Positions 1-64,000 of a DNA stretch of 64,000 bases are shown one piece after another. A program made the translations under genes and the position numbers. Source of the stretch: Bifidobacterium sp. ESL0704 (GTDB taxonomy: Bacteria; Actinomycetota; Actinomycetes; Actinomycetales; Bifidobacteriaceae); assembly GCF_029392075.1 (NCBI RefSeq), contig NZ_CP113929.1:1860001-1924000 (forward strand), read 5' to 3'. The notes below the pieces were generated by a model. That model saw only the letters and a program-made list of their open reading frames with translations. It did no database searches and had not been told where the DNA came from. Position 1 is the first letter of the stretch. Each line of letters starts with the position of its first letter.

Positions 1-921
1 GGCAACGACAACGTGCTCGTGCGTTATTACCGTGCCAACCACCAGATGCGCGTCGGCGCACACACCTCCGCGCCTGGCCTGCCGCTCGACTCGCACTATA
101 CCCACAATCTCGAGAATTGGACCAACGCCATCGCCGACGGCACGAAAGCCGACGATTGGGTTACGCCGCAAATCGCCGGGAGCCAGCCACATCAACGATT
201 CGGCGTTCCCACAGCCGTCAGGCCCGGACTGGTTCGATCGCTGAGCACAATATTGACGCTGCTGGTCTCGATTGTGGCTTGTGCCGTAATCGCGGGAGCT
301 GTCGGGCTGTTCCTTTCCGTCAGGCGCTCGACGAAACATAGCCGACGAGACGAACAAGGTTCCGCGTTTTTGCTTGGCACGAGCAGGAAACAAGGGAACC
401 CGGTCATCGGGTCGGCATCAAAACCGAAATACGGGAAAACCGCTTCCGATAGAGGCACCTCGAAGCTATCGTCGCCAACGAAGCTATCGTCGCCAACGAA
501 GCTATCGTCGCCAACGAAGCAAAGCGCCGGAGCCGGAACAAGCGAGCACGGCAACCTATACGGCCGATTCCCGCACCGTCTCACAGCGGCCCTGGCCTTG
601 AACAGCTGCTGTGCGATCTTAGGCCTCGTGGCGTTCTTCGCCTACGTCGCCATCGCCGCGAAATCCGCGCTGACCCTCACCATAAGCGGCACACTGCTCG
701 GCCGGGGCTGGGCGGTGCTGCATGTCATCGCGCTGGTCAATGCCGCACTGTTGACGTGGCTTTTCATGGAGCTTTGGGGTTCGCGTGGCAACAGTCACCG
801 GCAAAGCGACCATGTGCAAGGCTTCTGGAGCCCCTCACATGTCGCCGTTGCCGTATTCTGCACTGCCGCCGCAGTGCTCTCGCTGACGATGCTGGCATTT
901 TTCGGGCTCTACACCCTTTAA
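1..921 (+). CDS. C-terminal part of an unrecognised multi-pass membrane protein
   Basis: The reading frame is open from the first base of the window, so the true start lies outside it. About 75 soluble residues are followed by a membrane segment (STILTLLVSIVACAVIAGAV region), a basic linker, and three more hydrophobic segments in the last 110 residues, ending in LAFFGLYTL. The linker contains three tandem KLSSPT units. I do not recognise the family; the soluble part could be the end of an extracytoplasmic enzyme domain, but no catalytic motif is visible. The stop overlaps the end of the convergent gene on the other strand by 4 bp. Confidence 0.6.
   Translation, partial: GNDNVLVRYYRANHQMRVGAHTSAPGLPLDSHYTHNLENWTNAIADGTKADDWVTPQIAGSQPHQRFGVPTAVRPGLVRSLSTILTLLVSIVACAVIAGAVGLFLSVRRSTKHSRRDEQGSAFLLGTSRKQGNPVIGSASKPKYGKTASDRGTSKLSSPTKLSSPTKLSSPTKQSAGAGTSEHGNLYGRFPHRLTAALALNSCCAILGLVAFFAYVAIAAKSALTLTISGTLLGRGWAVLHVIALVNAALLTWLFMELWGSRGNSHRQSDHVQGFWSPSHVAVAVFCTAAAVLSLTMLAFFGLYTL
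469..522. repeat. 18-bp tandem repeat, three copies, inside the first gene
   Basis: Three near-identical 18-bp units (aagctatcgtcgccaacg) code for KLSSPT repeated in frame. They sit in the linker between the first and second membrane segments. Copy number is probably variable between strains; this is inferred from the exact repetition. Confidence 0.9.
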
Positions 922-1547
922 CGCGCCTTTGCCCTTCGCTTGGCCGCGAACCGATGAATCAGCGACGCCAAACCGAGCAACGCCGCCAGCACAATCAGTA
1001 ACGCGCCCAGCATGACGATGGCCATGGCAATCAGCGAGCGCACATCGACACCACCGGGTATCGACGCGAAGACCATCGGGGACGCCGAACCGATGAACAG
1101 CATCAATGCTCCCAGAAACAGCGGCAGCAGGCTCAGCACGATGGTCGCTTTGCTGGGACCGGCCGGCGGTTGCGGTTTCGGCATCCGCGGCGGCACGTCA
1201 CGCGGCACACGCACGTAGGTGCCAGAGGAGGCGGCGCCATCGGCATCAAAGTCCGAAGACGGCACATACCCGTTCTGTGGCGGCATCTGCGAGGTAGCGT
1301 CGCCCGACTGCGTCCAGGTTTTCGTTCCGACTTCCGTCTCAGCTGCGTTACCAGTTCCACCTTCGCCTTCGGTTTCCGACGCCATCGACGCATCATTCGC
1401 GGCATTATCATCGTTTAAGCAATCGCCATGTTTGGTTTCAACCGTATCGGAACCATCAATCGAAGCCGGCATAGCGACGGTATCAATCATGTCATTGTCG
1501 GTTGCAGGGTTCGTCATTTCGTTCTCCTCATTCGATTCGTCACTCAT
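918..1547 (-). CDS. Hypothetical two-TM membrane protein with acidic N-terminus
   Basis: A 209-residue protein. The first ~110 residues are acidic and low in complexity, then comes a proline-rich stretch (PPRMPKPQPPAGPSK) and two hydrophobic segments (ATIVLSLLPLFLGALMLFIG and SLIAMAIVMLGALLIVLAAL), ending in a basic tail. I chose the ATG at 1547 because GGAGG lies 8 nt upstream; an ATG at 1553 makes an ATGA overlap with the stop of the PspC-domain gene before it. The tight coupling suggests it is co-transcribed with that gene and may work with it at the membrane. No family recognised. Confidence 0.65.
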   Translation of the reverse strand: MSDESNEENEMTNPATDNDMIDTVAMPASIDGSDTVETKHGDCLNDDNAANDASMASETEGEGGTGNAAETEVGTKTWTQSGDATSQMPPQNGYVPSSDFDADGAASSGTYVRVPRDVPPRMPKPQPPAGPSKATIVLSLLPLFLGALMLFIGSASPMVFASIPGGVDVRSLIAMAIVMLGALLIVLAALLGLASLIHRFAAKRRAKAR

Positions 1548-1549
1548 CG

Positions 1550-3736
1550 TCATCGCCTCCATGCTCCCGTTGTCTTGCCTTTGACGAATTGCGCATAACT
1601 CGGCACCGTGCTTTCGGCAGGATACTGCACCGTCACGCGTCCTTCGACGATATAGGGGGCGTCAACGGTAAGCTCCGGCCCGTTCTTCGGCATCTTCTTC
1701 GTCTCCGTATACCATTGGTAGTCTTGATCGTTGCCATAACCGCTGCCGTAGCCGATGCGCTGATAACTCATCCCGCCAAAACCGACTTGCATGGCACGAC
1801 TGATGGCAACATATCCGCTGCCCAATGATTTCGTGCCGGTCGCCAGGTCATCGCCAACCCATGAACCCATGACAAGATTGCCATCGCAGAAGCCATAGCA
1901 GAATCGGTAATCCCAACTTCCGTCAGCGGTCCCGTCATAATAGTCGCTGTCGTCGTCGCCGATGTAATCATCGTCATCGTCATCTGTTTCACAACCGTCA
2001 GCTTCATCGCATTCATCCTCATCGTCGGATTCATCGTCATCAGACCTGCTGTGCTTTGCGGAAATGTCCGGCTTCGAGGTTTTCGAGTCTTCACGACGCT
2101 TCTGGTTCTGGGCATGCAAATCCACATTGGTGCCGTGGCTGAGCCGGTACGAGCAGCCTGCGGGCAAAGTGACGAACACCGTCGTCTTCCTGTCTGTCAA
2201 ATGGATCGTTCCGGTCGGACAACCGGACTTGACGGTGCTGCCGTCCTTCAACGTGACATCGTGGGTACTGTGTGTCTTGGCGTAATCGCTGAAGTCGATG
2301 TTGACCGCGTCGTCATCGAGCCTGTGGCCTTTAATCGCGGTCCCGTGCGTCAGTTTTTTAAGCTGCTGGTCGTTACCGGCATCGATGGCTTTGAAACCGC
2401 TGACATCAACTTGATGATAGCCTTGGCTTTGCTGTTCCGATTCGGTCAGTACTACGGAATAGCCGATATTGCCAATAAGGAAAACAACCGCCACGAACGC
2501 CGCAATCCAGACCAGAGGATGCAGGCCTCCGGCACGATGCCCGGTCAGGCCGAGCACGGCGATGAGCACGCCGAGCGCTATCAGCACCCCGCCGATCCAG
2601 TATGTCCCGTATTGCAGAACCGTGCCCATGTATCCGCCGTTGCTGAAGCACTGTATGGCAACCAACGCTCCCGAGAGGAGGATGAAGCCAAGCGCAAGCA
2701 GGACAACCACGAATCCGGCCGGCTTGCGCCGTGCGCGTCTCGCCCCCCATGTTTTCGCGGTGTTCTGGACGATGCTTTCCCGATAAGATTGCGCCGGTTC
2801 GGCCATATAGGTAGGAGGAGCCGCATTAGCCTGCGATGGGCCAGCGACGAACGGCGAAGCCCATGACCGTCCGGAAACCTGGCCGTCGGAACCATCAGCA
2901 TGTTGATTCGACTGCTGATGCTGCGCGCTTTGCATATAAGCCTTGCCTGCATCGCCGGCATCACCCTGTTGAGAGTCGCCAAAGCCGCTATCCGACTTCA
3001 TATTTTCCGATTCACGAAACGTCGCCTCATCGGTTCCTTGGGATTGGGTTTGCTCGTTGTTCCGGCTTTGGCCAAAAGATTGCGGAGCATATGGGACAGG
3101 GTTCGCATTCGCATAGAAATTCGGGTTCGTATTGCCGGACGGGCTATAGGGCATGGGGCCGGACTGACGATATTGACTCTGCGATGGCTGCTGCCATTGA
3201 CCTTGATACTGGCCTTGTTGATACCGACCTTGATACCGGCCCTGCTGTCCATTATCGGCAAAAGGGAATCCGCGTCGTTCCTGCGCCTTGTTGGCGAGGC
3301 TGTTGATCATAATCAGCAACACCGCCACCGCGACGATGGCCAGCAGAACGCCGATGCCCGGGAAGCAGAACGCAATGACCATAAAAACAATCGGGCCGAG
3401 CAATGACCATTGCCAATGCCCGTACACCAGCTCCTCGCCGGAAATCCTGCCGTCTCGGCAATCGGGAAGCAACACCCACGCCGCCGCGTAGAAGGCCGCA
3501 CCAAAGCCGAAGGCCAACGTAGAGGCGGCAACCACTGCACGGACGAAAACGGGACTCAGCCCGTAACGCACCGCAATACCATCGCAGACCCCAGCAATCC
3601 AGCGGTTGTTGCCTCGCATCAGGCCACTGCCGCGAATCCATGCGAAGAAACGGTCGATCTTGTCGTGACTGGGAGGCACGGGATTGTTCATGTTGGTCGG
3701 CTGTTGGCGGCCGCTGCCGTATGTGTTGTTGCTCAT
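1550..3736 (-). CDS. PspC-domain membrane protein with C-terminal LiaF-like region
   Basis: About 728 residues. A PspC domain near residues 25-105 (RGNNRWIAGVCDGIAVRYGLSP then hydrophobic AFYAAAWVLLP) is followed by another membrane pair, a long Gln/Ser/Asn-rich linker, three more membrane segments (VVLLALGFILLSGALVA; YWIGGVLIALGVLIAVLGL; LVWIAAFVAVVFLIGNIGY), and a soluble C-terminal domain with an Asp/Glu run. PspC proteins belong to envelope-stress responses, and the C-terminal region resembles LiaF/DUF4097-type domains; that assignment is by inspection. The start at 3736 (MSNNTYGS) is preferred over an upstream ATG because the extra residues lie in the divergent promoter region. It faces a PspC-type sensor kinase across a 112-bp gap with three ACCCTGA boxes. 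Confidence 0.8.
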   Translation of the reverse strand: MSNNTYGSGRQQPTNMNNPVPPSHDKIDRFFAWIRGSGLMRGNNRWIAGVCDGIAVRYGLSPVFVRAVVAASTLAFGFGAAFYAAAWVLLPDCRDGRISGEELVYGHWQWSLLGPIVFMVIAFCFPGIGVLLAIVAVAVLLIMINSLANKAQERRGFPFADNGQQGRYQGRYQQGQYQGQWQQPSQSQYRQSGPMPYSPSGNTNPNFYANANPVPYAPQSFGQSRNNEQTQSQGTDEATFRESENMKSDSGFGDSQQGDAGDAGKAYMQSAQHQQSNQHADGSDGQVSGRSWASPFVAGPSQANAAPPTYMAEPAQSYRESIVQNTAKTWGARRARRKPAGFVVVLLALGFILLSGALVAIQCFSNGGYMGTVLQYGTYWIGGVLIALGVLIAVLGLTGHRAGGLHPLVWIAAFVAVVFLIGNIGYSVVLTESEQQSQGYHQVDVSGFKAIDAGNDQQLKKLTHGTAIKGHRLDDDAVNIDFSDYAKTHSTHDVTLKDGSTVKSGCPTGTIHLTDRKTTVFVTLPAGCSYRLSHGTNVDLHAQNQKRREDSKTSKPDISAKHSRSDDDESDDEDECDEADGCETDDDDDDYIGDDDSDYYDGTADGSWDYRFCYGFCDGNLVMGSWVGDDLATGTKSLGSGYVAISRAMQVGFGGMSYQRIGYGSGYGNDQDYQWYTETKKMPKNGPELTVDAPYIVEGRVTVQYPAESTVPSYAQFVKGKTTGAWRR

Positions 3737-3780
3737 GGTTCCATTACAGCATTCCGAAACGCTCAAAAGGGTCAGGGAAC

Positions 3781-3820
3781 ACCCTGATTTAACCCTGATT
3801 TTTATCCGAACGCACCCTGA
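3781..3820. promoter_or_regulatory. Three ACCCTGA boxes in the PspC/kinase divergent promoter
   Basis: ACCCTGA occurs at 3781-3787, 3792-3798 and 3814-3820, with start-to-start spacing of 11 and 22 bp (one and two helical turns). An inverted half site TCAGGG lies at 3772-3777. The third box falls where the -35 element of the rightward promoter should be. The same boxes occur 95-125 bp upstream of the MacB-like ABC operon (46834-46865). The likely binder is the LuxR-type response regulator encoded at 5482-6264. Confidence 0.6.
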
Positions 3821-3848
3821 ACCTTGCAAAATCATGCACAATGGAGGT

Positions 3849-5342
3849 ATGAAGTCATCGAATCACCGGCCAGACGACCGACCGCATCAGCCAGCCTACA
3901 CGTGGAATCAGTATGCACCGGCCAGTGGCTTCCCGGTGACTCCCAGGCTTCGTCTGCCGCTGCTACGCCCGAAAAAGAAACGCGTCTTCTGCGGGGTATG
4001 CCGGGGGCTGAGCCTGCATCTGGGCATGCCGGTGGTTTGGATCCGTCTGGCTTTCGTAGCAATGACGTTCCTGTTCGGCGCCGGTATCGCGGCCTATATC
4101 TTCTTGTGGGCATTCGTTCCCGCAGGAGATCCGCTTACCGCCGTGCAGCAACAGCGCGAGAACGATTGGCAAGCCGCGCATGCACCATTGTCATATGGCA
4201 ATGCCAACAATATGGCACCAGGTCAAGCCGGCGATTCAGAAACCGCCAATGCCGACGGGCAACGAACAGCACAACGTTTCTCCTCCCCGTCGAACGCGGC
4301 CAACGTCGATACATCCGAAGGCGACGAGGCAGGCAACGGCCCGGAAAACCTTGCCCAGGCATTCAAGAACGCTTCAAAACCCTCGATCATCGCGCTTACC
4401 GGCATCGCACTGATTGCACTGGCCGTAATTCTTGAAAACAGTCCGCTGCCCAGCGACCTCACATTCGGCATTTTCATGGCCCTTTGCGGCATCGGTGTGG
4501 CCTGGATCCGTTTCAACGCCGAGGACGGACAGATACGGTACCTGCTAATCGGCGTGGCGCTGATGGCTCTGGGCTACTTCATTTGCGCCGATTCCGAGAC
4601 ATTCAGCCACCACCTTCCGTTTTCCGCCGCAATCGCCGGGGTGGCGCTACTGGCAGGGGTGGCGCTGGCCATCATCCCACTTGCCAACCGGTTCATCCAC
4701 GAACTGAGCCACGAGCACGCACTGAAGGAACGCGAGGAGGAACGCGCCGACATGACGGCCCACCTGCACGACGGCGTGCTGCAGACCCTCGCGCTTATCC
4801 AGCTGCACAGCGATGAGCCCAAAACCGTGTTCACGCTAGCCCGCAAGCAGGAACGCGAGCTGCGCCGATGGCTGTATCAGGAACGCATCCCCTCCGACCG
4901 ATCGGTGAGCTCGGGGCTGAAGGAGATAGCCGCGCATATCGAGGATGAATTCGGCGAGCCGATTGACGTGGTGAGTGTGGGCGACACCCGACCCAGCGCC
5001 CAGACCGATGCGCTTTTGAACGCCAGCGAGCAGGCGATGCTCAACGCCGTGCAGCATGGAGCGGAACCGATCTCGGTCTATTGCGAGGTCGGAGCGGCAC
5101 AGGCCGAGGTCTTCGTGCGCGATCACGGCGACGGGTTCGATCAGAACGCCATTCCGCCGGACCGGCTCGGCATCCGCCAATCCATCATCGGCCGCATCGA
5201 GCGTCGCGGAGGCAACGTCAAAATCGTCTCACGTCCGAGCTGGGGCACAGAAGTGCATATGACCATGCCGATACCGAAGGAAAACGGCAGCGCTGATGGC
5301 ACAACGACGAAAGAAACGAATGAAGAGACGGACACACGATGA
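3849..5342 (+). CDS. Sensor histidine kinase with N-terminal PspC domain
   Basis: A 497-residue kinase. After ~40 residues comes a PspC domain (KKRVFCGVCRGLSLHLGMPVVWIRLAFV) with one membrane pass, then a linker and about four membrane segments (residues ~180-280), a phospho-acceptor box (MTAHLHDGVLQTLALIQ; HLHDG as in the HisKA_3/NarX group) and a HATPase region with N box (LNAVQHG), G1 (DHGDGFD) and G2 (GTEVHM). It presumably phosphorylates the LuxR-type regulator encoded downstream. CACAAT lies 6 nt before the ATG, so the mRNA is probably leaderless; an in-frame ATG at 3834 is an alternative start. The stop overlaps the start of a 48-codon ORF by ATGA. Confidence 0.88.
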   Translation: MKSSNHRPDDRPHQPAYTWNQYAPASGFPVTPRLRLPLLRPKKKRVFCGVCRGLSLHLGMPVVWIRLAFVAMTFLFGAGIAAYIFLWAFVPAGDPLTAVQQQRENDWQAAHAPLSYGNANNMAPGQAGDSETANADGQRTAQRFSSPSNAANVDTSEGDEAGNGPENLAQAFKNASKPSIIALTGIALIALAVILENSPLPSDLTFGIFMALCGIGVAWIRFNAEDGQIRYLLIGVALMALGYFICADSETFSHHLPFSAAIAGVALLAGVALAIIPLANRFIHELSHEHALKEREEERADMTAHLHDGVLQTLALIQLHSDEPKTVFTLARKQERELRRWLYQERIPSDRSVSSGLKEIAAHIEDEFGEPIDVVSVGDTRPSAQTDALLNASEQAMLNAVQHGAEPISVYCEVGAAQAEVFVRDHGDGFDQNAIPPDRLGIRQSIIGRIERRGGNVKIVSRPSWGTEVHMTMPIPKENGSADGTTTKETNEETDTR

Positions 5343-5485
5343 GCAACCCGCTTGTAGAGAACGCAACCGACACTCTGGCGAGAATCTTCACCGGCGCAAT
5401 ATCAGCATTGACGATACACAACGATTGCGGATGGAACAAAAAGTTCCAAACGCCGGGCAATGCCAATAGAACGAAGCGGATATGA
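5339..5485 (+). CDS. 48-residue ORF coupled between kinase and response regulator
   Basis: An ATG at 5339-5341 overlaps the kinase stop (ATGA), the frame stays open for 48 codons (starting MSNPLVENATDTLARIF and ending NRTKRI), and its TGA at 5483-5485 overlaps the ATG of the response regulator. Four-base overlaps at both ends are typical of translational coupling in an operon. The product is short, slightly basic, with one Cys and two aromatic residues in the middle, and no obvious membrane segment. It could be a real small partner of the two-component system, a coupling leader, or the remnant of an older regulator N-terminus in a shifted frame. Confidence 0.5.
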   Translation: MSNPLVENATDTLARIFTGAISALTIHNDCGWNKKFQTPGNANRTKRI

Positions 5486-6264
5486 TTGACGACAGGATGA
5501 GACAGACAGGTAACGGCAACAGCATGAACAGCAACACATCTACCACCAGAGCAGCGGAAGCCGCCCAAGTGAATGTCGAACGCCCGCAACGCACCAATCA
5601 ACAACCATTCAACGATCACCACGACATCCGCGTGGCCGTGGTCGACGATCATGAGATGTTCCGCGCAGGGGTGATTGCGACGTTGAGCCCGCATTTCACC
5701 ATCGTCGGTCAGGCACCCGATGTGGAAGGCTCGGTGGCGATGATTGCGGCCACGTTGCCAGACGTGGTGCTGCTCGACGTCCACGTGCCAGGCGGCGAAG
5801 GCGGCGGCGGCGCGGAAATACTGCTCAAATCACACCCGCTCTCCCCCGATTCCGCGTTCCTGGCCCTTTCCGTCTCCGATTCGCCGAAGGACGTCGGCGC
5901 GGTCATCCGCGCGGGCGCACGCGGCTATGTCACCAAAACCATCAGCGGCGACGACCTGATTTCCTCGATCATCCAAGTGAACGAAGGATATGCCGTCTTC
6001 TCGCCGAAACTGGCCGGATTCGTGCTCTCGACCTTCCAAGGTGCGGGGGCCGCCAAGCACGACGACGAACTCGACAAGCTCACGCAGCGCGAGCAGGAGG
6101 TCATGCGCCTCATCGCCCGCGGCTACACCTACAAGGAGATCGCCGCGGAACTGTTCATCTCCATCAAGACGGTGGAGACCCACGTCAGCGCGGTGCTGAA
6201 AAAGCTCCAGCTCTCCAACCGCACTGAGCTCACCCGCTGGGCCGCCGATCGCCGGATCGTGTGA
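5482..6264 (+). CDS. NarL/LuxR-family response regulator
   Basis: A 260-residue regulator. Residues 1-48 form an unusual polar extension. The receiver domain follows (VAVVDDHEMFRAGV with the acidic pair; phosphorylatable Asp in PDVVLLDVHVPGG; switch region KSHPLSPDSAFLALSVSD; conserved Lys in YVTKTIS). A LuxR-type helix-turn-helix ends the protein (LTQREQEVMRLIARGYTYKEIA ... TVETHVSAVLKK). It is the partner of the PspC kinase just upstream. The ATG at 5482 is kept because it overlaps the stop of the small ORF before it; ATGs at 5497 and 5524 would remove part of the polar extension. The ACCCTGA boxes at 3.8 and 46.8 kb are its best candidate targets. Confidence 0.88.
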   Translation: MIDDRMRQTGNGNSMNSNTSTTRAAEAAQVNVERPQRTNQQPFNDHHDIRVAVVDDHEMFRAGVIATLSPHFTIVGQAPDVEGSVAMIAATLPDVVLLDVHVPGGEGGGGAEILLKSHPLSPDSAFLALSVSDSPKDVGAVIRAGARGYVTKTISGDDLISSIIQVNEGYAVFSPKLAGFVLSTFQGAGAAKHDDELDKLTQREQEVMRLIARGYTYKEIAAELFISIKTVETHVSAVLKKLQLSNRTELTRWAADRRIV

Positions 6265-6531
6265 GGACGCATCGCCATAAGCATGCACCTCAAGCACAAA
6301 GCAGCTCGCAAAACACCTGTATCGTTGGGTCAAATCACATATAAACCCATACCATTCAACTTATCGACCATTCACGCAATATCATAGATAAACGAAGTTG
6401 TTTACAGCTTGAAGTCAAACGTTACGTTTAACCAAAAATACTATATACTTTATACAGTATGATAATCATGTACCTGTTGCGATAAAGCGAACAGCAAGCA
6501 AGCAATCACCCCCGTCGAAGAAGGCGTCGAC

Positions 6532-6732
6532 ATGAAATTCGGCATGCGTACACCAAGCTTGAAGAAATCATTCCGTGCACGAACCACAGGTAAGGCAAAA
6601 AGGCAAATTAAAAAAGCCCTCATTCCCGGCTACGGCAGAAAAGGAATGGGCTGGATCAAGAATCCGCGCAAAGCTCTTTACAACAAGGTATATCGCAAAA
6701 CTACTTTTGGCTGGCAGGATTTGTTCAAGTAA
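6532..6732 (+). CDS. Small basic protein of unknown function
   Basis: A 66-residue, strongly basic protein (MRTPSLKKSFRARTTGKAK ... PGYGRKGMGWIKNPRKALYNKVYRKTTFG). The pattern RTPSLKKS ... GWIKNPKKALYNKVYxKTT recurs in short hypothetical proteins of Gram-positive bacteria and their phages, as far as I recall; function unknown. GAAGAAGG lies upstream as a ribosome-binding site. The preceding gap (6265-6531) is AT-rich, with TATACT/TATGATAAT-like promoter elements near 6440-6470 and a short palindrome AAACGTTACGTTT at about 6417. A lipoprotein gene follows 39 bp downstream in the same direction. Confidence 0.6.
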   Translation: MKFGMRTPSLKKSFRARTTGKAKRQIKKALIPGYGRKGMGWIKNPRKALYNKVYRKTTFGWQDLFK

Positions 6733-6771
6733 TCATACATATCTGTTTTCAACGAAGAACAAGAGTAAACA

Positions 6772-7422
6772 ATGAATAGAAAAATAATCGCGGCCATCAC
6801 TTCAGCGCTTCTGATTTTTGGCGTATCGGCCTGTTCCGGATCGTCAACAACAAACGAAAATGCCTCGACCTCCACGTCAACCTCTGCCAAGAAGGAAGCT
6901 GAGGCAAAAAAGAAGGCCAGAGAAAAAGAGGAACAAGAGCAACAAGCCAAAGAAGAAAAGGAACTCGACAGTGCAAAAACTGCGCTGAACAGTAAAGTCG
7001 CAGAGGCCCATTCTCTGCTTGACTCTTCGAACAATAACGTCGCCGACCCTCAAACACGCGTTGATCTCACCAACGCCATCAACACTGCTGCTGCATTTAC
7101 CGGAACAGATTCCGCCGAATATTACCAGGCAATCGACCCACTGCAAAAAGCCATGGATAATGTGACGGCCAGCGTAAATCAAAAGAGCCAAAACGATGCT
7201 GCAGCCGCCGCGCAGGCAGCTCAGCAAGCTCAAGCTGCTCAACAGGCACAGGCACAGGCCAGATCGGCAATTCCGCAACAGACTCAAAACCAAGGAGGCA
7301 CGGGCTCGCTTTACGCGACCTGCCGCGATGGCTCACAATCGGTATCACGCCCCGGAGCACCCAACTATCAAGGAATGTGCTCCCACCATGGAGGCATAGC
7401 TCAAAAACTGGGAACACGCTAA
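6772..7422 (+). CDS. DUF3761-domain lipoprotein
   Basis: A 216-residue lipoprotein. The signal peptide ends in the lipobox GVSAC (lipidated Cys21). Residues ~45-75 are a charged Lys/Glu/Gln segment likely to form a coiled coil, followed by a helical region and an Ala/Gln-rich stretch. The C-terminal ~37 residues (LYATCRDGSQSVS ... GMCSHHGGIAQ) match DUF3761, a small extracellular domain with the conserved C-DG and CSxHGG motifs. It is anchored outside the membrane. Function unknown. It lies 39 bp after the small basic protein and may be co-transcribed with it. Confidence 0.8.
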   Translation: MNRKIIAAITSALLIFGVSACSGSSTTNENASTSTSTSAKKEAEAKKKAREKEEQEQQAKEEKELDSAKTALNSKVAEAHSLLDSSNNNVADPQTRVDLTNAINTAAAFTGTDSAEYYQAIDPLQKAMDNVTASVNQKSQNDAAAAAQAAQQAQAAQQAQAQARSAIPQQTQNQGGTGSLYATCRDGSQSVSRPGAPNYQGMCSHHGGIAQKLGTR

Positions 7423-7537
7423 AGGAGACTCATCAAGAAATATTCTTTTCAGCGATAATGTATGCCAATCCATCCATCAGGAAACCGACAATAGCCTGGA
7501 AACATCACCACAAGGAATCTTCAGACAATACATCGGA

Positions 7538-8287
7538 TTAGTACGGTTCATCTGCCTTTTTCCTTCGCGAGCCAATATATCGTTCATACAATATCGAATA
7601 TTGGGAAGAATCAAGCTTGATGCTGCTAATCTTCGAAGGAACATACTTGCCTCTGCCCAGCGCCTTAGGGTCAGGGCCGGCGACAAGCGGCTCACTCAAC
7701 GGTTTGACGATGGTGTCGAACATCCGCTCGAGCAGTGACAGATCGTCGTTGCGCATGGCCGCAATAGACGCTTGGTCATTGAATTCCTTGGTCACCAGTC
7801 CCCAGTCGAAATACCAGCCGGCGTCCCGGGCGACCAGTTCCCAAAAGAACCGCTGTGCACGGCCGTTGCCCTCACGAAAAGGATGCAGGTTGTTGAGATT
7901 GTCGTAATTAACGCTCAGCCGTTCGATGAACGTCCTGCGATCCATTCCCCTGAACATATCATCCTCATGCAGAACAGACTCAACATATTGTGCCCCGGTC
8001 TCAAGGAATGCAACCGGCAAAAACGTCGAGCCGCCCTTGGATATATCCACCGTACGAAACTCGCCCGCCCATGGATAAACCTTCCTGAATAAGGCCTTGT
8101 GAATCTCCTGAAGTTGAGCGATCGTTCCCTCGACAGCCATCCGCTCGCCACGCAAACGGGTACTTGCGAGAGTGACCAGCAACGGCTCCGCCCTCATCAG
8201 TTCGGACTGTGTCTTCGCCCCGACCAGATTGACCAGCACATCAGTGCCGGCAATCAGGTAAGGATCGACAAACGCATCCTTAGACAT
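7538..8287 (-). CDS. Fic-family AMPylating toxin
   Basis: A 249-residue Fic protein. The catalytic motif is intact: HPFREGNGR with His135, the acidic residue that binds metal, and the GNGR anion-binding loop. The flap region (KVYPWAGEFRTVDISKGG, residues ~69-86) is typical of doc/Fic proteins of the VbhT/FicT type. Such enzymes transfer AMP to protein targets such as gyrase and topoisomerase IV and stop growth unless inhibited. The ATG at 8287 lies inside the 3' end of the gene upstream, which encodes the matching antitoxin, so the two are translationally coupled. The ~65 residues after the Fic core contain no recognised domain. Confidence 0.9.
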   Translation of the reverse strand: MSKDAFVDPYLIAGTDVLVNLVGAKTQSELMRAEPLLVTLASTRLRGERMAVEGTIAQLQEIHKALFRKVYPWAGEFRTVDISKGGSTFLPVAFLETGAQYVESVLHEDDMFRGMDRRTFIERLSVNYDNLNNLHPFREGNGRAQRFFWELVARDAGWYFDWGLVTKEFNDQASIAAMRNDDLSLLERMFDTIVKPLSEPLVAGPDPKALGRGKYVPSKISSIKLDSSQYSILYERYIGSRRKKADEPY

Positions 8288-8471
8288 GAGCGAATTCCTT
8301 GCGAATGCGCTGCTCGGTACGCTGCTCCCATTCATCGATGTCAATATCGCCGAAAATATATTCCTTCGCATCGTCCATGAACTGCTCATCGACATGCTGC
8401 CCTTCCATCTCCGTGGAGTGGACGGCCTGATACACGTCCTGTGCACGTTTTTCGATGCCAGTCACAGTCAA
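8280..8471 (-). CDS. VbhA-like Fic antitoxin
   Basis: A 63-residue helical protein with the class I Fic inhibition motif (S/T)xxxE(G/N): Ser19-Thr-Glu-Met-Glu23-Gly24. In this family the motif Glu pairs with the Fic GNGR arginine and blocks ATP from binding productively. The 3' end overlaps the toxin gene by 8 bp, in the usual antitoxin-first order. The rest of the protein (DEQFMDDAKEYIFGDIDIDEWEQR) fits the helical tail that wraps the toxin. Confidence 0.85.
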   Translation of the reverse strand: MTVTGIEKRAQDVYQAVHSTEMEGQHVDEQFMDDAKEYIFGDIDIDEWEQRTEQRIRKEFAHV

Positions 8472-8735
8472 TCTCCCTCAAAGATGATGGATGTTCCGAT
8501 TACATCCCAGCATAACGCATTCACGCCATCAACTCAGCCTGACACCTCTGACGAGACCGGAGATAAGACACGATGCCGTTCATAGCGCCATAAAGCATCT
8601 GCCCTTACAAGAGAAACAGCCGATAAATCTATGAGCATAGTAGTTCTCGACGGCCTCGAGACGGAACACTATGCGGGCAAATCAGCTCCCCTAATCTACC
8701 GCATAACGACCGTCTGAGTTGAGGGTTGCCTCGTC

Positions 8736-9053
8736 TTATTTCCAAACCTGCTTGGCGCGGTTGAAGGTCGACCAAGCCTTCGGCCAGCCGACATAGAAGG
8801 CCAGATGCGTGATCTCGGCGGCTATCTCGTCGGCGGTGATGCCGTTGGCCTTGCCCATGTTCAGATGCGCGTCGAGCTGCTCGGTCGCACCCATCGCAAT
8901 GATCGCCGCTATCGTGATCATCGAGCGGTCGTGCGCCGACAGGCTCTGCTCGTCGGCCCATACCTCGCCGAAGAGCACATCGTCGTTGAAATGCGCGAAT
9001 TGCGGGGCGAAGTCGCCCAACTGGTCGTGCCCTGCCGTCTGTTTGATTGCCAT
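8736..9053 (-). CDS. Carboxymuconolactone decarboxylase-family protein
   Basis: A 105-residue all-helical protein (EVWADEQSLSAHDRSMITIAAIIAMG ... EQLDAHLNMGKANGITADEIAAEITHLAFYVGWPKAWS) of the CMD family, the gamma-carboxymuconolactone decarboxylase-like subgroup. It lacks the CxxC pair of the AhpD peroxidase branch; it contains no Cys at all. It follows a cupin gene and a zinc alcohol dehydrogenase on the same strand, all downstream of the MerR-type promoter at 10665-10697. CMD and cupin proteins often occur together in aldehyde/quinone-type redox clusters; the actual substrate is unknown. Confidence 0.85.
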   Translation of the reverse strand: MAIKQTAGHDQLGDFAPQFAHFNDDVLFGEVWADEQSLSAHDRSMITIAAIIAMGATEQLDAHLNMGKANGITADEIAAEITHLAFYVGWPKAWSTFNRAKQVWK

Positions 9054-9103
9054 GGTTATCTCTTTTCTGTGATTAATAAAATGAGTACTGTTTATGGCAC
9101 CGC

Positions 9104-9514
9104 TCAGCGTAATTGCCGATACTTCTCCGTGTCGACGGGTTCGAGCCATTCGTTGCTGGCACCCTCCTGCCGCACCATGACCGCGACATGTGCGAACGGC
9201 TCGTTGGGACTCGCGCCGTGCCAATGTTTGGTCTCCGGCGGCACGACGACCACGTCGCCGGGGCGAAGCTGACGCACCGGCTCGCCTTCGAACTGGCAGT
9301 AGCCGCGGCCTCCTACGGCAATCAGCACCTGCGTGGCGTTGTGATGGATGTGCCAATGGTTGGTGCAACCAGCCTCGAACGTTACGTTGCTTACAGACAC
9401 GTTGCCATCGCCGCCAAGTGAGGCGAGATGGCTTTGGCCTTCGAAATACTTTGCGTACGCATCGTTGGGACGCCCCAACGGGAACGGGCTTGGGTTGGTG
9501 AATGTAGATGTCAT
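9104..9514 (-). CDS. Cupin-domain protein
   Basis: A 136-residue single-domain cupin. Motif 1 is seen as CTNHWHIHHNATQVLIAVGGRGY (three His and a Gln as likely metal ligands) and motif 2 as GDVVVVPPETKHWHGASP. It sits between the CMD-family gene and the interrupted alcohol dehydrogenase, 50 bp and 18 bp away, and is most likely in the same transcript under MerR control. Function beyond small-molecule binding is not shown by the sequence. Confidence 0.85.
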   Translation of the reverse strand: MTSTFTNPSPFPLGRPNDAYAKYFEGQSHLASLGGDGNVSVSNVTFEAGCTNHWHIHHNATQVLIAVGGRGYCQFEGEPVRQLRPGDVVVVPPETKHWHGASPNEPFAHVAVMVRQEGASNEWLEPVDTEKYRQLR

Positions 9515-9532
9515 GCTATTTTCTCTTCTTTC

Positions 9533-10591
9533 CTAGAACCTGATCAGTGACTTGATCGCGCGACGCTCGTCCATCGCCCGATAGGCATCGGCGATATGGT
9601 CGATGTCGAATTCAGCGGTGAAGACTCTGCCAGGATTGATATCCCCGTTCAGGACCTTGCTCACCAACAATGCCTTGTCGTAGGTCCTCACCGGAGCGGA
9701 ACCGCCGCGCAGCCCGATATTGCGGTAAAACATGGTGTCCCCCTCGATCTTCTCGTCATGGGGCACGCCGACACGTCCGATGACGCAACCGGGTCTCGCG
9801 ACCCCCATCGCGGTGGCGAACGACTGACCAGAGCCAACGCATTCCAACACCGCGTCGGCGCCGTAACCGCCCGTCATGGCAAGGACCTTGTCGATGGCCT
9901 CCTGACCGCGCTCGGGAACGATATCGGTGGCACCGAATTCACGGGCCAACACGGATCAATCCTCATGGCGGCTCATCGCGATGACACGGGTCGCGCCGCG
10001 CAGCTTCGCCGCGATGACACCACACAGGCCGACCGCGCCATCACCGATGACAACCGCCGTGTCTCCCGGTTTGACTTCCGCGCTGGCCGCGGCATGGTAA
10101 CCGGTGGCCATAACGTCAGATAGTGTGGTCAAAGACGCCAGCATCGCGTCATCAAAACCACCATCCGGCTCATCGACCCTCACCACGGTGCCATCCGCTT
10201 GCGGGACCCGCAGGAACTCGGCCTGGCATCCCAAGTCGCCGCCACCGAAGAACCCACCATTCGGGCATGCCGATTCGAAGCCGGCTTTGCACACCGGGCA
10301 CTTACCACAGCTGTACGGGAACGGTACGATGACGAAATCCCCGGTTTTGACGCTCTGCACGCCGGAACCGACCTCATCTACAACGCCGATGGCCTCATGG
10401 CCAACCTGCTCGCCTTGCCCATGCTCGCTCAGGCCCCGGTAGAACCACAAGTCGGAACCGCACACGCAGGCACACACCACACGAATGATGATGTCGCTGT
10501 CGTCTTTGAGCTGCGGACGCGGCAAAACCTTCACCGCAATGTTTCCTGTCCCTTCGAAAATGGCCGCTTTCATGGTTTTTCGCTCACTCAT
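9533..10591 (-). pseudogene. Zinc-dependent alcohol dehydrogenase interrupted by TGA
   Basis: Two blocks in the same frame together make one ~352-codon medium-chain zinc alcohol dehydrogenase. The N-terminal block (10591 to 9956) has the catalytic zinc site (CVCGSDLWFYRG, GHEAIG), the structural zinc cysteines (CGKCPVCKAGFESAC) and the start of the NAD(P) fold (VIGDGAVGLCGVIAA). It stops at TGA (9956-9958). The C-terminal block continues directly (VLAREFGATDIVPERGQEAID to the normal end SLIRF). Family members usually have Arg at this position, so a CGA-to-TGA change explains it. A truncated 211-residue product would lack most of the cofactor domain. It could also be a sequencing error. Confidence 0.85.
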
Positions 10592-10664
10592 ATTGTCACT
10601 CCTTCGTTACCATTCACGCCGGCATAACCGCTATTAATTAGGGCAATCGGCTTGTTGGGCACTT

Positions 10665-10697
10665 ACTGTATTGACTTCAAGCGCTCGAAGTCAATAC
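10665..10697 (-). promoter_or_regulatory. MerR-type promoter/operator for the adh-cupin-CMD operon
   Basis: GTATTGACTTC (10668-10678) and its exact inverse (10687-10697) flank an 8-bp centre. On the minus strand this gives TTGACT and TACAGT separated by 18 bp, so the dyad lies in the promoter spacer, as in MerR-regulated promoters where the protein untwists an over-long spacer. The dyad ends 1 bp before the merR-like start codon, so the regulator may also control itself. Confidence 0.8.
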
Positions 10698-10698
10698 G

Positions 10699-11160
10699 AT
10701 GAAAGTCATGAATCAGACTTGGCATTCCATCGGCGAAGCGGCGCTCTATTGCGGCCTGTCCGAAAGCACATTGCGCTACTACGAGGACGTCGGCATCATC
10801 GCCCCCATCGCCCGCGACCCCGACACCGGCCATCGCGCGTACAGCGACGACGATCTGCAGGCGCTGCTCATCATCTCCTGCCTGTCGGCGACCGGCATGC
10901 CGCTGGCGAAGATGAAGGAGTACATGGCCAACCGAAAGCGCGGGCAGGAAGGTGCGCCGACCGAAATCGAGCTGCTGCGCGACCAAAAACGTCGGCTGAC
11001 CGAGGAACGCAACTTCCTGAAGGCCCGCGAGGAATATGTCACTCTGAAAATCAACTATTGGCAGGCAGTGGCGGCCGGTGACGAGGCTGAATCCTCAAGG
11101 CTCGGGGCGATAGCCGAGGAAAAGGTCAAGACGCTCAGCCATTGGAAATCGGCAAAATAG
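10699..11160 (+). CDS. MerR-family transcriptional regulator
   Basis: A 153-residue regulator. The N-terminal winged helix-turn-helix is clear (HSIGEAALYCGLSESTLRYYEDVGIIAPIARD), followed by RAYSDDDLQALLIISCLSATGMPLAKMKEYM and a long dimerisation helix (~residues 85-125). There is no cysteine-rich metal-binding C-terminus, so it is more like the small-aldehyde/oxidant-responsive branch (AdhR/NmlR type), whose targets are alcohol dehydrogenases and aldo/keto reductases. That fits the divergent adh-cupin-CMD genes and the aldo/keto reductase 64 bp downstream. A second ATG at 10708 is possible and would free the operator from the coding region. Confidence 0.88.
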   Translation: MKVMNQTWHSIGEAALYCGLSESTLRYYEDVGIIAPIARDPDTGHRAYSDDDLQALLIISCLSATGMPLAKMKEYMANRKRGQEGAPTEIELLRDQKRRLTEERNFLKAREEYVTLKINYWQAVAAGDEAESSRLGAIAEEKVKTLSHWKSAK

Positions 11161-11224
11161 GCCGAGCTCGACGACTTTGATCAAAGCAACATCGAATATC
11201 AACAATATAGGAAAGAAGAACGTT

Positions 11225-12241
11225 ATGGAATACATCGATCTAGGAACTTCAGGAATAAAGATCTCCCCGATGTTCATCGGAGGCATGTCCTTCGGTGAAC
11301 CCGACCCGGCCCAACACGTCTGGACGCTCGACCAAGAGAAAACGCAGGCGGTCATCGCCCGCGCCCTCGAACTCGGCGTCAACGCCATCGACACGGCCAA
11401 CTGCTACGCGCGCGGCACCAGCGAGGAATACATCGGCCGGGCGCTTCGGAACCTCAACGTTCCGCGCGAGAAGGTGGTACTGGCCAGCAAAGTGTATTTC
11501 AACGAAGGGCACTCGTCCGCCGCCGCAATCAAACGCGAGGTCGAAGGCAGCCTGAGGCGCCTTGATACCGACTATCTCGACCTTTATATCCTGCACCGCT
11601 TCGATTACGACACACCCATCGAAGAAACCATGGAGGCACTCGACAGCCTCGTACGCGAAGGCAAGGTACGCGCGCTCGGCGCCAGCGAGATGTACGGCTA
11701 CCAGTACCACAACCTTGAGGCCGTGGCCGAACGCAACGACTGGACGAAGCTCTCCACGGTGCAGTGCCATTACAATCTCATTTACCGCGAGGACGAGCGC
11801 GAGCTCATTCCCGTCGCCCGGCAGTACGGAGCCATTCCCACCGCTTACAGCCCGCTGGCTTCCGGCCATCTCGCGCGCAAGAGCTGGGATTCGGACTCGT
11901 TGCGCGGTAGGACCGACAGGGTTGAACACAGCAAATACGATTCCGACCGCGCGGCTGACCAGCCGATTGTCGACCGTGTCGCCGAACTCGCGGAACGTCA
12001 TGGCGTGAGTATGGCCCAGATCGCTCTGGCTTGGCAGTGGGCGCACGGCCCGGCCGCCCCCATTGTCGGCTGTAACTCCCCCGAACGCGTCGACCAAGCC
12101 GTCGCCGCCCTCGATGTCAAGCTTACCGATGACGACATCGCCTATCTCGAAGAACCCTACACCGCCCACGAGCTGGTCGGCCCGCTCGCCAGGCCAGGCG
12201 AAAAGCCGCTCGCCGGCACCACCACCCCGCCATTGAAGTAG
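11225..12241 (+). CDS. Aldo/keto reductase
   Basis: A 338-residue NADPH-type oxidoreductase with the (beta/alpha)8 signatures: catalytic Asp and Tyr in NAIDTANCYARGTSEEYIGRAL, Lys in KVVLASKVYF, His in DYLDLYILHRFD, and the cofactor-binding end VGCNSPERVDQAV. It resembles the YajO/general stress protein group. It lies downstream of, and in the same direction as, the MerR-type regulator, and is probably part of the same aldehyde-response module. GAAAGAAGAA precedes the ATG as a ribosome-binding site. Confidence 0.9.
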   Translation: MEYIDLGTSGIKISPMFIGGMSFGEPDPAQHVWTLDQEKTQAVIARALELGVNAIDTANCYARGTSEEYIGRALRNLNVPREKVVLASKVYFNEGHSSAAAIKREVEGSLRRLDTDYLDLYILHRFDYDTPIEETMEALDSLVREGKVRALGASEMYGYQYHNLEAVAERNDWTKLSTVQCHYNLIYREDERELIPVARQYGAIPTAYSPLASGHLARKSWDSDSLRGRTDRVEHSKYDSDRAADQPIVDRVAELAERHGVSMAQIALAWQWAHGPAAPIVGCNSPERVDQAVAALDVKLTDDDIAYLEEPYTAHELVGPLARPGEKPLAGTTTPPLK

Positions 12242-12304
12242 TGGAGAAACAAGTAGAGGATTCCCGTATAAACCAAGCGGCGGCAACCCTCTACAAAGCT
12301 ATAA

Positions 12305-12355
12305 AGGCTTGGCTCTGACGCGAAAACAACCGTATGCCACGTCAGAGCCAAGCCT
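12305..12355. terminator. Strong hairpin between convergent genes
   Basis: Perfect 16-bp arms (AGGCTTGGCTCTGACG at 12305-12320 and its inverse at 12340-12355) separated by 19 nt, between the ends of the aldo/keto reductase and the small basic gene on the other strand. No clear U run follows on either strand, so it may act as an mRNA end stabiliser or a weak bidirectional terminator. Confidence 0.6.
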
Positions 12356-12364
12356 GATGCGGAT

Positions 12365-12634
12365 CTAATGCTGATGATTATGATGCCGCCGCTCAATGTC
12401 CCTGCGTTTCGCAGCTTCTTGTTCGTCGTGTTCTTTACGCCTGTCCTCGCGCTCACGGCGTAGTCTGACATGGGCATCAGCGACGCTCTCCCCATCCTTG
12501 GTAAGGTATTGGTCGACGAAACCGTCCGCGATACGCTGGTGAGCACCGGTCACCGTATCGCTCATTTTGTGAAAGCCAGCATGAGCCGCCTGAGCAATCT
12601 TCTTGTTCGCCTTCACCAGTTTTGACTTGGCCAT
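12365..12634 (-). CDS. Small charged protein, divergent from a TetR gene
   Basis: About 89 residues, helical and highly charged. The N-terminal half (KSKLVKANKKIAQAAHAGFHKM ... RIADGFVDQYLTKDGESV) resembles short Gram-positive proteins with KSKLVKANEKIAE and KIEDGFVDQYLTKEGE patterns that often neighbour TetR regulators; I recall no function. The C-terminus is rich in Arg, Glu and His. AGGAAGG stands 6 nt before the ATG at 12634; an ATG at 12637 is also possible. It is divergent from the TetR gene at 12764, and a dyad lies between them. Confidence 0.65.
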   Translation of the reverse strand: MAKSKLVKANKKIAQAAHAGFHKMSDTVTGAHQRIADGFVDQYLTKDGESVADAHVRLRREREDRRKEHDEQEAAKRRDIERRHHNHQH

Positions 12635-12661
12635 CATTGTCCTTCCTACCGTGCGCAAAAT

Positions 12662-12679
12662 ACCCGACACCTGTTGGGT
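12662..12679. promoter_or_regulatory. Candidate TetR operator
   Basis: ACCCGACA-CC-TGTTGGGT: 8-bp arms with one mismatch, in the 129-bp divergent gap between the small charged protein and the TetR-family gene. It is the only clear dyad in that gap. Confidence 0.55.
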
Positions 12680-12763
12680 TAATATGGAGCCAGCATAACG
12701 GGCGGAACGGCGGCCGACAACCGACAGTTTCGCCCAAACCGTTGGAGTAATGGGGAAGACGGC

Positions 12764-13288
12764 TTGAACACCAAAGGAAATAAGCGAAAACAGGAATCGC
12801 TGCGAAAAATAGAAAACGCCTTCATCGCCTTGTTGCGGCACAAGGACACGGAGGAAATCTCCGTCACCGAAATCTGCAAAAGGGCAGGAGTGAACAGGAG
12901 CACCTTCTACGCGAACTATACGGACATCAAAGACCTCATGGACGCGATTGGCGAACGGATGTTCGGCGCCTTGCACCGCATTTACGCCGATGAGGAAACC
13001 CGAGGATACAACTCAAACGATTTTTCCAAGCTTTTCGCGCACATCAAGGACCACCAGGACTTCTACCGCGCCTATTTCAAGATGGGACTCGACCTAAAAC
13101 TCCAGCCCAGCCGATACGACACCAAACTCGCCAAAAAATATTACCCTTCCGGCGACATCGACTACCACAGAACCTTCTTCAGAGCAGGCATCACCGCGAT
13201 CATCAAGAAGTGGCTCGACAACGGCTGCGACTTGAGCCCCGAGCGGCTTTTCGGCATCCTCAAGGACGAATACCGCAATAAATCTTGA
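12764..13288 (+). CDS. TetR/AcrR-family regulator (TTG start)
   Basis: A 174-residue regulator. The DNA-binding region is typical (IENAFIALLRHKDTEEISVTEICKRAGVNRSTFYANYTDIKDLMDAI). The C-terminal ligand domain is short and resembles the group found in DhaS-like TetR proteins. The start is TTG, supported by GGGGAAG 6 nt upstream; the upstream ATG at 12750 is out of frame. It probably represses itself and the divergent small protein through the dyad at 12662-12679. Confidence 0.85.
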   Translation: MNTKGNKRKQESLRKIENAFIALLRHKDTEEISVTEICKRAGVNRSTFYANYTDIKDLMDAIGERMFGALHRIYADEETRGYNSNDFSKLFAHIKDHQDFYRAYFKMGLDLKLQPSRYDTKLAKKYYPSGDIDYHRTFFRAGITAIIKKWLDNGCDLSPERLFGILKDEYRNKS

Positions 13289-13434
13289 AACGACGCAGAA
13301 TACTTTGTGCACACAGGAACGTGCCGACATATCCAGAAAGCAAGTTCAACGCAAGCCAGCCGCCAACCGGTCGAATCATCGCGCCGGCCATCTCCGCATA
13401 CCGTCATCAACCATGGTTGTCAAATTATCTCTAT

Positions 13435-13980
13435 TCAGCTCAGCTTGCTGGTGCGCTTGGCCACTTGCGACATAAGCGTGGCGGCCAGACGTTTCGGATC
13501 AACCGGAGGATCGGCATCGAGGCTGTTGGCGAGTACATTCCACAGACCGCCTACGACGAACAGATCAGCCAGCCGCTCATCGCCCAACTCAGGCCCATGC
13601 CACGGAAGGTTCAGCTGAGGAAAGCGTCTGGTGAACACGTCGTTCTGAATCGGCAGGGCCAGGTCCAGCAACCCATTGCTCCGCAGCAACCGCAGACGAG
13701 GCGCTCGGGCCTGAAAATACACGAAATAATGCCGGATTCCCTGGACGAAGGCCATATCGCCCATTTGCTCGTCCTCATCGACTAATCCCGACATCAGTCC
13801 CTCAAGGTAGCGACGCACTACGTCCGCTTTATCAGCGAAATGACGGTAGAACGTCTTGCGCGAGATTCCTGCCGCAGCGGCGAGTTCGGAGACGGTCAAG
13901 GACGCAAAAGAATTCGTTTCCAATTTCGCAAACAGCGCGTCGACGATACGGTCTTCGACGTTGATTCCACTATCGACCAT
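13435..13980 (-). CDS. TetR-family regulator beside an HXXEE membrane protein
   Basis: About 181 residues from the ATG at 13980 (MVDSGINVEDRIVDALF). The helix-turn-helix reads FASLTVSELAAAAGISRKTFYRHFADKADVVRRYLEG. The frame is open 18 codons further upstream, but that part overlaps operator-like sequence. It is convergent with the TetR gene at 12764 and divergent from the HXXEE-domain gene at 14110, which it likely represses through the TTACCCT/AGGGTAA sites between them. Confidence 0.82.
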   Translation of the reverse strand: MVDSGINVEDRIVDALFAKLETNSFASLTVSELAAAAGISRKTFYRHFADKADVVRRYLEGLMSGLVDEDEQMGDMAFVQGIRHYFVYFQARAPRLRLLRSNGLLDLALPIQNDVFTRRFPQLNLPWHGPELGDERLADLFVVGGLWNVLANSLDADPPVDPKRLAATLMSQVAKRTSKLS

Positions 13981-14071
13981 ACAACCCCGATTACTCCGCC
14001 CAATAGGGTGACACCTCATATGAATCTGTGTCATCCAGTAGACGCTTACCCTGCGAGCGCCCTACCTTCAT

Positions 14072-14091
14072 AGGGTAACAAATATTACCCT
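14072..14091. promoter_or_regulatory. Candidate TetR operator AGGGTAA-N6-TTACCCT
   Basis: Perfect 7-bp arms, centred 28 bp upstream of the HXXEE start codon. A further TTACCCT half site lies at 14046-14052, and GGGTGACAC / GTGTCATCC (8 of 9 bases matching) flank the region 14006-14035. This fits repression of the divergent membrane-protein gene. Confidence 0.65.
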
Positions 14092-14109
14092 AAGCGGAAA
14101 GGCAATGTC

Positions 14110-14625
14110 ATGTCGATTTTTTTGAGTTTCTGGATCCTACCCATCGCCTTCGTCCTGCACGACTTCGAAGAGATGATCATGGTACCCGCGTGGAAGCAGC
14201 GGGAATCGAGCAGCACGAACCCCATCAAACGTCGAGCGTTCGGCGCCGTCACCGATGGCCCGGCGCTGTGCTCCGGTGTCGCCGAGGAAATGGTACTGCT
14301 CGTGGTCGTTTCTATCGTTTGTAAGCTCACCGGTGGAACCACCTTGTATCTGGCAAGCTGCGTGGCCTACACCTTTCATCTGATCGTGCACGTCCTCGCC
14401 TGCCCGCTGGCGCACGGCTATATCCCCGGCGTCATCACCGCCCTGATCCAGATGCCATTCATGGCCTGGCTCATCGTCGCCTACTGGCGCATCGAACAAT
14501 CGGGATGGCCGACCTACCTGCTCTGGCAAGCCGCATCGCTCGCGGTGTTCGCCGCGAATCTCAAACTCATCCATACGCTCATGCCCAAAATTCAAACCGT
14601 GCTGTCGGGATACGCCAGACATTAA
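14110..14625 (+). CDS. HXXEE-domain membrane protein
   Basis: A 171-residue membrane protein with the family signature HDFEE at residues 17-21, directly after a first hydrophobic stretch, and about four further hydrophobic segments. A second short acidic pair (VAEEMVLLVVV) and the TFHLIVHV segment also fit the family. HXXEE proteins are small integral membrane proteins of unknown biochemical role, often next to TetR regulators, as here. GGAAAGG lies just upstream of the ATG. Confidence 0.82.
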   Translation: MSIFLSFWILPIAFVLHDFEEMIMVPAWKQRESSSTNPIKRRAFGAVTDGPALCSGVAEEMVLLVVVSIVCKLTGGTTLYLASCVAYTFHLIVHVLACPLAHGYIPGVITALIQMPFMAWLIVAYWRIEQSGWPTYLLWQAASLAVFAANLKLIHTLMPKIQTVLSGYARH

Positions 14626-14787
14626 AGATGCGGCGACCACACAAACTCACACGCTCGCCCGCATACACGCAGAGCCTCACCAAACGACTCCACCTAAGTT
14701 TGCATCCATTCCCCTCCAGCCATTTGACGCTTTCCACCCATTCAGCAATTGACACAAATCCCCACCAAAGGCGCCACACAACACAAC

Positions 14788-14830
14788 GATTCACGGGTCG
14801 CACGAACCAGATCCGCGCGACCCGTGAATC
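14788..14830. terminator. Hairpin between convergent HXXEE and MFS genes
   Basis: GATTCACGGGTCGC (14788-14801) and its exact inverse (14817-14830), 14-bp stem, 15-nt loop, placed 26 bp beyond the end of the MFS gene. The rest of the 230-bp gap is C-rich and shows nothing else. Confidence 0.6.
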
Positions 14831-14855
14831 CTATGCTCCCATGAGCACACAGACG

Positions 14856-16286
14856 TTACCGGCTACCGGCAGCCTGACCCAGCAGGTAGTCACGTTTTCT
14901 GGGGAACAGAAGCGCAAGAAGCAGGCAAAGCGCGAGCACGGGTATCCATATCCGGTAGACGCCGATGTAGGCGCCGGTCATGGCCTGCGGGGTGTGCGTC
15001 GGCAGAGCCGTGATGTTACGGGTGGTCATGGAGACGAAGACGGAGACGCCCAGCACGGAGCCGATCTGGCGGACGACGCTGATCACGCTCTGGGAGGCGG
15101 TCAACAGCTCGCCCTGCAAGCTTGAGGCGGCGAGCACGTTGATGGGTCCGGCAATGACGCCGAAGCCAACACCTAGAACGAGAGCCGCGAGGGCCATGGC
15201 CGTCACGCTCGCGGGATTCACAATCGCCAATAGCACATATGAGGCAAGCACGGCGAACAGTCCCGCCAGAACAAGGAGGCGCGGACCAAGCTTGTTGATG
15301 GCCAGCCCGCCAAACCCGCCAAACGCGAAGACGGTCAGCGACATAGGCAGCAGGATCATCGCCGCGTTCAGCTCGCTTCTGCCTTGCACAGCGGTGAAGA
15401 AGGTAGGCAGAATGACCAATACGCCTATGTAGAAGAACTGGGCGATGAGGGCAACCAGCGCGGCGGCGGTGAACTGGCGGAACCGAAAAAGACGCAGATC
15501 GACCATCGGCGAGGACACATGGCGTTCGACGAGCACGAACAGGACCACAGCCACAACACCTACACCAAGACACATCCAGACGCGCGGATCGGCCATCCCC
15601 CAGTTCTTGGACTCGATGAGCCCGAAGGTGACGACGAACAGGCCGGCCATGGACACGATGCTACCAAGCCAGTCGATACGGGCTTGGATCCGACTCTCGC
15701 CTTTCAGATCGAGGGCGAAGAACGAAAGTATCAGCGCAACGGCGACGATGGGGACGTTGACCAGGAAGATCCAGTTCCACGAGAGCCGATCGGTGACGAT
15801 TCCACCCACGGTCGGGCCGACGGCGGCGGCACCTCCCTGGGTGAGGCCAAGCGCGGCGACGACCTTGACACGGTCCTTGACGACCCATGCGGAGATACCG
15901 AGCGCGTTGGCGACGGGCAGCAGCACCGACGCACCCAGCCCGGAGACAACGCGTCCGGCGATGAGCACGCCGAAGCCCGGCGCCATCCCGGCGATCAGAC
16001 TTCCCGCGCCGAACAGGAGCAGGCCCACGACGAAGAGCCTTCCGCGTCCGTAGATGTCGGCCAGTCGGCTCAACGGTATGGTGCAGGTAGCCACGATGAT
16101 GGTGTAGACGTTCAGCGCCCACGAGAGCCGGCCGAGGCCCACGCCCAGCCCGTGCTGCATGGCCGGCAGGGCGATGTTCATAATGGTGGTGTCCAGCATC
16201 ACCAGCGCTATGCCCAGGCACATGGCCACCGTCAGCGCGACCCTTCTGCCACGCGACGGCGCCGCTTGCATTCCGATGTTTTCCAC
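14856..16286 (-). CDS. MFS multidrug-type transporter, DHA2 family
   Basis: About 476 residues with 14 predicted membrane segments. Family motifs are visible: LVMLDTTIMNIALPAMQ in the first segment, PLSRLADIYGRGRLFVVGL (motif A), GRVVSGLGASVLLPVANALG, and GPTVGGIVTDRLSWNWIFLVNVP (motif C and following). DHA2 proteins export drugs and other lipophilic compounds with proton influx. GTG at 16286 is chosen because GGAGG stands 6 nt upstream; ATG at 16271 is an internal alternative. It is divergent from a TetR gene, with three matching operator-like palindromes between them. Confidence 0.9.
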   Translation of the reverse strand: MENIGMQAAPSRGRRVALTVAMCLGIALVMLDTTIMNIALPAMQHGLGVGLGRLSWALNVYTIIVATCTIPLSRLADIYGRGRLFVVGLLLFGAGSLIAGMAPGFGVLIAGRVVSGLGASVLLPVANALGISAWVVKDRVKVVAALGLTQGGAAAVGPTVGGIVTDRLSWNWIFLVNVPIVAVALILSFFALDLKGESRIQARIDWLGSIVSMAGLFVVTFGLIESKNWGMADPRVWMCLGVGVVAVVLFVLVERHVSSPMVDLRLFRFRQFTAAALVALIAQFFYIGVLVILPTFFTAVQGRSELNAAMILLPMSLTVFAFGGFGGLAINKLGPRLLVLAGLFAVLASYVLLAIVNPASVTAMALAALVLGVGFGVIAGPINVLAASSLQGELLTASQSVISVVRQIGSVLGVSVFVSMTTRNITALPTHTPQAMTGAYIGVYRIWIPVLALCLLLALLFPRKRDYLLGQAAGSR

Positions 16287-16303
16287 AATCAACCTCCAAA
16301 AAA

Positions 16304-16464
16304 TGAGTATTTGCTCAATTACTTGAGCGAGAATACACCGGGAAAAGCGACCCGTCAAACCAAAAGCGAGTTTATACTCATTTTATTTTATGCTTACCGA
16401 AGCCCGCATCGGCCATAAATTCAGGAAAGCCGGCCTTCTTGTAAGAAAACCGAGCGTATACTCA
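16304..16464. promoter_or_regulatory. Three YGAG-N6-CTCA operators of the MFS/TetR pair
   Basis: The 14-bp palindrome YGAG-N6-CTCA appears at 16304-16317 (tgagtatttgctca), 16367-16380 (cgagtttatactca) and 16451-16464 (cgagcgtatactca). The last two share the centre (T/C)..TATA. The first overlaps the region just upstream of the MFS ribosome-binding site, the last is 36 bp before the TetR start. This layout fits coordinate repression of both genes by the TetR protein. Confidence 0.7.
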
Positions 16465-16499
16465 GAACAACAAGTCAGGAACGGAAGGAAACGGCGACG

Positions 16500-17111
16500 A
16501 TGAAGCAACCGACGCAGCAACGTGCCAGAGTGAAGGTCAGGCGCATTCTCGACACATCCAAGAAACTGTTCCTCGAAGGCAACTACTTCGAGATCACCAC
16601 CAACCAGATAGCCCGTGAGGCCGGAGTATCCATCGGCACGCTCTACACGTATTTCGCCGACAAGGAGGCCATCCTGGCCACGCTCCTCGAAGAGTATGAC
16701 GAGTCGTTCAACAACGTGTTCGAACGCATCGACACCCAGGAATCATTCGACCTGTTCCGCAGCGACAAGAAAGAATGGCTCGGTCGGCTCATCGACCAGC
16801 TGATCGACAGCGAGGACCGACAGTTCCACATCCAGATCGAAATGCTCGCCCATGCCGTTCCCGCCGCCAGGCAGGTCCAGAAGCGGCACAGCGAGAAAAT
16901 CAAGGACCTCGTCCACCAATGCTGCCTCTACTACACCAATGGCGGCAACGTCGAAAACCTCAAGACGCTTTCGACCGTCATCTTCGACTTCACCACCGCC
17001 CTCGTCGACGAACTGCTCTACACCGACCACACCAGCCAGGAGCACGACCGGATCCGACAGACCGGCATCGACGCCCTCGCGCTCATCATCGAACGCAACA
17101 TCGACCAATAG
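16500..17111 (+). CDS. TetR-family regulator of the MFS exporter
   Basis: A 203-residue regulator. Helix-turn-helix: ILDTSKKLFLEGNYFEITTNQIAREAGVSIGTLYTYFADKEAILATLLEEY. The C-terminal ligand domain has no further recognisable motif except an AVPAARQVQKRHSEKIKDL helix. AAGGAAA precedes the ATG. It faces the DHA2 exporter across a 213-bp gap with three copies of one palindrome, so it most likely controls the exporter in response to an exported compound. Confidence 0.87.
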   Translation: MKQPTQQRARVKVRRILDTSKKLFLEGNYFEITTNQIAREAGVSIGTLYTYFADKEAILATLLEEYDESFNNVFERIDTQESFDLFRSDKKEWLGRLIDQLIDSEDRQFHIQIEMLAHAVPAARQVQKRHSEKIKDLVHQCCLYYTNGGNVENLKTLSTVIFDFTTALVDELLYTDHTSQEHDRIRQTGIDALALIIERNIDQ

Positions 17112-17243
17112 CACCATTGCCCGGACAAGCCTCGAACCGTACTTAACGCAAACCAGCGCCTAAGCAAGCCTGAAAGCCAACACCCGTCCTTAACCACAGC
17201 TTAACGAACAACCATTTCCCGGAACAAGAAAACATCAACCCTC

Positions 17244-17987
17244 CTATCCGCCTATGTCCCTCTTATTGAAGAGAACAACTGAAATCGCCAGCATTCCAAT
17301 CGCCCACACGGCCATGACCAACGCACCCGGCAAGGGAGAGAGCAGCGGCAACCCGGGATAACCGGTAAGCAATTGAATCCCCGCAAGATCAGGCAGAAAT
17401 CTGAGGATGGGGAATACGGGCACCAGCCCGATGGTGAATCCCAATACCATCGGTACCAACACCACAATGGTGGCGACGATACTGCGTGTGATGACCGTCA
17501 ACGACTGGGCTATAAGCGCGATCAGCAGGTAGTTCAATCCCACGCTCAGCACATTGCCCAGCATCTCAGGGGTGAAAATCAGCGTAAAACACTGTCCCGC
17601 CGACCTTGCGCGTGCCCATTGCTCAAGACAGACCGCCATCGGAGTCGCAACGAGCCCGATAGCCGAAGCCGTCATAGCGGAGACTATTGTCTTGCCCGCC
17701 AGCAAGCGCTTTCTGTCGGGAGTGGCGGCCAGGCTCGTTCGAATCTGGCCGCTTGACCATTCCGCGTAAACGTTCAACGAAGCCAACAGGATGATAAACG
17801 GCTGTCCGAACCCAGCCGTCTCGAACCCTTGATTTCTGACGGCAACCTTCACCGGGCTATTGGCGGCGAATCCGGACGCACCGGCCAGCAGCACAGGACA
17901 AACGACCGCGGCGGCCACGACCAGCATCATCGAACGGGACGTGACCATTTTCCAGAACTCGGAGTGAATCGTACGACACAACATCAT
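17244..17987 (-). CDS. ABC-2-type transporter permease
   Basis: A 247-residue membrane protein starting MMLCRTIHSEFWKMVTSRSMM, with about six membrane segments and the soluble SSGQIRTSLAATPDRKRLLAGK loop after segment 2 that is typical of bacitracin/lantibiotic-type ABC-2 permeases. The ATG at 17987 overlaps the stop of the preceding permease gene (ATGA). It forms one transporter with the permease and ATPase upstream on the same strand. Confidence 0.85.
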   Translation of the reverse strand: MMLCRTIHSEFWKMVTSRSMMLVVAAAVVCPVLLAGASGFAANSPVKVAVRNQGFETAGFGQPFIILLASLNVYAEWSSGQIRTSLAATPDRKRLLAGKTIVSAMTASAIGLVATPMAVCLEQWARARSAGQCFTLIFTPEMLGNVLSVGLNYLLIALIAQSLTVITRSIVATIVVLVPMVLGFTIGLVPVFPILRFLPDLAGIQLLTGYPGLPLLSPLPGALVMAVWAIGMLAISVVLFNKRDIGG

Positions 17988-18742
17988 GCGCCATCCCTTC
18001 GAAAGAAAACGAATCCCGCAATGGCCGAGAGCAGCAATCCCCATACGCCGACGACGATGCCACCGGCCAACGGGGACAGGAACGTTCCCGACCCGGAATA
18101 GGAATACAGGCTTTCGGCGGCCACCGTCGGCAAATATTTAGCCCACGGGGTGAGACCGACGAGAAAATCACCGATTCCAACCACCAACGGGAGCAGCACA
18201 GCCAGGGGCACAATCATCGAACGAGCCAGCACACCCAGCGAAAACGCCAACAGCGCAACCATCGCCCACGCATAGGCCAACCCCGCCAAATGAGCCCACA
18301 CCGCAGCATTGAGAGCGATCGGGCTGATGCCATCGCGCGCGAGATAGTGCGTGATCATCACACCCCCACTCATCGAAGCGAACGACAACAGCATGACGGA
18401 CGACGCACATACCAACGCTTTAATGCCGAACAGCCCCAGCCTCTTCGGCAACGCCGCCAATGTCGTACGAATCTGCCCGGAACGCCCATACTCGCTCGCC
18501 GCCCAAAGGGCACCCAACGCCACCACAAACACATATCCCCACCCGGCCATGTCGAAACCATTGTATTCGGCCGGAACAGGAACGGCCGAATACAATCTCG
18601 GATCGTCCGAACTCACTCCCACAGCCTCGTATGCGTCAACATACGACATGCCCCATGTTCCAACCAGCATCGCGGCGGCAATGACCCACGTCGAACGGGC
18701 CGTGAAAAGCTTATAGAATTCCGATCGCAACAGACGAGTCAT
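17984..18742 (-). CDS. ABC-2-type transporter permease
   Basis: A 252-residue membrane protein. It shares the architecture of the next gene: N-terminal RLLRSEFYKLFTARSTWVIAAAM, the loop EYGRSGQIRTTLAALPKRLGLFGIK after segment 2, and about six membrane spans. The pair probably forms a heterodimeric membrane channel. Its ATG overlaps the stop of the ATPase gene (ATGA), so the three genes are translationally coupled. Confidence 0.87.
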   Translation of the reverse strand: MTRLLRSEFYKLFTARSTWVIAAAMLVGTWGMSYVDAYEAVGVSSDDPRLYSAVPVPAEYNGFDMAGWGYVFVVALGALWAASEYGRSGQIRTTLAALPKRLGLFGIKALVCASSVMLLSFASMSGGVMITHYLARDGISPIALNAAVWAHLAGLAYAWAMVALLAFSLGVLARSMIVPLAVLLPLVVGIGDFLVGLTPWAKYLPTVAAESLYSYSGSGTFLSPLAGGIVVGVWGLLLSAIAGFVFFRRDGA

Positions 18743-19512
18743 TCCCCCACCTCACCATGGGCGTCAGTTCCCGCGCTTTCCGTGATTGCGAAGAACGCAT
18801 CCTCAAGGTTATGATGCGAACCTCGGACCTCATCCAAAGTTCCTTGCGCCATGACCCGCCCATCGGCGATCACCACCACGTCATCGGCCACAGCCTCCAC
18901 TTCGTCCATGAAATGGGAGGACATCAGCACCGCTTTCCCGCTGGAAGCACTTTGCCGTAGGAAGCCGCGCATCCATCTGATGCCTTCCGGGTCAAGCCCG
19001 TTCATCGGCTCATCAAGGACCAGCACCGAGGGATCGCCCAACAAGGCGGTGGCCAACCCCAGCCTCTGCCCCATACCCAACGAAAACTCACCGACCCGTT
19101 TTCCCGCCACAGCTTCCAGTCCCGTGAGGGCCAGCACCTCATCCACCCGCCGAGCCGGCACCCCCGCAGCCATCGCCACCCATTTGAGGTGGTTCCTCGC
19201 ACTGCGGCCTTTGCTCGCTGCAGGGCCGTCCATCGTAAAGCCGACAACGCGCATCGGACATTCCAAGTCCCTATATGCCTTTCCATAAATCGTGGCCGTT
19301 CCCGCATCCGCACGGTCGAGCCCCAAAAGAATACGCAAAGTCGAGCTTTTGCCGGCGCCATTGGGCCCGAGAAAAGCCGTCACCCGTCCCGCCTGAGCGC
19401 GGAAAGACACGTCATTGACCACCGCTCTGTGCGCATGGCGCTTGGTGAGATGCTTGATTTCAATCGCGGACGATACCGTATCACCCGCTTGCCCTATACA
19501 TGTCTGCTTCAT
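18739..19512 (-). CDS. ABC transporter ATPase
   Basis: About 257 residues from ATG 19512 (AAGGAA 8 nt upstream; GTG at 19527 also in frame). Walker A GPNGAGKSS, a Q-loop region with the unusual FTMDGPAASKGRSARNHL in place of the usual Q-loop, signature FSLGMGQRLG (SLGMG in place of LSGGQ, common in lantibiotic/bacitracin-type exporters), Walker B VLVLDEPMNGLDPEG, H-loop MSSHFMDEV. It is the motor of the exporter formed with the two permeases downstream. The kinase/regulator genes just upstream, on the same strand, suggest self-protection against a peptide antibiotic or a related stress. Confidence 0.9.
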   Translation of the reverse strand: MKQTCIGQAGDTVSSAIEIKHLTKRHAHRAVVNDVSFRAQAGRVTAFLGPNGAGKSSTLRILLGLDRADAGTATIYGKAYRDLECPMRVVGFTMDGPAASKGRSARNHLKWVAMAAGVPARRVDEVLALTGLEAVAGKRVGEFSLGMGQRLGLATALLGDPSVLVLDEPMNGLDPEGIRWMRGFLRQSASSGKAVLMSSHFMDEVEAVADDVVVIADGRVMAQGTLDEVRGSHHNLEDAFFAITESAGTDAHGEVGE

Positions 19513-19673
19513 CTGCGATTCCTTCACTGGTCATGAATCCACCTATCACAGGAAACCTGCAAACGCTGGCAACGATGCGCCTCCCGCGGGAATAATTCCA
19601 GTTAACACACCGCAGAAACCGCAATCAAGCCACAAGTCTCGGATTGCCCGCTGCAGAGGGCAAGAACCGGTAT

Positions 19674-20366
19674 CTATCGCGGAGTGGTCACATCGAGACC
19701 AGCCTTGTACCACATCACCGCGATCTGCGTTCGGTCGCGCAGCGCAAGTTTAGAGAGAATTCGACTGACGTCTTTCCGGACCGACGATGTCTCGATCGTC
19801 AGCCTGCCGGCAATCTCACTGTTGGACAGTCCCTCAGCGATAAGGGACACAATCTCATGCTCCCGTGGCGAAAGCCGGGCAAGACGGTTACGAAGTTCCG
19901 GCACGTCTGCGTCGCCGCCGATACGGCGAACGCTACGCTCAACCACCGCGCGCGTGACGCGAGGAGTGAGCACGGCATCGCCTTCAACGACCGAGTGTAT
20001 CGCGGCACGCAACTGTTCTATGGTCACATCCTTAAGCAGGAAGCCGGAAGCGCCGCGCGCGAGCCCGTCGAACGCATAATCGTCCTGATCGTAGGTCGTA
20101 AGGATAAGCACTTTGACCGCCGGGAAAAGATGCGTGATGCGCGCCGTGGCCTCAATGCCGTCCATTACCGGCATACGGACATCCATAAGAATGACATCGG
20201 GCAGCGTTTTGGCCTCTTGCAACATCGCGAGCGCCTCCCGCCCGTTGGCTGACTGTGCACACACCGTCATCGATCCATCGCCCGCCAACATCATCATGAA
20301 CGCGGTTCGCGCCATACGGTCGTCATCCACCAACATCACCCTGACGGGACGCGAGGTATCGTCCAT
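19674..20366 (-). CDS. NarL/LuxR-family response regulator
   Basis: A 230-residue regulator. Receiver domain: VRVMLVDDDRMARTAF, phospho-Asp in PDVILMDVRMPVMDG, Thr/Lys switch residues in VLILTTYDQDDY and GASGFLLKDV. The LuxR-type helix-turn-helix is LSPREHEIVSLIAEGLSNSEIAGRL ... SVRKDVSRILSKL. The start at 20366 is 1 bp after the kinase stop. It lies 162 bp upstream of the ABC exporter on the same strand and most likely activates it. Confidence 0.9.
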   Translation of the reverse strand: MDDTSRPVRVMLVDDDRMARTAFMMMLAGDGSMTVCAQSANGREALAMLQEAKTLPDVILMDVRMPVMDGIEATARITHLFPAVKVLILTTYDQDDYAFDGLARGASGFLLKDVTIEQLRAAIHSVVEGDAVLTPRVTRAVVERSVRRIGGDADVPELRNRLARLSPREHEIVSLIAEGLSNSEIAGRLTIETSSVRKDVSRILSKLALRDRTQIAVMWYKAGLDVTTPR

Positions 20367-20367
20367 G

Positions 20368-21654
20368 TTAAGCCTTCCCTTCCGCTGTTGGCACCGTTGC
20401 ACGGACGTCCCATTGCCCGTCGGATGCACGGACTGTCAGACTCCCGCCATGCGAGGCCAAAGCGCCTTCGAGAATCCGCAGCCCCGTACCATCGTTGCGA
20501 CCTGCGTTCTTGGCCCGGTCAAGGCGGTCGACGTCTTCGGAAGAAATTCCGTCATTGCGAACAGTCACGACAGTGCTTGCCTGACCATGGTCCCACGATA
20601 CCGAAATACGCGTCAGATGCTCGGCATGGCGCAACGCATTGGTGATGCATTCACGAGTCACTCGAAAGACAAGATCGGCACACGTCCTGCTTTCGGGCCG
20701 CTTCCCGGTCTCCATGAACACCAATACGATTCCCAGCGCCCGGATACGATCGAATATCGGGCGCGCATCATCCCACCGATGCAAGCCATCGGGATCTGCC
20801 TCAGCCCCGAACTCGTCAATGCCATCGCGCAAATCCGAGTCCATGGCAGAACCGACAGGACCGTCGGCAGATTCAACATACGCATTGTCGCCAACATCCT
20901 TGGAACCATTAAGCCGTTCCAGCATGCTGCGAGTATTACCAAGGCTTTCCCGGGCAATCTGCTCGATGCCGTTGATTGCCTGAGCGGCCTCATCATCCAG
21001 CTGCCCGCGGCGACGAAGAAGATCTTCCAGTCCTTGCGAAAAGGCGATGATGACCGTCAGACCATGTCCGACGCTGTCGTGCAGCTCGGCGGCCATACGA
21101 GACTGGTCTATGGCCTCATCCCTCTGTGTACCCAATACTTGCGACGCATGTTTGAGCCGTTTCACCTCCAAAGCATCTCCGCGGCGCCCGTCGACGATGC
21201 GATATACGGAAACCCCCATAGCAAGCACGGCCATTGCTATGAATACGACGGAATAGTACACACCGGCAGGGGCATACGGCCACACGCAACGAGTACCTAT
21301 CACCACTATGGACAGCACATCGCAGATAATCTGGAGACCCGTCGGCGCCCAGATACAGAGATAAACACCAAAGAACGCCAGCAGTTGAGAAAACGATTCC
21401 GGATCCGAGCCAACGAACAAGGCGGAAAGTATCTCAAGAAACTCGACGACGATCATCACGTCGGGCCGAGTCCGCCTGAACAGAATCGTGACAACGCCCA
21501 AAACGACGGAAAACAGCAGGAACGCCAATCCCCACCCAGTAGCTGCGAAATTGCCCGTCTCGCTTCCGCCATCTTCGGTTTTCAACCGCACGAACACTGC
21601 CACTAAAATGCACACACCGATACACGGAGCGACGGCGCGGTACAGGTTGTGCAT
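20368..21654 (-). CDS. Sensor histidine kinase (HisKA_3 type)
   Basis: About 428 residues. Six hydrophobic segments fill residues ~5-165, with very short loops and no large extracellular domain, as in intramembrane-sensing kinases. Then come the phospho-acceptor box AAELHDSVGHGLTVIIAFSQGLED and a HATPase domain with CITNALRHAEHLTRISVSWDH (N box), TVRNDGIS (G1) and GTGLRILEGALASHGGSL. The ATG at 21654 is preferred; GTG at 21660 with GAAGAGG just upstream is an alternative. It pairs with the regulator that follows it. Confidence 0.88.
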   Translation of the reverse strand: MHNLYRAVAPCIGVCILVAVFVRLKTEDGGSETGNFAATGWGLAFLLFSVVLGVVTILFRRTRPDVMIVVEFLEILSALFVGSDPESFSQLLAFFGVYLCIWAPTGLQIICDVLSIVVIGTRCVWPYAPAGVYYSVVFIAMAVLAMGVSVYRIVDGRRGDALEVKRLKHASQVLGTQRDEAIDQSRMAAELHDSVGHGLTVIIAFSQGLEDLLRRRGQLDDEAAQAINGIEQIARESLGNTRSMLERLNGSKDVGDNAYVESADGPVGSAMDSDLRDGIDEFGAEADPDGLHRWDDARPIFDRIRALGIVLVFMETGKRPESRTCADLVFRVTRECITNALRHAEHLTRISVSWDHGQASTVVTVRNDGISSEDVDRLDRAKNAGRNDGTGLRILEGALASHGGSLTVRASDGQWDVRATVPTAEGKA

Positions 21655-21953
21655 AATCACCGCCTCTTCGTTACCATCATTGCCAATTCAAGTGAATCCA
21701 GTTCGATTTTATAGCATTGAGACAAAGAGGAAATTGCCAATCGAAAACGGTATCATCTTCCAACGGGGCACACATTCCCGAAACAATTCCCAATCAGCAA
21801 TATCAGCTGGCACATGCCACCTACCGTTCACAGTTTGTCTCTTTGCATCATCCTTTATCCACACCGCAAACAGCATTACCGTTTGCGAATAACCTCAATT
21901 CAAAACCGAAACCAACCTCATATTGCCTGAATCTATTTAGACTTACCCGAACT

Positions 21954-21993
21954 TTGGTGGTGTTTGCCCCCTTAAGAGGGCAAACCCCACCAA
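21954..21993. repeat. 40-bp dyad with 15-bp stem
   Basis: TTGGTGG (21954-21960) pairs with CCACCAA (21987-21993), and GTTTGCCC (21962-21969) with GGGCAAAC (21978-21985), one mismatch between the two helices and an 8-nt loop. No U run follows on either strand, so it is not a standard intrinsic terminator. It is downstream of no annotated gene on the plus strand. Confidence 0.8.
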
Positions 21994-22151
21994 TTTCCGC
22001 CCGTCCCACGCCCCCGACAATGAAGCCAAAACACTGGCCATTTCAGCTCATTCTAATGAGAAGTCCAATAAAGGCACTGCTGCCACTCTCAAAAATTATT
22101 TTAAATACGAAACGGAAAGGACGCCCGCCCGGAACAAACCGGACGAACCTT

Positions 22152-22235
22152 TTACCTAATGGCGACGATGCTGTCCGCCTTGGCTATCAAGGCAGCGATG
22201 ATCGCCACAATGGACTCCCTCAGATAGCTGTCCAT
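22152..22235 (-). CDS. Candidate 27-residue hydrophobic peptide
   Basis: ATG at 22235 is preceded by AAAAGG at 6 nt. The peptide starts MDSYLRES, continues with the hydrophobic SIVAIIAALIAKADSIVAI, and ends in Arg. The composition resembles small membrane-active peptides such as type I toxins, but there is no homology evidence and no visible antisense RNA. The same frame extends further upstream, so chance is a serious alternative. Confidence 0.2.
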   Translation of the reverse strand: MDSYLRESIVAIIAALIAKADSIVAIR

Positions 22236-22711
22236 GCTATGCCTTTTCCTTGAACTGGGCATATACCCTACCCTTATTATGAATGTCGGGGACGGCAACG
22301 TTACCCACCCGGACCATAAAAGCGGGCAAAAGCTTTTACCGGATGGCGTCGAAACCGACAGGAACGTTCTTGAATCGTCCCGTTTTATGCCGCGGGTCGA
22401 CATCCGATTGATTTGGGTGCCGACCCAACGGATTTCCTGGACAATGATGTTTCTGCCCATCCCCTAAAATGATGATAAATTGTCATCCCACATGCAGAAG
22501 CGGTGCGAACCGGCCAAAGACAATCTTCTTGACCCTCATCTCGCCTCGTCAGAAATGTTTCGTTCTGATTATATACGGGCCTATATAACACGCTAAGCAA
22601 TGACAACTCCCGTCAAATATGCCGCAAACCGAAAACACAAAACCACCAATCAACCATCCAATATCTCTCTATCCGCCGTAACTGGATTGCCAACACTTTT
22701 GAACTGTTTTT

Positions 22712-22998
22712 AGGAGGTCTTTTCATGTTGGGTAAAGACGGCTGAGCAGAATGGAACGTTGTCCGTCAAGACTACGTTGCGATTTGTGTATTGTAAGCGA
22801 ATACTACCTGTTGGCAATGCACAATCTGGCTAAGGCTCTTTTTAAAGAGACACGTTCATCAAAGGACCGTAACTCTAAGAAAACCTGAAGGCTGCAATCC
22901 GCTTTCTGCAAAGTGTGGTTTACGATGCCAAATGTGCAAAATCGAAAGTTTTATCATCTTTGTCGTTTTTGACTACCTGACGGCCGATTTAATATGCT
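22712..22998 (+). pseudogene. Strong ribosome-binding site followed by a broken frame
   Basis: TAGGAGGT at 22711-22718 stands 6 nt before an ATG at 22725. The frame reads only MLGKDG before TGA (22743), and then continues AEWNVVRQDYVAICVL before TAA. The optimal ribosome-binding site suggests that a gene once started here. I do not recognise the product. Confidence 0.3.
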
Positions 22999-25446
22999 CT
23001 ATGCAGGAATACCGGGAATTAACTCTTGGCTGAGATAATTTTTATATCTGTTGATGCCCTTTTGCTTTTTGGATTCCTCTTGTGCATATACTAGCCTGCA
23101 ATATTTTTCGCACGCTTCTTGGCTTCTTTGAAGTAACAGCTCTGCGATATTTGACTTAGATAACCCATATGCTGCAACTGCGAAGTTTAACCAGTTCTGA
23201 GAGTATTCTTCCTTATGGCTACCATCGGTTGCTGTAGCTTTTCTACCGTATTCATATGCCTGCTCATAATCTTTTACATTCCAGCAGATATAGCATAAGG
23301 TATTATAGATTGAAGAACTATAATAGTTGTTATCATAACCTAGCAATTCCTTGAATAAGGCATATGCGAGGCCGCGATCTTTTGAGCTATTTGATGATTG
23401 ACTATCCAGAAAATATCTGTATGCAACAAAATATTGCCCTTCTGAAGGATTAAATGAAGGCAATCTCACACCTCGAAAATCGTGCAGCAAAACACCCGCA
23501 CTTATACGGAATAGTCCGACATTCTTACAATAAACGGAATACACCCGTAAAATCATTGCCGCCAACGATAACCTTTTGTCCCACTTTCTTTTACTGGTCT
23601 TGTTGAACTGCTTTTGGCTAGCGAACTCGTCGCTATACGTTTCTAGCCATTTGTTAAAATTATCTGCCGCCTTTTGCTCGTGATCGTATATTTCATCTTC
23701 GCTTGACGCGCCATGGCCTATGAACATTTCATGAATGCTTGACTTTATTAAATTATCATGATCTCCATTTAAATCATCACGTCTCGATTCCAAAGTATTT
23801 AAAGCAGCAACTGCTCCATCTTTCTTAAGAACTTGGGAAGTTAAATTTCGAAGTCCTACTTTGTCGAGCCGAGTGCTATCTTTCAGCACTTGAATTGCCA
23901 CTTCAGTATCATCATGCTCTGCATATATTTCGCCGAGTTTCGTTCTGATAACGACTCCGCCACGCATATCCTTACCTATGCCGGATTTTAAGATATTCAC
24001 GGCTTTGCCGTAGTCGCCGTTCTTGTCGCAGTACATAGCACCATATACATAGGCAAGGGGATTATTAGAATCAGACTTCAGCAAGGTCTGGGAGAAAATA
24101 TAGTTCGATTGTTTTGTATCACCACTCGAAAGTAGCTTGTTTGCTGCTTGATTAGCATATGGGTAAAACTCTTCTTTTGAGAGCAATAGCTGAATCAATT
24201 CCTTATCTTGTATTGTTGTCCCGTCTGGCGATGAAGCATAGTTATTCAGCCTTTTTGCCTCATAATTGTTTACGGTACAGTTCTTTTCCGTACAGTTCTC
24301 AAGATATTTTTTCTTTTTCAAGATTTCTATGCCATTATTGTAATCAACTTCGGCTAACCCTCTCCTTAGTGCAAGCGGTTTTACTGCCTCATAAGGTATT
24401 GGTGTAACGTTTAAGGAATAAAAGCGTTGAAATATGAAATATATATATTTCACAGAATCAGAAAGACGGTTAAAGGCTTTAATACGACTACTTACCTCTT
24501 TGTTTAAAGAACCGGGAGTTCCATCAAAAGTCTCTCTATTTTTAAGGTTTGGCTGTATCTTCTTGGCTTCTAAATTAGTCAGTATCCTGAAATCATGAAA
24601 GTATTGTGCTAATTCTATACAGTGTTCAGATGATGCTTCCAAGGTTTCATAATATTCATCTTCCACTGTCATGATGAACATTATTCCTTTAATTTTAGTA
24701 TTCTTGCAAAATCGTTTCACTTCATCGCAAAACACGTCAAGCAGCAGATTCGCATTCATAAATACGTTAACGTTATCAAGTACAACGATAACCGTCATTG
24801 GAAGACCTGCAATATGTCCAATAATATCATTAAGCGCATCCCGGTAATTGCTATCTTTATCACATATGGACAAATATGGAACGATAACCCTATACTTATT
24901 ATCGTCCAATGAATGCAATTTCTCGTATACGGCGCGAGACTTACCAATCTGATCCCGACCACTTACGATTAAAGGCTTGGGGCCATCAGCATCATCGGGT
25001 ACATTCTTAAGGGCATCTTCAAAAGCATCTTCAAAAGCATCTTCTGTACGGTAATTGCGAATATATAAGCCTTCTTTATATTGAGTAACACCAACGTCGG
25101 CTGGCCGAAGTTCCGTAGGCTTAAATACTCCAAACAAATGGCTTGCGCTTTTTTTTGTTTTATGCTGTTTCCAAAGATAGCCGATACCAGGCACTATAGA
25201 TGAGATAATTCCAACCACTGCGCCAATGTTAGTAATTATCGACCCCAGGTCTGAAGGCGAACCGCTATTTTTAAAAGAAAAATTGGCTTTGCCAAGTATC
25301 GTTGTTGCTATCATTATTACATAAACAATTACAGCAATAACAAGAAGCCAGGGCGAACTTTTTTTACGCAACTTCCAAGTGAAGAAAAATGCACCAAGCG
25401 CAATCGTTGCGAATGCAAAGAAAGCGATATTAAGATAAAGTATCAT
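22999..25446 (-). CDS. Membrane-anchored STAND-like NTPase with C-terminal TPR-like repeats
   Basis: 815 residues, AT-rich codon use unlike its neighbours. Three membrane segments fill residues 3-23, 33-51 and 68-91. A P-loop NTPase follows: Walker A GRDQIGKS (163-170), Walker B VIVVLDN (219-225), a sensor strand GIMFIMTVEDEYYE (254-267), and GTPGSL (309-314), which fits the short Gly-Pro motif of STAND ATPases ahead of a winged-helix region (~325-385). From ~430 to the end there are helical repeats of TPR type (for example DYGKAVNILKSGIG, DTEVAIQVLKDSTRLD, DYEQAYEYGRKATATD). Membrane effector, STAND switch and repeat sensor is the layout of antiviral STAND (Avs-like) and NLR-like proteins; that function is inferred. 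AAAGGAAA precedes the ATG. Confidence 0.75.
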   Translation of the reverse strand: MILYLNIAFFAFATIALGAFFFTWKLRKKSSPWLLVIAVIVYVIMIATTILGKANFSFKNSGSPSDLGSIITNIGAVVGIISSIVPGIGYLWKQHKTKKSASHLFGVFKPTELRPADVGVTQYKEGLYIRNYRTEDAFEDAFEDALKNVPDDADGPKPLIVSGRDQIGKSRAVYEKLHSLDDNKYRVIVPYLSICDKDSNYRDALNDIIGHIAGLPMTVIVVLDNVNVFMNANLLLDVFCDEVKRFCKNTKIKGIMFIMTVEDEYYETLEASSEHCIELAQYFHDFRILTNLEAKKIQPNLKNRETFDGTPGSLNKEVSSRIKAFNRLSDSVKYIYFIFQRFYSLNVTPIPYEAVKPLALRRGLAEVDYNNGIEILKKKKYLENCTEKNCTVNNYEAKRLNNYASSPDGTTIQDKELIQLLLSKEEFYPYANQAANKLLSSGDTKQSNYIFSQTLLKSDSNNPLAYVYGAMYCDKNGDYGKAVNILKSGIGKDMRGGVVIRTKLGEIYAEHDDTEVAIQVLKDSTRLDKVGLRNLTSQVLKKDGAVAALNTLESRRDDLNGDHDNLIKSSIHEMFIGHGASSEDEIYDHEQKAADNFNKWLETYSDEFASQKQFNKTSKRKWDKRLSLAAMILRVYSVYCKNVGLFRISAGVLLHDFRGVRLPSFNPSEGQYFVAYRYFLDSQSSNSSKDRGLAYALFKELLGYDNNYYSSSIYNTLCYICWNVKDYEQAYEYGRKATATDGSHKEEYSQNWLNFAVAAYGLSKSNIAELLLQRSQEACEKYCRLVYAQEESKKQKGINRYKNYLSQELIPGIPA
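25011..25048. repeat. 12-bp tandem repeat coding EDAF
   Basis: Three 12-bp units (gcatcttcaaaa on the plus strand) encode repeated EDAF in the linker just before the NTPase domain. Exact repetition points to recent slippage and a tolerant linker. Confidence 0.8.
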
Positions 25447-25886
25447 TCAATTTCCTTTCTTTCTCTGGAATGGCATTGCAGTTTTATAATCTCAAAAACC
25501 AAAAACATGGCAGACTGTTTAACGATTGCCAAAAACTTTTAGTTCAAGAAGCATAACTACACCAATACTTGTCAGCCTTCACTCTAACTATTTATCTCCT
25601 TAACAACTCATTTAGAGATTACTTAATTCTGCGCTGCACTTAGGCGACCCGTTGTTACATTGGCGTATCTCGCAATCGTCGACGCATAATCGAATGTACC
25701 AAGATTGCATCGTTACTGACGCTAGCCGATTTGTTTGTCAACAGTTTTGAAACTAGACATTGCCAAACAAATCGGTAAGAAAGCACGGGCATACTGTCAT
25801 GGGTAATGCAAGCCGATTATGACATGGCCTTTCTTATTCTATATTCCTCAATCAGGCGTTGTCTGATAAAACAAGTCATTCCGGTT
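25447..25886. other. 440-bp AT-rich gap with a long inverted repeat
   Basis: This gap separates the zinc-ribbon gene from the NTPase gene, both on the minus strand. CCGATTTGTTTG (25726-25737) and its exact inverse (25764-25775) are 26 bp apart, and the centre holds a smaller palindrome AGTTTTGAAACT (25743-25754). TGTCAT ... ATGACA arms lie at about 25796-25825. No gene is seen. The NTPase promoter must be here; TATAAT-like sequence occurs near 25477-25482. Confidence 0.7.
25726..25775. repeat. Inverted repeat with perfect 12-bp arms
   Basis: Arms at 25726-25737 and 25764-25775 with a 26-bp spacer that carries its own 12-bp palindrome at 25743-25754. It could be an operator for a dimer-of-dimers regulator, an RNA structure in the mRNA leading into the NTPase, or an old transposon end. 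Confidence 0.85.
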
Positions 25887-26972
25887 TTACCGGTCAGACA
25901 AAAAGTCCGAATCTACCGATTGATTGTCAGAATATTGAGAATTAGTCGGAATCGGCTTTAAAGCAAGCTGGTGTTTACGACAATATGCGCGAGGTTCCCC
26001 ATCTTGTGTTTTAAAAGTCGTCAAAAGTGGATAGGAATCTTCCGGACATTGCAATAATAGGCGATTGCCCCTTCCCTCTAGAATCCGACTAGCCAGCACT
26101 TCTCCTTTTTCGCAATTCGTAATCTTCTGTTTTTGAACATTGATTGTCAATTTGCACCCACAATTAATACATACTCTCTTTACTTCTTTTTTCGTATGGT
26201 TTCGCCTACCGCTGATGGTGATTAATTGATGACATCCTTGGCATCGCACAGGGAAAGATTCAGACATGGTATCATTCCTTTCTTCCCGTGAATAGCTTAT
26301 CGCATCTGCCGCGAATTTGCTGTCTCTAGTATTCTCATGCTCAAGCTGTTTAACTGCCATTTTATTGACCCTGTTCCTCATTGCTGATGGGTCTTTGGCT
26401 ACGCGAATTTTAATGCCATAGTTTTCGTTTCGGTGTAGGTTGAGTATACATCCGCAGTTAGTGCATGTAACACGAATCGTTGATCCTGCGTCAGCAGGAA
26501 TACTTACATTAAGTTTCTCCTTGCAATACGGACACTGAAGCTCTTCGCTCTTTGCTTTTTGGATACCTACTTCCTTGTGTTTAGTCGAAGGACCGTCCAG
26601 CGAAGCAGCTGATTGATCCTCAACGATTCTTGCACGCTTGCCCTTATAAGAAAATTCGCCCTTGGAATCAGCGTATGGACGCCTTCTGGATGTCCTGATA
26701 ACGTGTATGTCACGTTTCGCGTTGTCGATAATTGAGGTCTTGGACTCGTTGACTTGTTCTACAAGATATCTTTTGCTACCGGTCATGGAATCAAGGATTT
26801 CATTTATACTCCGGAGCTGAGCATAGATAGAGTCTAGTCTGTCAAGAACCTCATTGTTATAATGCTCGTCTTTTTCTTTATATGCGTCTGTTTGATTTTT
26901 CGAGACCTTTGAATAGTCATCATATGAATCGTTTGATGAATTTGCATTCGAGAGAGTCTTAAGAGGAATCAT
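25887..26972 (-). CDS. Multi-zinc-ribbon protein with N-terminal coiled coil
   Basis: 361 residues. Residues ~25-90 are charged and helical (EVLDRLDSIYAQLRSINEIL), a likely coiled coil. Zinc ribbon 1 has C147-PY-C150 and C170-TN-C173; ribbon 2 has C244-QG-C247 and C268-IN-C271. Each pair is followed by the same GCxLx(I/L) ending, so the two look duplicated. A degenerate third ribbon has C309 and C331 only. The linkers are basic. No enzyme motif is seen; such ribbons bind nucleic acid or protein. It is upstream of, and in the same direction as, the STAND-like NTPase, and shares its AT-rich codon use. GAAGG stands 5 nt before the ATG at 26972; an ATG 11 codons upstream is less likely. Confidence 0.65.
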   Translation of the reverse strand: MIPLKTLSNANSSNDSYDDYSKVSKNQTDAYKEKDEHYNNEVLDRLDSIYAQLRSINEILDSMTGSKRYLVEQVNESKTSIIDNAKRDIHVIRTSRRRPYADSKGEFSYKGKRARIVEDQSAASLDGPSTKHKEVGIQKAKSEELQCPYCKEKLNVSIPADAGSTIRVTCTNCGCILNLHRNENYGIKIRVAKDPSAMRNRVNKMAVKQLEHENTRDSKFAADAISYSREERNDTMSESFPVRCQGCHQLITISGRRNHTKKEVKRVCINCGCKLTINVQKQKITNCEKGEVLASRILEGRGNRLLLQCPEDSYPLLTTFKTQDGEPRAYCRKHQLALKPIPTNSQYSDNQSVDSDFLSDR

Positions 26973-27088
26973 AGCTACCTTCTTTGTAGAAATAACATAT
27001 TGCACCTAAAAACAAAGCCGATAAGTTCAACTTATATACGAACAATGTATATCTACCAGCTTTAATTGTGTATGTTATTTATAACCCT

Positions 27089-27258
27089 CTATAAAAGGTA
27101 TTGTAGAGCGTGTTGAATTAAGCCGAAATAGGTGGTGCTCATAGTGCGGTAATTCCAGAAATCGGTCGAGCCGAATGCGATACCGCGCAAGCGCTTGATC
27201 CTACCGTTGACGCCCTCGGTGGACCGGTTATTGGAATAAAGCCGGTCGGACCTTGATA
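27089..27258 (-). pseudogene. ISL3-type transposase C-terminal remnant
   Basis: The last ~55 codons read RLYSNNRSTEGVNGRIKRLR and GIAFGSTDFWNYRT, matching the ISL3 transposase C-terminus (SNG-TEGxNxxIKxxKRxAFG-F-NFR). Upstream sequence in this frame has no transposase features, so only the end of the gene remains. Confidence 0.7.
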
Positions 27259-27499
27259 CACGCACCAGAACACACACGACGCGTACAACAAGATTGAGCC
27301 GTCTGCCTACCACAAGCATGCTGTTCACATGGCACGACCCATAGACCACCAAGGATGAGCCGGTGGCATAGGACACGAATACATCCAGTGCGACGCCAAT
27401 GATCCGATTAAAGCGTTACAACGGCCTCTCGTCCGAACACACCATGACTGTTTGAGAATAAAACCTGCACATATGTACCGAGGCTTCCAAACCCGAGCT

Positions 27500-27850
27500 C
27501 CTGGCGGAAGCCCGGTGCCCCGCGACACCGACCGCCTCGAAGGCCAACATCAACTCACTCATCAAGCGCATGCCCGACGACCACCGCGGCATGCCCGCAT
27601 CCACATGACGCGCGCGTGCGAATAGAAATACCACATACGCAGCCCGCACCACGACACCGAGGCCCTGCTCAACACCTGCCTCGAAAACCGGAACGAGCAC
27701 GGGAAACGGCGGAAGGAGAAGAAAAGACTGAAGGCATCCGCCACCGGCGACGAGCCCAGCTTCGACAAGGCCTCCATTCCAACTGCCCGATCCCAGCGAC
27801 CCAGCTGTGAACGCCTACGAATCAGGCTTCAGCATCAGACGCGGATAGGC
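27500..27850 (+). pseudogene. IS256/IS1249-like transposase remnant with frameshifts
   Basis: Fragments in shifting frames join into one C-terminal transposase: DTDRLEG, then NINSLIKRM and DHRGMP, then MTRACE, a stop, RSPHHDTEALLNTCLENRNE, KRRKEKKRLKASATGDEPS, and finally DPAVNAYESGFSIRRG. The order RLEG-xINSLIKRMLxDHRGM fits IS1249-type (IS256 group) elements. At least three frame changes and one stop show that it is dead. No terminal inverted repeats were found. Confidence 0.55.
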
Positions 27851-27913
27851 CGGACAATCACCTAGACATAACCAAACTGACATATATCTCAAGTTTTCCC
27901 TCGGGCTTTGTGA

Positions 27914-27949
27914 GAAAACAAAAGGGCTTCAGTCCAAAACCTGAAGCCC
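27914..27949 (-). terminator. Intrinsic terminator of tRNA-Ser(UGA)
   Basis: GGGCTTCAG (27924-27932) and CTGAAGCCC (27941-27949) form a 9-bp stem with an 8-nt loop; on the minus strand it is followed by TTTTGTTTTC. It lies 9 bp after the tRNA 3' end. Confidence 0.9.
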
Positions 27950-27957
27950 TCGTAAAG

Positions 27958-28042
27958 CGGACAGGGCGAGATTCGAACTCGCGGAGGATTGCTCCTCAAC
28001 GGTTTTCAAGACCGTCTCTTTCGACCGCTCAGACACCTGTCC
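27958..28042 (-). tRNA. tRNA-Ser(UGA)
   Basis: Acceptor stem GGACAGG/CCTGTCC, discriminator G, long variable arm (GAGGAGcaaTCCTCC region), T arm GCGAGTTCGAATCTCGC, anticodon loop CTTGAAA with anticodon UGA. CCA is not encoded. It marks the right end of the AT-rich island, and tRNA 3' ends are common integration sites, but no second copy of the 3' end was seen at the left side. Confidence 0.95.
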
Positions 28043-28187
28043 ATGCTGCAGTTTGATTCTCGTCAAAACGCAACTTCGTCATTATATCAATACCCTATGC
28101 CATCTGGCGACACAACTCTAAATACATTGAAGTGCGCTTCGCGTAAGACTCTTCTGCCGATATGCCAATATCATATCGACTTGCGCA

Positions 28188-28286
28188 GGGTTTGTAGCCG
28201 GACCAAAAGCAAAAGCTACAAACCCATGTCTAACGGCCGCCTCATTGCGGGTTTGTAGCCAAATCGATCTTTTTGGCTACAAACCC
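28188..28286. repeat. Hairpin array A (2 units, 61-bp period)
   Basis: GGGTTTGTAGCC starts at 28188 and 28249. Each copy pairs with an inverse copy to form a 38-nt hairpin (28188-28225 with 11-bp arms; 28249-28286 with 12-bp arms). The linkers also share sequence after the right arm (ATGnnTAACG). It lies in the 411-bp gap between tRNA-Ser and serS. Nothing else is visible in that gap. Confidence 0.9.
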
Positions 28287-28453
28287 ATGAGTAACGTCCA
28301 TGAACCTGCCAGCAACGAGCACATCGAACACTGGCCACACCTTAGCGGCACGAAAGTGGAGGCGACATACGAAAAGCGCCATAGACAAGACACTGACTGT
28401 ACATTAGTGGCTTGTTTATGGCACTTCAGACGTTAACGAGCCAAGTCGCAAGC

Positions 28454-29740
28454 TCACGCCTCCCACTTGGTGGGCTCGATGACCTCGCGGCCGCCCATGT
28501 AGGGTCGCATGGCCTTCGGAATCTCGATGGATCCGTCCTTCTGCTGATGGTTCTCAAGGATGGCGACGAGCCAACGGGTGGTGGCCAGCGTGCCGTTGAG
28601 CGTGGCGACGGCGCGGGTGAAGCCGTCTTCGCAACGTTCGCGGATGTTCAGGCGACGGGCCTGATATTCGGTGCAGTTCGAGGTGGAGGTGAGCTCACGG
28701 TAACGGCCCTGGGTCGGCACCCAGGCCTCGTTGTCGAACTTGCGCGCGGCGGAGGAACCAAGATCGCCAGCGGCGGTATCGATGGTGCGATAGGGCACCT
28801 CGACCTTGGCCAACATCTGCTCTTCCATGCCGAGCAGCTGCTTGTGCATGGCGCGGGAGTCCTCCTGCTTGCAGTAGACGAACATCTCCACCTTGTCGAA
28901 CTGGTGGACGCGGATGATGCCGGAGGTATCCTTGCCCGCGGCCCCGGCCTCGCGGCGGTAGCAGCTCGACCAGCCGGTGTACTTCAACGGCCCGTCAGAC
29001 AAATCAAGGATCTCGTTTTCGTGCATGCCCGCGAGCGCCACTTCCGAGGTGCCCACCAGGTACTGGTCATCGGGTTCGCGCAGACGGTAGATCTCGTCTG
29101 CGTGCGAGTTCAGGAAGCCGGTTCCGGCCATGACCTCGGGACGCACCAGCGTCGGGGTGATGGCGAGCGTGAAGCCGTTCTCCTCAGCCTGGTCGACGGC
29201 CATGGTGAGCATCGCGATCTGCATACGGGCCACGGCGCCACGCAGGAAGTAGAAGCGCGATCCGGAGACCTTGACGCCACGACGCATATCGATGCCTGCC
29301 ACACCGACGCCGAGCGTCAGGTGGTCCTTGGGTTCGAAGCCCTCGGCCTTGAAGTCGCGCGGCGTGCCGACCTTCTTGACCACCACGTAATCATCCTCGC
29401 CGCCCTCGGGCGCTTCGGGCTCGACGATGTTGGAGAACTGCCACATGGCCTTGGTGTAGGCCGCGGAGGCATCATCCGACGTCTTCTTGTATTGCGCGAC
29501 CTTGCCCGCCAAATCCTTGGTCTGTGCAATGAGTGCGGCCTTTTCGTCGCCAGCGGCCGAAGCGACCTTCTTGCCCATGGCCTTCTGGCTGGCACGCGCC
29601 TCTTCGTACGATTTCAGTGCGGCGCGACGGATTTCGTCCTGCTTCAAAACCTCGTCGACGAGTTCGACGGATTCTCCGCGCTTGCGCTGGGAATCGCGCA
29701 CGACGTCGGGATGTTCACGAATAAATTGGATATCTAGCAT
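28454..29740 (-). CDS. serS: Seryl-tRNA synthetase
   Basis: A 428-residue class II synthetase that charges tRNA-Ser. The N-terminal coiled-coil arm (residues ~28-100: KRGESVELVDEVLKQDEIRR onwards) binds the long variable arm of tRNA-Ser. The catalytic core carries motif 2 (YTGWSSCYRREAGAAGKDTSGIIRVHQFDKVEMFVYC) and motif 3 (NGTLATTRWLVAILENHQ). The start at 29740 (MLDIQFIREHPDVV) matches the family; TAGGCT stands 7 nt upstream, so the transcript may be leaderless. It lies close to the tRNA-Ser gene. Confidence 0.96.
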   Translation of the reverse strand: MLDIQFIREHPDVVRDSQRKRGESVELVDEVLKQDEIRRAALKSYEEARASQKAMGKKVASAAGDEKAALIAQTKDLAGKVAQYKKTSDDASAAYTKAMWQFSNIVEPEAPEGGEDDYVVVKKVGTPRDFKAEGFEPKDHLTLGVGVAGIDMRRGVKVSGSRFYFLRGAVARMQIAMLTMAVDQAEENGFTLAITPTLVRPEVMAGTGFLNSHADEIYRLREPDDQYLVGTSEVALAGMHENEILDLSDGPLKYTGWSSCYRREAGAAGKDTSGIIRVHQFDKVEMFVYCKQEDSRAMHKQLLGMEEQMLAKVEVPYRTIDTAAGDLGSSAARKFDNEAWVPTQGRYRELTSTSNCTEYQARRLNIRERCEDGFTRAVATLNGTLATTRWLVAILENHQQKDGSIEIPKAMRPYMGGREVIEPTKWEA

Positions 29741-29913
29741 ATCCTCAAGCCTACTTCCGTAAAAGGACACCTACGGGCGGATCGCGGCCCGTCTATAAGC
29801 GCCGGTATTGATGTTTTTATTTATTGAAATTACCTCTATCGATTATCGCCCGATCACTGCCTTTGTTTTGGGATCAAAGTCGGAGCAAGACAAAGAACAA
29901 TCAGACAATCGAC

Positions 29914-31281
29914 TTATAGGAACAGCCCAACGATGTTGTAGAGAATCGCGCTGACCGCAATGACGCCGACGACCACGATGAACACGTTGCTGATCTTGCG
30001 GGAGTACTGCCTGAGCGCCGGCACCTTGTGTACGCCGTACATCGGCAGCAACAGAAGGATGAAGGCGATCAGCGGACCGGCCATGGTCTCGATCATACCG
30101 ATGGCCGAGGGGTTGGCCCAGGCCACGAACCAGCAGGCGAAGAACATCAAAACGCTGACGATGACGTTGAGCTTTTTGCGCTCGACCACCACACCTTTGG
30201 CGTGCGCGACCTTGCGGATGATGCCGCCAAGCCCTTCCTCAACGCCCAGATAATGGCCGAGGAACGCCTTGAAGATGCAGACGAACGCGGTAATCGAGGC
30301 AATCCACGAGATGGCCGGGGTGCCCAGCATATTGGCGAGATAGCTCAAAATGGAGACGTTCTGCGCCTTGGCCTGCGCCAAATCGCCGGGGGTGAGCGCC
30401 AGATCGCTGCTTAAGACGAAGAAGAGCACGACAGTGACCATCATGGGCTCCCCGACCTTCAAAATCCTGCCGATCTTGTCGTCGGAATATTTGCCGTACC
30501 GTCTGCGCACGTTGACGGAGAAGGACGAGACGATGGCGGAATGATCGAAGGTCAGCACGATAACGGGGACAAGCAGCCACAGATCAAGCAGAAGGGTGCC
30601 GAAATCAAAACTGCCGGCGGCGTTACGCGGGATACTGGTCAGCATGGAAGGGTTCCAGCGAGGGATGAGGTAGAGCGCGAAAATCACCAGCACGGCGATG
30701 ACCGGCCAGGTCAGCCAGCTCATCACACGGGTCACGGCGCGGGTGCCGCAGGCCACGATGAGAATCAAAACCGCGACGAGCACGAGGGAAAGCAGCCAGC
30801 GCGGCGGGGCGGGCACATGCAGCTGGTTGACGATGAAGCTTTCGGCCGTATTGGTGATGGAGACCGAATACATCAGCAGGATGACCAGCACCTCGACGAA
30901 GTAGATGACGGTGAAGACCATGCCGAAACCGAAGCCGAAATGCTGCTCGACCACGTCGGTGATGTCGTCATCGGGGTTACGGGCCGAAAGCACGAACCGG
31001 CACATCGCCCGGTGTGCGAAATAGGCCAGCGGATAGGCCATCAGCAGCATGAGCACGATGCCGACCACGCCCGCCCCACCGGCGTCGATCGGCAGAAACA
31101 GGACGCCGGCACCAATGGCGGTGCCGAAAAGACTCAGCATCCAACGCACGTCCTGGCCGTGCCATTTGAGTGCAGAGGCCCTGTCGGCCTTATCATCCTT
31201 GTTCGTTGTCCACTCTTTTCCGGCTGCATCGACTTGCGCGCTATCCGTCTGTTTTTGTGGTTGCCCTTCTTCACTCGTCAT
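29914..31281 (-). CDS. Serine/aromatic amino-acid permease (HAAAP family)
   Basis: A 455-residue transporter with a ~45-residue polar N-terminus and 11 membrane segments, beginning WMLSLFGTAIGAGVLFLPIDAGG, the hallmark first segment of the SdaC/TdcC group of proton or sodium symporters for serine, threonine or aromatic amino acids. Family position is clear, substrate is inferred (serine or threonine most likely given the SdaC-like IVNQLHVPAPPRWLLSL and YFVEVLVILLMYSVSITNT regions). GAGGGAAAG precedes the ATG at 31281. Confidence 0.85.
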   Translation of the reverse strand: MTSEEGQPQKQTDSAQVDAAGKEWTTNKDDKADRASALKWHGQDVRWMLSLFGTAIGAGVLFLPIDAGGAGVVGIVLMLLMAYPLAYFAHRAMCRFVLSARNPDDDITDVVEQHFGFGFGMVFTVIYFVEVLVILLMYSVSITNTAESFIVNQLHVPAPPRWLLSLVLVAVLILIVACGTRAVTRVMSWLTWPVIAVLVIFALYLIPRWNPSMLTSIPRNAAGSFDFGTLLLDLWLLVPVIVLTFDHSAIVSSFSVNVRRRYGKYSDDKIGRILKVGEPMMVTVVLFFVLSSDLALTPGDLAQAKAQNVSILSYLANMLGTPAISWIASITAFVCIFKAFLGHYLGVEEGLGGIIRKVAHAKGVVVERKKLNVIVSVLMFFACWFVAWANPSAIGMIETMAGPLIAFILLLLPMYGVHKVPALRQYSRKISNVFIVVVGVIAVSAILYNIVGLFL

Positions 31282-31832
31282 GAATCCACTTTCCCTCATG
31301 TTTTGTCGGAATTTTTAAAACCGCTTCGAATGGGTCACCGCCCTTTGCGAAGCAAAACACCACACGTTACGGGCAGATCATGCCGTTTCGATAATGCAAT
31401 ATTTGAATTTTGCGAAACCTGATAAATCAATCCGAAATATCGCTGCAAACGACGGTCGACGACGAATACGATCGACGAATCGAAGCGAGAATGCTGGTAT
31501 TCAGGGCAATCAAGGAGCGGCACACGGCATTGGCCATGACGCCTGTTTCCATTCCTTTATCCAGCATGTTTCCCAAGTATATTGAAGCCGGTCCGCGGCC
31601 GATCACCCGATGACAAATAATGAGACGGCATTGTTTCGTTTATGTTTCCTCGCGGCGCATCCGTTCTGCCGCCTCGGCGCCGGAATGCCGTCGTGTCTCC
31701 GTGCCGGCAGCCAACAACCAATCATCCCGATCGAACACCAACCGAAGCAAGCCACGACGGGCCAACGTGCAGGCTTCGTTCATCTTTTTCAACCGCAGGC
31801 GCAACGTCAATGTATTGCGACACAATAGGACC
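31282..31832. other. 551-bp divergent gap, nothing recognised
   Basis: The gap separates the permease (minus) from the lipid kinase (plus). Short open frames here show no ribosome-binding sites, no recognisable products and the base composition of non-coding DNA. CACAAT at 31821-31826, 6 nt before the lipid kinase ATG, is a likely -10 element for a leaderless transcript. Confidence 0.5.
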
Positions 31833-32936
31833 ATGTCTCGAACTGTGCTTTTCATCGTCATCGCCGTGGTTGCGGTATGCGTTCTCACCGTTGCCGCCGC
31901 GCTGGCATGGCGCTCCTGGTGGCGCTGGCGAAGGGTACAGAGATTCAATAAACGCGACGATGACCAGGTCCGTTACGCCTTCATCATCAATCCCTCGAAA
32001 CCCCAGGCCGCACGCTCACGCCTGCACATCGAGGAATTCTGCAAAGACCACAACATCACCGAGATCGAATTCATCGAAACGACGCTTCAACGCGACGGAC
32101 GAGTTTGCGCGTTGGAGGCGCTTGAACACGGCGCCGACGTCCTGGTGGCGGTGGGCGGCGACGGCACCGTGCGCACCGTCGCGAGCGCCATAAGCGGTAC
32201 GGGGCACACCTTGGGCATCATCCCCATCGGCACCGGCAACCTCTTCGCACGCAACATGGGCATCCCGGTCGACGACATCAACGCGGCCCTGGCCATCGCT
32301 ACTTCGCACGGCGAGCGGATGGTCGACATGGGACGTATGGCGCTGCTCGACAGGCCCGACGAGGACCACGCCCACGCATTCCTCATCATCGCGGGCATCG
32401 GTTTCGACGCCGATATGATCAGCGACACCGATCCGGAACTGAAGAAAAGCATCAGCTGGCTCGCCTATTTCTCCGGCGGCATGAAGCACCTGTTCGCTCC
32501 GAAATACCGCGGTGCCGTCGCCGTTACCAGCGCCGACGGCAGCTCACACACCATCGGCGAGTTGCATTTCCGCACGTTCATGGCCGGCAATTGCGGGCAG
32601 ATCCCTGTATTCTCGCTGATGCCGGACGCCTCGTTCGACGATGGCCTGCTCGATTTCGAAGTCATCGACACTTCAGGCGGTCTTCTCGGATGGATGAACC
32701 TCTTCGGCGACGTGATGCACCAGACCATCACCGGACGGGCACAGCAAAGCCCGCTTTCCACCAATTCGACCATGGAACAGATCCAAGGGGTCAAGGCAGA
32801 AATCAAGCTCGAAAAGCCCGCGCTGGCGCAAGTCGACGGCGATATGCTCGGTGCGACCAGCCATATCCGTTTCAGCGTTGAGCCCAAGTCGCTGCGCGTA
32901 CGCGTTCCGGCCAAGGCCGAGCTTGAGGAAATTTGA
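31833..32936 (+). CDS. Diacylglycerol/lipid kinase family protein
   Basis: A 367-residue protein. An N-terminal membrane anchor (residues 5-26) is followed by the DAGK catalytic domain: FIINPSKPQAARS, the nucleotide-binding GGDGTVRTVASAI, and IPIGTGNLFARNMGI. The second domain shows the YegS/DgkB fold signatures (IIAGIGFDADMI, SYFSGGMKHL-like region, DDGLLDFEVI, VDGDMLG). It phosphorylates a lipid at the membrane, probably diacylglycerol or a related glycolipid precursor. The start is supported by CACAAT 6 nt upstream and by the lack of any ribosome-binding site. Confidence 0.9.
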   Translation: MSRTVLFIVIAVVAVCVLTVAAALAWRSWWRWRRVQRFNKRDDDQVRYAFIINPSKPQAARSRLHIEEFCKDHNITEIEFIETTLQRDGRVCALEALEHGADVLVAVGGDGTVRTVASAISGTGHTLGIIPIGTGNLFARNMGIPVDDINAALAIATSHGERMVDMGRMALLDRPDEDHAHAFLIIAGIGFDADMISDTDPELKKSISWLAYFSGGMKHLFAPKYRGAVAVTSADGSSHTIGELHFRTFMAGNCGQIPVFSLMPDASFDDGLLDFEVIDTSGGLLGWMNLFGDVMHQTITGRAQQSPLSTNSTMEQIQGVKAEIKLEKPALAQVDGDMLGATSHIRFSVEPKSLRVRVPAKAELEEI

Positions 32937-33010
32937 CAGGTTGTTTCCGCACGGCAACCGATCTCGCCTTCTTTCAATCTCGACTAGACCGGCCGGCGCA
33001 CACTTGCATG

Positions 33011-33212
33011 TGCCAATTCCCACTCAATGGCCGCAAGATTTTGACAAGCAACAACACCAACTGTACTAACTGTCAATTTCCGAGCAATGTTCACCGGATG
33101 GTGACAGTTAGCGTTGCCTCCTGTCAAAATCTCAGCACTATTGCACGAATGCTTACGTGAAGCGTCCCTCAGTGTCAACATTTGTGCAATATTCTGCGAA
33201 TCGTGACAGTTA
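33011..33212. repeat. Hairpin array B (4 degenerate units)
   Basis: TGYCAA starts at 33011, 33071, 33122 and 33173 (60, 51, 51 bp apart), each followed ~30 nt later by TGACA-like sequence. The best hairpin is CTAACTGTCA (33066-33075) with its exact inverse (33102-33111). Units 3 and 4 share GCA-nTATTnnnCGAAT. It fills the gap between the convergent lipid kinase and DUF421 genes (32937-33281). Confidence 0.7.
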
Positions 33213-33281
33213 CACCGCCCTCGTCGCCCGATAACGTTGTATCCGTGCTATCGCCATACCAACGCAACGAACGGGAACCTA

Positions 33282-33917
33282 CTACTTCGCGTAACCGGTC
33301 AGTTCCAGCTTCCTGGAGACGTACTCGCCGATATACACGCCGTTGGTGCCGTCGTAGCCCTGCTTTTTGACCTCGTTTTCGAGCCAGTCCTTGTCGTGGC
33401 CGATGGCTTCCAGCACGTCCGTGTCGACCTGCCCGTCGACGATCAGCGGCAGTCGCAGCGTCTCGTCGCCATAGCAGATGACCGTCAGCTGGCCGTTCTG
33501 CTCGAAGTAGGCTTTCAGCACCTTGGAGATCTCGTAGACACCCTGCGCGCGCAGCTTGAGCATCAGGTCGCTGGCCGAAACGCCCTTGCGCATGCACGTG
33601 GCGACGTCGACCTTGCCGTGCGAGATGAGCATAACCGGGCTGCCGTCGATGAGCTTCTTGATCGGTCGGCTGTTCTCCTTGCCGAACTTGATGAGCATAC
33701 ACAGCAGCATCCACGTGATCAGCACGAAGACGAACTGAAGCACGGTGATCTGCTCGTTGTAGATCACGCCGCCGATGATGGCGCCGAGCACGTAGTTCTG
33801 GATCTGGTCCATGGCGCTGGTGGGTGCGAGGTTGGACTTGCCGAAAAGATTGATGTGGACGATCAGAAAGGCGATGCCCACGACGAGTTTGACGATGAGT
33901 GTGGTGCTAATGAGCAT
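33282..33917 (-). CDS. DUF421 (YetF-like) membrane protein
   Basis: A 211-residue protein: three membrane segments in residues 1-85 (LISTTLIVKLVVGIAFLIVHI; NYVLGAIIGGVIYN; FVFVLITWMLLCMLI) and a cytoplasmic DUF421 domain (RPIKKLIDGSPVMLISHGKV ... LMLKLRAQGVYEISKVLKAYFEQNGQLTV), as in Bacillus YetF. The upstream gene encodes a DUF3290 protein, the usual partner in Firmicutes and bifidobacteria. AGGAG stands 5 nt before the ATG. Role unknown; membrane-stress links have been proposed for YetF-type proteins. Confidence 0.88.
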   Translation of the reverse strand: MLISTTLIVKLVVGIAFLIVHINLFGKSNLAPTSAMDQIQNYVLGAIIGGVIYNEQITVLQFVFVLITWMLLCMLIKFGKENSRPIKKLIDGSPVMLISHGKVDVATCMRKGVSASDLMLKLRAQGVYEISKVLKAYFEQNGQLTVICYGDETLRLPLIVDGQVDTDVLEAIGHDKDWLENEVKKQGYDGTNGVYIGEYVSRKLELTGYAK

Positions 33918-34000
33918 GATGACTCCTTTTTCTGAAACAGACAATGAACGATAGGCTTGCCGTGCGCTAACGGCGCGATACTGCTGCTAAGTGGTCACAG

Positions 34001-34050
34001 CTGGTGCAAAGTGGTCATTTCACCCTCTCAAAATGACCACTTTGCACCAG
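34001..34050. repeat. Hairpin C: 20-bp perfect stem inside the DUF3290-DUF421 operon
   Basis: CTGGTGCAAAGTGGTCATTT (34001-34020) and its exact inverse (34031-34050) flank a 10-nt loop. Outer half copies AAGTGGTCA (33989-33997) and ACCACTTT (34056-34063) flank the stem in inverted orientation. It stands in the 171-bp gap between the two genes, so it should form in their shared mRNA. There is no U run. Confidence 0.95.
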
Positions 34051-34088
34051 TATCGACCACTTTGTGCCACAGCATGACGGATTTACGT

Positions 34089-34529
34089 TCACTTTTCTTC
34101 CTTGACGTCGGTGAGCATGTGGGTTTCGGTGAGTTTGTAAGCGGTATAGTCCGTGTTGAGGTTGACCGTATAGTACTTGTCGCCGATTTTGACGATGACG
34201 TCCTGGTTCAGGTATTTCGAATTGACCAGCACATCATCCTGCGAAACGTGCCGCTCCTTGGCGACGTGTGTCACAAAACTGACCATCTGCTCGCTTTTCG
34301 CGCTGGCCGTCTCGCTTTGCCGGAATTGCGTATAGCCGCTGCCGAGCACCAGCACCACCAGCAGCAACGCGATGATGCCCAAGTCGCGGTATTTCGTTTT
34401 GAGCCGGTGCCGCAGATACAACACGAAGAACGCGACCAGCGCCACGCACAACGCGATGATGACGACGAATCGGATGACCTGATTGATGCCGTGCTGGTTC
34501 TGCAGGTAATTGATACCGTAAAATGTCAT
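34089..34529 (-). CDS. DUF3290 family membrane protein
   Basis: A 146-residue protein with the DUF3290 layout: short N-terminus (MTFYGINYLQNQHGINQ), two membrane segments (VIRFVVIIALCVALVAFFVLYL; LGIIALLLVVLVLGSGYTQ), and an extracytoplasmic domain with VLVNSKYLNQDVIVKIGDKYYTVNLN. GAGGCG is 5 nt upstream of the ATG. It is the first gene of the DUF3290-DUF421 pair. Confidence 0.88.
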   Translation of the reverse strand: MTFYGINYLQNQHGINQVIRFVVIIALCVALVAFFVLYLRHRLKTKYRDLGIIALLLVVLVLGSGYTQFRQSETASAKSEQMVSFVTHVAKERHVSQDDVLVNSKYLNQDVIVKIGDKYYTVNLNTDYTAYKLTETHMLTDVKEEK

Positions 34530-34780
34530 GGAAACGCCTCAAACATAGGTTGATAGGTTATTTCTCCCGCTTCATCGTAGTGCGTCGCAATACGTAACGT
34601 CCCTTTTGGTGCTTACAGAAGAATTTATATGACATTTTCCAGCACGCTGACCGCTATAGGCACCAAATCGCCTAGCAATGACCCGCTCGTTTCGCTTCGC
34701 ATTTCCAATGGCACTTACTGCCAACCAATGCCCAAATGGCTACGCTATATGCCAATCCAAAGCGTCAATCCACAAATTGG

Positions 34781-35007
34781 TGCCGGAAAACCGCACGTCA
34801 CCAACCACCAAAGTCCGTTCACCAGCACCACCACACATCAATGCTGGAAAACAGCACCAAACCAGCAGCCAAAGTCCGTTTACCAGCACCACACAATAAT
34901 GCCGGGAAACGGCATCTCAGCAACCACCAAAGTCCGTTCACCAGCACTCCCACACATCAATGCTGGAAAACCGCACGTTACCAGCAGCCAAAGTCCGTTC
35001 ACCAGCA
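34781..35007. repeat. Hairpin array D (4 units of 47 nt)
   Basis: Units at 34781-34827, 34842-34888, 34900-34946 and 34961-35007. Each starts TGCYGGRAAAC and ends GTCCGTTYACCAGCA, so each forms a hairpin, and all are exactly 47 nt. Start-to-start spacing is 61, 58 and 61. The stem sequence is the same family as array E at 51.3 kb. It occupies the 575-bp divergent gap upstream of pgm; nothing else is seen at 34530-34780. Confidence 0.95.
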
Positions 35008-35104
35008 ACAATAGGGCATAGAACCTCACAATCCACCTGTGTGATTGATTGTGACAGCGCACAAAATCCACGCTTTCGCCGCATGACTGTGGCACAATGG
35101 AGGC

Positions 35105-36781
35105 ATGGTTGCAAATAATGCGGGCAAACCCGCCACACAAGCCGACCTCATCGACGTCAACGAGGTCATCGGCAAATATTATGACGCCATCCCCGACCCG
35201 GCCGACCCGGCACAGCGCGTCTCCTTCGGCACCTCCGGACACCGCGGCTCATCGCTGAAGACCTCGTTCAACGAGGCGCACATCGTCGCGATCAGCCAGG
35301 CCATCGCCGAATACCGCAAGCAGGCCAACGTCACCGGGCCGCTCTATCTCGGCCGCGACACGCATGCGCTTTCCGGCCCCGCGATGAAGACAGCCATCGA
35401 AGTGCTCGTCGCCAACGGCGTGACCGTGCGTATCGATTCGCGCAACGACTTCGTGCCCACCCCGGTCGTCTCGCACGCCATCCTCACCCACAACCGCGCC
35501 GCCGACGGCTCACAGCGCTTCGAAGGCGAGGGCCTGGCAGACGGCATCGTGGTGACCCCTTCGCACAACCCGCCCACCGACGGCGGTTTCAAGTACGATC
35601 CGGTCACCGGCGGTCCGGCCCCGGCCGAAGCGACCGAAGCCATCGCCAACCGCGCCAACGAGCTCTTAGGCCACTTCCGTGATGTCAAGCGTGTGCCCTA
35701 CGACGAGGCCATCAAGTCCCCGCTGGTCGAACGCTTTGATTACCGCGACCATTACGTTTCCGATTTGGGTGACGTCATCGATTTCGACGCCATCCGCTCG
35801 GCCGGCGTGAGGCTCGGCATCGACCCGCTGGGCGGCGCGAGCGTGAACTATTGGCCGCTGATCAACGAGAAGTACGGTCTCGATATCGGCGTGGTACGCC
35901 CCGAAGTCGACCCGACCTGGCGGTTCATGACCATCGACCACGACGGTAAGATCCGCATGGACCCGAGCTCGCAGTATGCGATGAAGGGTCTGGTCGACGA
36001 ACTCAACGCCGGAGCCTGGAGCAAGTACGACCTCGTGGGCGGCACCGACCCCGACGCCGACCGCCACGGCATCGTCTGCCCCGACTGGGGGGTCATGAAC
36101 CCGAACCACTACCTCGCCGTGTGCATCGCCTATCTCTTCGGCGGCGCACGCCCGGGCTGGCCCAACGGCACGGGCATCGGCAAGACGCTCGTCTCCTCCT
36201 CACTGATCGACCGCGTGGCCGCCTCCATCGGTGCGCCGCTGGTCGAGGTGCCGGTCGGCTTCAAATGGTTCGTCGACCCGCTCTTCACCGGCAAGGTCGC
36301 CTTCGGCGGCGAGGAAAGCAGCGGCATGAGCTTCCTGCGTCGCGACGGCCGCGTATGGACCACCGACAAGGACGGCATCATCCCCGACCTGCTGGCCGCG
36401 GAGATCACCGCCCAAACCGGCAAGAACCCGGCCCAACTGCATCAGGAGCAGGTCGCGCAGTTCGGCGAAAGCTGGTACAAGCGCGTCGACACCCCGACCA
36501 CGCTCGAACAGAAGCAGAAGTTCGCGGCCTTGACCCCGCAATCCGTGTCCGCCACGACATTGGCCGGCGAGGACATCACCGCCAAGCTCACGCAAGCGCC
36601 CGGCAACGACGCGCCGATCGGCGGTATCAAGGTGACCACCAAGAACAACTGGTTCGCCGCCCGCCCCTCCGGCACCGAGAACATCTACAAGATCTATGCC
36701 GAATCGTTCGTCTCCCCCGAGGCGCTTGACAAGGTCCTCGCCGAAGCCACCGACGTGGTCGACAAGGCGTTGGGCGAATAG
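35105..36781 (+). CDS. pgm: Alpha-phosphoglucomutase
   Basis: A 558-residue enzyme that interconverts glucose 1-phosphate and glucose 6-phosphate, linking glycogen and sugar-nucleotide pathways with the bifid shunt. Signatures: [13 protein letters not shown] near the N-terminus, the phosphoserine loop [18 protein letters not shown], metal-binding [10 protein letters not shown], sugar-binding [15 protein letters not shown], and phosphate-binding [21 protein letters not shown] ends 6 nt before the ATG, and GGAGG touches the start too closely to be a ribosome-binding site, so the mRNA is probably leaderless. Confidence 0.97.
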
Positions 36782-36908
36782 CAAGCGGCACGAAGGCCGG
36801 CCGATAGTGCAGCAGGAACGTCAGCGGTTCCGCAATTGTCGAAAGCACTTTCGACCGGTCTTTGCATCATCCGCCCCGATTTCGCCGCCGCAACGTAATC
36901 TTAGAGAT

Positions 36909-38501
36909 ATGACTATTACGGTTTCTACGGACGGCAGCGCGCTTGGCAACCCCAATGGGCCGATGGGCTGGGCTTGGGCCGATCACGCGGCAAATGCGGC
37001 ACGGACGAACGGGCACCAGCACGATGGGGACAGCGACGCGGGTGGCGCCACCAACGGCACCAACCAGATCGGCGAGCTGTGCGCGGTGCTCGAGGCGCTG
37101 CGGGCACACCGTGGAGCGGAACCGCTGACCATCGAGACCGATTCGCAGTATGCCATCAACTGCTCGACCACCTGGGTCAAGGGCTGGAAAAAGAACGGCT
37201 GGAAGAACTCACAGAAGAAACCGGTGAAGAACGCGCCGCTCATCAAAGCCATCGACGCCGAAATCGCACGCCGCGAAGGACCGGTGAAGTTCGTCTGGGT
37301 CAAGGGGCACAACGGCAATCCCGGCAACGAAAAGGTCGACGATCTCGCCCACACCTATTCCGGCGATGCACGTAGCGGAGTCAAAGACGGCTATCTGCCG
37401 CTGGAAGGCTGGCAATCGCTGCTCGCTTCCACTTACGCCAAGGGAGTGGATATTCCCGCCGACGCGAAAATGCTCATCGAAGGCAAAATCACCGAGGAAC
37501 AGTATCATCTCGGGCGCGGCACGCAGTCCGGCGATGGAAGCGATGACGAGGACCAGGACGATTCCGTCAACCACGCCAACGTTCATAAACCGACGTTGTC
37601 CGAACGGCTTGCACAACCCGAAGGCGTGCCCGAGTATGATTTCAACCCGCGCAAGCCGGTGGTCTCGCATCATCAAGCAGCCGAGAGCGACGAGCCGACC
37701 GGCGAAAACGCGCATCACGACGAAGACGGCGACAAGCCGCATACCATCGGACGCAGCGTGCGATCCCAGCCGAATTTCAGCACATCATCTGTTGGCGATG
37801 ACGTCACCATTCCTGCAGACAGGAGCAAGGACCCCACCGAAACCGAATTACCGATCGCCGGCGAATCCGGTTCATCCGGCATATCCAGGAAGCCCGCCGA
37901 AAGGGACGAATCCGCAACGGCCGATGAAACCGGCCGAGAAACCGAAGCGACTGCATCCCCGGAATCCGAGAACAATGGCAATGCCACCGATACTACAGCC
38001 AATCACGGCAACGGCAGCGCTGCCAGCGACAACAATAAAGGCAACGAAAACAACGCTACCGGTCACCGGGATGAGAACATCATCAACGCCGACCGCGACG
38101 ACAACCACGAATCGGGCGAGCTCACGTCATCCAGCGATGCGGTAGACGACAATGCCGAAAACAACGAGGCCGGCACGGATGCAGAGAGCAATACCAGCGC
38201 TGCCGACACCGTTGATGACGCAAACGCCAAAGTCGCCGCCAACGATAATGGCGAAACCGTTACTCCCCGAGTCATCAGATCCACGCCAAAGACGAATCCG
38301 AAACCTCGCTATTTCAGCAACGGGCTGTGCGTGAACGGCACGTTGCGCTTTTCGCCGGCCCCGCAGACCAGCCCGACATACAACGGTCGGCCGCGACACA
38401 TCCGCGGCGTCATCGCAATTGACGGATACGTGGCCGGAAACGGTGCAATCACGCTGAACAATGTCCCGTTCCTCATCATGAACGAGAATCACAAAAAGTG
38501 A
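36909..38501 (+). CDS. rnhA: Ribonuclease HI with long acidic tail and C-terminal domain
   Basis: A 530-residue protein. Residues 1-150 are RNase HI with the full catalytic set Asp8 (STDGS), Glu56 (QIGELCAV), Asp78 (TIETDSQYAI) and Asp144 (NEKVDDLAH) plus His134 (WVKGHNG); a basic-handle-like WVKGWKKNGWKNSQKK is present. This domain removes RNA from RNA/DNA hybrids. Residues ~150-220 form a helical extension (DGYLPLEGWQSLLASTYAKG), then ~240 residues are low-complexity, rich in Asp, Glu, Asn and Thr. The last ~70 residues are folded-looking and basic (RYFSNGLCVNGTLRFSP ... PRHIRGVIAIDGYVAGNGAI). The usual enzyme is ~150 residues, so two thirds is extra. TAATCT stands 7 nt before the ATG. Confidence 0.88.
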   Translation: MTITVSTDGSALGNPNGPMGWAWADHAANAARTNGHQHDGDSDAGGATNGTNQIGELCAVLEALRAHRGAEPLTIETDSQYAINCSTTWVKGWKKNGWKNSQKKPVKNAPLIKAIDAEIARREGPVKFVWVKGHNGNPGNEKVDDLAHTYSGDARSGVKDGYLPLEGWQSLLASTYAKGVDIPADAKMLIEGKITEEQYHLGRGTQSGDGSDDEDQDDSVNHANVHKPTLSERLAQPEGVPEYDFNPRKPVVSHHQAAESDEPTGENAHHDEDGDKPHTIGRSVRSQPNFSTSSVGDDVTIPADRSKDPTETELPIAGESGSSGISRKPAERDESATADETGRETEATASPESENNGNATDTTANHGNGSAASDNNKGNENNATGHRDENIINADRDDNHESGELTSSSDAVDDNAENNEAGTDAESNTSAADTVDDANAKVAANDNGETVTPRVIRSTPKTNPKPRYFSNGLCVNGTLRFSPAPQTSPTYNGRPRHIRGVIAIDGYVAGNGAITLNNVPFLIMNENHKK

Positions 38502-38609
38502 CAGAAACAAACAAAACATGAACAAGAGCAAAAGTATCGGAACACCGATACTATGGAAAGTGACGCTCGTCACTACATGACGAAGCCAGACCTGTTAAAA
38601 GGAGTATCA

Positions 38610-39308
38610 ATGGACAGGGAACAACAAGACGCGCTTAAGAAGGCAGCCGGCATCGAAGGTGCCAAGTTCATCAAGGACGGTATGATCGCAGGTCTCGGCA
38701 CCGGTTCGACCGTACGCTTCCTGGTCGATGAGCTCGGCCGCCGCACGCAGGAGGAAGGCCTCAAGTTCACCGGCGTGACGACTTCGCGCCGCACCGCCAA
38801 GCAGGCCGAGGGCTACGGCATCAAGATCGTCGACATCGACGACGTGGACCACATCGACCTCGCCATCGACGGAGCCGACGAAGTGGACAAGAACTTCAAC
38901 GGCATCAAGGGCGGCGGCGCGGCCCTGCTCTGGGAGAAGATCGTCAACGAGAACGCCAACTACAACATCTGGATCGTCGATGCCTCCAAGGTGGTCGACA
39001 CCATTGGTGCGTTCCCGCTGCCCGTCGAGGTCATCCCCTACGGCTCCGCACACGTCATCAAGAAGTTCGAGGACAAGGGCTACAAGCCGGTGCTGCGCAA
39101 GAACGCCGACGGCACCGAGGTGCGCACCGACGAGAACAACTACGTCGTCGATCTGCACCTCGAGCGCATCGACCATCCACAGGATCTCGCCGAGGACCTC
39201 ATCAACACGGTCGGCGTGGTGGAGCATGGCCTCTTCCTCAACCGCGTGGACAAGGTCATCGTCGGCAACCCCAACGGTCCGCGTGTGCTGACCGTTTCCG
39301 AGAACTGA
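38610..39308 (+). CDS. rpiA: Ribose-5-phosphate isomerase A
   Basis: A 232-residue enzyme that interconverts ribose 5-phosphate and ribulose 5-phosphate in the pentose part of the bifid shunt. Signatures: [19 protein letters not shown] (phosphate loop), [31 protein letters not shown] (catalytic Asp and Glu), ELIPYGS-like [18 protein letters not shown] stands 6 nt before the ATG. The stop is followed by hairpin array F. Confidence 0.96.
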
Positions 39309-39343
39309 GTTCGCGACTCGGCCATGAACCGGCTTCAGCCGGA

Positions 39344-39580
39344 TATGCTGATGGGGGATTTGCGACATCATCTCTTTGAGGTGCGTCGCAAATCCCCCAT
39401 CAGCATAAGTAAGCGGAGGAAACACGACGCTCACGGCTCAGCTTGTGTCGCAAATCCTCCACTTGCATACGATAATGGAGGGAATGCGACGCCTATCAAC
39501 CTATTTGCGTCGCATTCCCTCCACCAAACATATAAAGCAGCGATTTTGCGACGCTATCCTGCCATTCAGCGTCGCAAATC
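39344..39580. repeat. Hairpin array F (4 units, 62-bp period)
   Basis: The GAC of the shared stem motif occurs at 39364, 39426, 39488 and 39550, exactly 62 bp apart each time. Hairpins: 39344-39407 (23-bp perfect arms, 18-nt loop), 39415-39460 (imperfect), 39477-39522 (16-bp perfect arms), 39541-39580 (one bulge). The core is (G)GATTTGCGACG, shared with array G at 47.7 kb. It fills the gap between convergent rpiA and tpx; the 23-bp hairpin may also end the rpiA transcript. Confidence 0.95.
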
Positions 39581-39619
39581 CTCCAGCTCAAGTATCAGCT
39601 CAGCTAACGAGCCAGTCGT

Positions 39620-40126
39620 CTACTTGAGCGCCTCAACCGCCTTGCGAGCGGCATCGTAATCGGGCTCGGTGCCGATTTCGGGCACCTGCTGCGTGTAAGC
39701 GACGTTACCGTCCCGGTCAACGATGACCACTGCGCGGGAAAGCAGCCCCTTCATGCCGCCGTCGGCGATGGTGACGCCAAAATCCTCGCCGAACGAGGAG
39801 CGGAACGCGGAACCGGTGATGACGTTCTTGATGCCCTCGGCGCCGCAGAAGCGCCCCTGAGCGAACGGCAGATCCTTGGAGACGCAGACCACGACGGTGT
39901 CTTCAAGCTCATCGGCCATCTGGTTGAACTTGCGCACCGACATCGAGCAGACATCCGTATCGACGGACGGAAAGATGTTGATGACGACCTTTTTGCCGGC
40001 GAACTTGGACGAGTCGAAATCGTTCAGGTCGCCGTCAGCGAGGGTGAAAGCCGGGGCCTTGGAGCCGACGGCCGGGAGATTGCCTACAGTGTTGGTGGTC
40101 ACGCCACCCAAAGTTATTTGTGTCAT
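39620..40126 (-). CDS. tpx: Thiol peroxidase (2-Cys, Tpx type)
   Basis: A 168-residue peroxiredoxin that reduces hydroperoxides, with electrons from thioredoxin. Peroxidatic Cys60 is in PSVDTDVCSMSVRKFN and resolving Cys94 in AQGRFCGAEG, the spacing typical of Tpx. The start at 40126 (MTQITLGGV) matches the family. Confidence 0.95.
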   Translation of the reverse strand: MTQITLGGVTTNTVGNLPAVGSKAPAFTLADGDLNDFDSSKFAGKKVVINIFPSVDTDVCSMSVRKFNQMADELEDTVVVCVSKDLPFAQGRFCGAEGIKNVITGSAFRSSFGEDFGVTIADGGMKGLLSRAVVIVDRDGNVAYTQQVPEIGTEPDYDAARKAVEALK

Positions 40127-40225
40127 GCTTTCATGGTTCCACAAAACAGGCTCGCCCGCCAGCGTTTTACGCAAGCTGGTAGCAATATCACGCGCTTTGC
40201 CACATACCCGTCAACCCCACCGATT

Positions 40226-40429
40226 CTATCTATCGTTGTCATCGACGAAGGTGATGATCCCGCTGATTTCAGAGTTATAGGCCATTTCGTGGTGTTTGAG
40301 AGTTGTAATTTTGTTCCTTGCTGTATAGTTGCCGCTCACTGCCTCCTTAGATGTTGCTTTCAGAACGGCGGTTTCTAGGCGTTCAAAGGACTCATCCCTG
40401 GCTTTATACCCGTCTTCGGCGTGACTCAT
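40226..40429 (-). CDS. Doubtful 67-residue hypothetical protein
   Basis: An open frame starting MSHAEDGYKARDESFERLE and ending ISGIITFVDDNDR in the 497-bp gap between tpx and bS22; the frame extends to 40477. No good ribosome-binding site, no recognised family. It could be a gene remnant. The rest of the gap shows nothing except the bS22 terminator. Confidence 0.25.
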   Translation of the reverse strand: MSHAEDGYKARDESFERLETAVLKATSKEAVSGNYTARNKITTLKHHEMAYNSEISGIITFVDDNDR

Positions 40430-40575
40430 CGAAGGCAGCTTCGCCGTTGATTTTTCCTCGCTAAAAAATAATGGCACGAAACGCTTACTCCTACAAAGTC
40501 AAACCCTGATCTTAAGCACCACATTCGGACCTATAACTCTGCTTTCATGACCTCGCCTCTGAACGGTGAAACAAC

Positions 40576-40605
40576 AAGGCCCGGAGCCGAACGACCCCGA
40601 GCCTT
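40576..40605 (-). terminator. Terminator of the bS22 gene
   Basis: On the minus strand AAGGCTCGG ... CCGGGCCTT forms a GC-rich stem with internal GTCG/CGGC pairing, followed by GTTGTTT, 19 bp after the bS22 stop. Confidence 0.6.
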
Positions 40606-40623
40606 GCACGAAAAGCTTTACTA

Positions 40624-40713
40624 CTACTTGCGCTGATGACGAGTCTTACGCAGCAGTTTGCGGTGCTTCTTCTTGCTCATCCGCTTGCGGCGCTTCTTGA
40701 TGACAGAACCCAT
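40624..40713 (-). CDS. Ribosomal protein bS22 (29 residues)
   Basis: A 29-residue, extremely basic peptide starting [19 protein letters not shown] and ending HQRK. This is the actinobacterial small ribosomal protein bS22 (AURKAIP1/COX24-type motif, [17 protein letters not shown]), which sits near the decoding centre of the 30S subunit. GGAGG stands 6 nt before the ATG. It is too short for most gene finders. Confidence 0.93.
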
Positions 40714-40873
40714 CTGAAGCCTCCAATCCTTGACTATAAGTTTGCAACTTTACCTATGTTACTCGCTCTTGCCGACTTAAAACGCCATATCTCCGTTTTT
40801 GATAACAGAGCGCAACTCATTCAATGAACGTGCCGGCCCGATCCGTCAACAACAAACGTTGCGAGAAATCGGT

Positions 40874-41500
40874 TTAGAGTGGGAATTTCGAATAGAACCG
40901 CTGAATCGAGGCCTTGGGGCCTGTGGCCTGAAAGACAACGGTATCGTTCTGCCAGACCGCCGTCGCGGTCTTGCTCTTGTCGCTGTCGGCTTTGACCACA
41001 TATTTGCCCGTGGCATTGCCGGAAACCTTGACATCGCCACTGGCCAGATCCGTGCCTTTGAGCGCATCGGTCAGCGTGTCATATTGCGTTTTCGCCGTAT
41101 CATTGCCAGACCACTGAGCCACCACAAGCGTGACGTCCTTGGCTATGTTCCCTGTCGAATACGTGAGCGTGTACTCCTCCAGCGGCGAAGCCGATGTCCA
41201 ATTGGCGCTGGGAGCGGCTTCTGTACGCGCAAAATTGACAACGGTATCGGGCATCGCCTTCAACAGCGGCGTGGCGTCCTGCGGCAGTTCCTTGGCCTTG
41301 ATACTCGGCGTGGTCGGCTCCGGCTTGGCGGCCGTCGTTATCTGCTGCTGCTTCTGTTCCTCGCCGGCACCTTTGTTCATCGCCCAGCCCGGCCATACAA
41401 ACGCGGAAAGCAAGGCTAGTACTATTACCACCGCGGCCGCGACCACAACGGCGATCAATTTGCCATGAGAAGAAGAGGGATACCTTTGTTGAGTTGACAT
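40874..41500 (-). CDS. Membrane-anchored extracytoplasmic protein of unknown function
   Basis: A 208-residue protein with one N-terminal membrane segment (LIAVVVAAAVVIVLALLSAFVWPGW) followed by a Gln/Lys/Pro-rich linker and an extracytoplasmic domain of ~150 residues (LEEYTLTYSTGNIAKDVTLVVAQWSG ... VWQNDTVVFQATGPKASIQRFYSKFPL). No cysteine, no catalytic motif and no recognised family. The ATG at 41500 follows TAATTA/AATAAT by 5-7 nt, so the transcript may be leaderless. Confidence 0.7.
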   Translation of the reverse strand: MSTQQRYPSSSHGKLIAVVVAAAVVIVLALLSAFVWPGWAMNKGAGEEQKQQQITTAAKPEPTTPSIKAKELPQDATPLLKAMPDTVVNFARTEAAPSANWTSASPLEEYTLTYSTGNIAKDVTLVVAQWSGNDTAKTQYDTLTDALKGTDLASGDVKVSGNATGKYVVKADSDKSKTATAVWQNDTVVFQATGPKASIQRFYSKFPL

Positions 41501-41618
41501 AGCCGTAATTATTTCACAGTGTACTGACGCTGGCCAATTGGGGAAATTCAATAATAATGTCGACTTCACGACACAACCTCAGCCGCCAATCTCCATCCAA
41601 TTCCCGTATTTTCATATT

Positions 41619-41757
41619 CTTGGTGGCACCAAGAGGGGCAAAAATCAAAGAATTGATATGAATTCTGTAATTTTTGGGGTACTTGGTGCACCAAGAGGGG
41701 CAAAAAATGAAGAATCGGCACTCAATTGCCTCGATTCCGCGGACTTGGTGCACCAAG
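41619..41757. repeat. Hairpin array I (3 units, 62-63 bp period)
   Basis: CTTGGTGGCACCAAG (41619-41633) and two copies of the perfect palindrome CTTGGTGCACCAAG (41682-41695, 41744-41757). Between them GGGGCAAAAA and ATTTTTGG pair in inverted orientation, so each unit can form a long hairpin. It lies in the 414-bp divergent gap upstream of radA. Confidence 0.92.
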
Positions 41758-41878
41758 ATACCTAATATTCTGCAATATAACGGTTTCAGGACTCTCCTGT
41801 TTGGTCGGCGAAAGAACCATTGGCAGGAAATTGAGCATTCTCACGATTTCACGATTTCACGATTTTCTTCCGACTGAC

Positions 41879-41907
41879 TTGCCCTTGTCGGCAAAATTGG
41901 CTAGCGT
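41879..41907 (+). promoter_or_regulatory. Putative leaderless promoter of radA
   Basis: TTGCCC (41879-41884), a 17-bp spacer and TAGCGT (41902-41907) end 7 nt before the radA ATG at 41915; there is no ribosome-binding site. It is representative of the leaderless pattern also seen at the lipid kinase, pgm, rnhA, serS, truA and others. Confidence 0.55.
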
Positions 41908-41914
41908 CGGCATC

Positions 41915-43339
41915 ATGGCAAAGAATGCGACACAGTATGTCTGCTCGGAGTGCGGATGGAACGGCGTGAAATGGTACGGGCGCTGCCCCGAATGCGGCGC
42001 GTGGGGCACTATCGAGGAATTCCACGAGGCACGTCCGGCCGCCGCATCACGCACGGCCGCGCCCGGACGCACCTCGCGCACACAGGCCAGCTCCGCCGTC
42101 ATCGCGGGCAGTGCCGCGGCCAAGCCGATCACCGAAATCTCGACTGAAGGCGCGAAGCGCATCCCCACAGGCTTCGGCGAATTCGACCGCGTGCTCGGCG
42201 GCGGCATCGTACCGGGGTCAGTCGTGCTGGTCGCCGGCGAACCGGGCATCGGCAAGTCGACACTACTGCTCGAAACGGCCGGAAACGTGGCACGCGGCAA
42301 CTCCAAGAAATCCGTTCTTTATATATCCGGTGAGGAATCGCAGGCACAGGTGCGCATGCGGGCCTCGCGCATCAACGCGCTTGAAAGCAATCTGCTGCTC
42401 GCCTCCACCACCGACCTGGCGACCGTACTTGGTCTGATCGAACAGGAGAAGCCAAGCCTCGCCATCGTGGATTCGGCGCAGACCATCGTCTCGCAGGACG
42501 TCGATGGCATCTCCGGCGGCTCCACGCAGGTACGTGAGGTGGCCAGCGCCCTGATCGACACCGCCAAAACGCTTGACATCCCGGTCATGCTGGTCGGCCA
42601 CGTCACCAAGGACGGCTCCATCGCCGGCCCACGCACGCTCGAGCATCTGGTGGACGTGGTCTGCCAGTTCGAAGGCGATCGCGTCACCGCGCTGCGCCTG
42701 CTGCACGCCGCCAAGAACCGTTTCGGCCCGACCGATGAAGTGGGCTGCTTCGACATGAGCGGCGAGGGCATCGAGGAGGTCAGCGACCCCTCCGGCCTGT
42801 TCCTTTCGACCGAAGACGCGCCGGTGGAAGGCACCTGCGTCACGTTCACGCTCGACGGTCACCGCAGTCTGCCAATCGAGGTGCAGGCGCTGGTCACCAA
42901 ATCCGTTTTGCCGACGCCACGCCGCAACACCAACGGCATCGATTCAAATCGCCTGGCCATGCTTTCGGCGGTGCTGTACCGCCACGGGCGCGTGAATCTT
43001 CTGGCCAATGACCTCTACGTTTCCACCATCGCCGGCGGTCTGGCGAAAGAACCGGCCTGCGATCTCGCCATCGTCGCCGCATTGGCGAGCGCCGCCACTA
43101 GCAAACCCATCGCCCGCACCACCTGCGCGATGGGCGAGATTTCACTGACCGGCCAGGTACGCCCCGTCCCCCAGCTGAGCCATCGCCTGAACGAGGCGGC
43201 ACGCTTGGGCTTCACCCGCGCCGTGGTCCCCACCAACCGCAGCCGCCGCAAGCTCAAGGCCGTCAAAGGCCTGGAAATCATCGAGGTCTCGTCCCTGCGC
43301 GATGCGCTGGCCGCTCTGAGTGTCTCGAAAAGCAGATAA
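41915..43339 (+). CDS. radA: DNA repair protein RadA
   Basis: A 474-residue RecA-like protein that helps process recombination intermediates. N-terminal zinc finger Cys10-x2-Cys13 and Cys24-x2-Cys27, RecA core with Walker A GEPGIGKST and Walker B LAIVDSAQT, the RadA-specific AKNRFG motif, and a C-terminal Lon-protease-like domain (LTGQVRPVPQLSHRLNEAARLGF). Family-typical length. Confidence 0.96.
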   Translation: MAKNATQYVCSECGWNGVKWYGRCPECGAWGTIEEFHEARPAAASRTAAPGRTSRTQASSAVIAGSAAAKPITEISTEGAKRIPTGFGEFDRVLGGGIVPGSVVLVAGEPGIGKSTLLLETAGNVARGNSKKSVLYISGEESQAQVRMRASRINALESNLLLASTTDLATVLGLIEQEKPSLAIVDSAQTIVSQDVDGISGGSTQVREVASALIDTAKTLDIPVMLVGHVTKDGSIAGPRTLEHLVDVVCQFEGDRVTALRLLHAAKNRFGPTDEVGCFDMSGEGIEEVSDPSGLFLSTEDAPVEGTCVTFTLDGHRSLPIEVQALVTKSVLPTPRRNTNGIDSNRLAMLSAVLYRHGRVNLLANDLYVSTIAGGLAKEPACDLAIVAALASAATSKPIARTTCAMGEISLTGQVRPVPQLSHRLNEAARLGFTRAVVPTNRSRRKLKAVKGLEIIEVSSLRDALAALSVSKSR

Positions 43340-43823
43340 CGCTCCAGTCGCCGGCAAAACATAAATAGTGGGCATGGGTCCAAAAAGTTGGCGACAACCG
43401 GAGTTATGCCCTGCGGAAGTAAGCGTTTTGCGCCGCTCTTTACTGTCACCGAAAAGTCGGAGCGACATCGGGCCGATTCCTAGGTTACGAGAACAAAATC
43501 GGAACAGGCGAAACGGCACATCAAACGCTCGTGAAACCGCTTAAAAAGCCATCCTGCATGATCGGCAATCGGAATGGCAAGGGAATACCCGACATCCAAG
43601 GTTTGGGGTTATCGACCCAAAATATCAATTCTCAGCCAACTCTTTTGGCCCTCACTCAAACTCGTCGGCCAGAGTATATTCGGGCTTTCCAATCAGGCTT
43701 TCCGACCGACGATTTTATATCTTATATACAGTTGAGAGACCATTTACCCGACTTCACGAGTCGACAAGTCAGGCAAATTTCAATCGCAACGTACCGATAC
43801 TGACATAACCAGTAATCGACCTA
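43340..43823. other. 484-bp convergent gap, nothing recognised
   Basis: The gap is between the ends of radA and the ABC permease. No coding frame with a ribosome-binding site, no array of hairpins and no clear terminator was seen. Confidence 0.5.
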
Positions 43824-46001
43824 TCAACTTTCTGCACCCAGGCAATCGCGGAACGTGCATATTGCCGACGTCAGCACCGCGACGACGAGGATGATGGCGA
43901 CTATGCCGGTCAACGTCCCCACAGGCACGGGAACAGCCCAAGGCGAGATGCCTTCACGGGCGTATTGCGCCGCGAGCTCGGCGAAGACGGAAACAAGACC
44001 GATCACAGCCAAAGCAGACGCTGCAAGGACATCCAGCACCGACTCCCATATCGCGGCACTCATCACCGATCCTTGGGAGACGCCGAGCTGACGCAGACGG
44101 CGGTTTTCCTCGCGCCGTTCCGTAATGACGATGGCGCACGATTGGATCAGAAAGATTGCGGCCAGCGCGGCCCCGCCGACGATGACGATGGCCAACGCAT
44201 GCTGCTGGCTGCGATGATCCTGGATGAAATAATCGATATATTCCGGCTTCGTGAGAACCATCACCCCGGAGCTGTTGGATTTGTCGGTATGCCTTGCTTC
44301 GACGAAACCCATGTGCTGCGCGAACCTAGTGGCGAAACCGCTTGCCGAGACACCGTCACGCAACACGATCGGCACGAACCGGCCGTCATCGGCGACTCCC
44401 CCATTGCCGAAAGCACCTTCAAGCGCAAAGAAATTCATAGTGGCGTTGGAGCCGAGACCCTTGGGCGACTCGACCACGGCCACGATTGTCGCCTTGTAGA
44501 GGTGATCGGCCTTCCCGTAGAACGTGACGTTTTGCCCGAGACGATAATCGCCGTAAGGCGCGATTTTCTCGGCATTGACGGCCACTTTGTGCGGCCCCAA
44601 AGCCGACAATGAGCCTTTGACGAATGTCGGAGCGTTCGGCCCCGCCTCTTTGACACCGCTCAAGCTGGCCGTAGTGACCGTTACGGGCTGGTCGTTGACA
44701 CCCGCCCAATCCTCGCTGTGGTAGACCACCGAGCTGGCGATATCGTTCTTCTGAGCCTGCAAGGCCGCGCTTACCTTGTCCGCCAGTATACGCGACGCCG
44801 TCTGCACGACGACATCCGCACGCATCGGCTGGAATTGGGTCATCAGACTTTCCTTGGATCCGGCCTGGGCCATCATCATGAAGGCCATGACGATAAAAAC
44901 GACGAGAACGACCGGCAGGCCGATGGCCACCGTGCTGCGCCTCTGCTTCCCGGCACGTTGGCGAGCCAGCAATCCCGAACCCTGGGAACACCGTTGGGCG
45001 ACGCGGCCGAACAGTGAGGCCAGCAGCGGAAGACACAGCGGAGCAAACAGATACAACGCCAGCAATGCGAACACCGTAAGCAGCGAAGTCCTGGTCATGA
45101 TATCCATACCCGACAATGGGATCACACAGAAGCACACGGCCAGCGCGGCCACCAAGCTCGCCGCTACCATGCGTACAACACCCACGGACTTCGATTCCTT
45201 GGTCTCCCGAGTCAACGCCGAAAGCGGACTCACGGACGAAATGCGATGCGCGGCGAACCATACGCCGGCAATACAGGACAGCAACACCAGGAAGAAGGTC
45301 AACGCCACGCCTCCGAACCGCAGGCGCGGCGCAAAGGCATGATCGTTGAGATCCATGGCTCGGGCGACAGCGATACCGAGCGTAGGAACCAACGGCAACC
45401 CGAGCAGGCAACCGGCAAGATCGGCGAGTCCGCATGGCACCGCGAATTCGGCGAGCGCCATCACACGGATACGGCGAGCAGAAGCGCCGGAAAGTCGCAT
45501 CATGGCGTATTCACGACGCCTGGCCTCGATGAGAAAACCGACCGAAGAGAGCACCAACAGCAAGGTGACCAACATGCAAGCGCCGCCCGCGGTTTCGCAG
45601 ATGATCGCACTGGTCGAATACAAGCTGATGTTGCTGCCGCGCTCGTAGTGGGTCAGCGTACGCACATCCGGCAAGCCGTCGCGCGCGTCCATCGCCTGCC
45701 CCAGCTCGACCCACGCGCAGCTCAGCGCCGAGGCCAACGTCACCGCCAAACAGGTGATGGCGTAGGAGGTGCGGTGCTCGTGCAGCAGCGAGCGGACAAG
45801 AGAGAACCGTGAAGGACGGCGGACCCGATGAGGCGCAGGCGTGACTTCATCCACGCTTGACCATGAATCCATATTCCATACCGAATCCGTCTCGGCGACC
45901 GTATGCTCACTCGACTGCGCATCCGCAACGATTGTCGCCGTTCCCGGTATTCCGTGCCGCGTCAATCGGGCGGCTGACGAGGCGATTCCGTCGCTCTTCA
46001 T
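43824..46001 (-). CDS. FtsX/MacB-like ABC transporter permease
   Basis: A 725-residue permease with two FtsX-type halves. After a ~65-residue cytoplasmic N-terminus come segments at ~78 and three around 130-270 (VLSSVGFLIEARRREYAMMRLSGASARRIRVMAL is the classic FtsX loop), a further pair near 280-340, a large extracytoplasmic domain (~375-590) and three final segments (ALAIVIVGGAALAAIFLIQSCAIVITERREENRRLRQLGVSQG). The ATG overlaps the ATPase stop (ATGA). Such MacB-type systems work by mechanotransmission to export or release peptides or lipids. The ATPase promoter carries the same boxes as the PspC two-component locus. Confidence 0.88.
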   Translation of the reverse strand: MKSDGIASSAARLTRHGIPGTATIVADAQSSEHTVAETDSVWNMDSWSSVDEVTPAPHRVRRPSRFSLVRSLLHEHRTSYAITCLAVTLASALSCAWVELGQAMDARDGLPDVRTLTHYERGSNISLYSTSAIICETAGGACMLVTLLLVLSSVGFLIEARRREYAMMRLSGASARRIRVMALAEFAVPCGLADLAGCLLGLPLVPTLGIAVARAMDLNDHAFAPRLRFGGVALTFFLVLLSCIAGVWFAAHRISSVSPLSALTRETKESKSVGVVRMVAASLVAALAVCFCVIPLSGMDIMTRTSLLTVFALLALYLFAPLCLPLLASLFGRVAQRCSQGSGLLARQRAGKQRRSTVAIGLPVVLVVFIVMAFMMMAQAGSKESLMTQFQPMRADVVVQTASRILADKVSAALQAQKNDIASSVVYHSEDWAGVNDQPVTVTTASLSGVKEAGPNAPTFVKGSLSALGPHKVAVNAEKIAPYGDYRLGQNVTFYGKADHLYKATIVAVVESPKGLGSNATMNFFALEGAFGNGGVADDGRFVPIVLRDGVSASGFATRFAQHMGFVEARHTDKSNSSGVMVLTKPEYIDYFIQDHRSQQHALAIVIVGGAALAAIFLIQSCAIVITERREENRRLRQLGVSQGSVMSAAIWESVLDVLAASALAVIGLVSVFAELAAQYAREGISPWAVPVPVGTLTGIVAIILVVAVLTSAICTFRDCLGAES

Positions 46002-46741
46002 TGCCGATCCACCCTTCCCTCGCTCATCAGGGCAAGCCGGCCGGCGATGTTGGCGGCGGACTCACCGGAACATGTGGAATGGACGCAGCCGTCGACCAGG
46101 AACATCACCCTGTCGGCGCAAGCGGCAACGTTGGGATCGTGGGTGACCATCAGGATCGTGGTGCCGCGCGTAGCGACCGTACGAAACAGGTTCATCACCG
46201 TACGCGAACTTCTGGTATCCAGCGCTCCGGTCGGTTCGTCGGCGAAAAGAACCTGCGGACACGAGGCAAGAGCACGGGCGATCGAGACGCGCTGCCGCTG
46301 CCCGCCGGACATATCCGCAGGATATTTGTTTGCATACCCGGAAAGCCCCACATCTGCCAACGCACCCACAGCAGCCTGTGTATCGATTTTCGGCCCGCCA
46401 AAGAGATCGGAAAGCATAACGTTCTGCAGGCAGGTGAACGCCGGCACCAGATTGTAATCCTGGAAAACGAAGCCGATATGGTCACGGCGCAAGCGGGTCA
46501 AATCGCGTTCCTTCATCCGTTCCAAGGCGCAACCAGCGACCGTCACTTCCCCGAGTTCCGGCTTCAACAGGCCGGCGCAACAGTAGAGGAACGTCGACTT
46601 TCCTGCACCGGACGGCCCCATCACCGCCGTCCACGAACCGGCCTCGCCAACCAGCGAGACATCTTCAAGTACCGGTGTTCCTCCGCCGTAGCGATAGGAA
46701 ACGTGCTGCGCCACCAATGGCGCTTCGAGGGTTGATATCAT
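45998..46741 (-). CDS. MacB-type ABC transporter ATPase
   Basis: A 247-residue ATPase. Walker A GPSGAGKST, Q-loop FVFQDYNLVPAFT, signature MSGGQRQRVSIARAL, Walker B VLFADEPTGALD, H-loop VTHDPNVAA: the MacB/LolD pattern. AAGGAG stands ~8 nt before the ATG. It forms an exporter with the FtsX-like permease downstream; the two are translationally coupled. Confidence 0.93.
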   Translation of the reverse strand: MISTLEAPLVAQHVSYRYGGGTPVLEDVSLVGEAGSWTAVMGPSGAGKSTFLYCCAGLLKPELGEVTVAGCALERMKERDLTRLRRDHIGFVFQDYNLVPAFTCLQNVMLSDLFGGPKIDTQAAVGALADVGLSGYANKYPADMSGGQRQRVSIARALASCPQVLFADEPTGALDTRSSRTVMNLFRTVATRGTTILMVTHDPNVAACADRVMFLVDGCVHSTCSGESAANIAGRLALMSEGRVDRQ

Positions 46742-46833
46742 CTTCGTTCTCCTTTGACCGGCATAATCGCCACCGACGCTGCCGTTTACGTTTCCACCCT
46801 ACGGGCCGAAATCCGAAAACCGTATCGGTGAAC

Positions 46834-46865
46834 ACCCTGAAAAATCCCTGATTTATCAACCCTGA
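46834..46865. promoter_or_regulatory. Three (A/T)CCCTGA boxes upstream of the MacB-like operon
   Basis: ACCCTGA at 46834-46840, TCCCTGA at 46845-46851 and ACCCTGA at 46859-46865, spaced 11 and 14 bp, 93-124 bp upstream of the ATPase ATG. They match the boxes at 3781-3820 in sequence, in orientation relative to the leftward gene, and in the 11-bp spacing of the first pair; the flanks also match (gaACACCCTGA at both). Confidence 0.6.
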
Positions 46866-47095
46866 GAACTTTTGGCTTCAAGATATTGCGACGTTAGGAT
46901 TCGATATACGGCGGGTTCGGCACAGCCATCGAACCAGATCGGACAAGACGAATCACAGAAACATACGCTCCTCTCCGGAGCTTGGGGAATTGCTAGAATG
47001 GACTCGATATGTCATCGATATCGGTGATCAAACCAGGATTGGACGCAACCCATACCGAGCCGACAACATTCGAAATCATTGAGGGGGCAACAACG

Positions 47096-47617
47096 ATGAG
47101 CGTCGCATTTGAGGATATGAGCGAATATGCACAGCAGATGGTCAAGAGTCTGGGACTTGAGGCACATCCCGAGGGAGGCTGGTACCGGCAGACCTGGCTG
47201 AGTCCACAGGCGACCGAAGGACGGCCTTGGGCCTCGCTGATCTATTTTCTTTTGGCACAGGGCGATGCGAGCGCCTGGCACAAGGTGGACGCCACGGAAA
47301 TCTGGCTCTGGCACGGACCGGCCACCGTCGGCCTTGAACTGGGCGGATACGGCGACGCCCCAGCCGACGAATCCGGACGCACGCTGTATACGCTCGGCCA
47401 GGGGCTTGCGCCGACCGATACGGAAGCGACCGATGCCACATTCGCAGATTCGAGCGTCAACGGTAACATTTCGAAAGCGAATCCGGTACCGGCACCAATC
47501 GGCCAAGTGGTCATCCCCGAAGGCTGCTGGCAGCGCACCGTGCCCGGCAAAGGCGACGCACTGGTCTCCTGCGTGGTAAGCCCCGGCTTCACCTTCGACG
47601 GCTTCACACTCGAATAG
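47096..47617 (+). CDS. Cupin-superfamily protein (DUF985)
   Basis: About 173 residues from the ATG at 47096, which has GAGGGGG 7 nt upstream. The frame is open to an ATG at 47009 preceded by TAGAAT, so a longer product is possible. DUF985/cupin_5 signatures: LGLEAHPEGGWYRQTWLSP, ASLIYFLLAQGDASAWHKVDATEIWLWHGP, VIPEGCWQRTVPGKGDALVSCVVSPGFTFDGF. Between them is a ~50-residue insert. Single-domain cupin, role unknown. Confidence 0.85.
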   Translation: MSVAFEDMSEYAQQMVKSLGLEAHPEGGWYRQTWLSPQATEGRPWASLIYFLLAQGDASAWHKVDATEIWLWHGPATVGLELGGYGDAPADESGRTLYTLGQGLAPTDTEATDATFADSSVNGNISKANPVPAPIGQVVIPEGCWQRTVPGKGDALVSCVVSPGFTFDGFTLE

Positions 47618-47690
47618 GAAAGCTCCAGCGTCTCCCTCCCCTGCAAACCGGCCGCAGGGGCTCACTGAACCTCCCGATTACGCCGCTACT

Positions 47691-47804
47691 GGGGGATTTG
47701 TGACGCTAATTGACCTTTTTGCGTCACGAATGTGCCATTAAACATCAATAGCCGGAGCTTTTGCGACGCTTTATCAGCATTTTACGTCACAAAAGCTCCG
47801 GCTA
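47691..47804. repeat. Hairpin array G (2 units, 63 bp apart)
   Basis: The shared GACG of the stem motif is at 47702 and 47765. Hairpins: 47691-47736 (GTGACGC/GCGTCAC core, imperfect outside) and 47749-47804 (TAGCCGGAGCTTTTG and its exact inverse, 15-bp stem continued as GACG/CGTC after one mismatch). The core TTTG(C/T)GACGC is the same as in array F. It lies between the convergent DUF985 gene and ribF. Confidence 0.93.
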
Positions 47805-47874
47805 CTCTCGCAGACACCCTTGCTTGTGGTGATTGTCGAGGCACTTATTGCCTCGTCATTCGGCTATTGCTTCC

Positions 47875-49149
47875 TCATTCAGCGCCGGTGATCTCCAAGG
47901 TCTGGTCGGCGTAATCCTTCAACGCGTCTTTCAGCTCGTCGGTGCCGTTGAACTTGACCTGGCCGCGCAGGAATTGCGTGAATTCAACGCGCACCTTGTG
48001 GTCGTAAAGATCCAGCCAATCGTCGGTGACGCAATACGGCTCGATGACCCGCTCGTTGATGCCAGTCTCGTCGCTATACGTCGGCTTGGTGCCTATGGAA
48101 ATCGCGGCAGGCCAACGCCACGGCGAGCCCTTGGCCATACGCATCTGCGCCGAAGGAGACGCCAGATTCGCGGCATTCACACCGCTGGACGCAGTGCTTT
48201 TAGCAGCGTCTTTCGCGTTATCGTCGCCACTACCGCTATGGTCGCTTCCGCCATTATCAATCGGCCCCATATCAACCAGCCAACCGGCGTATACGCCGTC
48301 GACGGGCACATAGCCTTCGACCATCTGCGCCAGGTTCGCGGTCGGGAAGCCGATCTCGCGCCCACGCTGCTCGCCGTGTACCACCACGCCTTCAACCGCA
48401 TGCTCGCGCCCGAGAATCTCAGCGGCGGCTTTCACACACCCCTGCGAAAGCAGGTAGCGCACGTTCGACGAACTCCAGACGCGTACCTTGCGGCAATTGT
48501 TCTGCTTGCTCCATGCGCGCAGTTCGGCCTTGTTCATGGTTTCTCGTGGATCCTGCGGTTCACCGGTGCCTTCCGGCACCCTCGGCTCGAAATGCGACGG
48601 CACCCACGTATAGCCCGGCCCCAAATCATCGACCACGTCGAGCTCGAACACGCGCGTGGCCTCGCAAAGCTCCTGGATGGCTTTGATATCGCCCTTGCGG
48701 TTCGCGCCCATTGCCGCGTCCTGGCCGAGCACAAGCGTACGCATGCCCAGCTTGCCGACCATCTGGCCCAGGAAGAAACGGAATGATTTGGCCGCAAACG
48801 CCATCGTATAGTGCAGCACCAGCACACGGTCCACGCCGAGCTCGCCCATGACCCGCGCCCGCTGCTCGACCGAGCTCAAGGCTTGAGTATCCACGAACCC
48901 CTCTGGCAAGTCCATGCCGTCATGCTCGTTGGCATAGGTATGTGCGAGCGCCGGCCGTGGGTCGAGAATCATCGCCACGGACAAGGAATCGGTCTTCTTC
49001 GCCAGTTCCACCACGCGACGCACGAGCGCCTGATGCCCCTTGTGCATGCCGTCGAACACGCCAATCGTCATCACTACGCGCTTGTGCGAGCTCAGGGTGG
49101 GCCAATCCACCAATCCGTTATCGTCGGGTGTCAACCTGGTGATCTTCAT
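47875..49149 (-). CDS. ribF: Bifunctional riboflavin kinase/FAD synthetase
   Basis: A 424-residue enzyme that makes FMN and then FAD. The N-terminal nucleotidyltransferase shows TIGVFDGMHKGHQALV and the second-site SSSNVRYLLSQG; the C-terminal riboflavin kinase has GREIGFPTANL and the DWLDLYDHKVRVEFTQFLRGQVKF end. Usual length is ~310; the surplus is two inserts, one at ~195-230 (PRVPEGTGEPQDPRETMNKA) and one Ser/Asn-rich near 310-350. It follows truB in the infB-rbfA-truB-ribF cluster. Confidence 0.95.
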   Translation of the reverse strand: MKITRLTPDDNGLVDWPTLSSHKRVVMTIGVFDGMHKGHQALVRRVVELAKKTDSLSVAMILDPRPALAHTYANEHDGMDLPEGFVDTQALSSVEQRARVMGELGVDRVLVLHYTMAFAAKSFRFFLGQMVGKLGMRTLVLGQDAAMGANRKGDIKAIQELCEATRVFELDVVDDLGPGYTWVPSHFEPRVPEGTGEPQDPRETMNKAELRAWSKQNNCRKVRVWSSSNVRYLLSQGCVKAAAEILGREHAVEGVVVHGEQRGREIGFPTANLAQMVEGYVPVDGVYAGWLVDMGPIDNGGSDHSGSGDDNAKDAAKSTASSGVNAANLASPSAQMRMAKGSPWRWPAAISIGTKPTYSDETGINERVIEPYCVTDDWLDLYDHKVRVEFTQFLRGQVKFNGTDELKDALKDYADQTLEITGAE

Positions 49150-49227
49150 CAAAATCCTTTGTCTTGTCTGCCGCAAGCCATCTTATCAGCCAAGCCACCC
49201 GCGCGAAAGCCCCTTTTCTTTCAGCCT

Positions 49228-50718
49228 TTAAACCGTCGGCGGGAAAACCACCACTGATTTGAGCTCATGGGCATTAGCCGGTTCCACGATGCCTACAATC
49301 TCACCGGTTTGCGGCAGATATACCGCAGCGATGGTATTCGTCCCGTTGCTTCTGTCGTTCTGAGCACAAGAATCGGCGCCGGGGATCGTATTGGAGTCTG
49401 TATTGTCCGCCACCGGCATCGGCAGTCTGCGGCCGAAACGGAGGTTCTGGGCAGCGGCATCGGTTATGGGAATGGTCGGCATCGTACGTTGCGCGGCCTC
49501 AAGCATGGTCAGAGAGCGACGCTTCAGTTCTTCGGCATCAACGTCAAGCACGGCCTTGTTCAACGTCAGCGTCACGCCCTCACGATTGGTGAAGGTGTGC
49601 GGCTTGGCATGGGCAGTGACCACTCGCCCAGCCAGTTGCGAATCTGCCAAGTCAAATCTGCCGACCCTCGTGCGACGCAGCTTTGTCAAGTAACCGCCGA
49701 CCCCCAGAAGTCGGCCCAAATCGCGGCCCAACGAACGGATATACGTACCCGTCGAGCAGCTGATACGTACATCGAGGTCGACAACGGAAGTCGCAGCCGC
49801 CGTCTGCTTATTCCCGTTATCGTCAAAATCAGAAGTATCGGTTTGTGTATCTGAAGACGAAGCCGCCGTCTTTACAGCTTTCCTCTCCCCTGTTTCATCG
49901 GTGCCCCCAGCCGATGCCACGTTGGCATTCGTCGGAGTTTCCGATTTTTCCCCAACTGCTTCACTATCCACAATTTCGACATTGCGAGCGCCAAGCACAG
50001 TGAACTCGCTGATGGTGACCGGACGGGCATCGAGTGTTACAGCCTTGCCCTGACGGGCCAGCTCGTACGCGTGACGACCGTTGACACGAACGGCGGAATA
50101 GGAACTCGGCACCTGCTCGATGTCGCCGGTCAGATGCTCCGCGATGGTTTGCTCGATCTGTTGAAGTGTCAGTATACGGATTTTGTCGTGTCCGTCAGCA
50201 CAAGACGGTCCACCATCAAAAGTCTGTGGCAAGTCGTCGGCCTTTTCGATTTCCGAAGAAGTCTTGGACAGGCTTCCATCGGAGTCGCGATCTCCATCCG
50301 ACACGGCTACGATATTGCTTTCCCCGTGCATGTTCATGCCGTTATCGGTGGCGTTATCATCCGATTTCGCCGGCATGGCCTGTACGGCTTCGTTTCGAGA
50401 ATCATCCGCCAATCTCACCGGCGCAACCGTCGTGATCTCGCCTTCGGAATCGTCTGTAGTACTTGTCTGCCCCAAACGGATGGTGGCCTCATAAGTCTTG
50501 GTATGATCGACGATATAGTTCAAAAGCCGCGTACCATGGCCAAAACCGATGACCAATACGCCAGAGGCCTGCGGATCGAGCGTGCCCGCGTGGCCGACGC
50601 GGCGCATGTGCAGTTCCCCGCGTACGGCTGCCACCACGTCGTGGCTGGTCACGCCGAGCGGCTTATCGACCACGAGAAGTCCGGAAAGTTCCGGCTGCTT
50701 ATTCTTCTTCGACACCAT
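49228..50718 (-). CDS. truB: tRNA pseudouridine-55 synthase with large inserts
   Basis: About 496 residues. It makes pseudouridine 55 in the T loop of tRNAs. Catalytic Asp is in RRVGHAGTLDPQASGVLVIG; further signatures are LLVVDKPLGVTSHDVV and ISCSTGTYIRSLGRDLG. Two low-complexity inserts, about residues 100-180 and 250-320 (Asp, Ser, Thr and Asn-rich), make it ~190 residues longer than usual. The start overlaps the rbfA end; ATGs at 50721 and 50718 and a GTG at 50715 are all near GAGG. Confidence 0.93.
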   Translation of the reverse strand: MVSKKNKQPELSGLLVVDKPLGVTSHDVVAAVRGELHMRRVGHAGTLDPQASGVLVIGFGHGTRLLNYIVDHTKTYEATIRLGQTSTTDDSEGEITTVAPVRLADDSRNEAVQAMPAKSDDNATDNGMNMHGESNIVAVSDGDRDSDGSLSKTSSEIEKADDLPQTFDGGPSCADGHDKIRILTLQQIEQTIAEHLTGDIEQVPSSYSAVRVNGRHAYELARQGKAVTLDARPVTISEFTVLGARNVEIVDSEAVGEKSETPTNANVASAGGTDETGERKAVKTAASSSDTQTDTSDFDDNGNKQTAAATSVVDLDVRISCSTGTYIRSLGRDLGRLLGVGGYLTKLRRTRVGRFDLADSQLAGRVVTAHAKPHTFTNREGVTLTLNKAVLDVDAEELKRRSLTMLEAAQRTMPTIPITDAAAQNLRFGRRLPMPVADNTDSNTIPGADSCAQNDRSNGTNTIAAVYLPQTGEIVGIVEPANAHELKSVVVFPPTV

Positions 50719-51181
50719 CATCCTCAAAATCGGCGGCGGTCTTCTTCTTGCGCGGCTCGACGTACGGATTCGCCTCGCCGGCGTACTGCGCGGTCTCGCG
50801 GGCCTTGTCGAGCTCTTCGTCGCGCCTGTGGGCGGTGACCAGAATGTCTTCGATCTCGTGTGCCTCGCTCGGCACTTCGTCATAGATGAACTGCAGCTGC
50901 GGGGTCAGGCGCAGCCCAGCCTTGGCACCCACCAGCGAACGGAGCCTGCCGGTGGCCTGCTTCAGCGCCTGCTCGGCACGCTTGCGCTCACCCTGCGCCT
51001 TACCCTCCTGGCCAAGCTGGGTCCAGTAGACGCGTGCGATCTGAAGGTCGCCGGTGACGCGCACATCAGTGATGGTGACGCCGTTGAGGCGCTTGTCGTG
51101 CAATGTGCGTTCCATCGACGAGGCGATGACACGCTGAATCAACGCCGCGATACGCGCGGCCCGTGGATTGGTTCCTGCCAT
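50699..51181 (-). CDS. rbfA: Ribosome-binding factor A
   Basis: A 160-residue factor for 30S subunit maturation. KH-like core with RIAALIQRVIASSMERTLHDKRLNGVTITDVRVTGDLQIARVYW and LRLTPQLQFIYDEV, followed by an acidic C-terminal tail (AADFEDDGVEEE). It sits between infB and truB in the usual order and overlaps truB by ~20 bp. Confidence 0.96.
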   Translation of the reverse strand: MAGTNPRAARIAALIQRVIASSMERTLHDKRLNGVTITDVRVTGDLQIARVYWTQLGQEGKAQGERKRAEQALKQATGRLRSLVGAKAGLRLTPQLQFIYDEVPSEAHEIEDILVTAHRRDEELDKARETAQYAGEANPYVEPRKKKTAADFEDDGVEEE

Positions 51182-51271
51182 AACGTTTCCTTTTATTACT
51201 TACTCTAACTGTTACGTTTCATGATACAGACTGACGAGAATACGTGTTCTCCTACTGAATTATCACTGTGC

Positions 51272-51503
51272 TGCTGGTAAACGGACTCCAGACTCATATT
51301 ATGAGCCGTTTTCCAGCATAACCACACTTTCCTGCTGGAAAACGGATTCTAAACTCTTACGAGAGTCCGTTTTCCAGCACCTCCATTGACTTGATGCTGG
51401 TAAACGGACTCTAGCCGCTTGCTATATGCCGTTTACCAGCACAACACTTGTTCTGATGCTGGTAAACGGACTTTTAGTTCACGTCACAGTCCGTTTACCA
51501 GCA
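51272..51503. repeat. Hairpin array E (4 units of 47 nt) inside the infB-rbfA gap
   Basis: Units at 51272-51318, 51333-51379, 51395-51441 and 51457-51503, each exactly 47 nt, starting TGCTGG(T/A)AAACGGA and ending CCGTTT(A/T)CCAGCA. Start-to-start spacing is 61, 62 and 62. The loops are all different. The stem family is the same as array D at 34.8 kb. It lies in the 448-bp gap between infB and rbfA on the minus strand, so it would be transcribed if the cluster is one operon. Confidence 0.96.
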
Positions 51504-51629
51504 CTAAACGTTTTCGTACTAACTCAATCAGACACAACAGAAAATGCGTAGACACTCCAACGGCAAAAATGACAATTGCCACCCGCTGCGCTTTGACGCT
51601 GCAGATGGCAATCCATCAATACCGATTAA

Positions 51630-54560
51630 TCACTTCTTCTTGGAATCAGTTTTCGGTTCGGGTGCCTTGAGGTCGCCTTCGGACTTCCCGGAGCCCTTGT
51701 CATCCTTCTTTGAAGGCTGACCGTCCTTGCGCTCGATCTCCTTCATCTCGAAGGTCTCGATAATGTCGCCTTCCTGGATGTCGTTGAAGGAACCAAGGTT
51801 GATGCCAGCCTCGTAGCCTTCCTTGACGGACTGCACGTCGTCCTTGAAACGACGCAGCGAGGAGATCTCCAGGTCGTTGACCGTGGCCACGCCATTGCGC
51901 AGAATACGCGCCTTGGTGCCACGCTTGACCTCGCCGTCCTGGACCATGACGCCGGCGATGTTGCCGAACTTGGAGGAACGGAAGATCTGGCGAATCTCGG
52001 AATGGGAGGTGGTGACCTCTTCGTACTCCGGCTTGAGCATGCCCTTCAAGGCGGCTTCGATATCTTCAATCGCCTTGTAGATGACGGAGTAGTACTTGAT
52101 CTCCACGCCCTCGCGGTCGGCAAGATCGGCGACCTGACGGTTCGGACGGACGTTGAAGCCGATGATGACGGCCTTGTCGACCGTGGCCAGATTGACATCG
52201 TTCTGGGTGATCGCGCCGACACCGCGGTGGATGACCTGGATGCCGACCTCGTCGGACACCTCGATCTTCATCAGGGAATCTTCCAACGCCTCGACGGAAC
52301 CGGAGGAATCGCCCTTGATGACGATGTTGAGCATGTCGACCTCGGACTTGGCGAACTGCTCCTTCAGGCTCTCGAGCGAAACGACCTTGCGACGCTTGGC
52401 CAGCTGGGCCGCGCGTTCGGAGGCCTGACGCTTTTCGGCGATCTGACGGGCGGTGCGGTCGTCGGGTGCGACCAGGAAGAGGTCGCCGGCGCTCGGCACG
52501 CTGGTCAGGCCCAGCACCTGGACAGGCGTGGAAGGCGCTGCGGCCTTCATGGTCTTGCCGTCCTCGTTGAGCATGGCACGCACGCGGCCGTATGAAGTGC
52601 CGGCCACGATGGCGTCGCCCACATGGAGCGTACCCTGCTGCACCAGCACGGTTGCCACGGCGCCGCGTCCCTTGTCGAGCCTTGCCTCGACGGTCGCTCC
52701 ACGAGCGTCCATATCGGGGTTGGCCTTGAGGTCGAGTTCCGCATCGGCGGTCAGGAGAATCGCTTCAAGCAGCTTGTCGACGTTGGTGCCCAGTTTCGCG
52801 GAGATGTCGACGAACATGGTGTCGCCGCCGTATTCCTCGGGGACCAGGCCGAACTCAGTGAGCTGTCCGCGTACCTTTTCAGGATTCGCGCCTTCGACAT
52901 CGATCTTGTTGACCGCGACCACGATCGGCACCTTGGCCGCCTGCGCGTGGTTGATGGCCTCAACCGTCTGCGGCATCACGCCGTCATCGGCCGCGACGAC
53001 GAGCACCGCGATATCGGTCAGTTCGGCACCACGGGCACGCATGGCGGTGAACGCCTCGTGGCCAGGGGTATCGAGGAAGGTGATCTTGCGCGGTTTGTCT
53101 TCCAAGTTGACAGTGACCTGATAGGCACCGATACGCTGGGTGATGCCACCGGCCTCTCGCGCGGACACATTGGTCTTGCGGATGGTGTCGAGCAGGCGGG
53201 TCTTGCCGTGGTCGACGTGGCCCATGACAGTGACCACCGGCGGACGCGGCTTCAGATCCTCGTCGTCCTGCAGTTCTTCCTCATCAAGATTGATGTCGAA
53301 CTGCTGCAGGATCTCCTTGTCTTCCTCTTCGGCGGAAACGATCTTGACGTTCCAGCCGATTTCCTCGCCCAGAATCTGGAACGTGGCTTCATCGAGGGAC
53401 TGGGTGGCCGTGGCCATCTCGCCCAAGTGGAACATGACCGTCACCAAAGCGGCGGGATTGACATTGATCTTTTCGGCGAGGTCGGCGAGCGTGGCTCCCT
53501 GACGAAGCTTTACGGTCTGGCCATTACCGGCGGGAATGCGAACACCGCCGATGGTAGGAGCTTTGATCTCCTCGTAATCACGACGTTTCGCAAGCCTGTT
53601 CTTGCGGGCCCTCGAAGATTTGCCGCCCTGACGGCCGAAAGCACCTGCGGCACCGCCACGACCGCGACCGCCGCCACGCGACGGGCCGCCGCCCTGATAG
53701 CCGCCGGATCCGCCACCGAAGCGATTGCCGCCACGGCCTTGGGATTCGCCTTGGGCCTGCCCGGGGCGATTGTGCCCCCACTGCCCAGGACGTGCGCCCT
53801 GGTTCTGCCCGGGACGTCCGTTGCGGAATCCACCACGGCCACCACGGCCTCCATTGCGGCCGCCACGGCTGTTGTTGACCGTGGGACGGGCCATCGGATG
53901 CGGGCGCGGGATGCCGCTGGGCATCGGTACATGCATGCCCTGCTTGCGGCTGAATGGATTGTTACCCGGACGAGGCCCGGAACCTGTGTGCTGAGCGTGC
54001 GGCGCGGGCTGCGCACCACCATTGCCGGGACGAGGGGCACCACCGTTACGCGAACTGTTCGCGCCTGGCTTCACGCCACCGTTGTTGCCATTGAAATGCT
54101 GGTTGTTGCGCGGCCCGGGCATGCCACCCTGACGGCGTCCATGATCGCGACCACCGTGTTCGTTATGGCCACGATTGCCTTCATACTCGCGGTTTCCGCC
54201 CTCATGACGAGAACCGTGAGACTGGCCATTACGCGAAGACTCGTGATGGGGACCGGCACCAGGCTTGGCCGGGAAATGCGAATGAGCCTGTTCTCCCGGC
54301 TTCGCGCCGGTAGCGTTCTGACGCTGATGGCCGCTGCCCGGCTTGGCTCCGTGGGCGGAAGGTTTGGATTTTGGTGAAGCACCATCGGCCCCGGAATTAT
54401 CGTTCTGCGGGAACGCGGCCCGCAACTTGCGGACAACCGGCGCCTCCACTGTCGAGGATGCGGATTTGACGAACTCCCCCATGTCCTTCAGCTTCCGAAG
54501 GACGGCTTTACTGTCTACGCCAAACTCTTTAGCGAGTTCATATACGCGCTGTTTTGCCAC
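51630..54560 (-). CDS. infB: Translation initiation factor IF-2
   Basis: A 976-residue GTPase that places initiator tRNA on the ribosome. N-terminal IF2_N motif ([27 protein letters not shown]), then ~280 residues of Gly/Asn/His/Arg/Pro-rich low-complexity sequence, a second IF2_N-like region near 355-430, the G domain with [16 protein letters not shown] and NKID, and domains II-IV ([43 protein letters not shown]). A short Lys/Ser/Asp-rich tail follows. Family typical for actinobacteria except for the very long Gly/Asn/His linker. Confidence 0.97.
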
Positions 54561-54708
54561 TCAGTTTTCTCCTACTATTGTGACCGCGCGTACATGCACG
54601 GTCAATGTATTGTTACGGCGAGCTTACCCAGACTCATCGTGCGACCATGATTGTGTTACCTCGTCTCCGACCGGTGTGCAGACGCACTTCGCGCCGGTAA
54701 CCGGATTA

Positions 54709-54743
54709 CTGCAATCCAGCATACTCGTGATGCTGGATTGCAG
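54709..54743. repeat. 14-bp stem hairpin directly after nusA
   Basis: CTGCAATCCAGCAT (54709-54722) and its exact inverse (54730-54743), 7-nt loop, starting 1 bp after the nusA stop. No U run. The apical CCAGCA/TGCTGG matches the outer stem of arrays D and E, so it may be a single relative of them or an RNA-processing site in the operon. Confidence 0.85.
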
Positions 54744-54744
54744 A

Positions 54745-55812
54745 CTATTGTTCGTTTTCTACTGTTTTGCCCTCTTCGGCGGCTTTTGCGGCAGCCTGTG
54801 CCTGGGCGGCGGCATGGGCTTCGCTGGACTCGATGCCGATCTTCCAACCGGTGAGTTTGGCGGCGAGCCGGGCGTTCTGCCCCTCTTTGCCGATAGCGAG
54901 CGAAAGCTGGTCATCGTGAATGTAGGCGATGGCCGTCTTGTTCTTCTCGCTGACGATATCGACACCGGTTGCGACCGCCGGCGAAAGCGCGGAGCCGACG
55001 AACTTTGCGGGGTCCTTCGACCAATCAACGATGTCGATCTTCTCCGGTCCGAGATTCTCCATCACCGCACGCACGCGAGCGCCGCCAGGACCGATCAAGG
55101 CGCCCTTCGGATTGACGCCTTCGGTGTTGGCACGAACCGCGATCTTGGTGCGGGCGCCGGCCTCACGGGCGATGGCCATGATCGAGACGGCACCGCTCAC
55201 CAGCTCCGGAACCTCACGCTCGAAAAGCTTGCGCACCAGCTCAGGGTGCGAACGCGACACGACGATTTCAGGGCCCTTCAGCCCACGACCGACGGTGACG
55301 ACATAGACGCGCAGGCGGTCACCGTGACGATAATGCTCGCCGGGCACCTGTTCGCGTTTGGGCAGAATCGCCTCGACGTCGCCAACCGCGACATGCACAT
55401 TGGCCGGGTCCTTCGTATCCTGCTGGATGACGCCGGTGATGAGCTTGCCTTTCTGCCCGGCAAAGGCGCCGAGCACTCGTTCGTCCTCCGCATCGCGGAA
55501 AAGCTGACGAATCACCTGACGGGCGGTCGAAGCCGCCAAACGTCCGAAATCATGCGGGGTGTCATCGTATTCTTCGCCGAGTTCCGGACGCGGGTGCGGG
55601 TCCTCCTCGGTGGGCTCCACCGGCTTTTCGTCCCTCGCCCAGACGGTGAAGGTGCCTGCACGATCGTCGAGTGCGACGCGGGCGTGCTTCGCCGCATGTG
55701 GTGTTTTGCCATACGCCAATAGCAATGCTTCGGAAAGTGCGTTGTCAAGTGTTTCAGAATCGATTCCCTGCCCTGCCGCGAGCTGATGAATACCTGTCAG
55801 GTCCAGTTCCAT
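54745..55812 (-). CDS. nusA: Transcription termination/antitermination factor NusA
   Basis: A 355-residue factor that binds RNA polymerase and nascent RNA. N-terminal domain residues ~1-130, S1 domain (LITGVIQQDTKDPANVHVAVGDVEAILPKREQVPGEHY), KH1 and KH2 (ALIGPGGARVRAVMENLGPEKIDIVDW; DDQLSLAIGKEGQNARLAAKLTGWKIGIES). The short Ala/Gln-rich tail is typical of actinobacteria, which lack the C-terminal acidic repeats. It heads the infB cluster and is divergent from a lipoprotein gene. Confidence 0.96.
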   Translation of the reverse strand: MELDLTGIHQLAAGQGIDSETLDNALSEALLLAYGKTPHAAKHARVALDDRAGTFTVWARDEKPVEPTEEDPHPRPELGEEYDDTPHDFGRLAASTARQVIRQLFRDAEDERVLGAFAGQKGKLITGVIQQDTKDPANVHVAVGDVEAILPKREQVPGEHYRHGDRLRVYVVTVGRGLKGPEIVVSRSHPELVRKLFEREVPELVSGAVSIMAIAREAGARTKIAVRANTEGVNPKGALIGPGGARVRAVMENLGPEKIDIVDWSKDPAKFVGSALSPAVATGVDIVSEKNKTAIAYIHDDQLSLAIGKEGQNARLAAKLTGWKIGIESSEAHAAAQAQAAAKAAEEGKTVENEQ

Positions 55813-55896
55813 GGTCGCAAGACCTCCTATATGAAATTATCTGCCGAGCTTTTCAAAGCCCCATTAAGTCATAATCATTCGGTATTCTAGTAGTTT

Positions 55897-56805
55897 ATGC
55901 AGACACGTCGTATTTTTTCCTCTTTGCGCAATTTCCTGAGACGACGTGTCGTTCCAGCGCTTGCCGTGGCCGCTCTTGTCGTTCCTTTGGCGGCCTGCAA
56001 CGCCCCGCGAATCGAATCTCCTGTGGAATCGGCAGGGCCCTGCAGAACCGCCTATGACAATGCCGTCTCCGACAGTTCACAGTCAGACGCAGGCCATCCG
56101 TTCATCGACCGTTACCTATCCGCCGGAAACGCAGCGCAATCCTGGCGTGAGGCCGCTATTCTCTGCCCGTCGCAATTCAGCATATATACCATAAAAAGCG
56201 CGCAGATGCAATGGCTTCAGCGCAGTCTTTCTGTACAGGTCGGTGTTACACCCACACGACCCAACGCGGCACTGGCCAATCTCGACAACGTCTTCGCCTT
56301 GCATGTCAGCCGCGACACCCTCGCTTCCATGGCTTTGGCGGAGGACCGTGCCGGTTTTGAAATCGCGGTCCTTGCGGCAAAAGGCGTCGGCAATGCCACT
56401 CTGCGTCTAAGCGATGGCCACAAAGCCGTCGCCTCGCGCCTTATCTCTTTGGAGACCAAGAACGCAAGTGCCACCGCCTCCAACGACCCGCGCAAGAAGG
56501 TCTACGACGTGACCGATCTCCTCGCCCACCCCGAGACCATTACCGATCCGAGCACCGGATTGCAGACTTCCACCATCGGCGTCGTGGAGATGGATTGCGC
56601 CCGCGAATCGCTTACCGCCCTTTCACAGACATTGCCGGTATCGAACACCGACGATTCGTCTGCTGCCAACGGTGCTGCATCGGGAAACCAAAGAAACGAA
56701 AGCAGCAGCAAATCGCTGGCCGTGCTCGCCGATCTCATCTCCTCGCGTATCTACCTGGCGTTATCGCTGGGCTATCCGTCTTTCGACAGCGCTTTGTATC
56801 GGTAA
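55897..56805 (+). CDS. Lipoprotein of unknown function
   Basis: A 302-residue protein. The basic N-terminus (TRRIFSSLRNFLRRR), hydrophobic stretch and lipobox LAAC (Cys34) define a lipoprotein. The mature part contains three more cysteines (ESAGPC, AILCPS, MDCARES) that may form disulfides, and a Ser/Asn/Ala-rich linker near 250. The cell-surface domain is unrecognised. Position next to nusA is common to bifidobacteria in my recollection. TATTCT is 8 nt before the ATG, with no ribosome-binding site, so the message may be leaderless. Confidence 0.8.
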   Translation: MQTRRIFSSLRNFLRRRVVPALAVAALVVPLAACNAPRIESPVESAGPCRTAYDNAVSDSSQSDAGHPFIDRYLSAGNAAQSWREAAILCPSQFSIYTIKSAQMQWLQRSLSVQVGVTPTRPNAALANLDNVFALHVSRDTLASMALAEDRAGFEIAVLAAKGVGNATLRLSDGHKAVASRLISLETKNASATASNDPRKKVYDVTDLLAHPETITDPSTGLQTSTIGVVEMDCARESLTALSQTLPVSNTDDSSAANGAASGNQRNESSSKSLAVLADLISSRIYLALSLGYPSFDSALYR

Positions 56806-57206
56806 TCGTTGTATATCCATTTCCCCGATTGACGTCGCAGCCAAGCACAGCTCAGGTGAAATCTCACGGACCGTCAAGCCCTTCCCGTCATCCCTGGTTG
56901 GATCACACCCCAAGATCGCACCCCGACATGTTGATGACGCTTCGGGATTGTCTCTCTGCCTAATGCGGCGGTCGCCGATTTTGCCTTGAAGATATCTCAC
57001 ACCTGTATGCATGTCTCATTCAGTACGGCGCCATTGCCGATACCCCCGAATCGGGGTTAATGGCCAGAAAACGTGTCCGTTTTAGGATGTGAGCGGTTGT
57101 CCCGTCTGGTCTGTCGGGCGTTCGAGTTGGGCAGCGGCAAACTCGGAGACCAGAGACACTGCAGATACGAAAACGCCTCCGAAACCGAAGTTCCAGAGGC
57201 TTAACG
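56806..57206. other. 401-bp gap with one palindrome and a tRNA terminator
   Basis: GCCATT-N8-CCCCGA/TCGGGG-N2-AATGGC (57030-57064) forms a two-step hairpin without a U run. The tRNA-Ser terminator lies at 57169-57203. No gene is seen. Confidence 0.5.
57169..57203 (-). terminator. Terminator of tRNA-Ser(CGA)
   Basis: On the minus strand GCCTCTGGAAC-TTCG-GTTTCGGAGGC forms an 11-bp stem with one mismatch and a TTCG tetraloop, followed by GTTTTCG. Confidence 0.85.
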
Positions 57207-57291
57207 CGGATAAGGCGAGATTCGAACTCGCGGAGGATTTCTCCTCACACGCTTTCGAGGCGTGCTCCTTAGACCGCTCGGACACTTATCC
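57207..57291 (-). tRNA. tRNA-Ser(CGA)
   Basis: Acceptor stem GGATAAG/CTTATCC, discriminator G, long variable arm (GAGGAGaaaTCCTCC region), T arm identical to that of the tRNA-Ser(UGA) in this window, anticodon stem CACGC/GCGTG with loop CTCGAAA, anticodon CGA. CCA is not encoded. Confidence 0.95.
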
Positions 57292-57529
57292 ATTTGTTAC
57301 GAAAACGCAACTTTTCTAGTATAAGGCAACGTGCCAACCATCGCAACCGGGCGTGGCGCATTCCACACAATCCTCCAGATCGCACCATAAATAGGCCGCT
57401 ACCGTACAATCAGCGGCCAAAATGGCGGAACAGAACAATTCTGCCATATTCGGTCCGCTTTCCCGAGGCCAGTGACTTATTTATGGAGCAACTGAATTTC
57501 GTAGGCCTCTTCAGGGCGATTCTGCACAA

Positions 57530-58561
57530 TCAATCGAGAGTGCGGCGAGCGCGGATCGCCACGGCGCGCTTCGCCAGCTCGGTGTCCGGCGGATAAGCGA
57601 CATGCTCCAGTGTTAGACCGCAGGCGGCGATGGGCCCGGTCGAGCCTTCACGCACGGGTTCGGCCATCTTGCGCGCGAACCAATCCAAAGACTTGCGATG
57701 CCGACCGACCTGTACGCACGCGTTGACCAGCGAACGCACCATGTTGTGCGCGAAAGCATCGGCCACTATGGTGAAACAGACCAGACCGGACTCGAGGGAC
57801 GGCACGGCGTAGGCCTGATCTGTACTCGAACGACCCGTTGTGAATCCGGACCCGCATGCCGCCACGGATGGCGTCTCAGAGGTTCCGACGATTGCCGGCT
57901 TATCATTCCCGCCGGGCGCAGTGGATGGTTGAGCATCCACGAAACCAACGGCGTCACCGTACAATCCCGTTGCAGGCACACGCTTCCACACCGCCTTCTT
58001 GACCTCACGAATGGTGGTACCGCCCGGATTGGGAGTAGCGAAGGAGCCGAAATCGTGCAGACCGATGGTCATGGCAGCGGCCTGGTTCATCGCGGGGATA
58101 TCAAGCGTGTCTTCGAGGTTCCACACAAAGCCGCGCAACCGTGGATCAGCGGGTCTGGCCCCGTCCGCAATCCGATACACATATGTGCGTTCCAATGCCG
58201 AGAAACGGGCGTCGAAACCGTCCGGCGCCACTTGCACGCCGTGCAGTGCGATATCATCGGGCAAATCGTGGCTCAGACGACGACGCAAAGCCTCGACGGC
58301 GGGCACTTGCATGTGTCCCACGCAACGATCGAGCGTCGCCTCCCCCACGTCCAGATGGCAGACCTGATGGGCGGCATGCACACCAGTATCGGTGCGTCCG
58401 GCTACCACCAGCCGCAAGGGCTCATCGGCATCGTCAACCGGCACGCGCATGACAGTATGCAACGCGGTCTCAACGACCCCTTGCACGGTACGCAGGCCGG
58501 GCTGCTTCGCCCAACCATGGAAACCGCCGCCGTCGTATGCCAGATCAATTCGTAATCTCAT
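57530..58561 (-). CDS. truA: tRNA pseudouridine synthase A with insert
   Basis: A 343-residue enzyme that makes pseudouridine 38-40 in tRNA anticodon arms. Catalytic Asp in LVVAGRTDTGVHAAHQV; start MRLRIDLAYDGGGFHGWAKQ fits the family; NMVRSLVNACVQVGRHR and APACGLTLEHV-like end. A ~60-residue Gly/Ser/Thr-rich insert (about 220-275) is absent from most TruA. TATACT is 7 nt before the ATG at 58561, so it may have its own leaderless promoter; the frame is open to 58624. It follows rplQ after hairpin array H. Confidence 0.95.
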   Translation of the reverse strand: MRLRIDLAYDGGGFHGWAKQPGLRTVQGVVETALHTVMRVPVDDADEPLRLVVAGRTDTGVHAAHQVCHLDVGEATLDRCVGHMQVPAVEALRRRLSHDLPDDIALHGVQVAPDGFDARFSALERTYVYRIADGARPADPRLRGFVWNLEDTLDIPAMNQAAAMTIGLHDFGSFATPNPGGTTIREVKKAVWKRVPATGLYGDAVGFVDAQPSTAPGGNDKPAIVGTSETPSVAACGSGFTTGRSSTDQAYAVPSLESGLVCFTIVADAFAHNMVRSLVNACVQVGRHRKSLDWFARKMAEPVREGSTGPIAACGLTLEHVAYPPDTELAKRAVAIRARRTLD

Positions 58562-58644
58562 CGTTGCCAGTATACGTGCTGCACCGGCTTGCAAACTCAG
58601 TACATCGCGTACAGCAGCAAACATGCTCTGAATAAGAGAAAATT

Positions 58645-58808
58645 GTGATTAACTCTGCACGATGCTCGAATATACAGAATTAATCACGAAAAGACTATCG
58701 AAAACGTGATTAGCTCTGCATCGCATCTGAGCATGCAGAATAAATCACAAAAAGACCAGCAAAAACGTGATTAGCTCTGCAAGTTCATGAATATGCAGAA
58801 TAAATCAC
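58645..58808. repeat. Hairpin array H (3 units, 61-bp period)
   Basis: Units at 58645-58687, 58706-58748 and 58767-58808, start-to-start spacing 61 and 61. Each begins GTGATTA(A/G)CTCTGCA and ends TGCAGAAT(T/A)AATCAC or close variants. Loops and linkers differ, the linkers sharing only A-rich sequence. It lies between rplQ and truA, after the rplQ terminator. Confidence 0.96.
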
Positions 58809-58860
58809 GGAATCAGACAAATATGAGGCAAGCTTCAGGGCGGACCATCATAATAAGCGA

Positions 58861-58894
58861 AAGAGGACCGGAGACTTGCATCTCCGACCCTCTT
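58861..58894 (-). terminator. Terminator of the ribosomal-protein cluster after rplQ
   Basis: AAGAGG-A-CCGGAGA ... TCTCCGACCCTCTT makes a ~13-bp GC-rich stem with small bulges, 31 bp after rplQ. The following U tract on the minus strand is weak (TCGCTTATT). Confidence 0.7.
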
Positions 58895-58924
58895 GATGAA
58901 GAAACCTCAGTGAAGCCTAACGGT

Positions 58925-59485
58925 TCACTTCTCTTCCTTGTCGTCATCCTTGGCTTCGGTCTTCTTGACCTCGGCCTCATCGGCAGCGACATCAGCCTTG
59001 ACTTCGGTCTCCTTGGCCTCGGCAGTGCCCTTCTGAGCCTTCGCTTCGGTCTCTTCGACCTCGGCCTTGTCAACGGCAGCCGCAGCAGAGGCTTCGGCTT
59101 CCTTGACCACGGACTGCTTGGCGCTGACCGGCTCGGTGACGAGCTCGATGATGGCGCGCGGCGCGTTGTTGCCCTTGGACGGGGCAATCTTAACGATGCG
59201 GGTATAGCCACCCTCACGCTGCTTCATCTGCTCGGCGATCTCCGTGAAGAGCTTGTGCACGATGGACTTGTTGCGCACGACGCGCATCACGCGACGACGA
59301 TGAGCGAGGTCACCCTTCTTGGCGAAGGTGATCAGGCGCTCGACCACGGGGCGAAGACGCTTGGCCTTCGGCAGCGTGGTGACGATGCGACCGTGCTCGA
59401 ACAGGCTGGTCGCCATGTTCGCGAGCATCAAACGCTCATGAGCCGGGCTTGAAGCCAGGTGCGGCCCTTTTCTAGGTGTAGGCAT
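58925..59485 (-). CDS. rplQ: 50S ribosomal protein L17
   Basis: A 186-residue protein. The L17 domain covers residues 1-118 ([28 protein letters not shown] ... [22 protein letters not shown]). The last ~65 residues are an alternating Ala/Glu/Lys tail, an extension that is common in actinobacterial L17. It is the last gene of the rpoA cluster. Confidence 0.97.
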
Positions 59486-59576
59486 TATTACTCCTTAACG
59501 CCTCGGAATTACCCGTTCAGGTGGGCATACGCCCGAACATCCGAACGGATACCGAAGCTTAAAATGAAGTTGGCTC

Positions 59577-60572
59577 TTACTCGTCTTCAGGCGAGAAGAA
59601 GGTGCCACCTTCAAGGTTGTTGGTATCGAAGCCCAGCGGAGAGGCCTTCAGCGAGAGACCCATGCTTTCGAGCTTCTCCTTGACCTCGTCGATAGACTTC
59701 ATACCGAAATTACGGATGTCGAGCAAATCCTGCTCGGTGTGGGACACCAATTCACCGACGGTGTGGATACCCTCCCGCTTCAGGCAGTTGTAGCTGCGCT
59801 GGGTGAGATTGAGTTCCTCGATCGGAATCGACATCTCCGGATTGACTTCTTCCTCAACCGGAGCCGGGCCGACCTCGACGCCTTCCGCTTGCGTGTTGAG
59901 TTCACGGCAAAGGCCGAAAAGTTCAACCAAAGTGGAACCGGCGGATGCGACGGCATCGCGCGGCGAAATCGCCGGCTTGGTCTCCACATCGAGGATGAGC
60001 TTATCGAAATCCGTGCGCTGTTCGACACGGGTGGCCTCGACCTTATAGCTCACCTTGAGAACGGGCGAATAAATGGAATCGACCGGAATACGGCCAATCT
60101 CATCGTCATCCTGCTTGTTCATCTGCGCCGGGACATAGCCACGACCACGCTCGACAGTGAACTCGATCTCGAGTTCGCCGTCCTCGGCGAGAGTGGCGAT
60201 ATGCATATCCGGGTTGGCGATGGTGACGCCGGCCGGAGGGGTGATATCCCCCGCGGTGGCCTCGCCCTTGCCGCTCTTACGCAGATACATGACAACCGGT
60301 TCGTCATATTCACTGGTGAGTACGATTCCCTTGATATTGAGCAGGATCTCAGTGACATCCTCGACGACGCCAGGCAGAGTAGTGAACTCGTGCAGGGCAC
60401 CGGAGATGCGCACTGAAGTGACTGCGGCTCCAGGGATAGAACTCAACAGAGTACGACGCAACGAATTACCAAGCGTGTAACCAAATCCAGGCTCGAGCGG
60501 CTCGATAGTGAAACGAGAACGCTGCGGATTCAGTGATTCCTCAGTAAGTTGCGGACGCTGTGCAATAAGCAC
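59577..60572 (-). CDS. rpoA: RNA polymerase alpha subunit
   Basis: A 331-residue subunit. The N-terminal dimerisation domain is [36 protein letters not shown], and the C-terminal domain, which contacts UP elements and activators, is [42 protein letters not shown]. It sits between rpsK and rplQ; rpsD is absent at this position, as in other bifidobacteria. Confidence 0.98.
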
Positions 60573-60650
60573 TGTGTTATCCTTTCAGCTTTTGATCGTG
60601 GTGCACTCACTGGTCATAAGCGGGTTGGACGGATGGTTAAATGAAGTGCT

Positions 60651-61049
60651 TCAGACGCGGCGGCGCTTCGGAGGGCGCACACCGTTATGAGCCTGCGGGG
60701 TGACATCGGTGATGGAACCGACTTCGAGACCTGCGGACTGCAGGGAGCGGATGGCGGTTTCACGACCGCTGCCCGGACCCTTGACGTAGACGTCAACCTT
60801 CTTGACGCCGTGCTCCTGCGCCTTGCGGGCGGCCGATTCAGCGGCCATGCCTGCGGCGTACGGAGTGGACTTACGCGAGCCCTTGAAACCGACATCGCCA
60901 CCGGAAGCCCAAGCGACTACAGCGCCCGAAGGATCCGTGATGGAGATGATGGTGTTATTGAAAGTGGACTTGATGTGCGCTTGGCCGACCGGTACCGATT
61001 TACGGTCACGGCGACGTGGCTTGCGCGCGGCTTGCTTTGCAGCTGCCAT
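60651..61049 (-). CDS. rpsK: 30S ribosomal protein S11
   Basis: A 132-residue protein with the S11 signatures [44 protein letters not shown] and the end [16 protein letters not shown]. Family-typical length; it lies between rpsM and rpoA. Confidence 0.98.
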
Positions 61050-61152
61050 TGATCCTCGTTTCCTAATTACGAATGATTCCTACGTCACGAAGAGCCTGGA
61101 ACGCTGCAAGAACCTTGCGACGCCCCGTCCCTCTTCATAACTGCTTTAAGCC

Positions 61153-61530
61153 TTACTTAACGGCCTTTTTCTTTCCAGCGACGGTACGCTTCGGACCCTT
61201 GCGGGTACGGGCGTTGGTCTTGGTGCGCTGACCGCGCACGGGCAGACCATGGCGGTGACGCTGGCCCTGATAGCAGTTGATCTGAATCTTGCGACGAATA
61301 TCCGCATCGACTTCACGACGCAGATCGCCTTCAATCTTGTAATTTGCCTCAAGATAGTCACGCAGCGTAATAAGCTGCTCGTCGCTCAGATCCTTGACGC
61401 GGGTATCCGGATTGACTCCGGTGGCGGCAAGCGTTTCCTTCGCGCGAGTACGGCCGACACCAAAGATATAGGTGAGGGCGATCTCGATGCGCTTCTCATT
61501 GGGGATGTCGACTCCGGCAAGACGTGCCAT
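61153..61530 (-). CDS. rpsM: 30S ribosomal protein S13
   Basis: A 125-residue protein starting [26 protein letters not shown], with the conserved C-terminal [19 protein letters not shown] that contacts tRNA in the ribosome. It is between rpmJ and rpsK in the standard order. Confidence 0.98.
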
Positions 61531-61657
61531 TGCGATTCCTTCTATGTTCCGTAGGTTTGTACCAAGTCATCCGGTCTCCCGGCTCGGGCCTACGTACCCG
61601 AGGTTCAGCGATTTGCGCTGCGACTCAATACCTTTTATCTGGTCGGAGGTTTTCCGC

Positions 61658-61771
61658 TCAGCCTTGACGCTGCTTATGGCGCGGGTTGGAGCAGATCACC
61701 ATGACGCGACCGTGACGACGGATCACGCGGCAATTCTCGCAGATCCTCTTCACACTAGGGCTGACCTTCAT
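61658..61771 (-). CDS. rpmJ: 50S ribosomal protein L36
   Basis: A 37-residue zinc-binding protein ([19 protein letters not shown]; later [11 protein letters not shown]). Zinc ligands Cys11, Cys14, Cys27 and His32 are present, so it is the zinc-containing form. AAAAGGAAAACC precedes the ATG. It lies between infA and rpsM. Confidence 0.97.
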
Positions 61772-61791
61772 GGTTTTCCTTTTCTGTACCT

Positions 61792-62010
61792 TTACTTATA
61801 ACGGTACGTAATTCGGCCGCGGTTCAGATCGTAAGGGCTCATTTCAAGGACCACACGGTCCTGCGGAAGGATGCGGATATAATTCTTGCGCATCTTGCCT
61901 GAAATGGTGGCCAGCACGATGTGCTTGTTTTCAAGTTCGACGCGAAACATCGCGTTCGGCAGTGCTTCCACTACCTGACCTTCAACTTCAATCACACCGT
62001 CTTTAGCCAT
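61792..62010 (-). CDS. infA: Translation initiation factor IF-1
   Basis: A 72-residue OB-fold protein ([30 protein letters not shown] ... [13 protein letters not shown]), family-typical in length. An ATG 3 codons upstream is not expected to be used. A likely promoter is TTGGTG-17-TACATG on the minus strand (about 62038-62070), downstream of the adk terminator, so infA starts a new transcript. Confidence 0.97.
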
Positions 62011-62085
62011 GAGCCTCATTCCGTTCTTTGGCTGATATTACATGTATGATGCATCCGAAAACACACCAACTTCTTACTATAACAA

Positions 62086-62132
62086 AAGAAGGGACCAAGC
62101 GCGACACGGCGTGTTGCATTTGGTCCCTTCTT
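62086..62132 (-). terminator. Intrinsic terminator after adk
   Basis: AAGAAGGGACCAA (62086-62098) and its exact inverse (62120-62132) form a 13-bp stem; the minus strand continues TTTGTTATAG. It separates the secY-adk transcript from infA. Confidence 0.85.
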
Positions 62133-62209
62133 GTGGTAATGGACTATTTGTACGTTATCGGTTCAATTGACTATCCAATAACGAGCATGTCATATACCGA
62201 AGGCTTCCA

Positions 62210-62770
62210 TCAATCCAGGGCTGCAAAGATGTTCTTGGAAATGTCTTCGATCTCGCCCTGCCCGTCAATGGCGACGAGACAACCACGTGACTTGTAGGTA
62301 TCGAGCAGCGGAGCGGTCTCTTCGTCATAGGTCTTGAGACGCTGGGCGATGGCCTCGGCGTTGTCATCGGCGCGGCCTTCTTCGGCGGCGCGTTTGGCGA
62401 TGCGACCCATCAGGATGTCGCGGTCGGCATCAAGCGCCACTACTTTGTCGAGCGGTGTGCCCAATTCTTCGAGCATCTTGTCGAGCGCCTCGACCTGGGC
62501 GGCGTTGCGCGGATAGCCGTCAAGAATCCAGCCGTTCTTGGCATCGTCCATGGCCAGGCGGTCCTTGACAATCTTATTGGTCAGCTCATCGGGAACAAGC
62601 TGTCCCTTGTCGGTATAGCTCTTGGCTTCCTTACCAAGCGGGGTATTGTTCTTCATGTTGTAGCGGAAGATGTCTCCGGTGGAGATGTGCGGAATGCCGT
62701 AATGTTCGGCAATCAGCTTGGCCTGTGTACCTTTGCCCACTCCTTGCGGGCCCATAATCAATAGACGCAT
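62210..62770 (-). CDS. adk: Adenylate kinase
   Basis: A 186-residue enzyme that balances ATP, ADP and AMP. P-loop [15 protein letters not shown]-binding STGDIFRYN and [14 protein letters not shown], Arg-rich [30 protein letters not shown]. The lid is short and lacks zinc cysteines. It follows secY on the same strand. Confidence 0.97.
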
Positions 62771-62804
62771 ATCACATCAACTTTCTTTCATTGTTGTCGT
62801 TATC

Positions 62805-62844
62805 AAATGATGCCTGCCCGAATATCTCCAGACAAGCATCATTT
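62805..62844. repeat. Hairpin between secY and adk
   Basis: AAATGATGC (62805-62813) and its exact inverse (62836-62844), 22-nt loop, in the 116-bp gap between the two genes. No U run on the minus strand, so it does not look like a terminator; it may shape the mRNA between the cistrons. Confidence 0.65.
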
Positions 62845-62886
62845 CATTGTTGTTTTAAAGGCTATCAACGATTGAACCGAATGAAG

Positions 62887-64000
62887 TCACTCGGATTGAT
62901 CGTCGGTATTCTGATCATCTTCGGAAGAAGTATTCTCAGCATCCTTGATCTCGGAGGCGTCAACCGCTTCGGTATCCGAAGTGCTTGCCGTTTCCGTACT
63001 GTCTTCCTGGTCAGCCTCACCTCGAGTGCTTTCGTCACTTTCGTTTGAGGTGTCCTCGAGAACCGACGTAGAAGTCTCGGACTTCTCGGAAGTGCTTACA
63101 TCCGCACCTTCGACATGATCGGTGTCTTCAAGCAGGAAACCAGTGTACTGGAACTGCTCGGTCTGAGCCTTGGCCTGACGCAGGGTGTCGAGGCCGACGC
63201 CCGCGATAATCAGGATGGTGGTTCCACCGAACGGAAGCCTGTTGTTGAGCTTCAGCATCATGATCAGCATGGTAGGAATCAATGCGACGAAGAGCAGGTA
63301 GACGGCACCGACCGTGTTGAGCCTGTTCATCACATAGCTCAGGTAACGGCTGGTGGCGCTGCCGGCACGAATGCCGGGAATGAAGCCGCCGTACTGCTTC
63401 ATGTTGTCTGCCGTCTCATCGGGATTGAAGGTAATCGACGTATAGAAGAAGCAGAAGAACACGATCATCACAGCGTAGAGCGCGATGTACCAGATCGAGG
63501 TGGTGTTGGCCAGATTGGTGTTGATCCACTTGACCCACTTCTGGTCGGACTTGCCGAACTGCGCGATCAGTGTCGGAATCGCCAGAATCGAGGAGGCGAA
63601 GATCGGCGGGATAACACCGGACATATTGATCTTCAACGGAAGATAGGTGGAAGAGCCACCGTACATCTTGCGGCCGATCATACGACGCGTGTACTGCACC
63701 GGGATACGGCGCTGTGCAAGCTCGACGAAATCGACGAAGATGAGAATGACGACCAGGACCGCGACAACGATGCCGAAGTAGATCCAATTGCCGTTCTTGC
63801 CGTTGGTGCCCCAGCCAATCTGCCAAAGCTGCGGCAGGAAGCCGGAGCAGATGGACATGAAGATCAGGACGGACATACCTTGGCCGATGCCCTTGTCGGT
63901 GATCAACTCGGCCATCCACATGATCAGGCCGGTGCCACCGGTCATGATCAGCACCATAACCACGAGGTTCCAGACCGTTCCGTCGGGGACGACCTGACCG
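62887..64000 (-). CDS. secY: Preprotein translocase subunit SecY (partial) with acidic tail
   Basis: The C-terminal ~371 residues of SecY; the start is beyond the window. Visible are the membrane segments from VVMVLIMTGGTGLIMWMAELI onwards, the C4-C6 cytoplasmic loops with RRIPVQYTRRMIGRKMYGG, and the final GGTTILIIAGVGLDTLRQAK. SecY normally ends a few residues after YTGFL; here ~85 more follow, dominated by Asp, Glu, Ser and Thr. It is the membrane channel of the general secretion pathway, placed before adk as usual. Confidence 0.96.
   Translation of the reverse strand, partial: GQVVPDGTVWNLVVMVLIMTGGTGLIMWMAELITDKGIGQGMSVLIFMSICSGFLPQLWQIGWGTNGKNGNWIYFGIVVAVLVVILIFVDFVELAQRRIPVQYTRRMIGRKMYGGSSTYLPLKINMSGVIPPIFASSILAIPTLIAQFGKSDQKWVKWINTNLANTTSIWYIALYAVMIVFFCFFYTSITFNPDETADNMKQYGGFIPGIRAGSATSRYLSYVMNRLNTVGAVYLLFVALIPTMLIMMLKLNNRLPFGGTTILIIAGVGLDTLRQAKAQTEQFQYTGFLLEDTDHVEGADVSTSEKSETSTSVLEDTSNESDESTRGEADQEDSTETASTSDTEAVDASEIKDAENTSSEDDQNTDDQSE

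Follow-up and report, generated by a model that had tools for sequence, protein, structure and literature searches.

The intergenic DNA of Bifidobacterium sp. ESL0704, a bee-associated bacterium (genome G000), contains dispersed tandem arrays of short inverted repeats that are probably built from sequence-specific protein-binding half-sites rather than from hairpins under selection, a reading to which we give a probability of roughly 0.6. The arrays came to attention in a 64,000-nucleotide stretch of this genome, here called the window, in which inspection of the sequence had pointed to tandem hairpins at eight intergenic gaps and a single element at 34.0 kb. All nine places are recovered, with matching positions and spacings, and are as follows in window coordinates, none of them being assigned a strand.

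28188..28286: Array A, of the TCATGGGTTTGTAGC-type family F7, two units at 28188 and 28249 (period 61), between serS and tRNA-Ser.
33036..33212: Array B, irregular, with inverted arms and a direct repeat of 102 bp (2 x 51).
33976..34070: Element C, of the TGGTACAAAGTGGTCA-type family F10, one nested inverted repeat between the yetF and DUF3290 genes.
34781..35007: Array D, family F1 (TGCTGGNAAACNG), four 47-bp units starting at 34781, 34842, 34900 and 34961 (61/58/61), upstream of pgm.
39344..39588: Array F, family F4 (GCGTCGCAAA), four units of period 62 (right arms 62/62/62 apart), flanked by rpiA and an AhpC-like gene.
41619..41757: Array I, of family F2, whose 14-bp core CTTGGTGCACCAAG is palindromic; three copies at 41619, 41682 and 41744 (63/62), the first carrying one inserted base. 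The array lies upstream of a RadA-like gene.
47697..47804: Array G, two F4 units at a distance of 63, in the gap separating a cupin gene from ribF.
51272..51503: Array E, four 47-bp units of family F1 starting at 51272, 51333, 51395 and 51457 (61/62/62), between infB and rbfA.
58645..58808: Array H, family F9 (CAGAGATAATCAC), three units of period 61 (61/61 by unit, 61/60 by right arms), between rplQ and truA.

Array B, at 33.0 kb, for which spacings of 60/51/51 had been proposed, is the least regular of the nine; its 102-bp direct repeat is confirmed, and no family could be assigned to it. At the site of Element C, the yetF and DUF3290 genes overlap by 18 bp in seven of the 11 genomes compared.

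The sequence-only reading had described the stems as private to their loci, which is true within the window only. In a search over a 36% sample of the genome, eight of the nine window loci belong to families with at least three clusters elsewhere (F7 has three more clusters), and ten families were found in one genome sample, dispersed between genes, restricted to lineages and scattered over many gaps, mostly with few units in each. Inverted repeats as a whole are concentrated in DNA called intergenic, a term that here denotes the gaps between genes called by a simple procedure of our own; because atypical genes escape it, some coding DNA is included (21.6-28.4 kb of the window is left as a single gap despite long ORFs there). 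Across the window and 20 further stretches, 97 kb of such DNA contains 127 stems scoring at least 10; dinucleotide shuffles yield 4.0 each, and 366 kb of DNA called coding contains 22. A larger sample, with short-unit satellites still included, gives 229 inverted repeats in 460 gaps (167 kb of intergenic DNA), about 38 times the 6 obtained from a single shuffle, and 47 in 696 kb of coding DNA; a separate step excludes, by rule, satellite gaps of unit 5-24. One per-genome count scored at most six candidates per genome, and its values are therefore lower bounds. Along the chromosome, family-based array counts drop steeply toward the terminus, whereas a family-independent count of phased gaps per 10 kb falls more mildly, from 7.7 to 2.9 (p=0.023); because the families were partly chosen from the window, only a weak trend from origin to terminus is claimed.

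Strong enrichment of inverted repeats between genes is also what RNA hairpins, acting as clustered terminators or RNA-processing stems, might leave behind, and a terminator role has been proposed for comparable intergenic hairpin clusters in a set of genomes that includes a Bifidobacterium (PMC8355165). The arms of F1, the best-sampled family, do not behave in this way, however: in a covariation test over 107 units, their pairing lies below that of shuffles (z -5.2), so that the arms vary independently, without compensatory changes. Pairing is near zero in F4, F5, F7, F8 and F9 (z between -1.5 and +1; 7-28 units), and F3 alone displays an excess (z +3.1, 12 units), which favors RNA hairpins. 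The covariation check thus rejects selection for hairpins in F1, though not in F3, and the earlier view of the hairpins as a maintained feature is not borne out. In addition, arrays reside in divergent gaps (34.8 and 41.6 kb) and within rows of genes (infB-rbfA and rimM-trmD, for example), their spacing follows B-DNA, and a search of the window and stretch L028 with Rfam families brings only a single tRNA to the gathering score. Taken together, these features make an RNA-level origin of the arrays quite improbable.

The F3 excess also counts against the half-site reading, as do some stems whose length and perfection exceed what two half-sites would require, namely a perfect 23-bp stem in the first unit of Array F (39344-39407) and a 32-bp stem at L013:9283-9383. 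F10-type elements are likewise long, near-perfect inverted repeats.

The architecture of the unit is best seen in F1, where two inverted half-sites of about 20 bp form a unit whose length is 47 bp in 54 of 55 and in 53 of 57 units. The arms fall into two subtypes that are conserved across loci, and all four units of Array D share the polarity CA|AC. A constant 47-nt unit had been proposed for Arrays D and E, and it holds for both and for the family at large; the linkers, which had been described as variable, mostly step by helical turns (14/15, 24/25, 34/35 and 45/46 bp, with few exceptions). F1 loops and short linkers are variable and about 15 nt long, which recalls CRISPR- or TIGR-type RNA-guide arrays, with the loops serving as spacers. 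In TIGR arrays, too, stem-loops stand in tandem and their loops vary; the stems are palindromic and variable, and every unit holds two short spacers (PMC12045711). Unlike these, the present families are spread over many gaps, mostly with few units apiece, F1 keeps its two half-site subtypes from locus to locus, and no Nop-domain (Tas, PF01798) protein was found in G000 by a search whose controls match in four of 14 genomes. A guide-array origin is accordingly regarded as extremely unlikely.

The spacing between units is quantised in helical turns. Repeats in the same orientation lie 51, 61-63, 72, 102 and 123-124 bp apart, irrespective of family, and 61-62 bp, first taken to be the single spacing, is the commonest among periods one turn apart: exact 9-base direct repeats at lag 62 occur in 34 of 460 gaps (short-unit satellites included), as against about two for most other lags. 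Genome-wide periods therefore do vary, but by whole turns and not randomly. With gaps holding short-unit satellites (unit 5-16) excluded by rule, the phase statistic R at 10.3 bp is 0.397 in G000, compared with a maximum of 0.191 over 500 gap-phase randomisations and with 0.058 in coding DNA; in other Bifidobacteriaceae, at 64 loci with other motifs, it is 0.222 versus 0.145.

Within F1, where distances below 51 or above 200 bp were omitted and orthologous arrays counted separately, 60 of 67 distances deviate by no more than 1.5 bp from a multiple of 10.27 and seven are off phase. Taking one distance per array and removing the 60-63 class leaves 22 arrays with an R of 0.712, a value reached in none of 2000 draws; the same test on the relatives alone does not reach significance (0.126 for 9 arrays). 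The period that fits F1 best is 10.68 in G000 and 10.25 in relatives. The phase test fails for a pooled sample of G086, G090 and G092 (0.387; null maximum 0.404) and for Gardnerella arrays of about 53 bp (0.130, 0.218). Since even shuffles reach high R in small sets (0.506 with 16 lags, 0.362 with 14), an E. coli control of 250 kb and 38 lags is a weak one.

A process of duplication that prefers whole turns, for instance through recombination within bound or supercoiled DNA, could set such periods without any present-day binding of the arms. Local duplication is indeed visible, in that a 119-bp dimer occurs twice in Array D (34.8 kb) with 88% matches and unit pairs are repeated in L198 and L201, and unrelated motifs, as well as other species, also show whole turns. 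The relative rates of change speak otherwise. In F1 arrays of G000 and G086, identities are 205/215 in arms, 58/66 in loops, 57/63 in linkers and 327/382 in flanks, with one gap column inside the array and 67 outside, and two array pairs of these genomes display almost no indels. The F2 core is identical at 45/45 and 43/44 positions, compared with 261/281 and 215/264 for the rest of the gap. At the infB gap, G000 and G091 share 60/72 arm, 11/22 loop, 9/14 linker and 154/206 flank positions, with many gap columns and two units fewer in G091; at the pgm gap, arm identity is 379/448 against 54/121 for loops, the arm figure being inflated by the detection of units through their arm motif. The comparison covers two of three F1 pairs that had been set up (two loci) and F2 at one gap, a small sample in which the sites are more conserved than the spacers and the arms are the slowest to change. 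Slower arms in F1 and F2, together with a fixed F1 unit length around a free loop, point to selection on arms and spacing, and duplication as the sole cause of the periods is considered improbable.

Inheritance is evident for many arrays, which recur at orthologous places. Between the end of the last F1 unit and pgm lie 97 bp in each of G000, G083 and G084, 96 bp in G089 and 214 bp in G092, and nine more F1 arrays have both flanking genes in common with F1 arrays of different species. Arrays are absent from some orthologous gaps of relatives (gain or loss), and others keep them. Family F4 is dense in the samples of G000 and G087 and was not seen in intergenic DNA of the G084, G086 and G090 samples; F2 occurs in G000, G086, G090 and G092. 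An active generating process in place of inherited copies, as initially suggested, is thus supported in its first part by the tandem duplication at 34.8 kb and contradicted in its second by these orthologous arrays.

Interspersed palindromic repeats are usually interpreted as hairpins moved by RAYT-type enzymes. The arrays could correspondingly be REPIN- or BIME-like selfish repeats, inverted pairs moved or copied by an enzyme that reads hairpins in single-stranded DNA, as supposed for RAYTs. They are dispersed, extragenic and lineage-restricted, with gain and loss at orthologous gaps, and the layout is shared with REPINs, in which two conserved ~16-mers are inverted around a spacer and some form ordered tandem clusters (PMC3116915); REPs are described as short hairpins with a GTAG or CGTC tag (PMC3733652). 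Against such an enzyme, no Y1_Tnp (RAYT, PF01797) gene was found in G000 by a search with control matches in five of 14 genomes, the F1 arms are uncompensated, and single-strand hairpins would not predict whole-turn spacing. Ten families in a genome sample, whole-turn periods and independent F1 arms of two subtypes also set these arrays apart from REPINs and BIMEs, whose phasing was gauged on the E. coli sample only, with too few lags. Mobilisation by a hairpin-reading enzyme is therefore unlikely.

IS remnants, in the form of transposase-bound terminal inverted repeats or tiny MITEs, would account for the many units that start with TG and end with CA, as some IS ends do, and for the F10-type inverted repeats. 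No rve or Transposase_mut genes were found in G000, for which controls match in six of 14 genomes each, and this origin is judged very improbable.

Phased operator arrays of regulators combine inverted half-sites, whole-turn spacing and conserved sites with free spacers, and in all of these respects resemble the arrays described here. The differences are that the present arrays have many families per genome, a binder that is only putative, and no evident regulon among the neighbors examined. The 60 window or array-flanking proteins compared with Pfam or NCBIfam, a part of all flanks, are mostly products of unrelated housekeeping, transport and repair genes, and none is a regulator-like protein whose gene recurs beside arrays. 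The largest cluster of F1 neighbors (seven flanks) was considered as the source of a cognate gene and rejected; it represents three orthologous loci, and two of the seven, when checked, are ABC-transporter ATPases, a very common family.

Overall, the arrays are best read as a REPIN/BIME-like layout without a known enzyme, tandemly duplicating and phased on one DNA face. In the half-site reading, the two ~20-bp half-sites of each unit (47 bp in F1) would be inverted relative to each other and separated by about three helical turns, and successive head-to-tail units would place sites of the same orientation 5, 6, 7, 8 or 9 turns apart. With those sites at whole turns, bound protein would sit on a single face of the DNA, where neighbors may contact one another, and each family may be bound by a different protein or with a different specificity. 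Arrays would expand locally as one or two units at a time are duplicated in tandem, and would be inherited and decay, with families gained and lost between species. Their role may be to serve the host, through chromosome folding or insulation, or they may be selfish repeats that spread with the help of their binder.

No matching description of these intergenic arrays was found in the literature searched, in agreement with the initial impression that no such element had been described. It is possible, and proposed tentatively, that they constitute an undescribed class of bifidobacterial element, with many families per genome, paired and partly directional half-sites locked to whole turns, a putative binder for each family, nucleoprotein blocks between housekeeping genes, and turnover like that of selfish site-and-binder pairs. 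Whole-turn spacing and independent arms in the best-sampled family suggest that the relevant form is double-stranded DNA with bound protein. The whole-turn test can be applied at once to any genome with REP-like repeats, and if a binder exists, the arrays would represent a new layer of chromosome organization, or else selfish repeats of a new kind, in bacteria that matter to bees and humans.

The window lies on a Bifidobacterium chromosome of 2,415,815 bases, and the closest named records to its SerS are those of Bifidobacterium sp. ESL0784, ESL0763 and ESL0682, B. commune and B. bohemicum, which are bee and bumblebee species. Inverted repeats are present at the claimed distances in all nine places where the sequence-only reading had described hairpins, arrayed at about 61-62 bp, the place at 33.0 kb being the least regular. 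In a sample comprising the window and forty 20-kb stretches, the 167 kb assigned to intergenic DNA (460 gaps) contain 229 stems scoring at least 10; a single dinucleotide shuffle yields 6, and the 696 kb assigned to coding DNA contain 47. Genes were called with a purpose-made hexamer caller that misses atypical genes, leaving some coding DNA inside the intergenic set, so that the repeat signal is diluted. That caller, whose training used this genome, predicts no gene at 21606-28453, yet ORFs of 815 and 372 aa lie there; this segment is of atypical composition and probably acquired DNA. ARAGORN places a tRNA-Ser (cga) at 57206-57291 that is absent from the Rfam list at gathering threshold.

Ten half-site patterns, run over an 864-kb sample of this genome (G000), return ten dispersed families of inverted half-site repeats, nearly all with a usual period of their own; the stems, supposed to be private to each locus apart from two shared pairs, are thus not so.

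Half-site families and their periods (bp)
F1, half-site TGCTGGNAAACNG: 61/62, 71-73, 81/82, 93
F2, half-site CTTGGTGCACC: 61-63
F3, F4, F5, F6: mostly 62
F7: 61
F8: mostly 51
F9: 61
F10: 20

Only two positions distinguish F3 from F5, and both occur in the same gaps, so they are probably a single family with two subtypes. Under stricter patterns, F1 occurs in G000 at 4.93 per 10 kb between genes versus 0.32 in genes (15 times), and the other families are at least 24 times denser between genes than in them. Across 112 genomes of the genus, with no more than 6 candidates scored in each, F1 DNA matches are found in at least 9, G000 counted. The set of families varies among relatives. F4 is dense in the samples of G000 and its relative G087, and was not found between genes in those of G084, G086 and G090; F5, F6, F7 and F10 were not found between genes in any of the other bee-clade samples, which number ten and include several small ones. 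Among further sampled stretches, L024:426-1071 carries a long F8 array whose 25 half-site matches alternate in orientation and are spaced by exactly 51 bp, or five turns, and L026:9354-9910 and L138:5551-5972 hold 51-bp arrays resembling it. A large minisatellite of about 10 bp, of CATATCCCGC / CGCATCCAGC type, occupies about 500 bp of a single gap at L028:7834-8999.

The spacing of these repeats follows whole helical turns. When exact 9-base direct repeats are counted once per lag in each of the 460 gaps of G000, the lags peak at 20-21, 51, 61-63, 72, 102 and 123-124 bp, with few between (34 gaps at 62, 19 at 61, 15 at 51, 12 at 72 and 12 at 102); 82 gaps have a repeat at lags near 5-10 turns and 25 at 23 in-between lags. 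The best period is 10.35-10.4 bp. The strength of this periodicity, R, is 0.397 at 10.3, against a maximum of 0.191 in 500 randomisations of gap phases; it is 0.321 without the 6- and 12-turn lags, and 0.058 in coding DNA. A set of 64 loci from other Bifidobacteriaceae, almost entirely Bifidobacterium but including one Scardovia, one Pseudoscardovia and one further genus, lacks nearly all of the ten families; its R is 0.222, with a null maximum of 0.145. Likewise, R is 0.390 against 0.242 in G087 and 0.421 against 0.408 in G084. Three sets do not pass the phase test: G086, G090 and G092 pooled, which is a small sample (R 0.387, null maximum 0.404); ten loci of Gardnerella type (0.130 and 0.218); and 250 kb of E. 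coli with only 38 lags (0.087 and 0.375). Read directly, other species have similar layouts with other half-sites and periods of 51-53, 62, 73 and 83 bp. Short hairpins about 52-54 bp apart occur in the Gardnerella-type stretches L048, L049 and L050, which likewise fail that test. The density of phased gaps is somewhat higher near the origin, falling from 7.7 to 2.9 per 10 kb away from it (p=0.023).

The F1 unit is 47 bp long in 54 of 55 G000 units and 53 of 57 in relatives, despite a largely free loop. Its linkers are mostly 14/15, 24/25, 34/35 or 45/46 bp, with exceptions of 11, 17, 18, 26, 36, 47 and some above 60. By a count of the printed list, 60 of 67 unit-to-unit distances in 31 arrays fall within 1.5 bp of a multiple of 10.27, the off-phase ones being 58, 64, 65, 94, 118, 157 and 170. 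With one distance taken per array, the 60-63 class removed and orthologous arrays counted separately, R is 0.712 over 22 arrays, a value reached by 0 of 2000 uniform draws; the corresponding fractions are 0.013 for G000 alone (13 arrays) and 0.126 for relatives alone (9 arrays). The period that fits best is 10.68 for G000, 10.25 for relatives and 10.49 for both together.

If the units were maintained as hairpins, variable positions of the two arms should covary under selected pairing. A check for compensatory changes instead finds F1 arms uncoordinated across 107 units: pairing is 38 versus 36.3 expected at positions 7/41, 43 versus 52.7 at 12/36 and 34 versus 48.2 at 14/34, and 1492 of 2140 cells over 20 arm positions are paired versus 1553.6 expected (sd 11.8, z -5.2). 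A selected hairpin is thereby rejected, at least for F1. The deficit arises because F1 half-sites are of two subtypes, distinguished by whether positions 14-15 read CA or AC (52 units have one of each, 27 two alike, and 28 are others). Pairing in F4, F5, F7, F8 and F9 gives z between -1.5 and +1 (7 to 28 units), and F3 shows an excess (z +3.1, 12 units) in a set loose enough to take in F5-like units. The long perfect stems of some elements, including one of 23 bp at 39344-39407, exceed what half-sites alone require. All units point the same way in F1 arrays at 34.8 kb (four), L028 (four), L198 (four) and L201 (five); arrays of mixed direction also occur, as at 51.3 kb.

We favour a reading in which the units would serve as pairs of binding sites. 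The two half-sites, separated by about three turns, would be occupied by a dimer or by two related subunits, and dimers of neighbouring units, lying on one face of the DNA, would touch across linkers, which may hold extra whole turns. Selection would remove phase-breaking indels, and duplication of one or two units would add in-phase copies. The sequence facts behind this mechanism are observed directly; from them we infer protein binding and contact between neighbours.

The arrays had been thought not to be inherited copies, and the orthologous gaps show otherwise for F1, at pgm and in nine further arrays whose flanking genes are both common to an F1 array of another species. Of 11 genomes, 5 have recognisable F1 units in the DUF3290-pgm gap; the final unit ends 97, 97, 97 and 96 bp before pgm in G000, G083, G084 and G089, and 214 bp before it in G092. 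Identity there is 379/448 in arms (inflated, the units having been found by arm motif), 54/121 in loops and 28/42 in linkers. By eye, a TGCACTTTT-type repeat takes the place of these units in G086 (L121) and G090 (L123). The infB-rbfA gap holds four F1 units in G000 and two in G091, which begin 90 and 89 bases beyond rbfA; three other genomes have one or two weak units there, and six have no F1 units. Between G000 and G091 its identities are 60/72 in arms, 11/22 in loops, 9/14 in linkers and 154/206 in flanks, with many gap columns from missing units. Two F1 arrays compared between G000 and G086 give 205/215, 58/66, 57/63 and 327/382, respectively, with 1 gap column inside the arrays versus 67 in the flanks.

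Upstream of the RadA-like gene, F2 arrays are present in G000, G086, G090 and G092. The G000 core matches that of G086 at 45/45, of G090 at 43/44 and of G092 at 34/45 positions, the remainder of the gap at 261/281, 215/264 and 142/275. At six G000 loci, sixteen F2 cores lie at regular intervals and are all identical; a loose pattern adds ten matches in five chance-like pairs, and the copy at 41619 has one extra base. The G092 core is mostly CTTGGCGCGCCAAG (4 exact of 7, two loci). In L127:17058-17258 (fetched orientation) of that genome, the cores have changed in step from CTTGGTGCACCAAG to CTTGGCGCGCCAAG, at two loci, a change that would fit a shifted specificity of the putative binder. The same gap in G083 (L118) and G087 (L125) has another long inverted repeat, around CCATGGTTACCAAAAGATAC. 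Gain or loss of arrays between genomes is plain: yetF and DUF3290 overlap by 18 bp in 7 of 11 genomes at the site of the F10 element of G000, and the rpiA-ahpC gap measures 311 bp in G000, where it contains an F4 array, versus 95 bp in G086, RpiA being 99% identical.

Arrays occupy convergent, divergent and co-directional gaps, including infB/rbfA, rplQ/truA and rimM/trmD, and no regulon is evident among the neighbours examined. Searches of the G000 genome found no Y1_Tnp, Nop, rve or Transposase_mut gene; the known movers tested here are therefore missing, and the lack of the last two suggests few insertion sequences of those kinds. Open-access literature, at the level of titles and abstracts and with most subscription papers outside it, yielded no such Bifidobacterium arrays and no whole-turn spacing of interspersed repeats. 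TIGR stem-loop arrays (PMC12045711) and hairpin clusters acting as terminators (PMC8355165) are poorer fits than REPINs (PMC3116915) and BIMEs, to which the layout is closest. Because the enzyme that defines REPINs was sought in this genome and not found, we do not class the arrays as REPINs, although they may behave like them.
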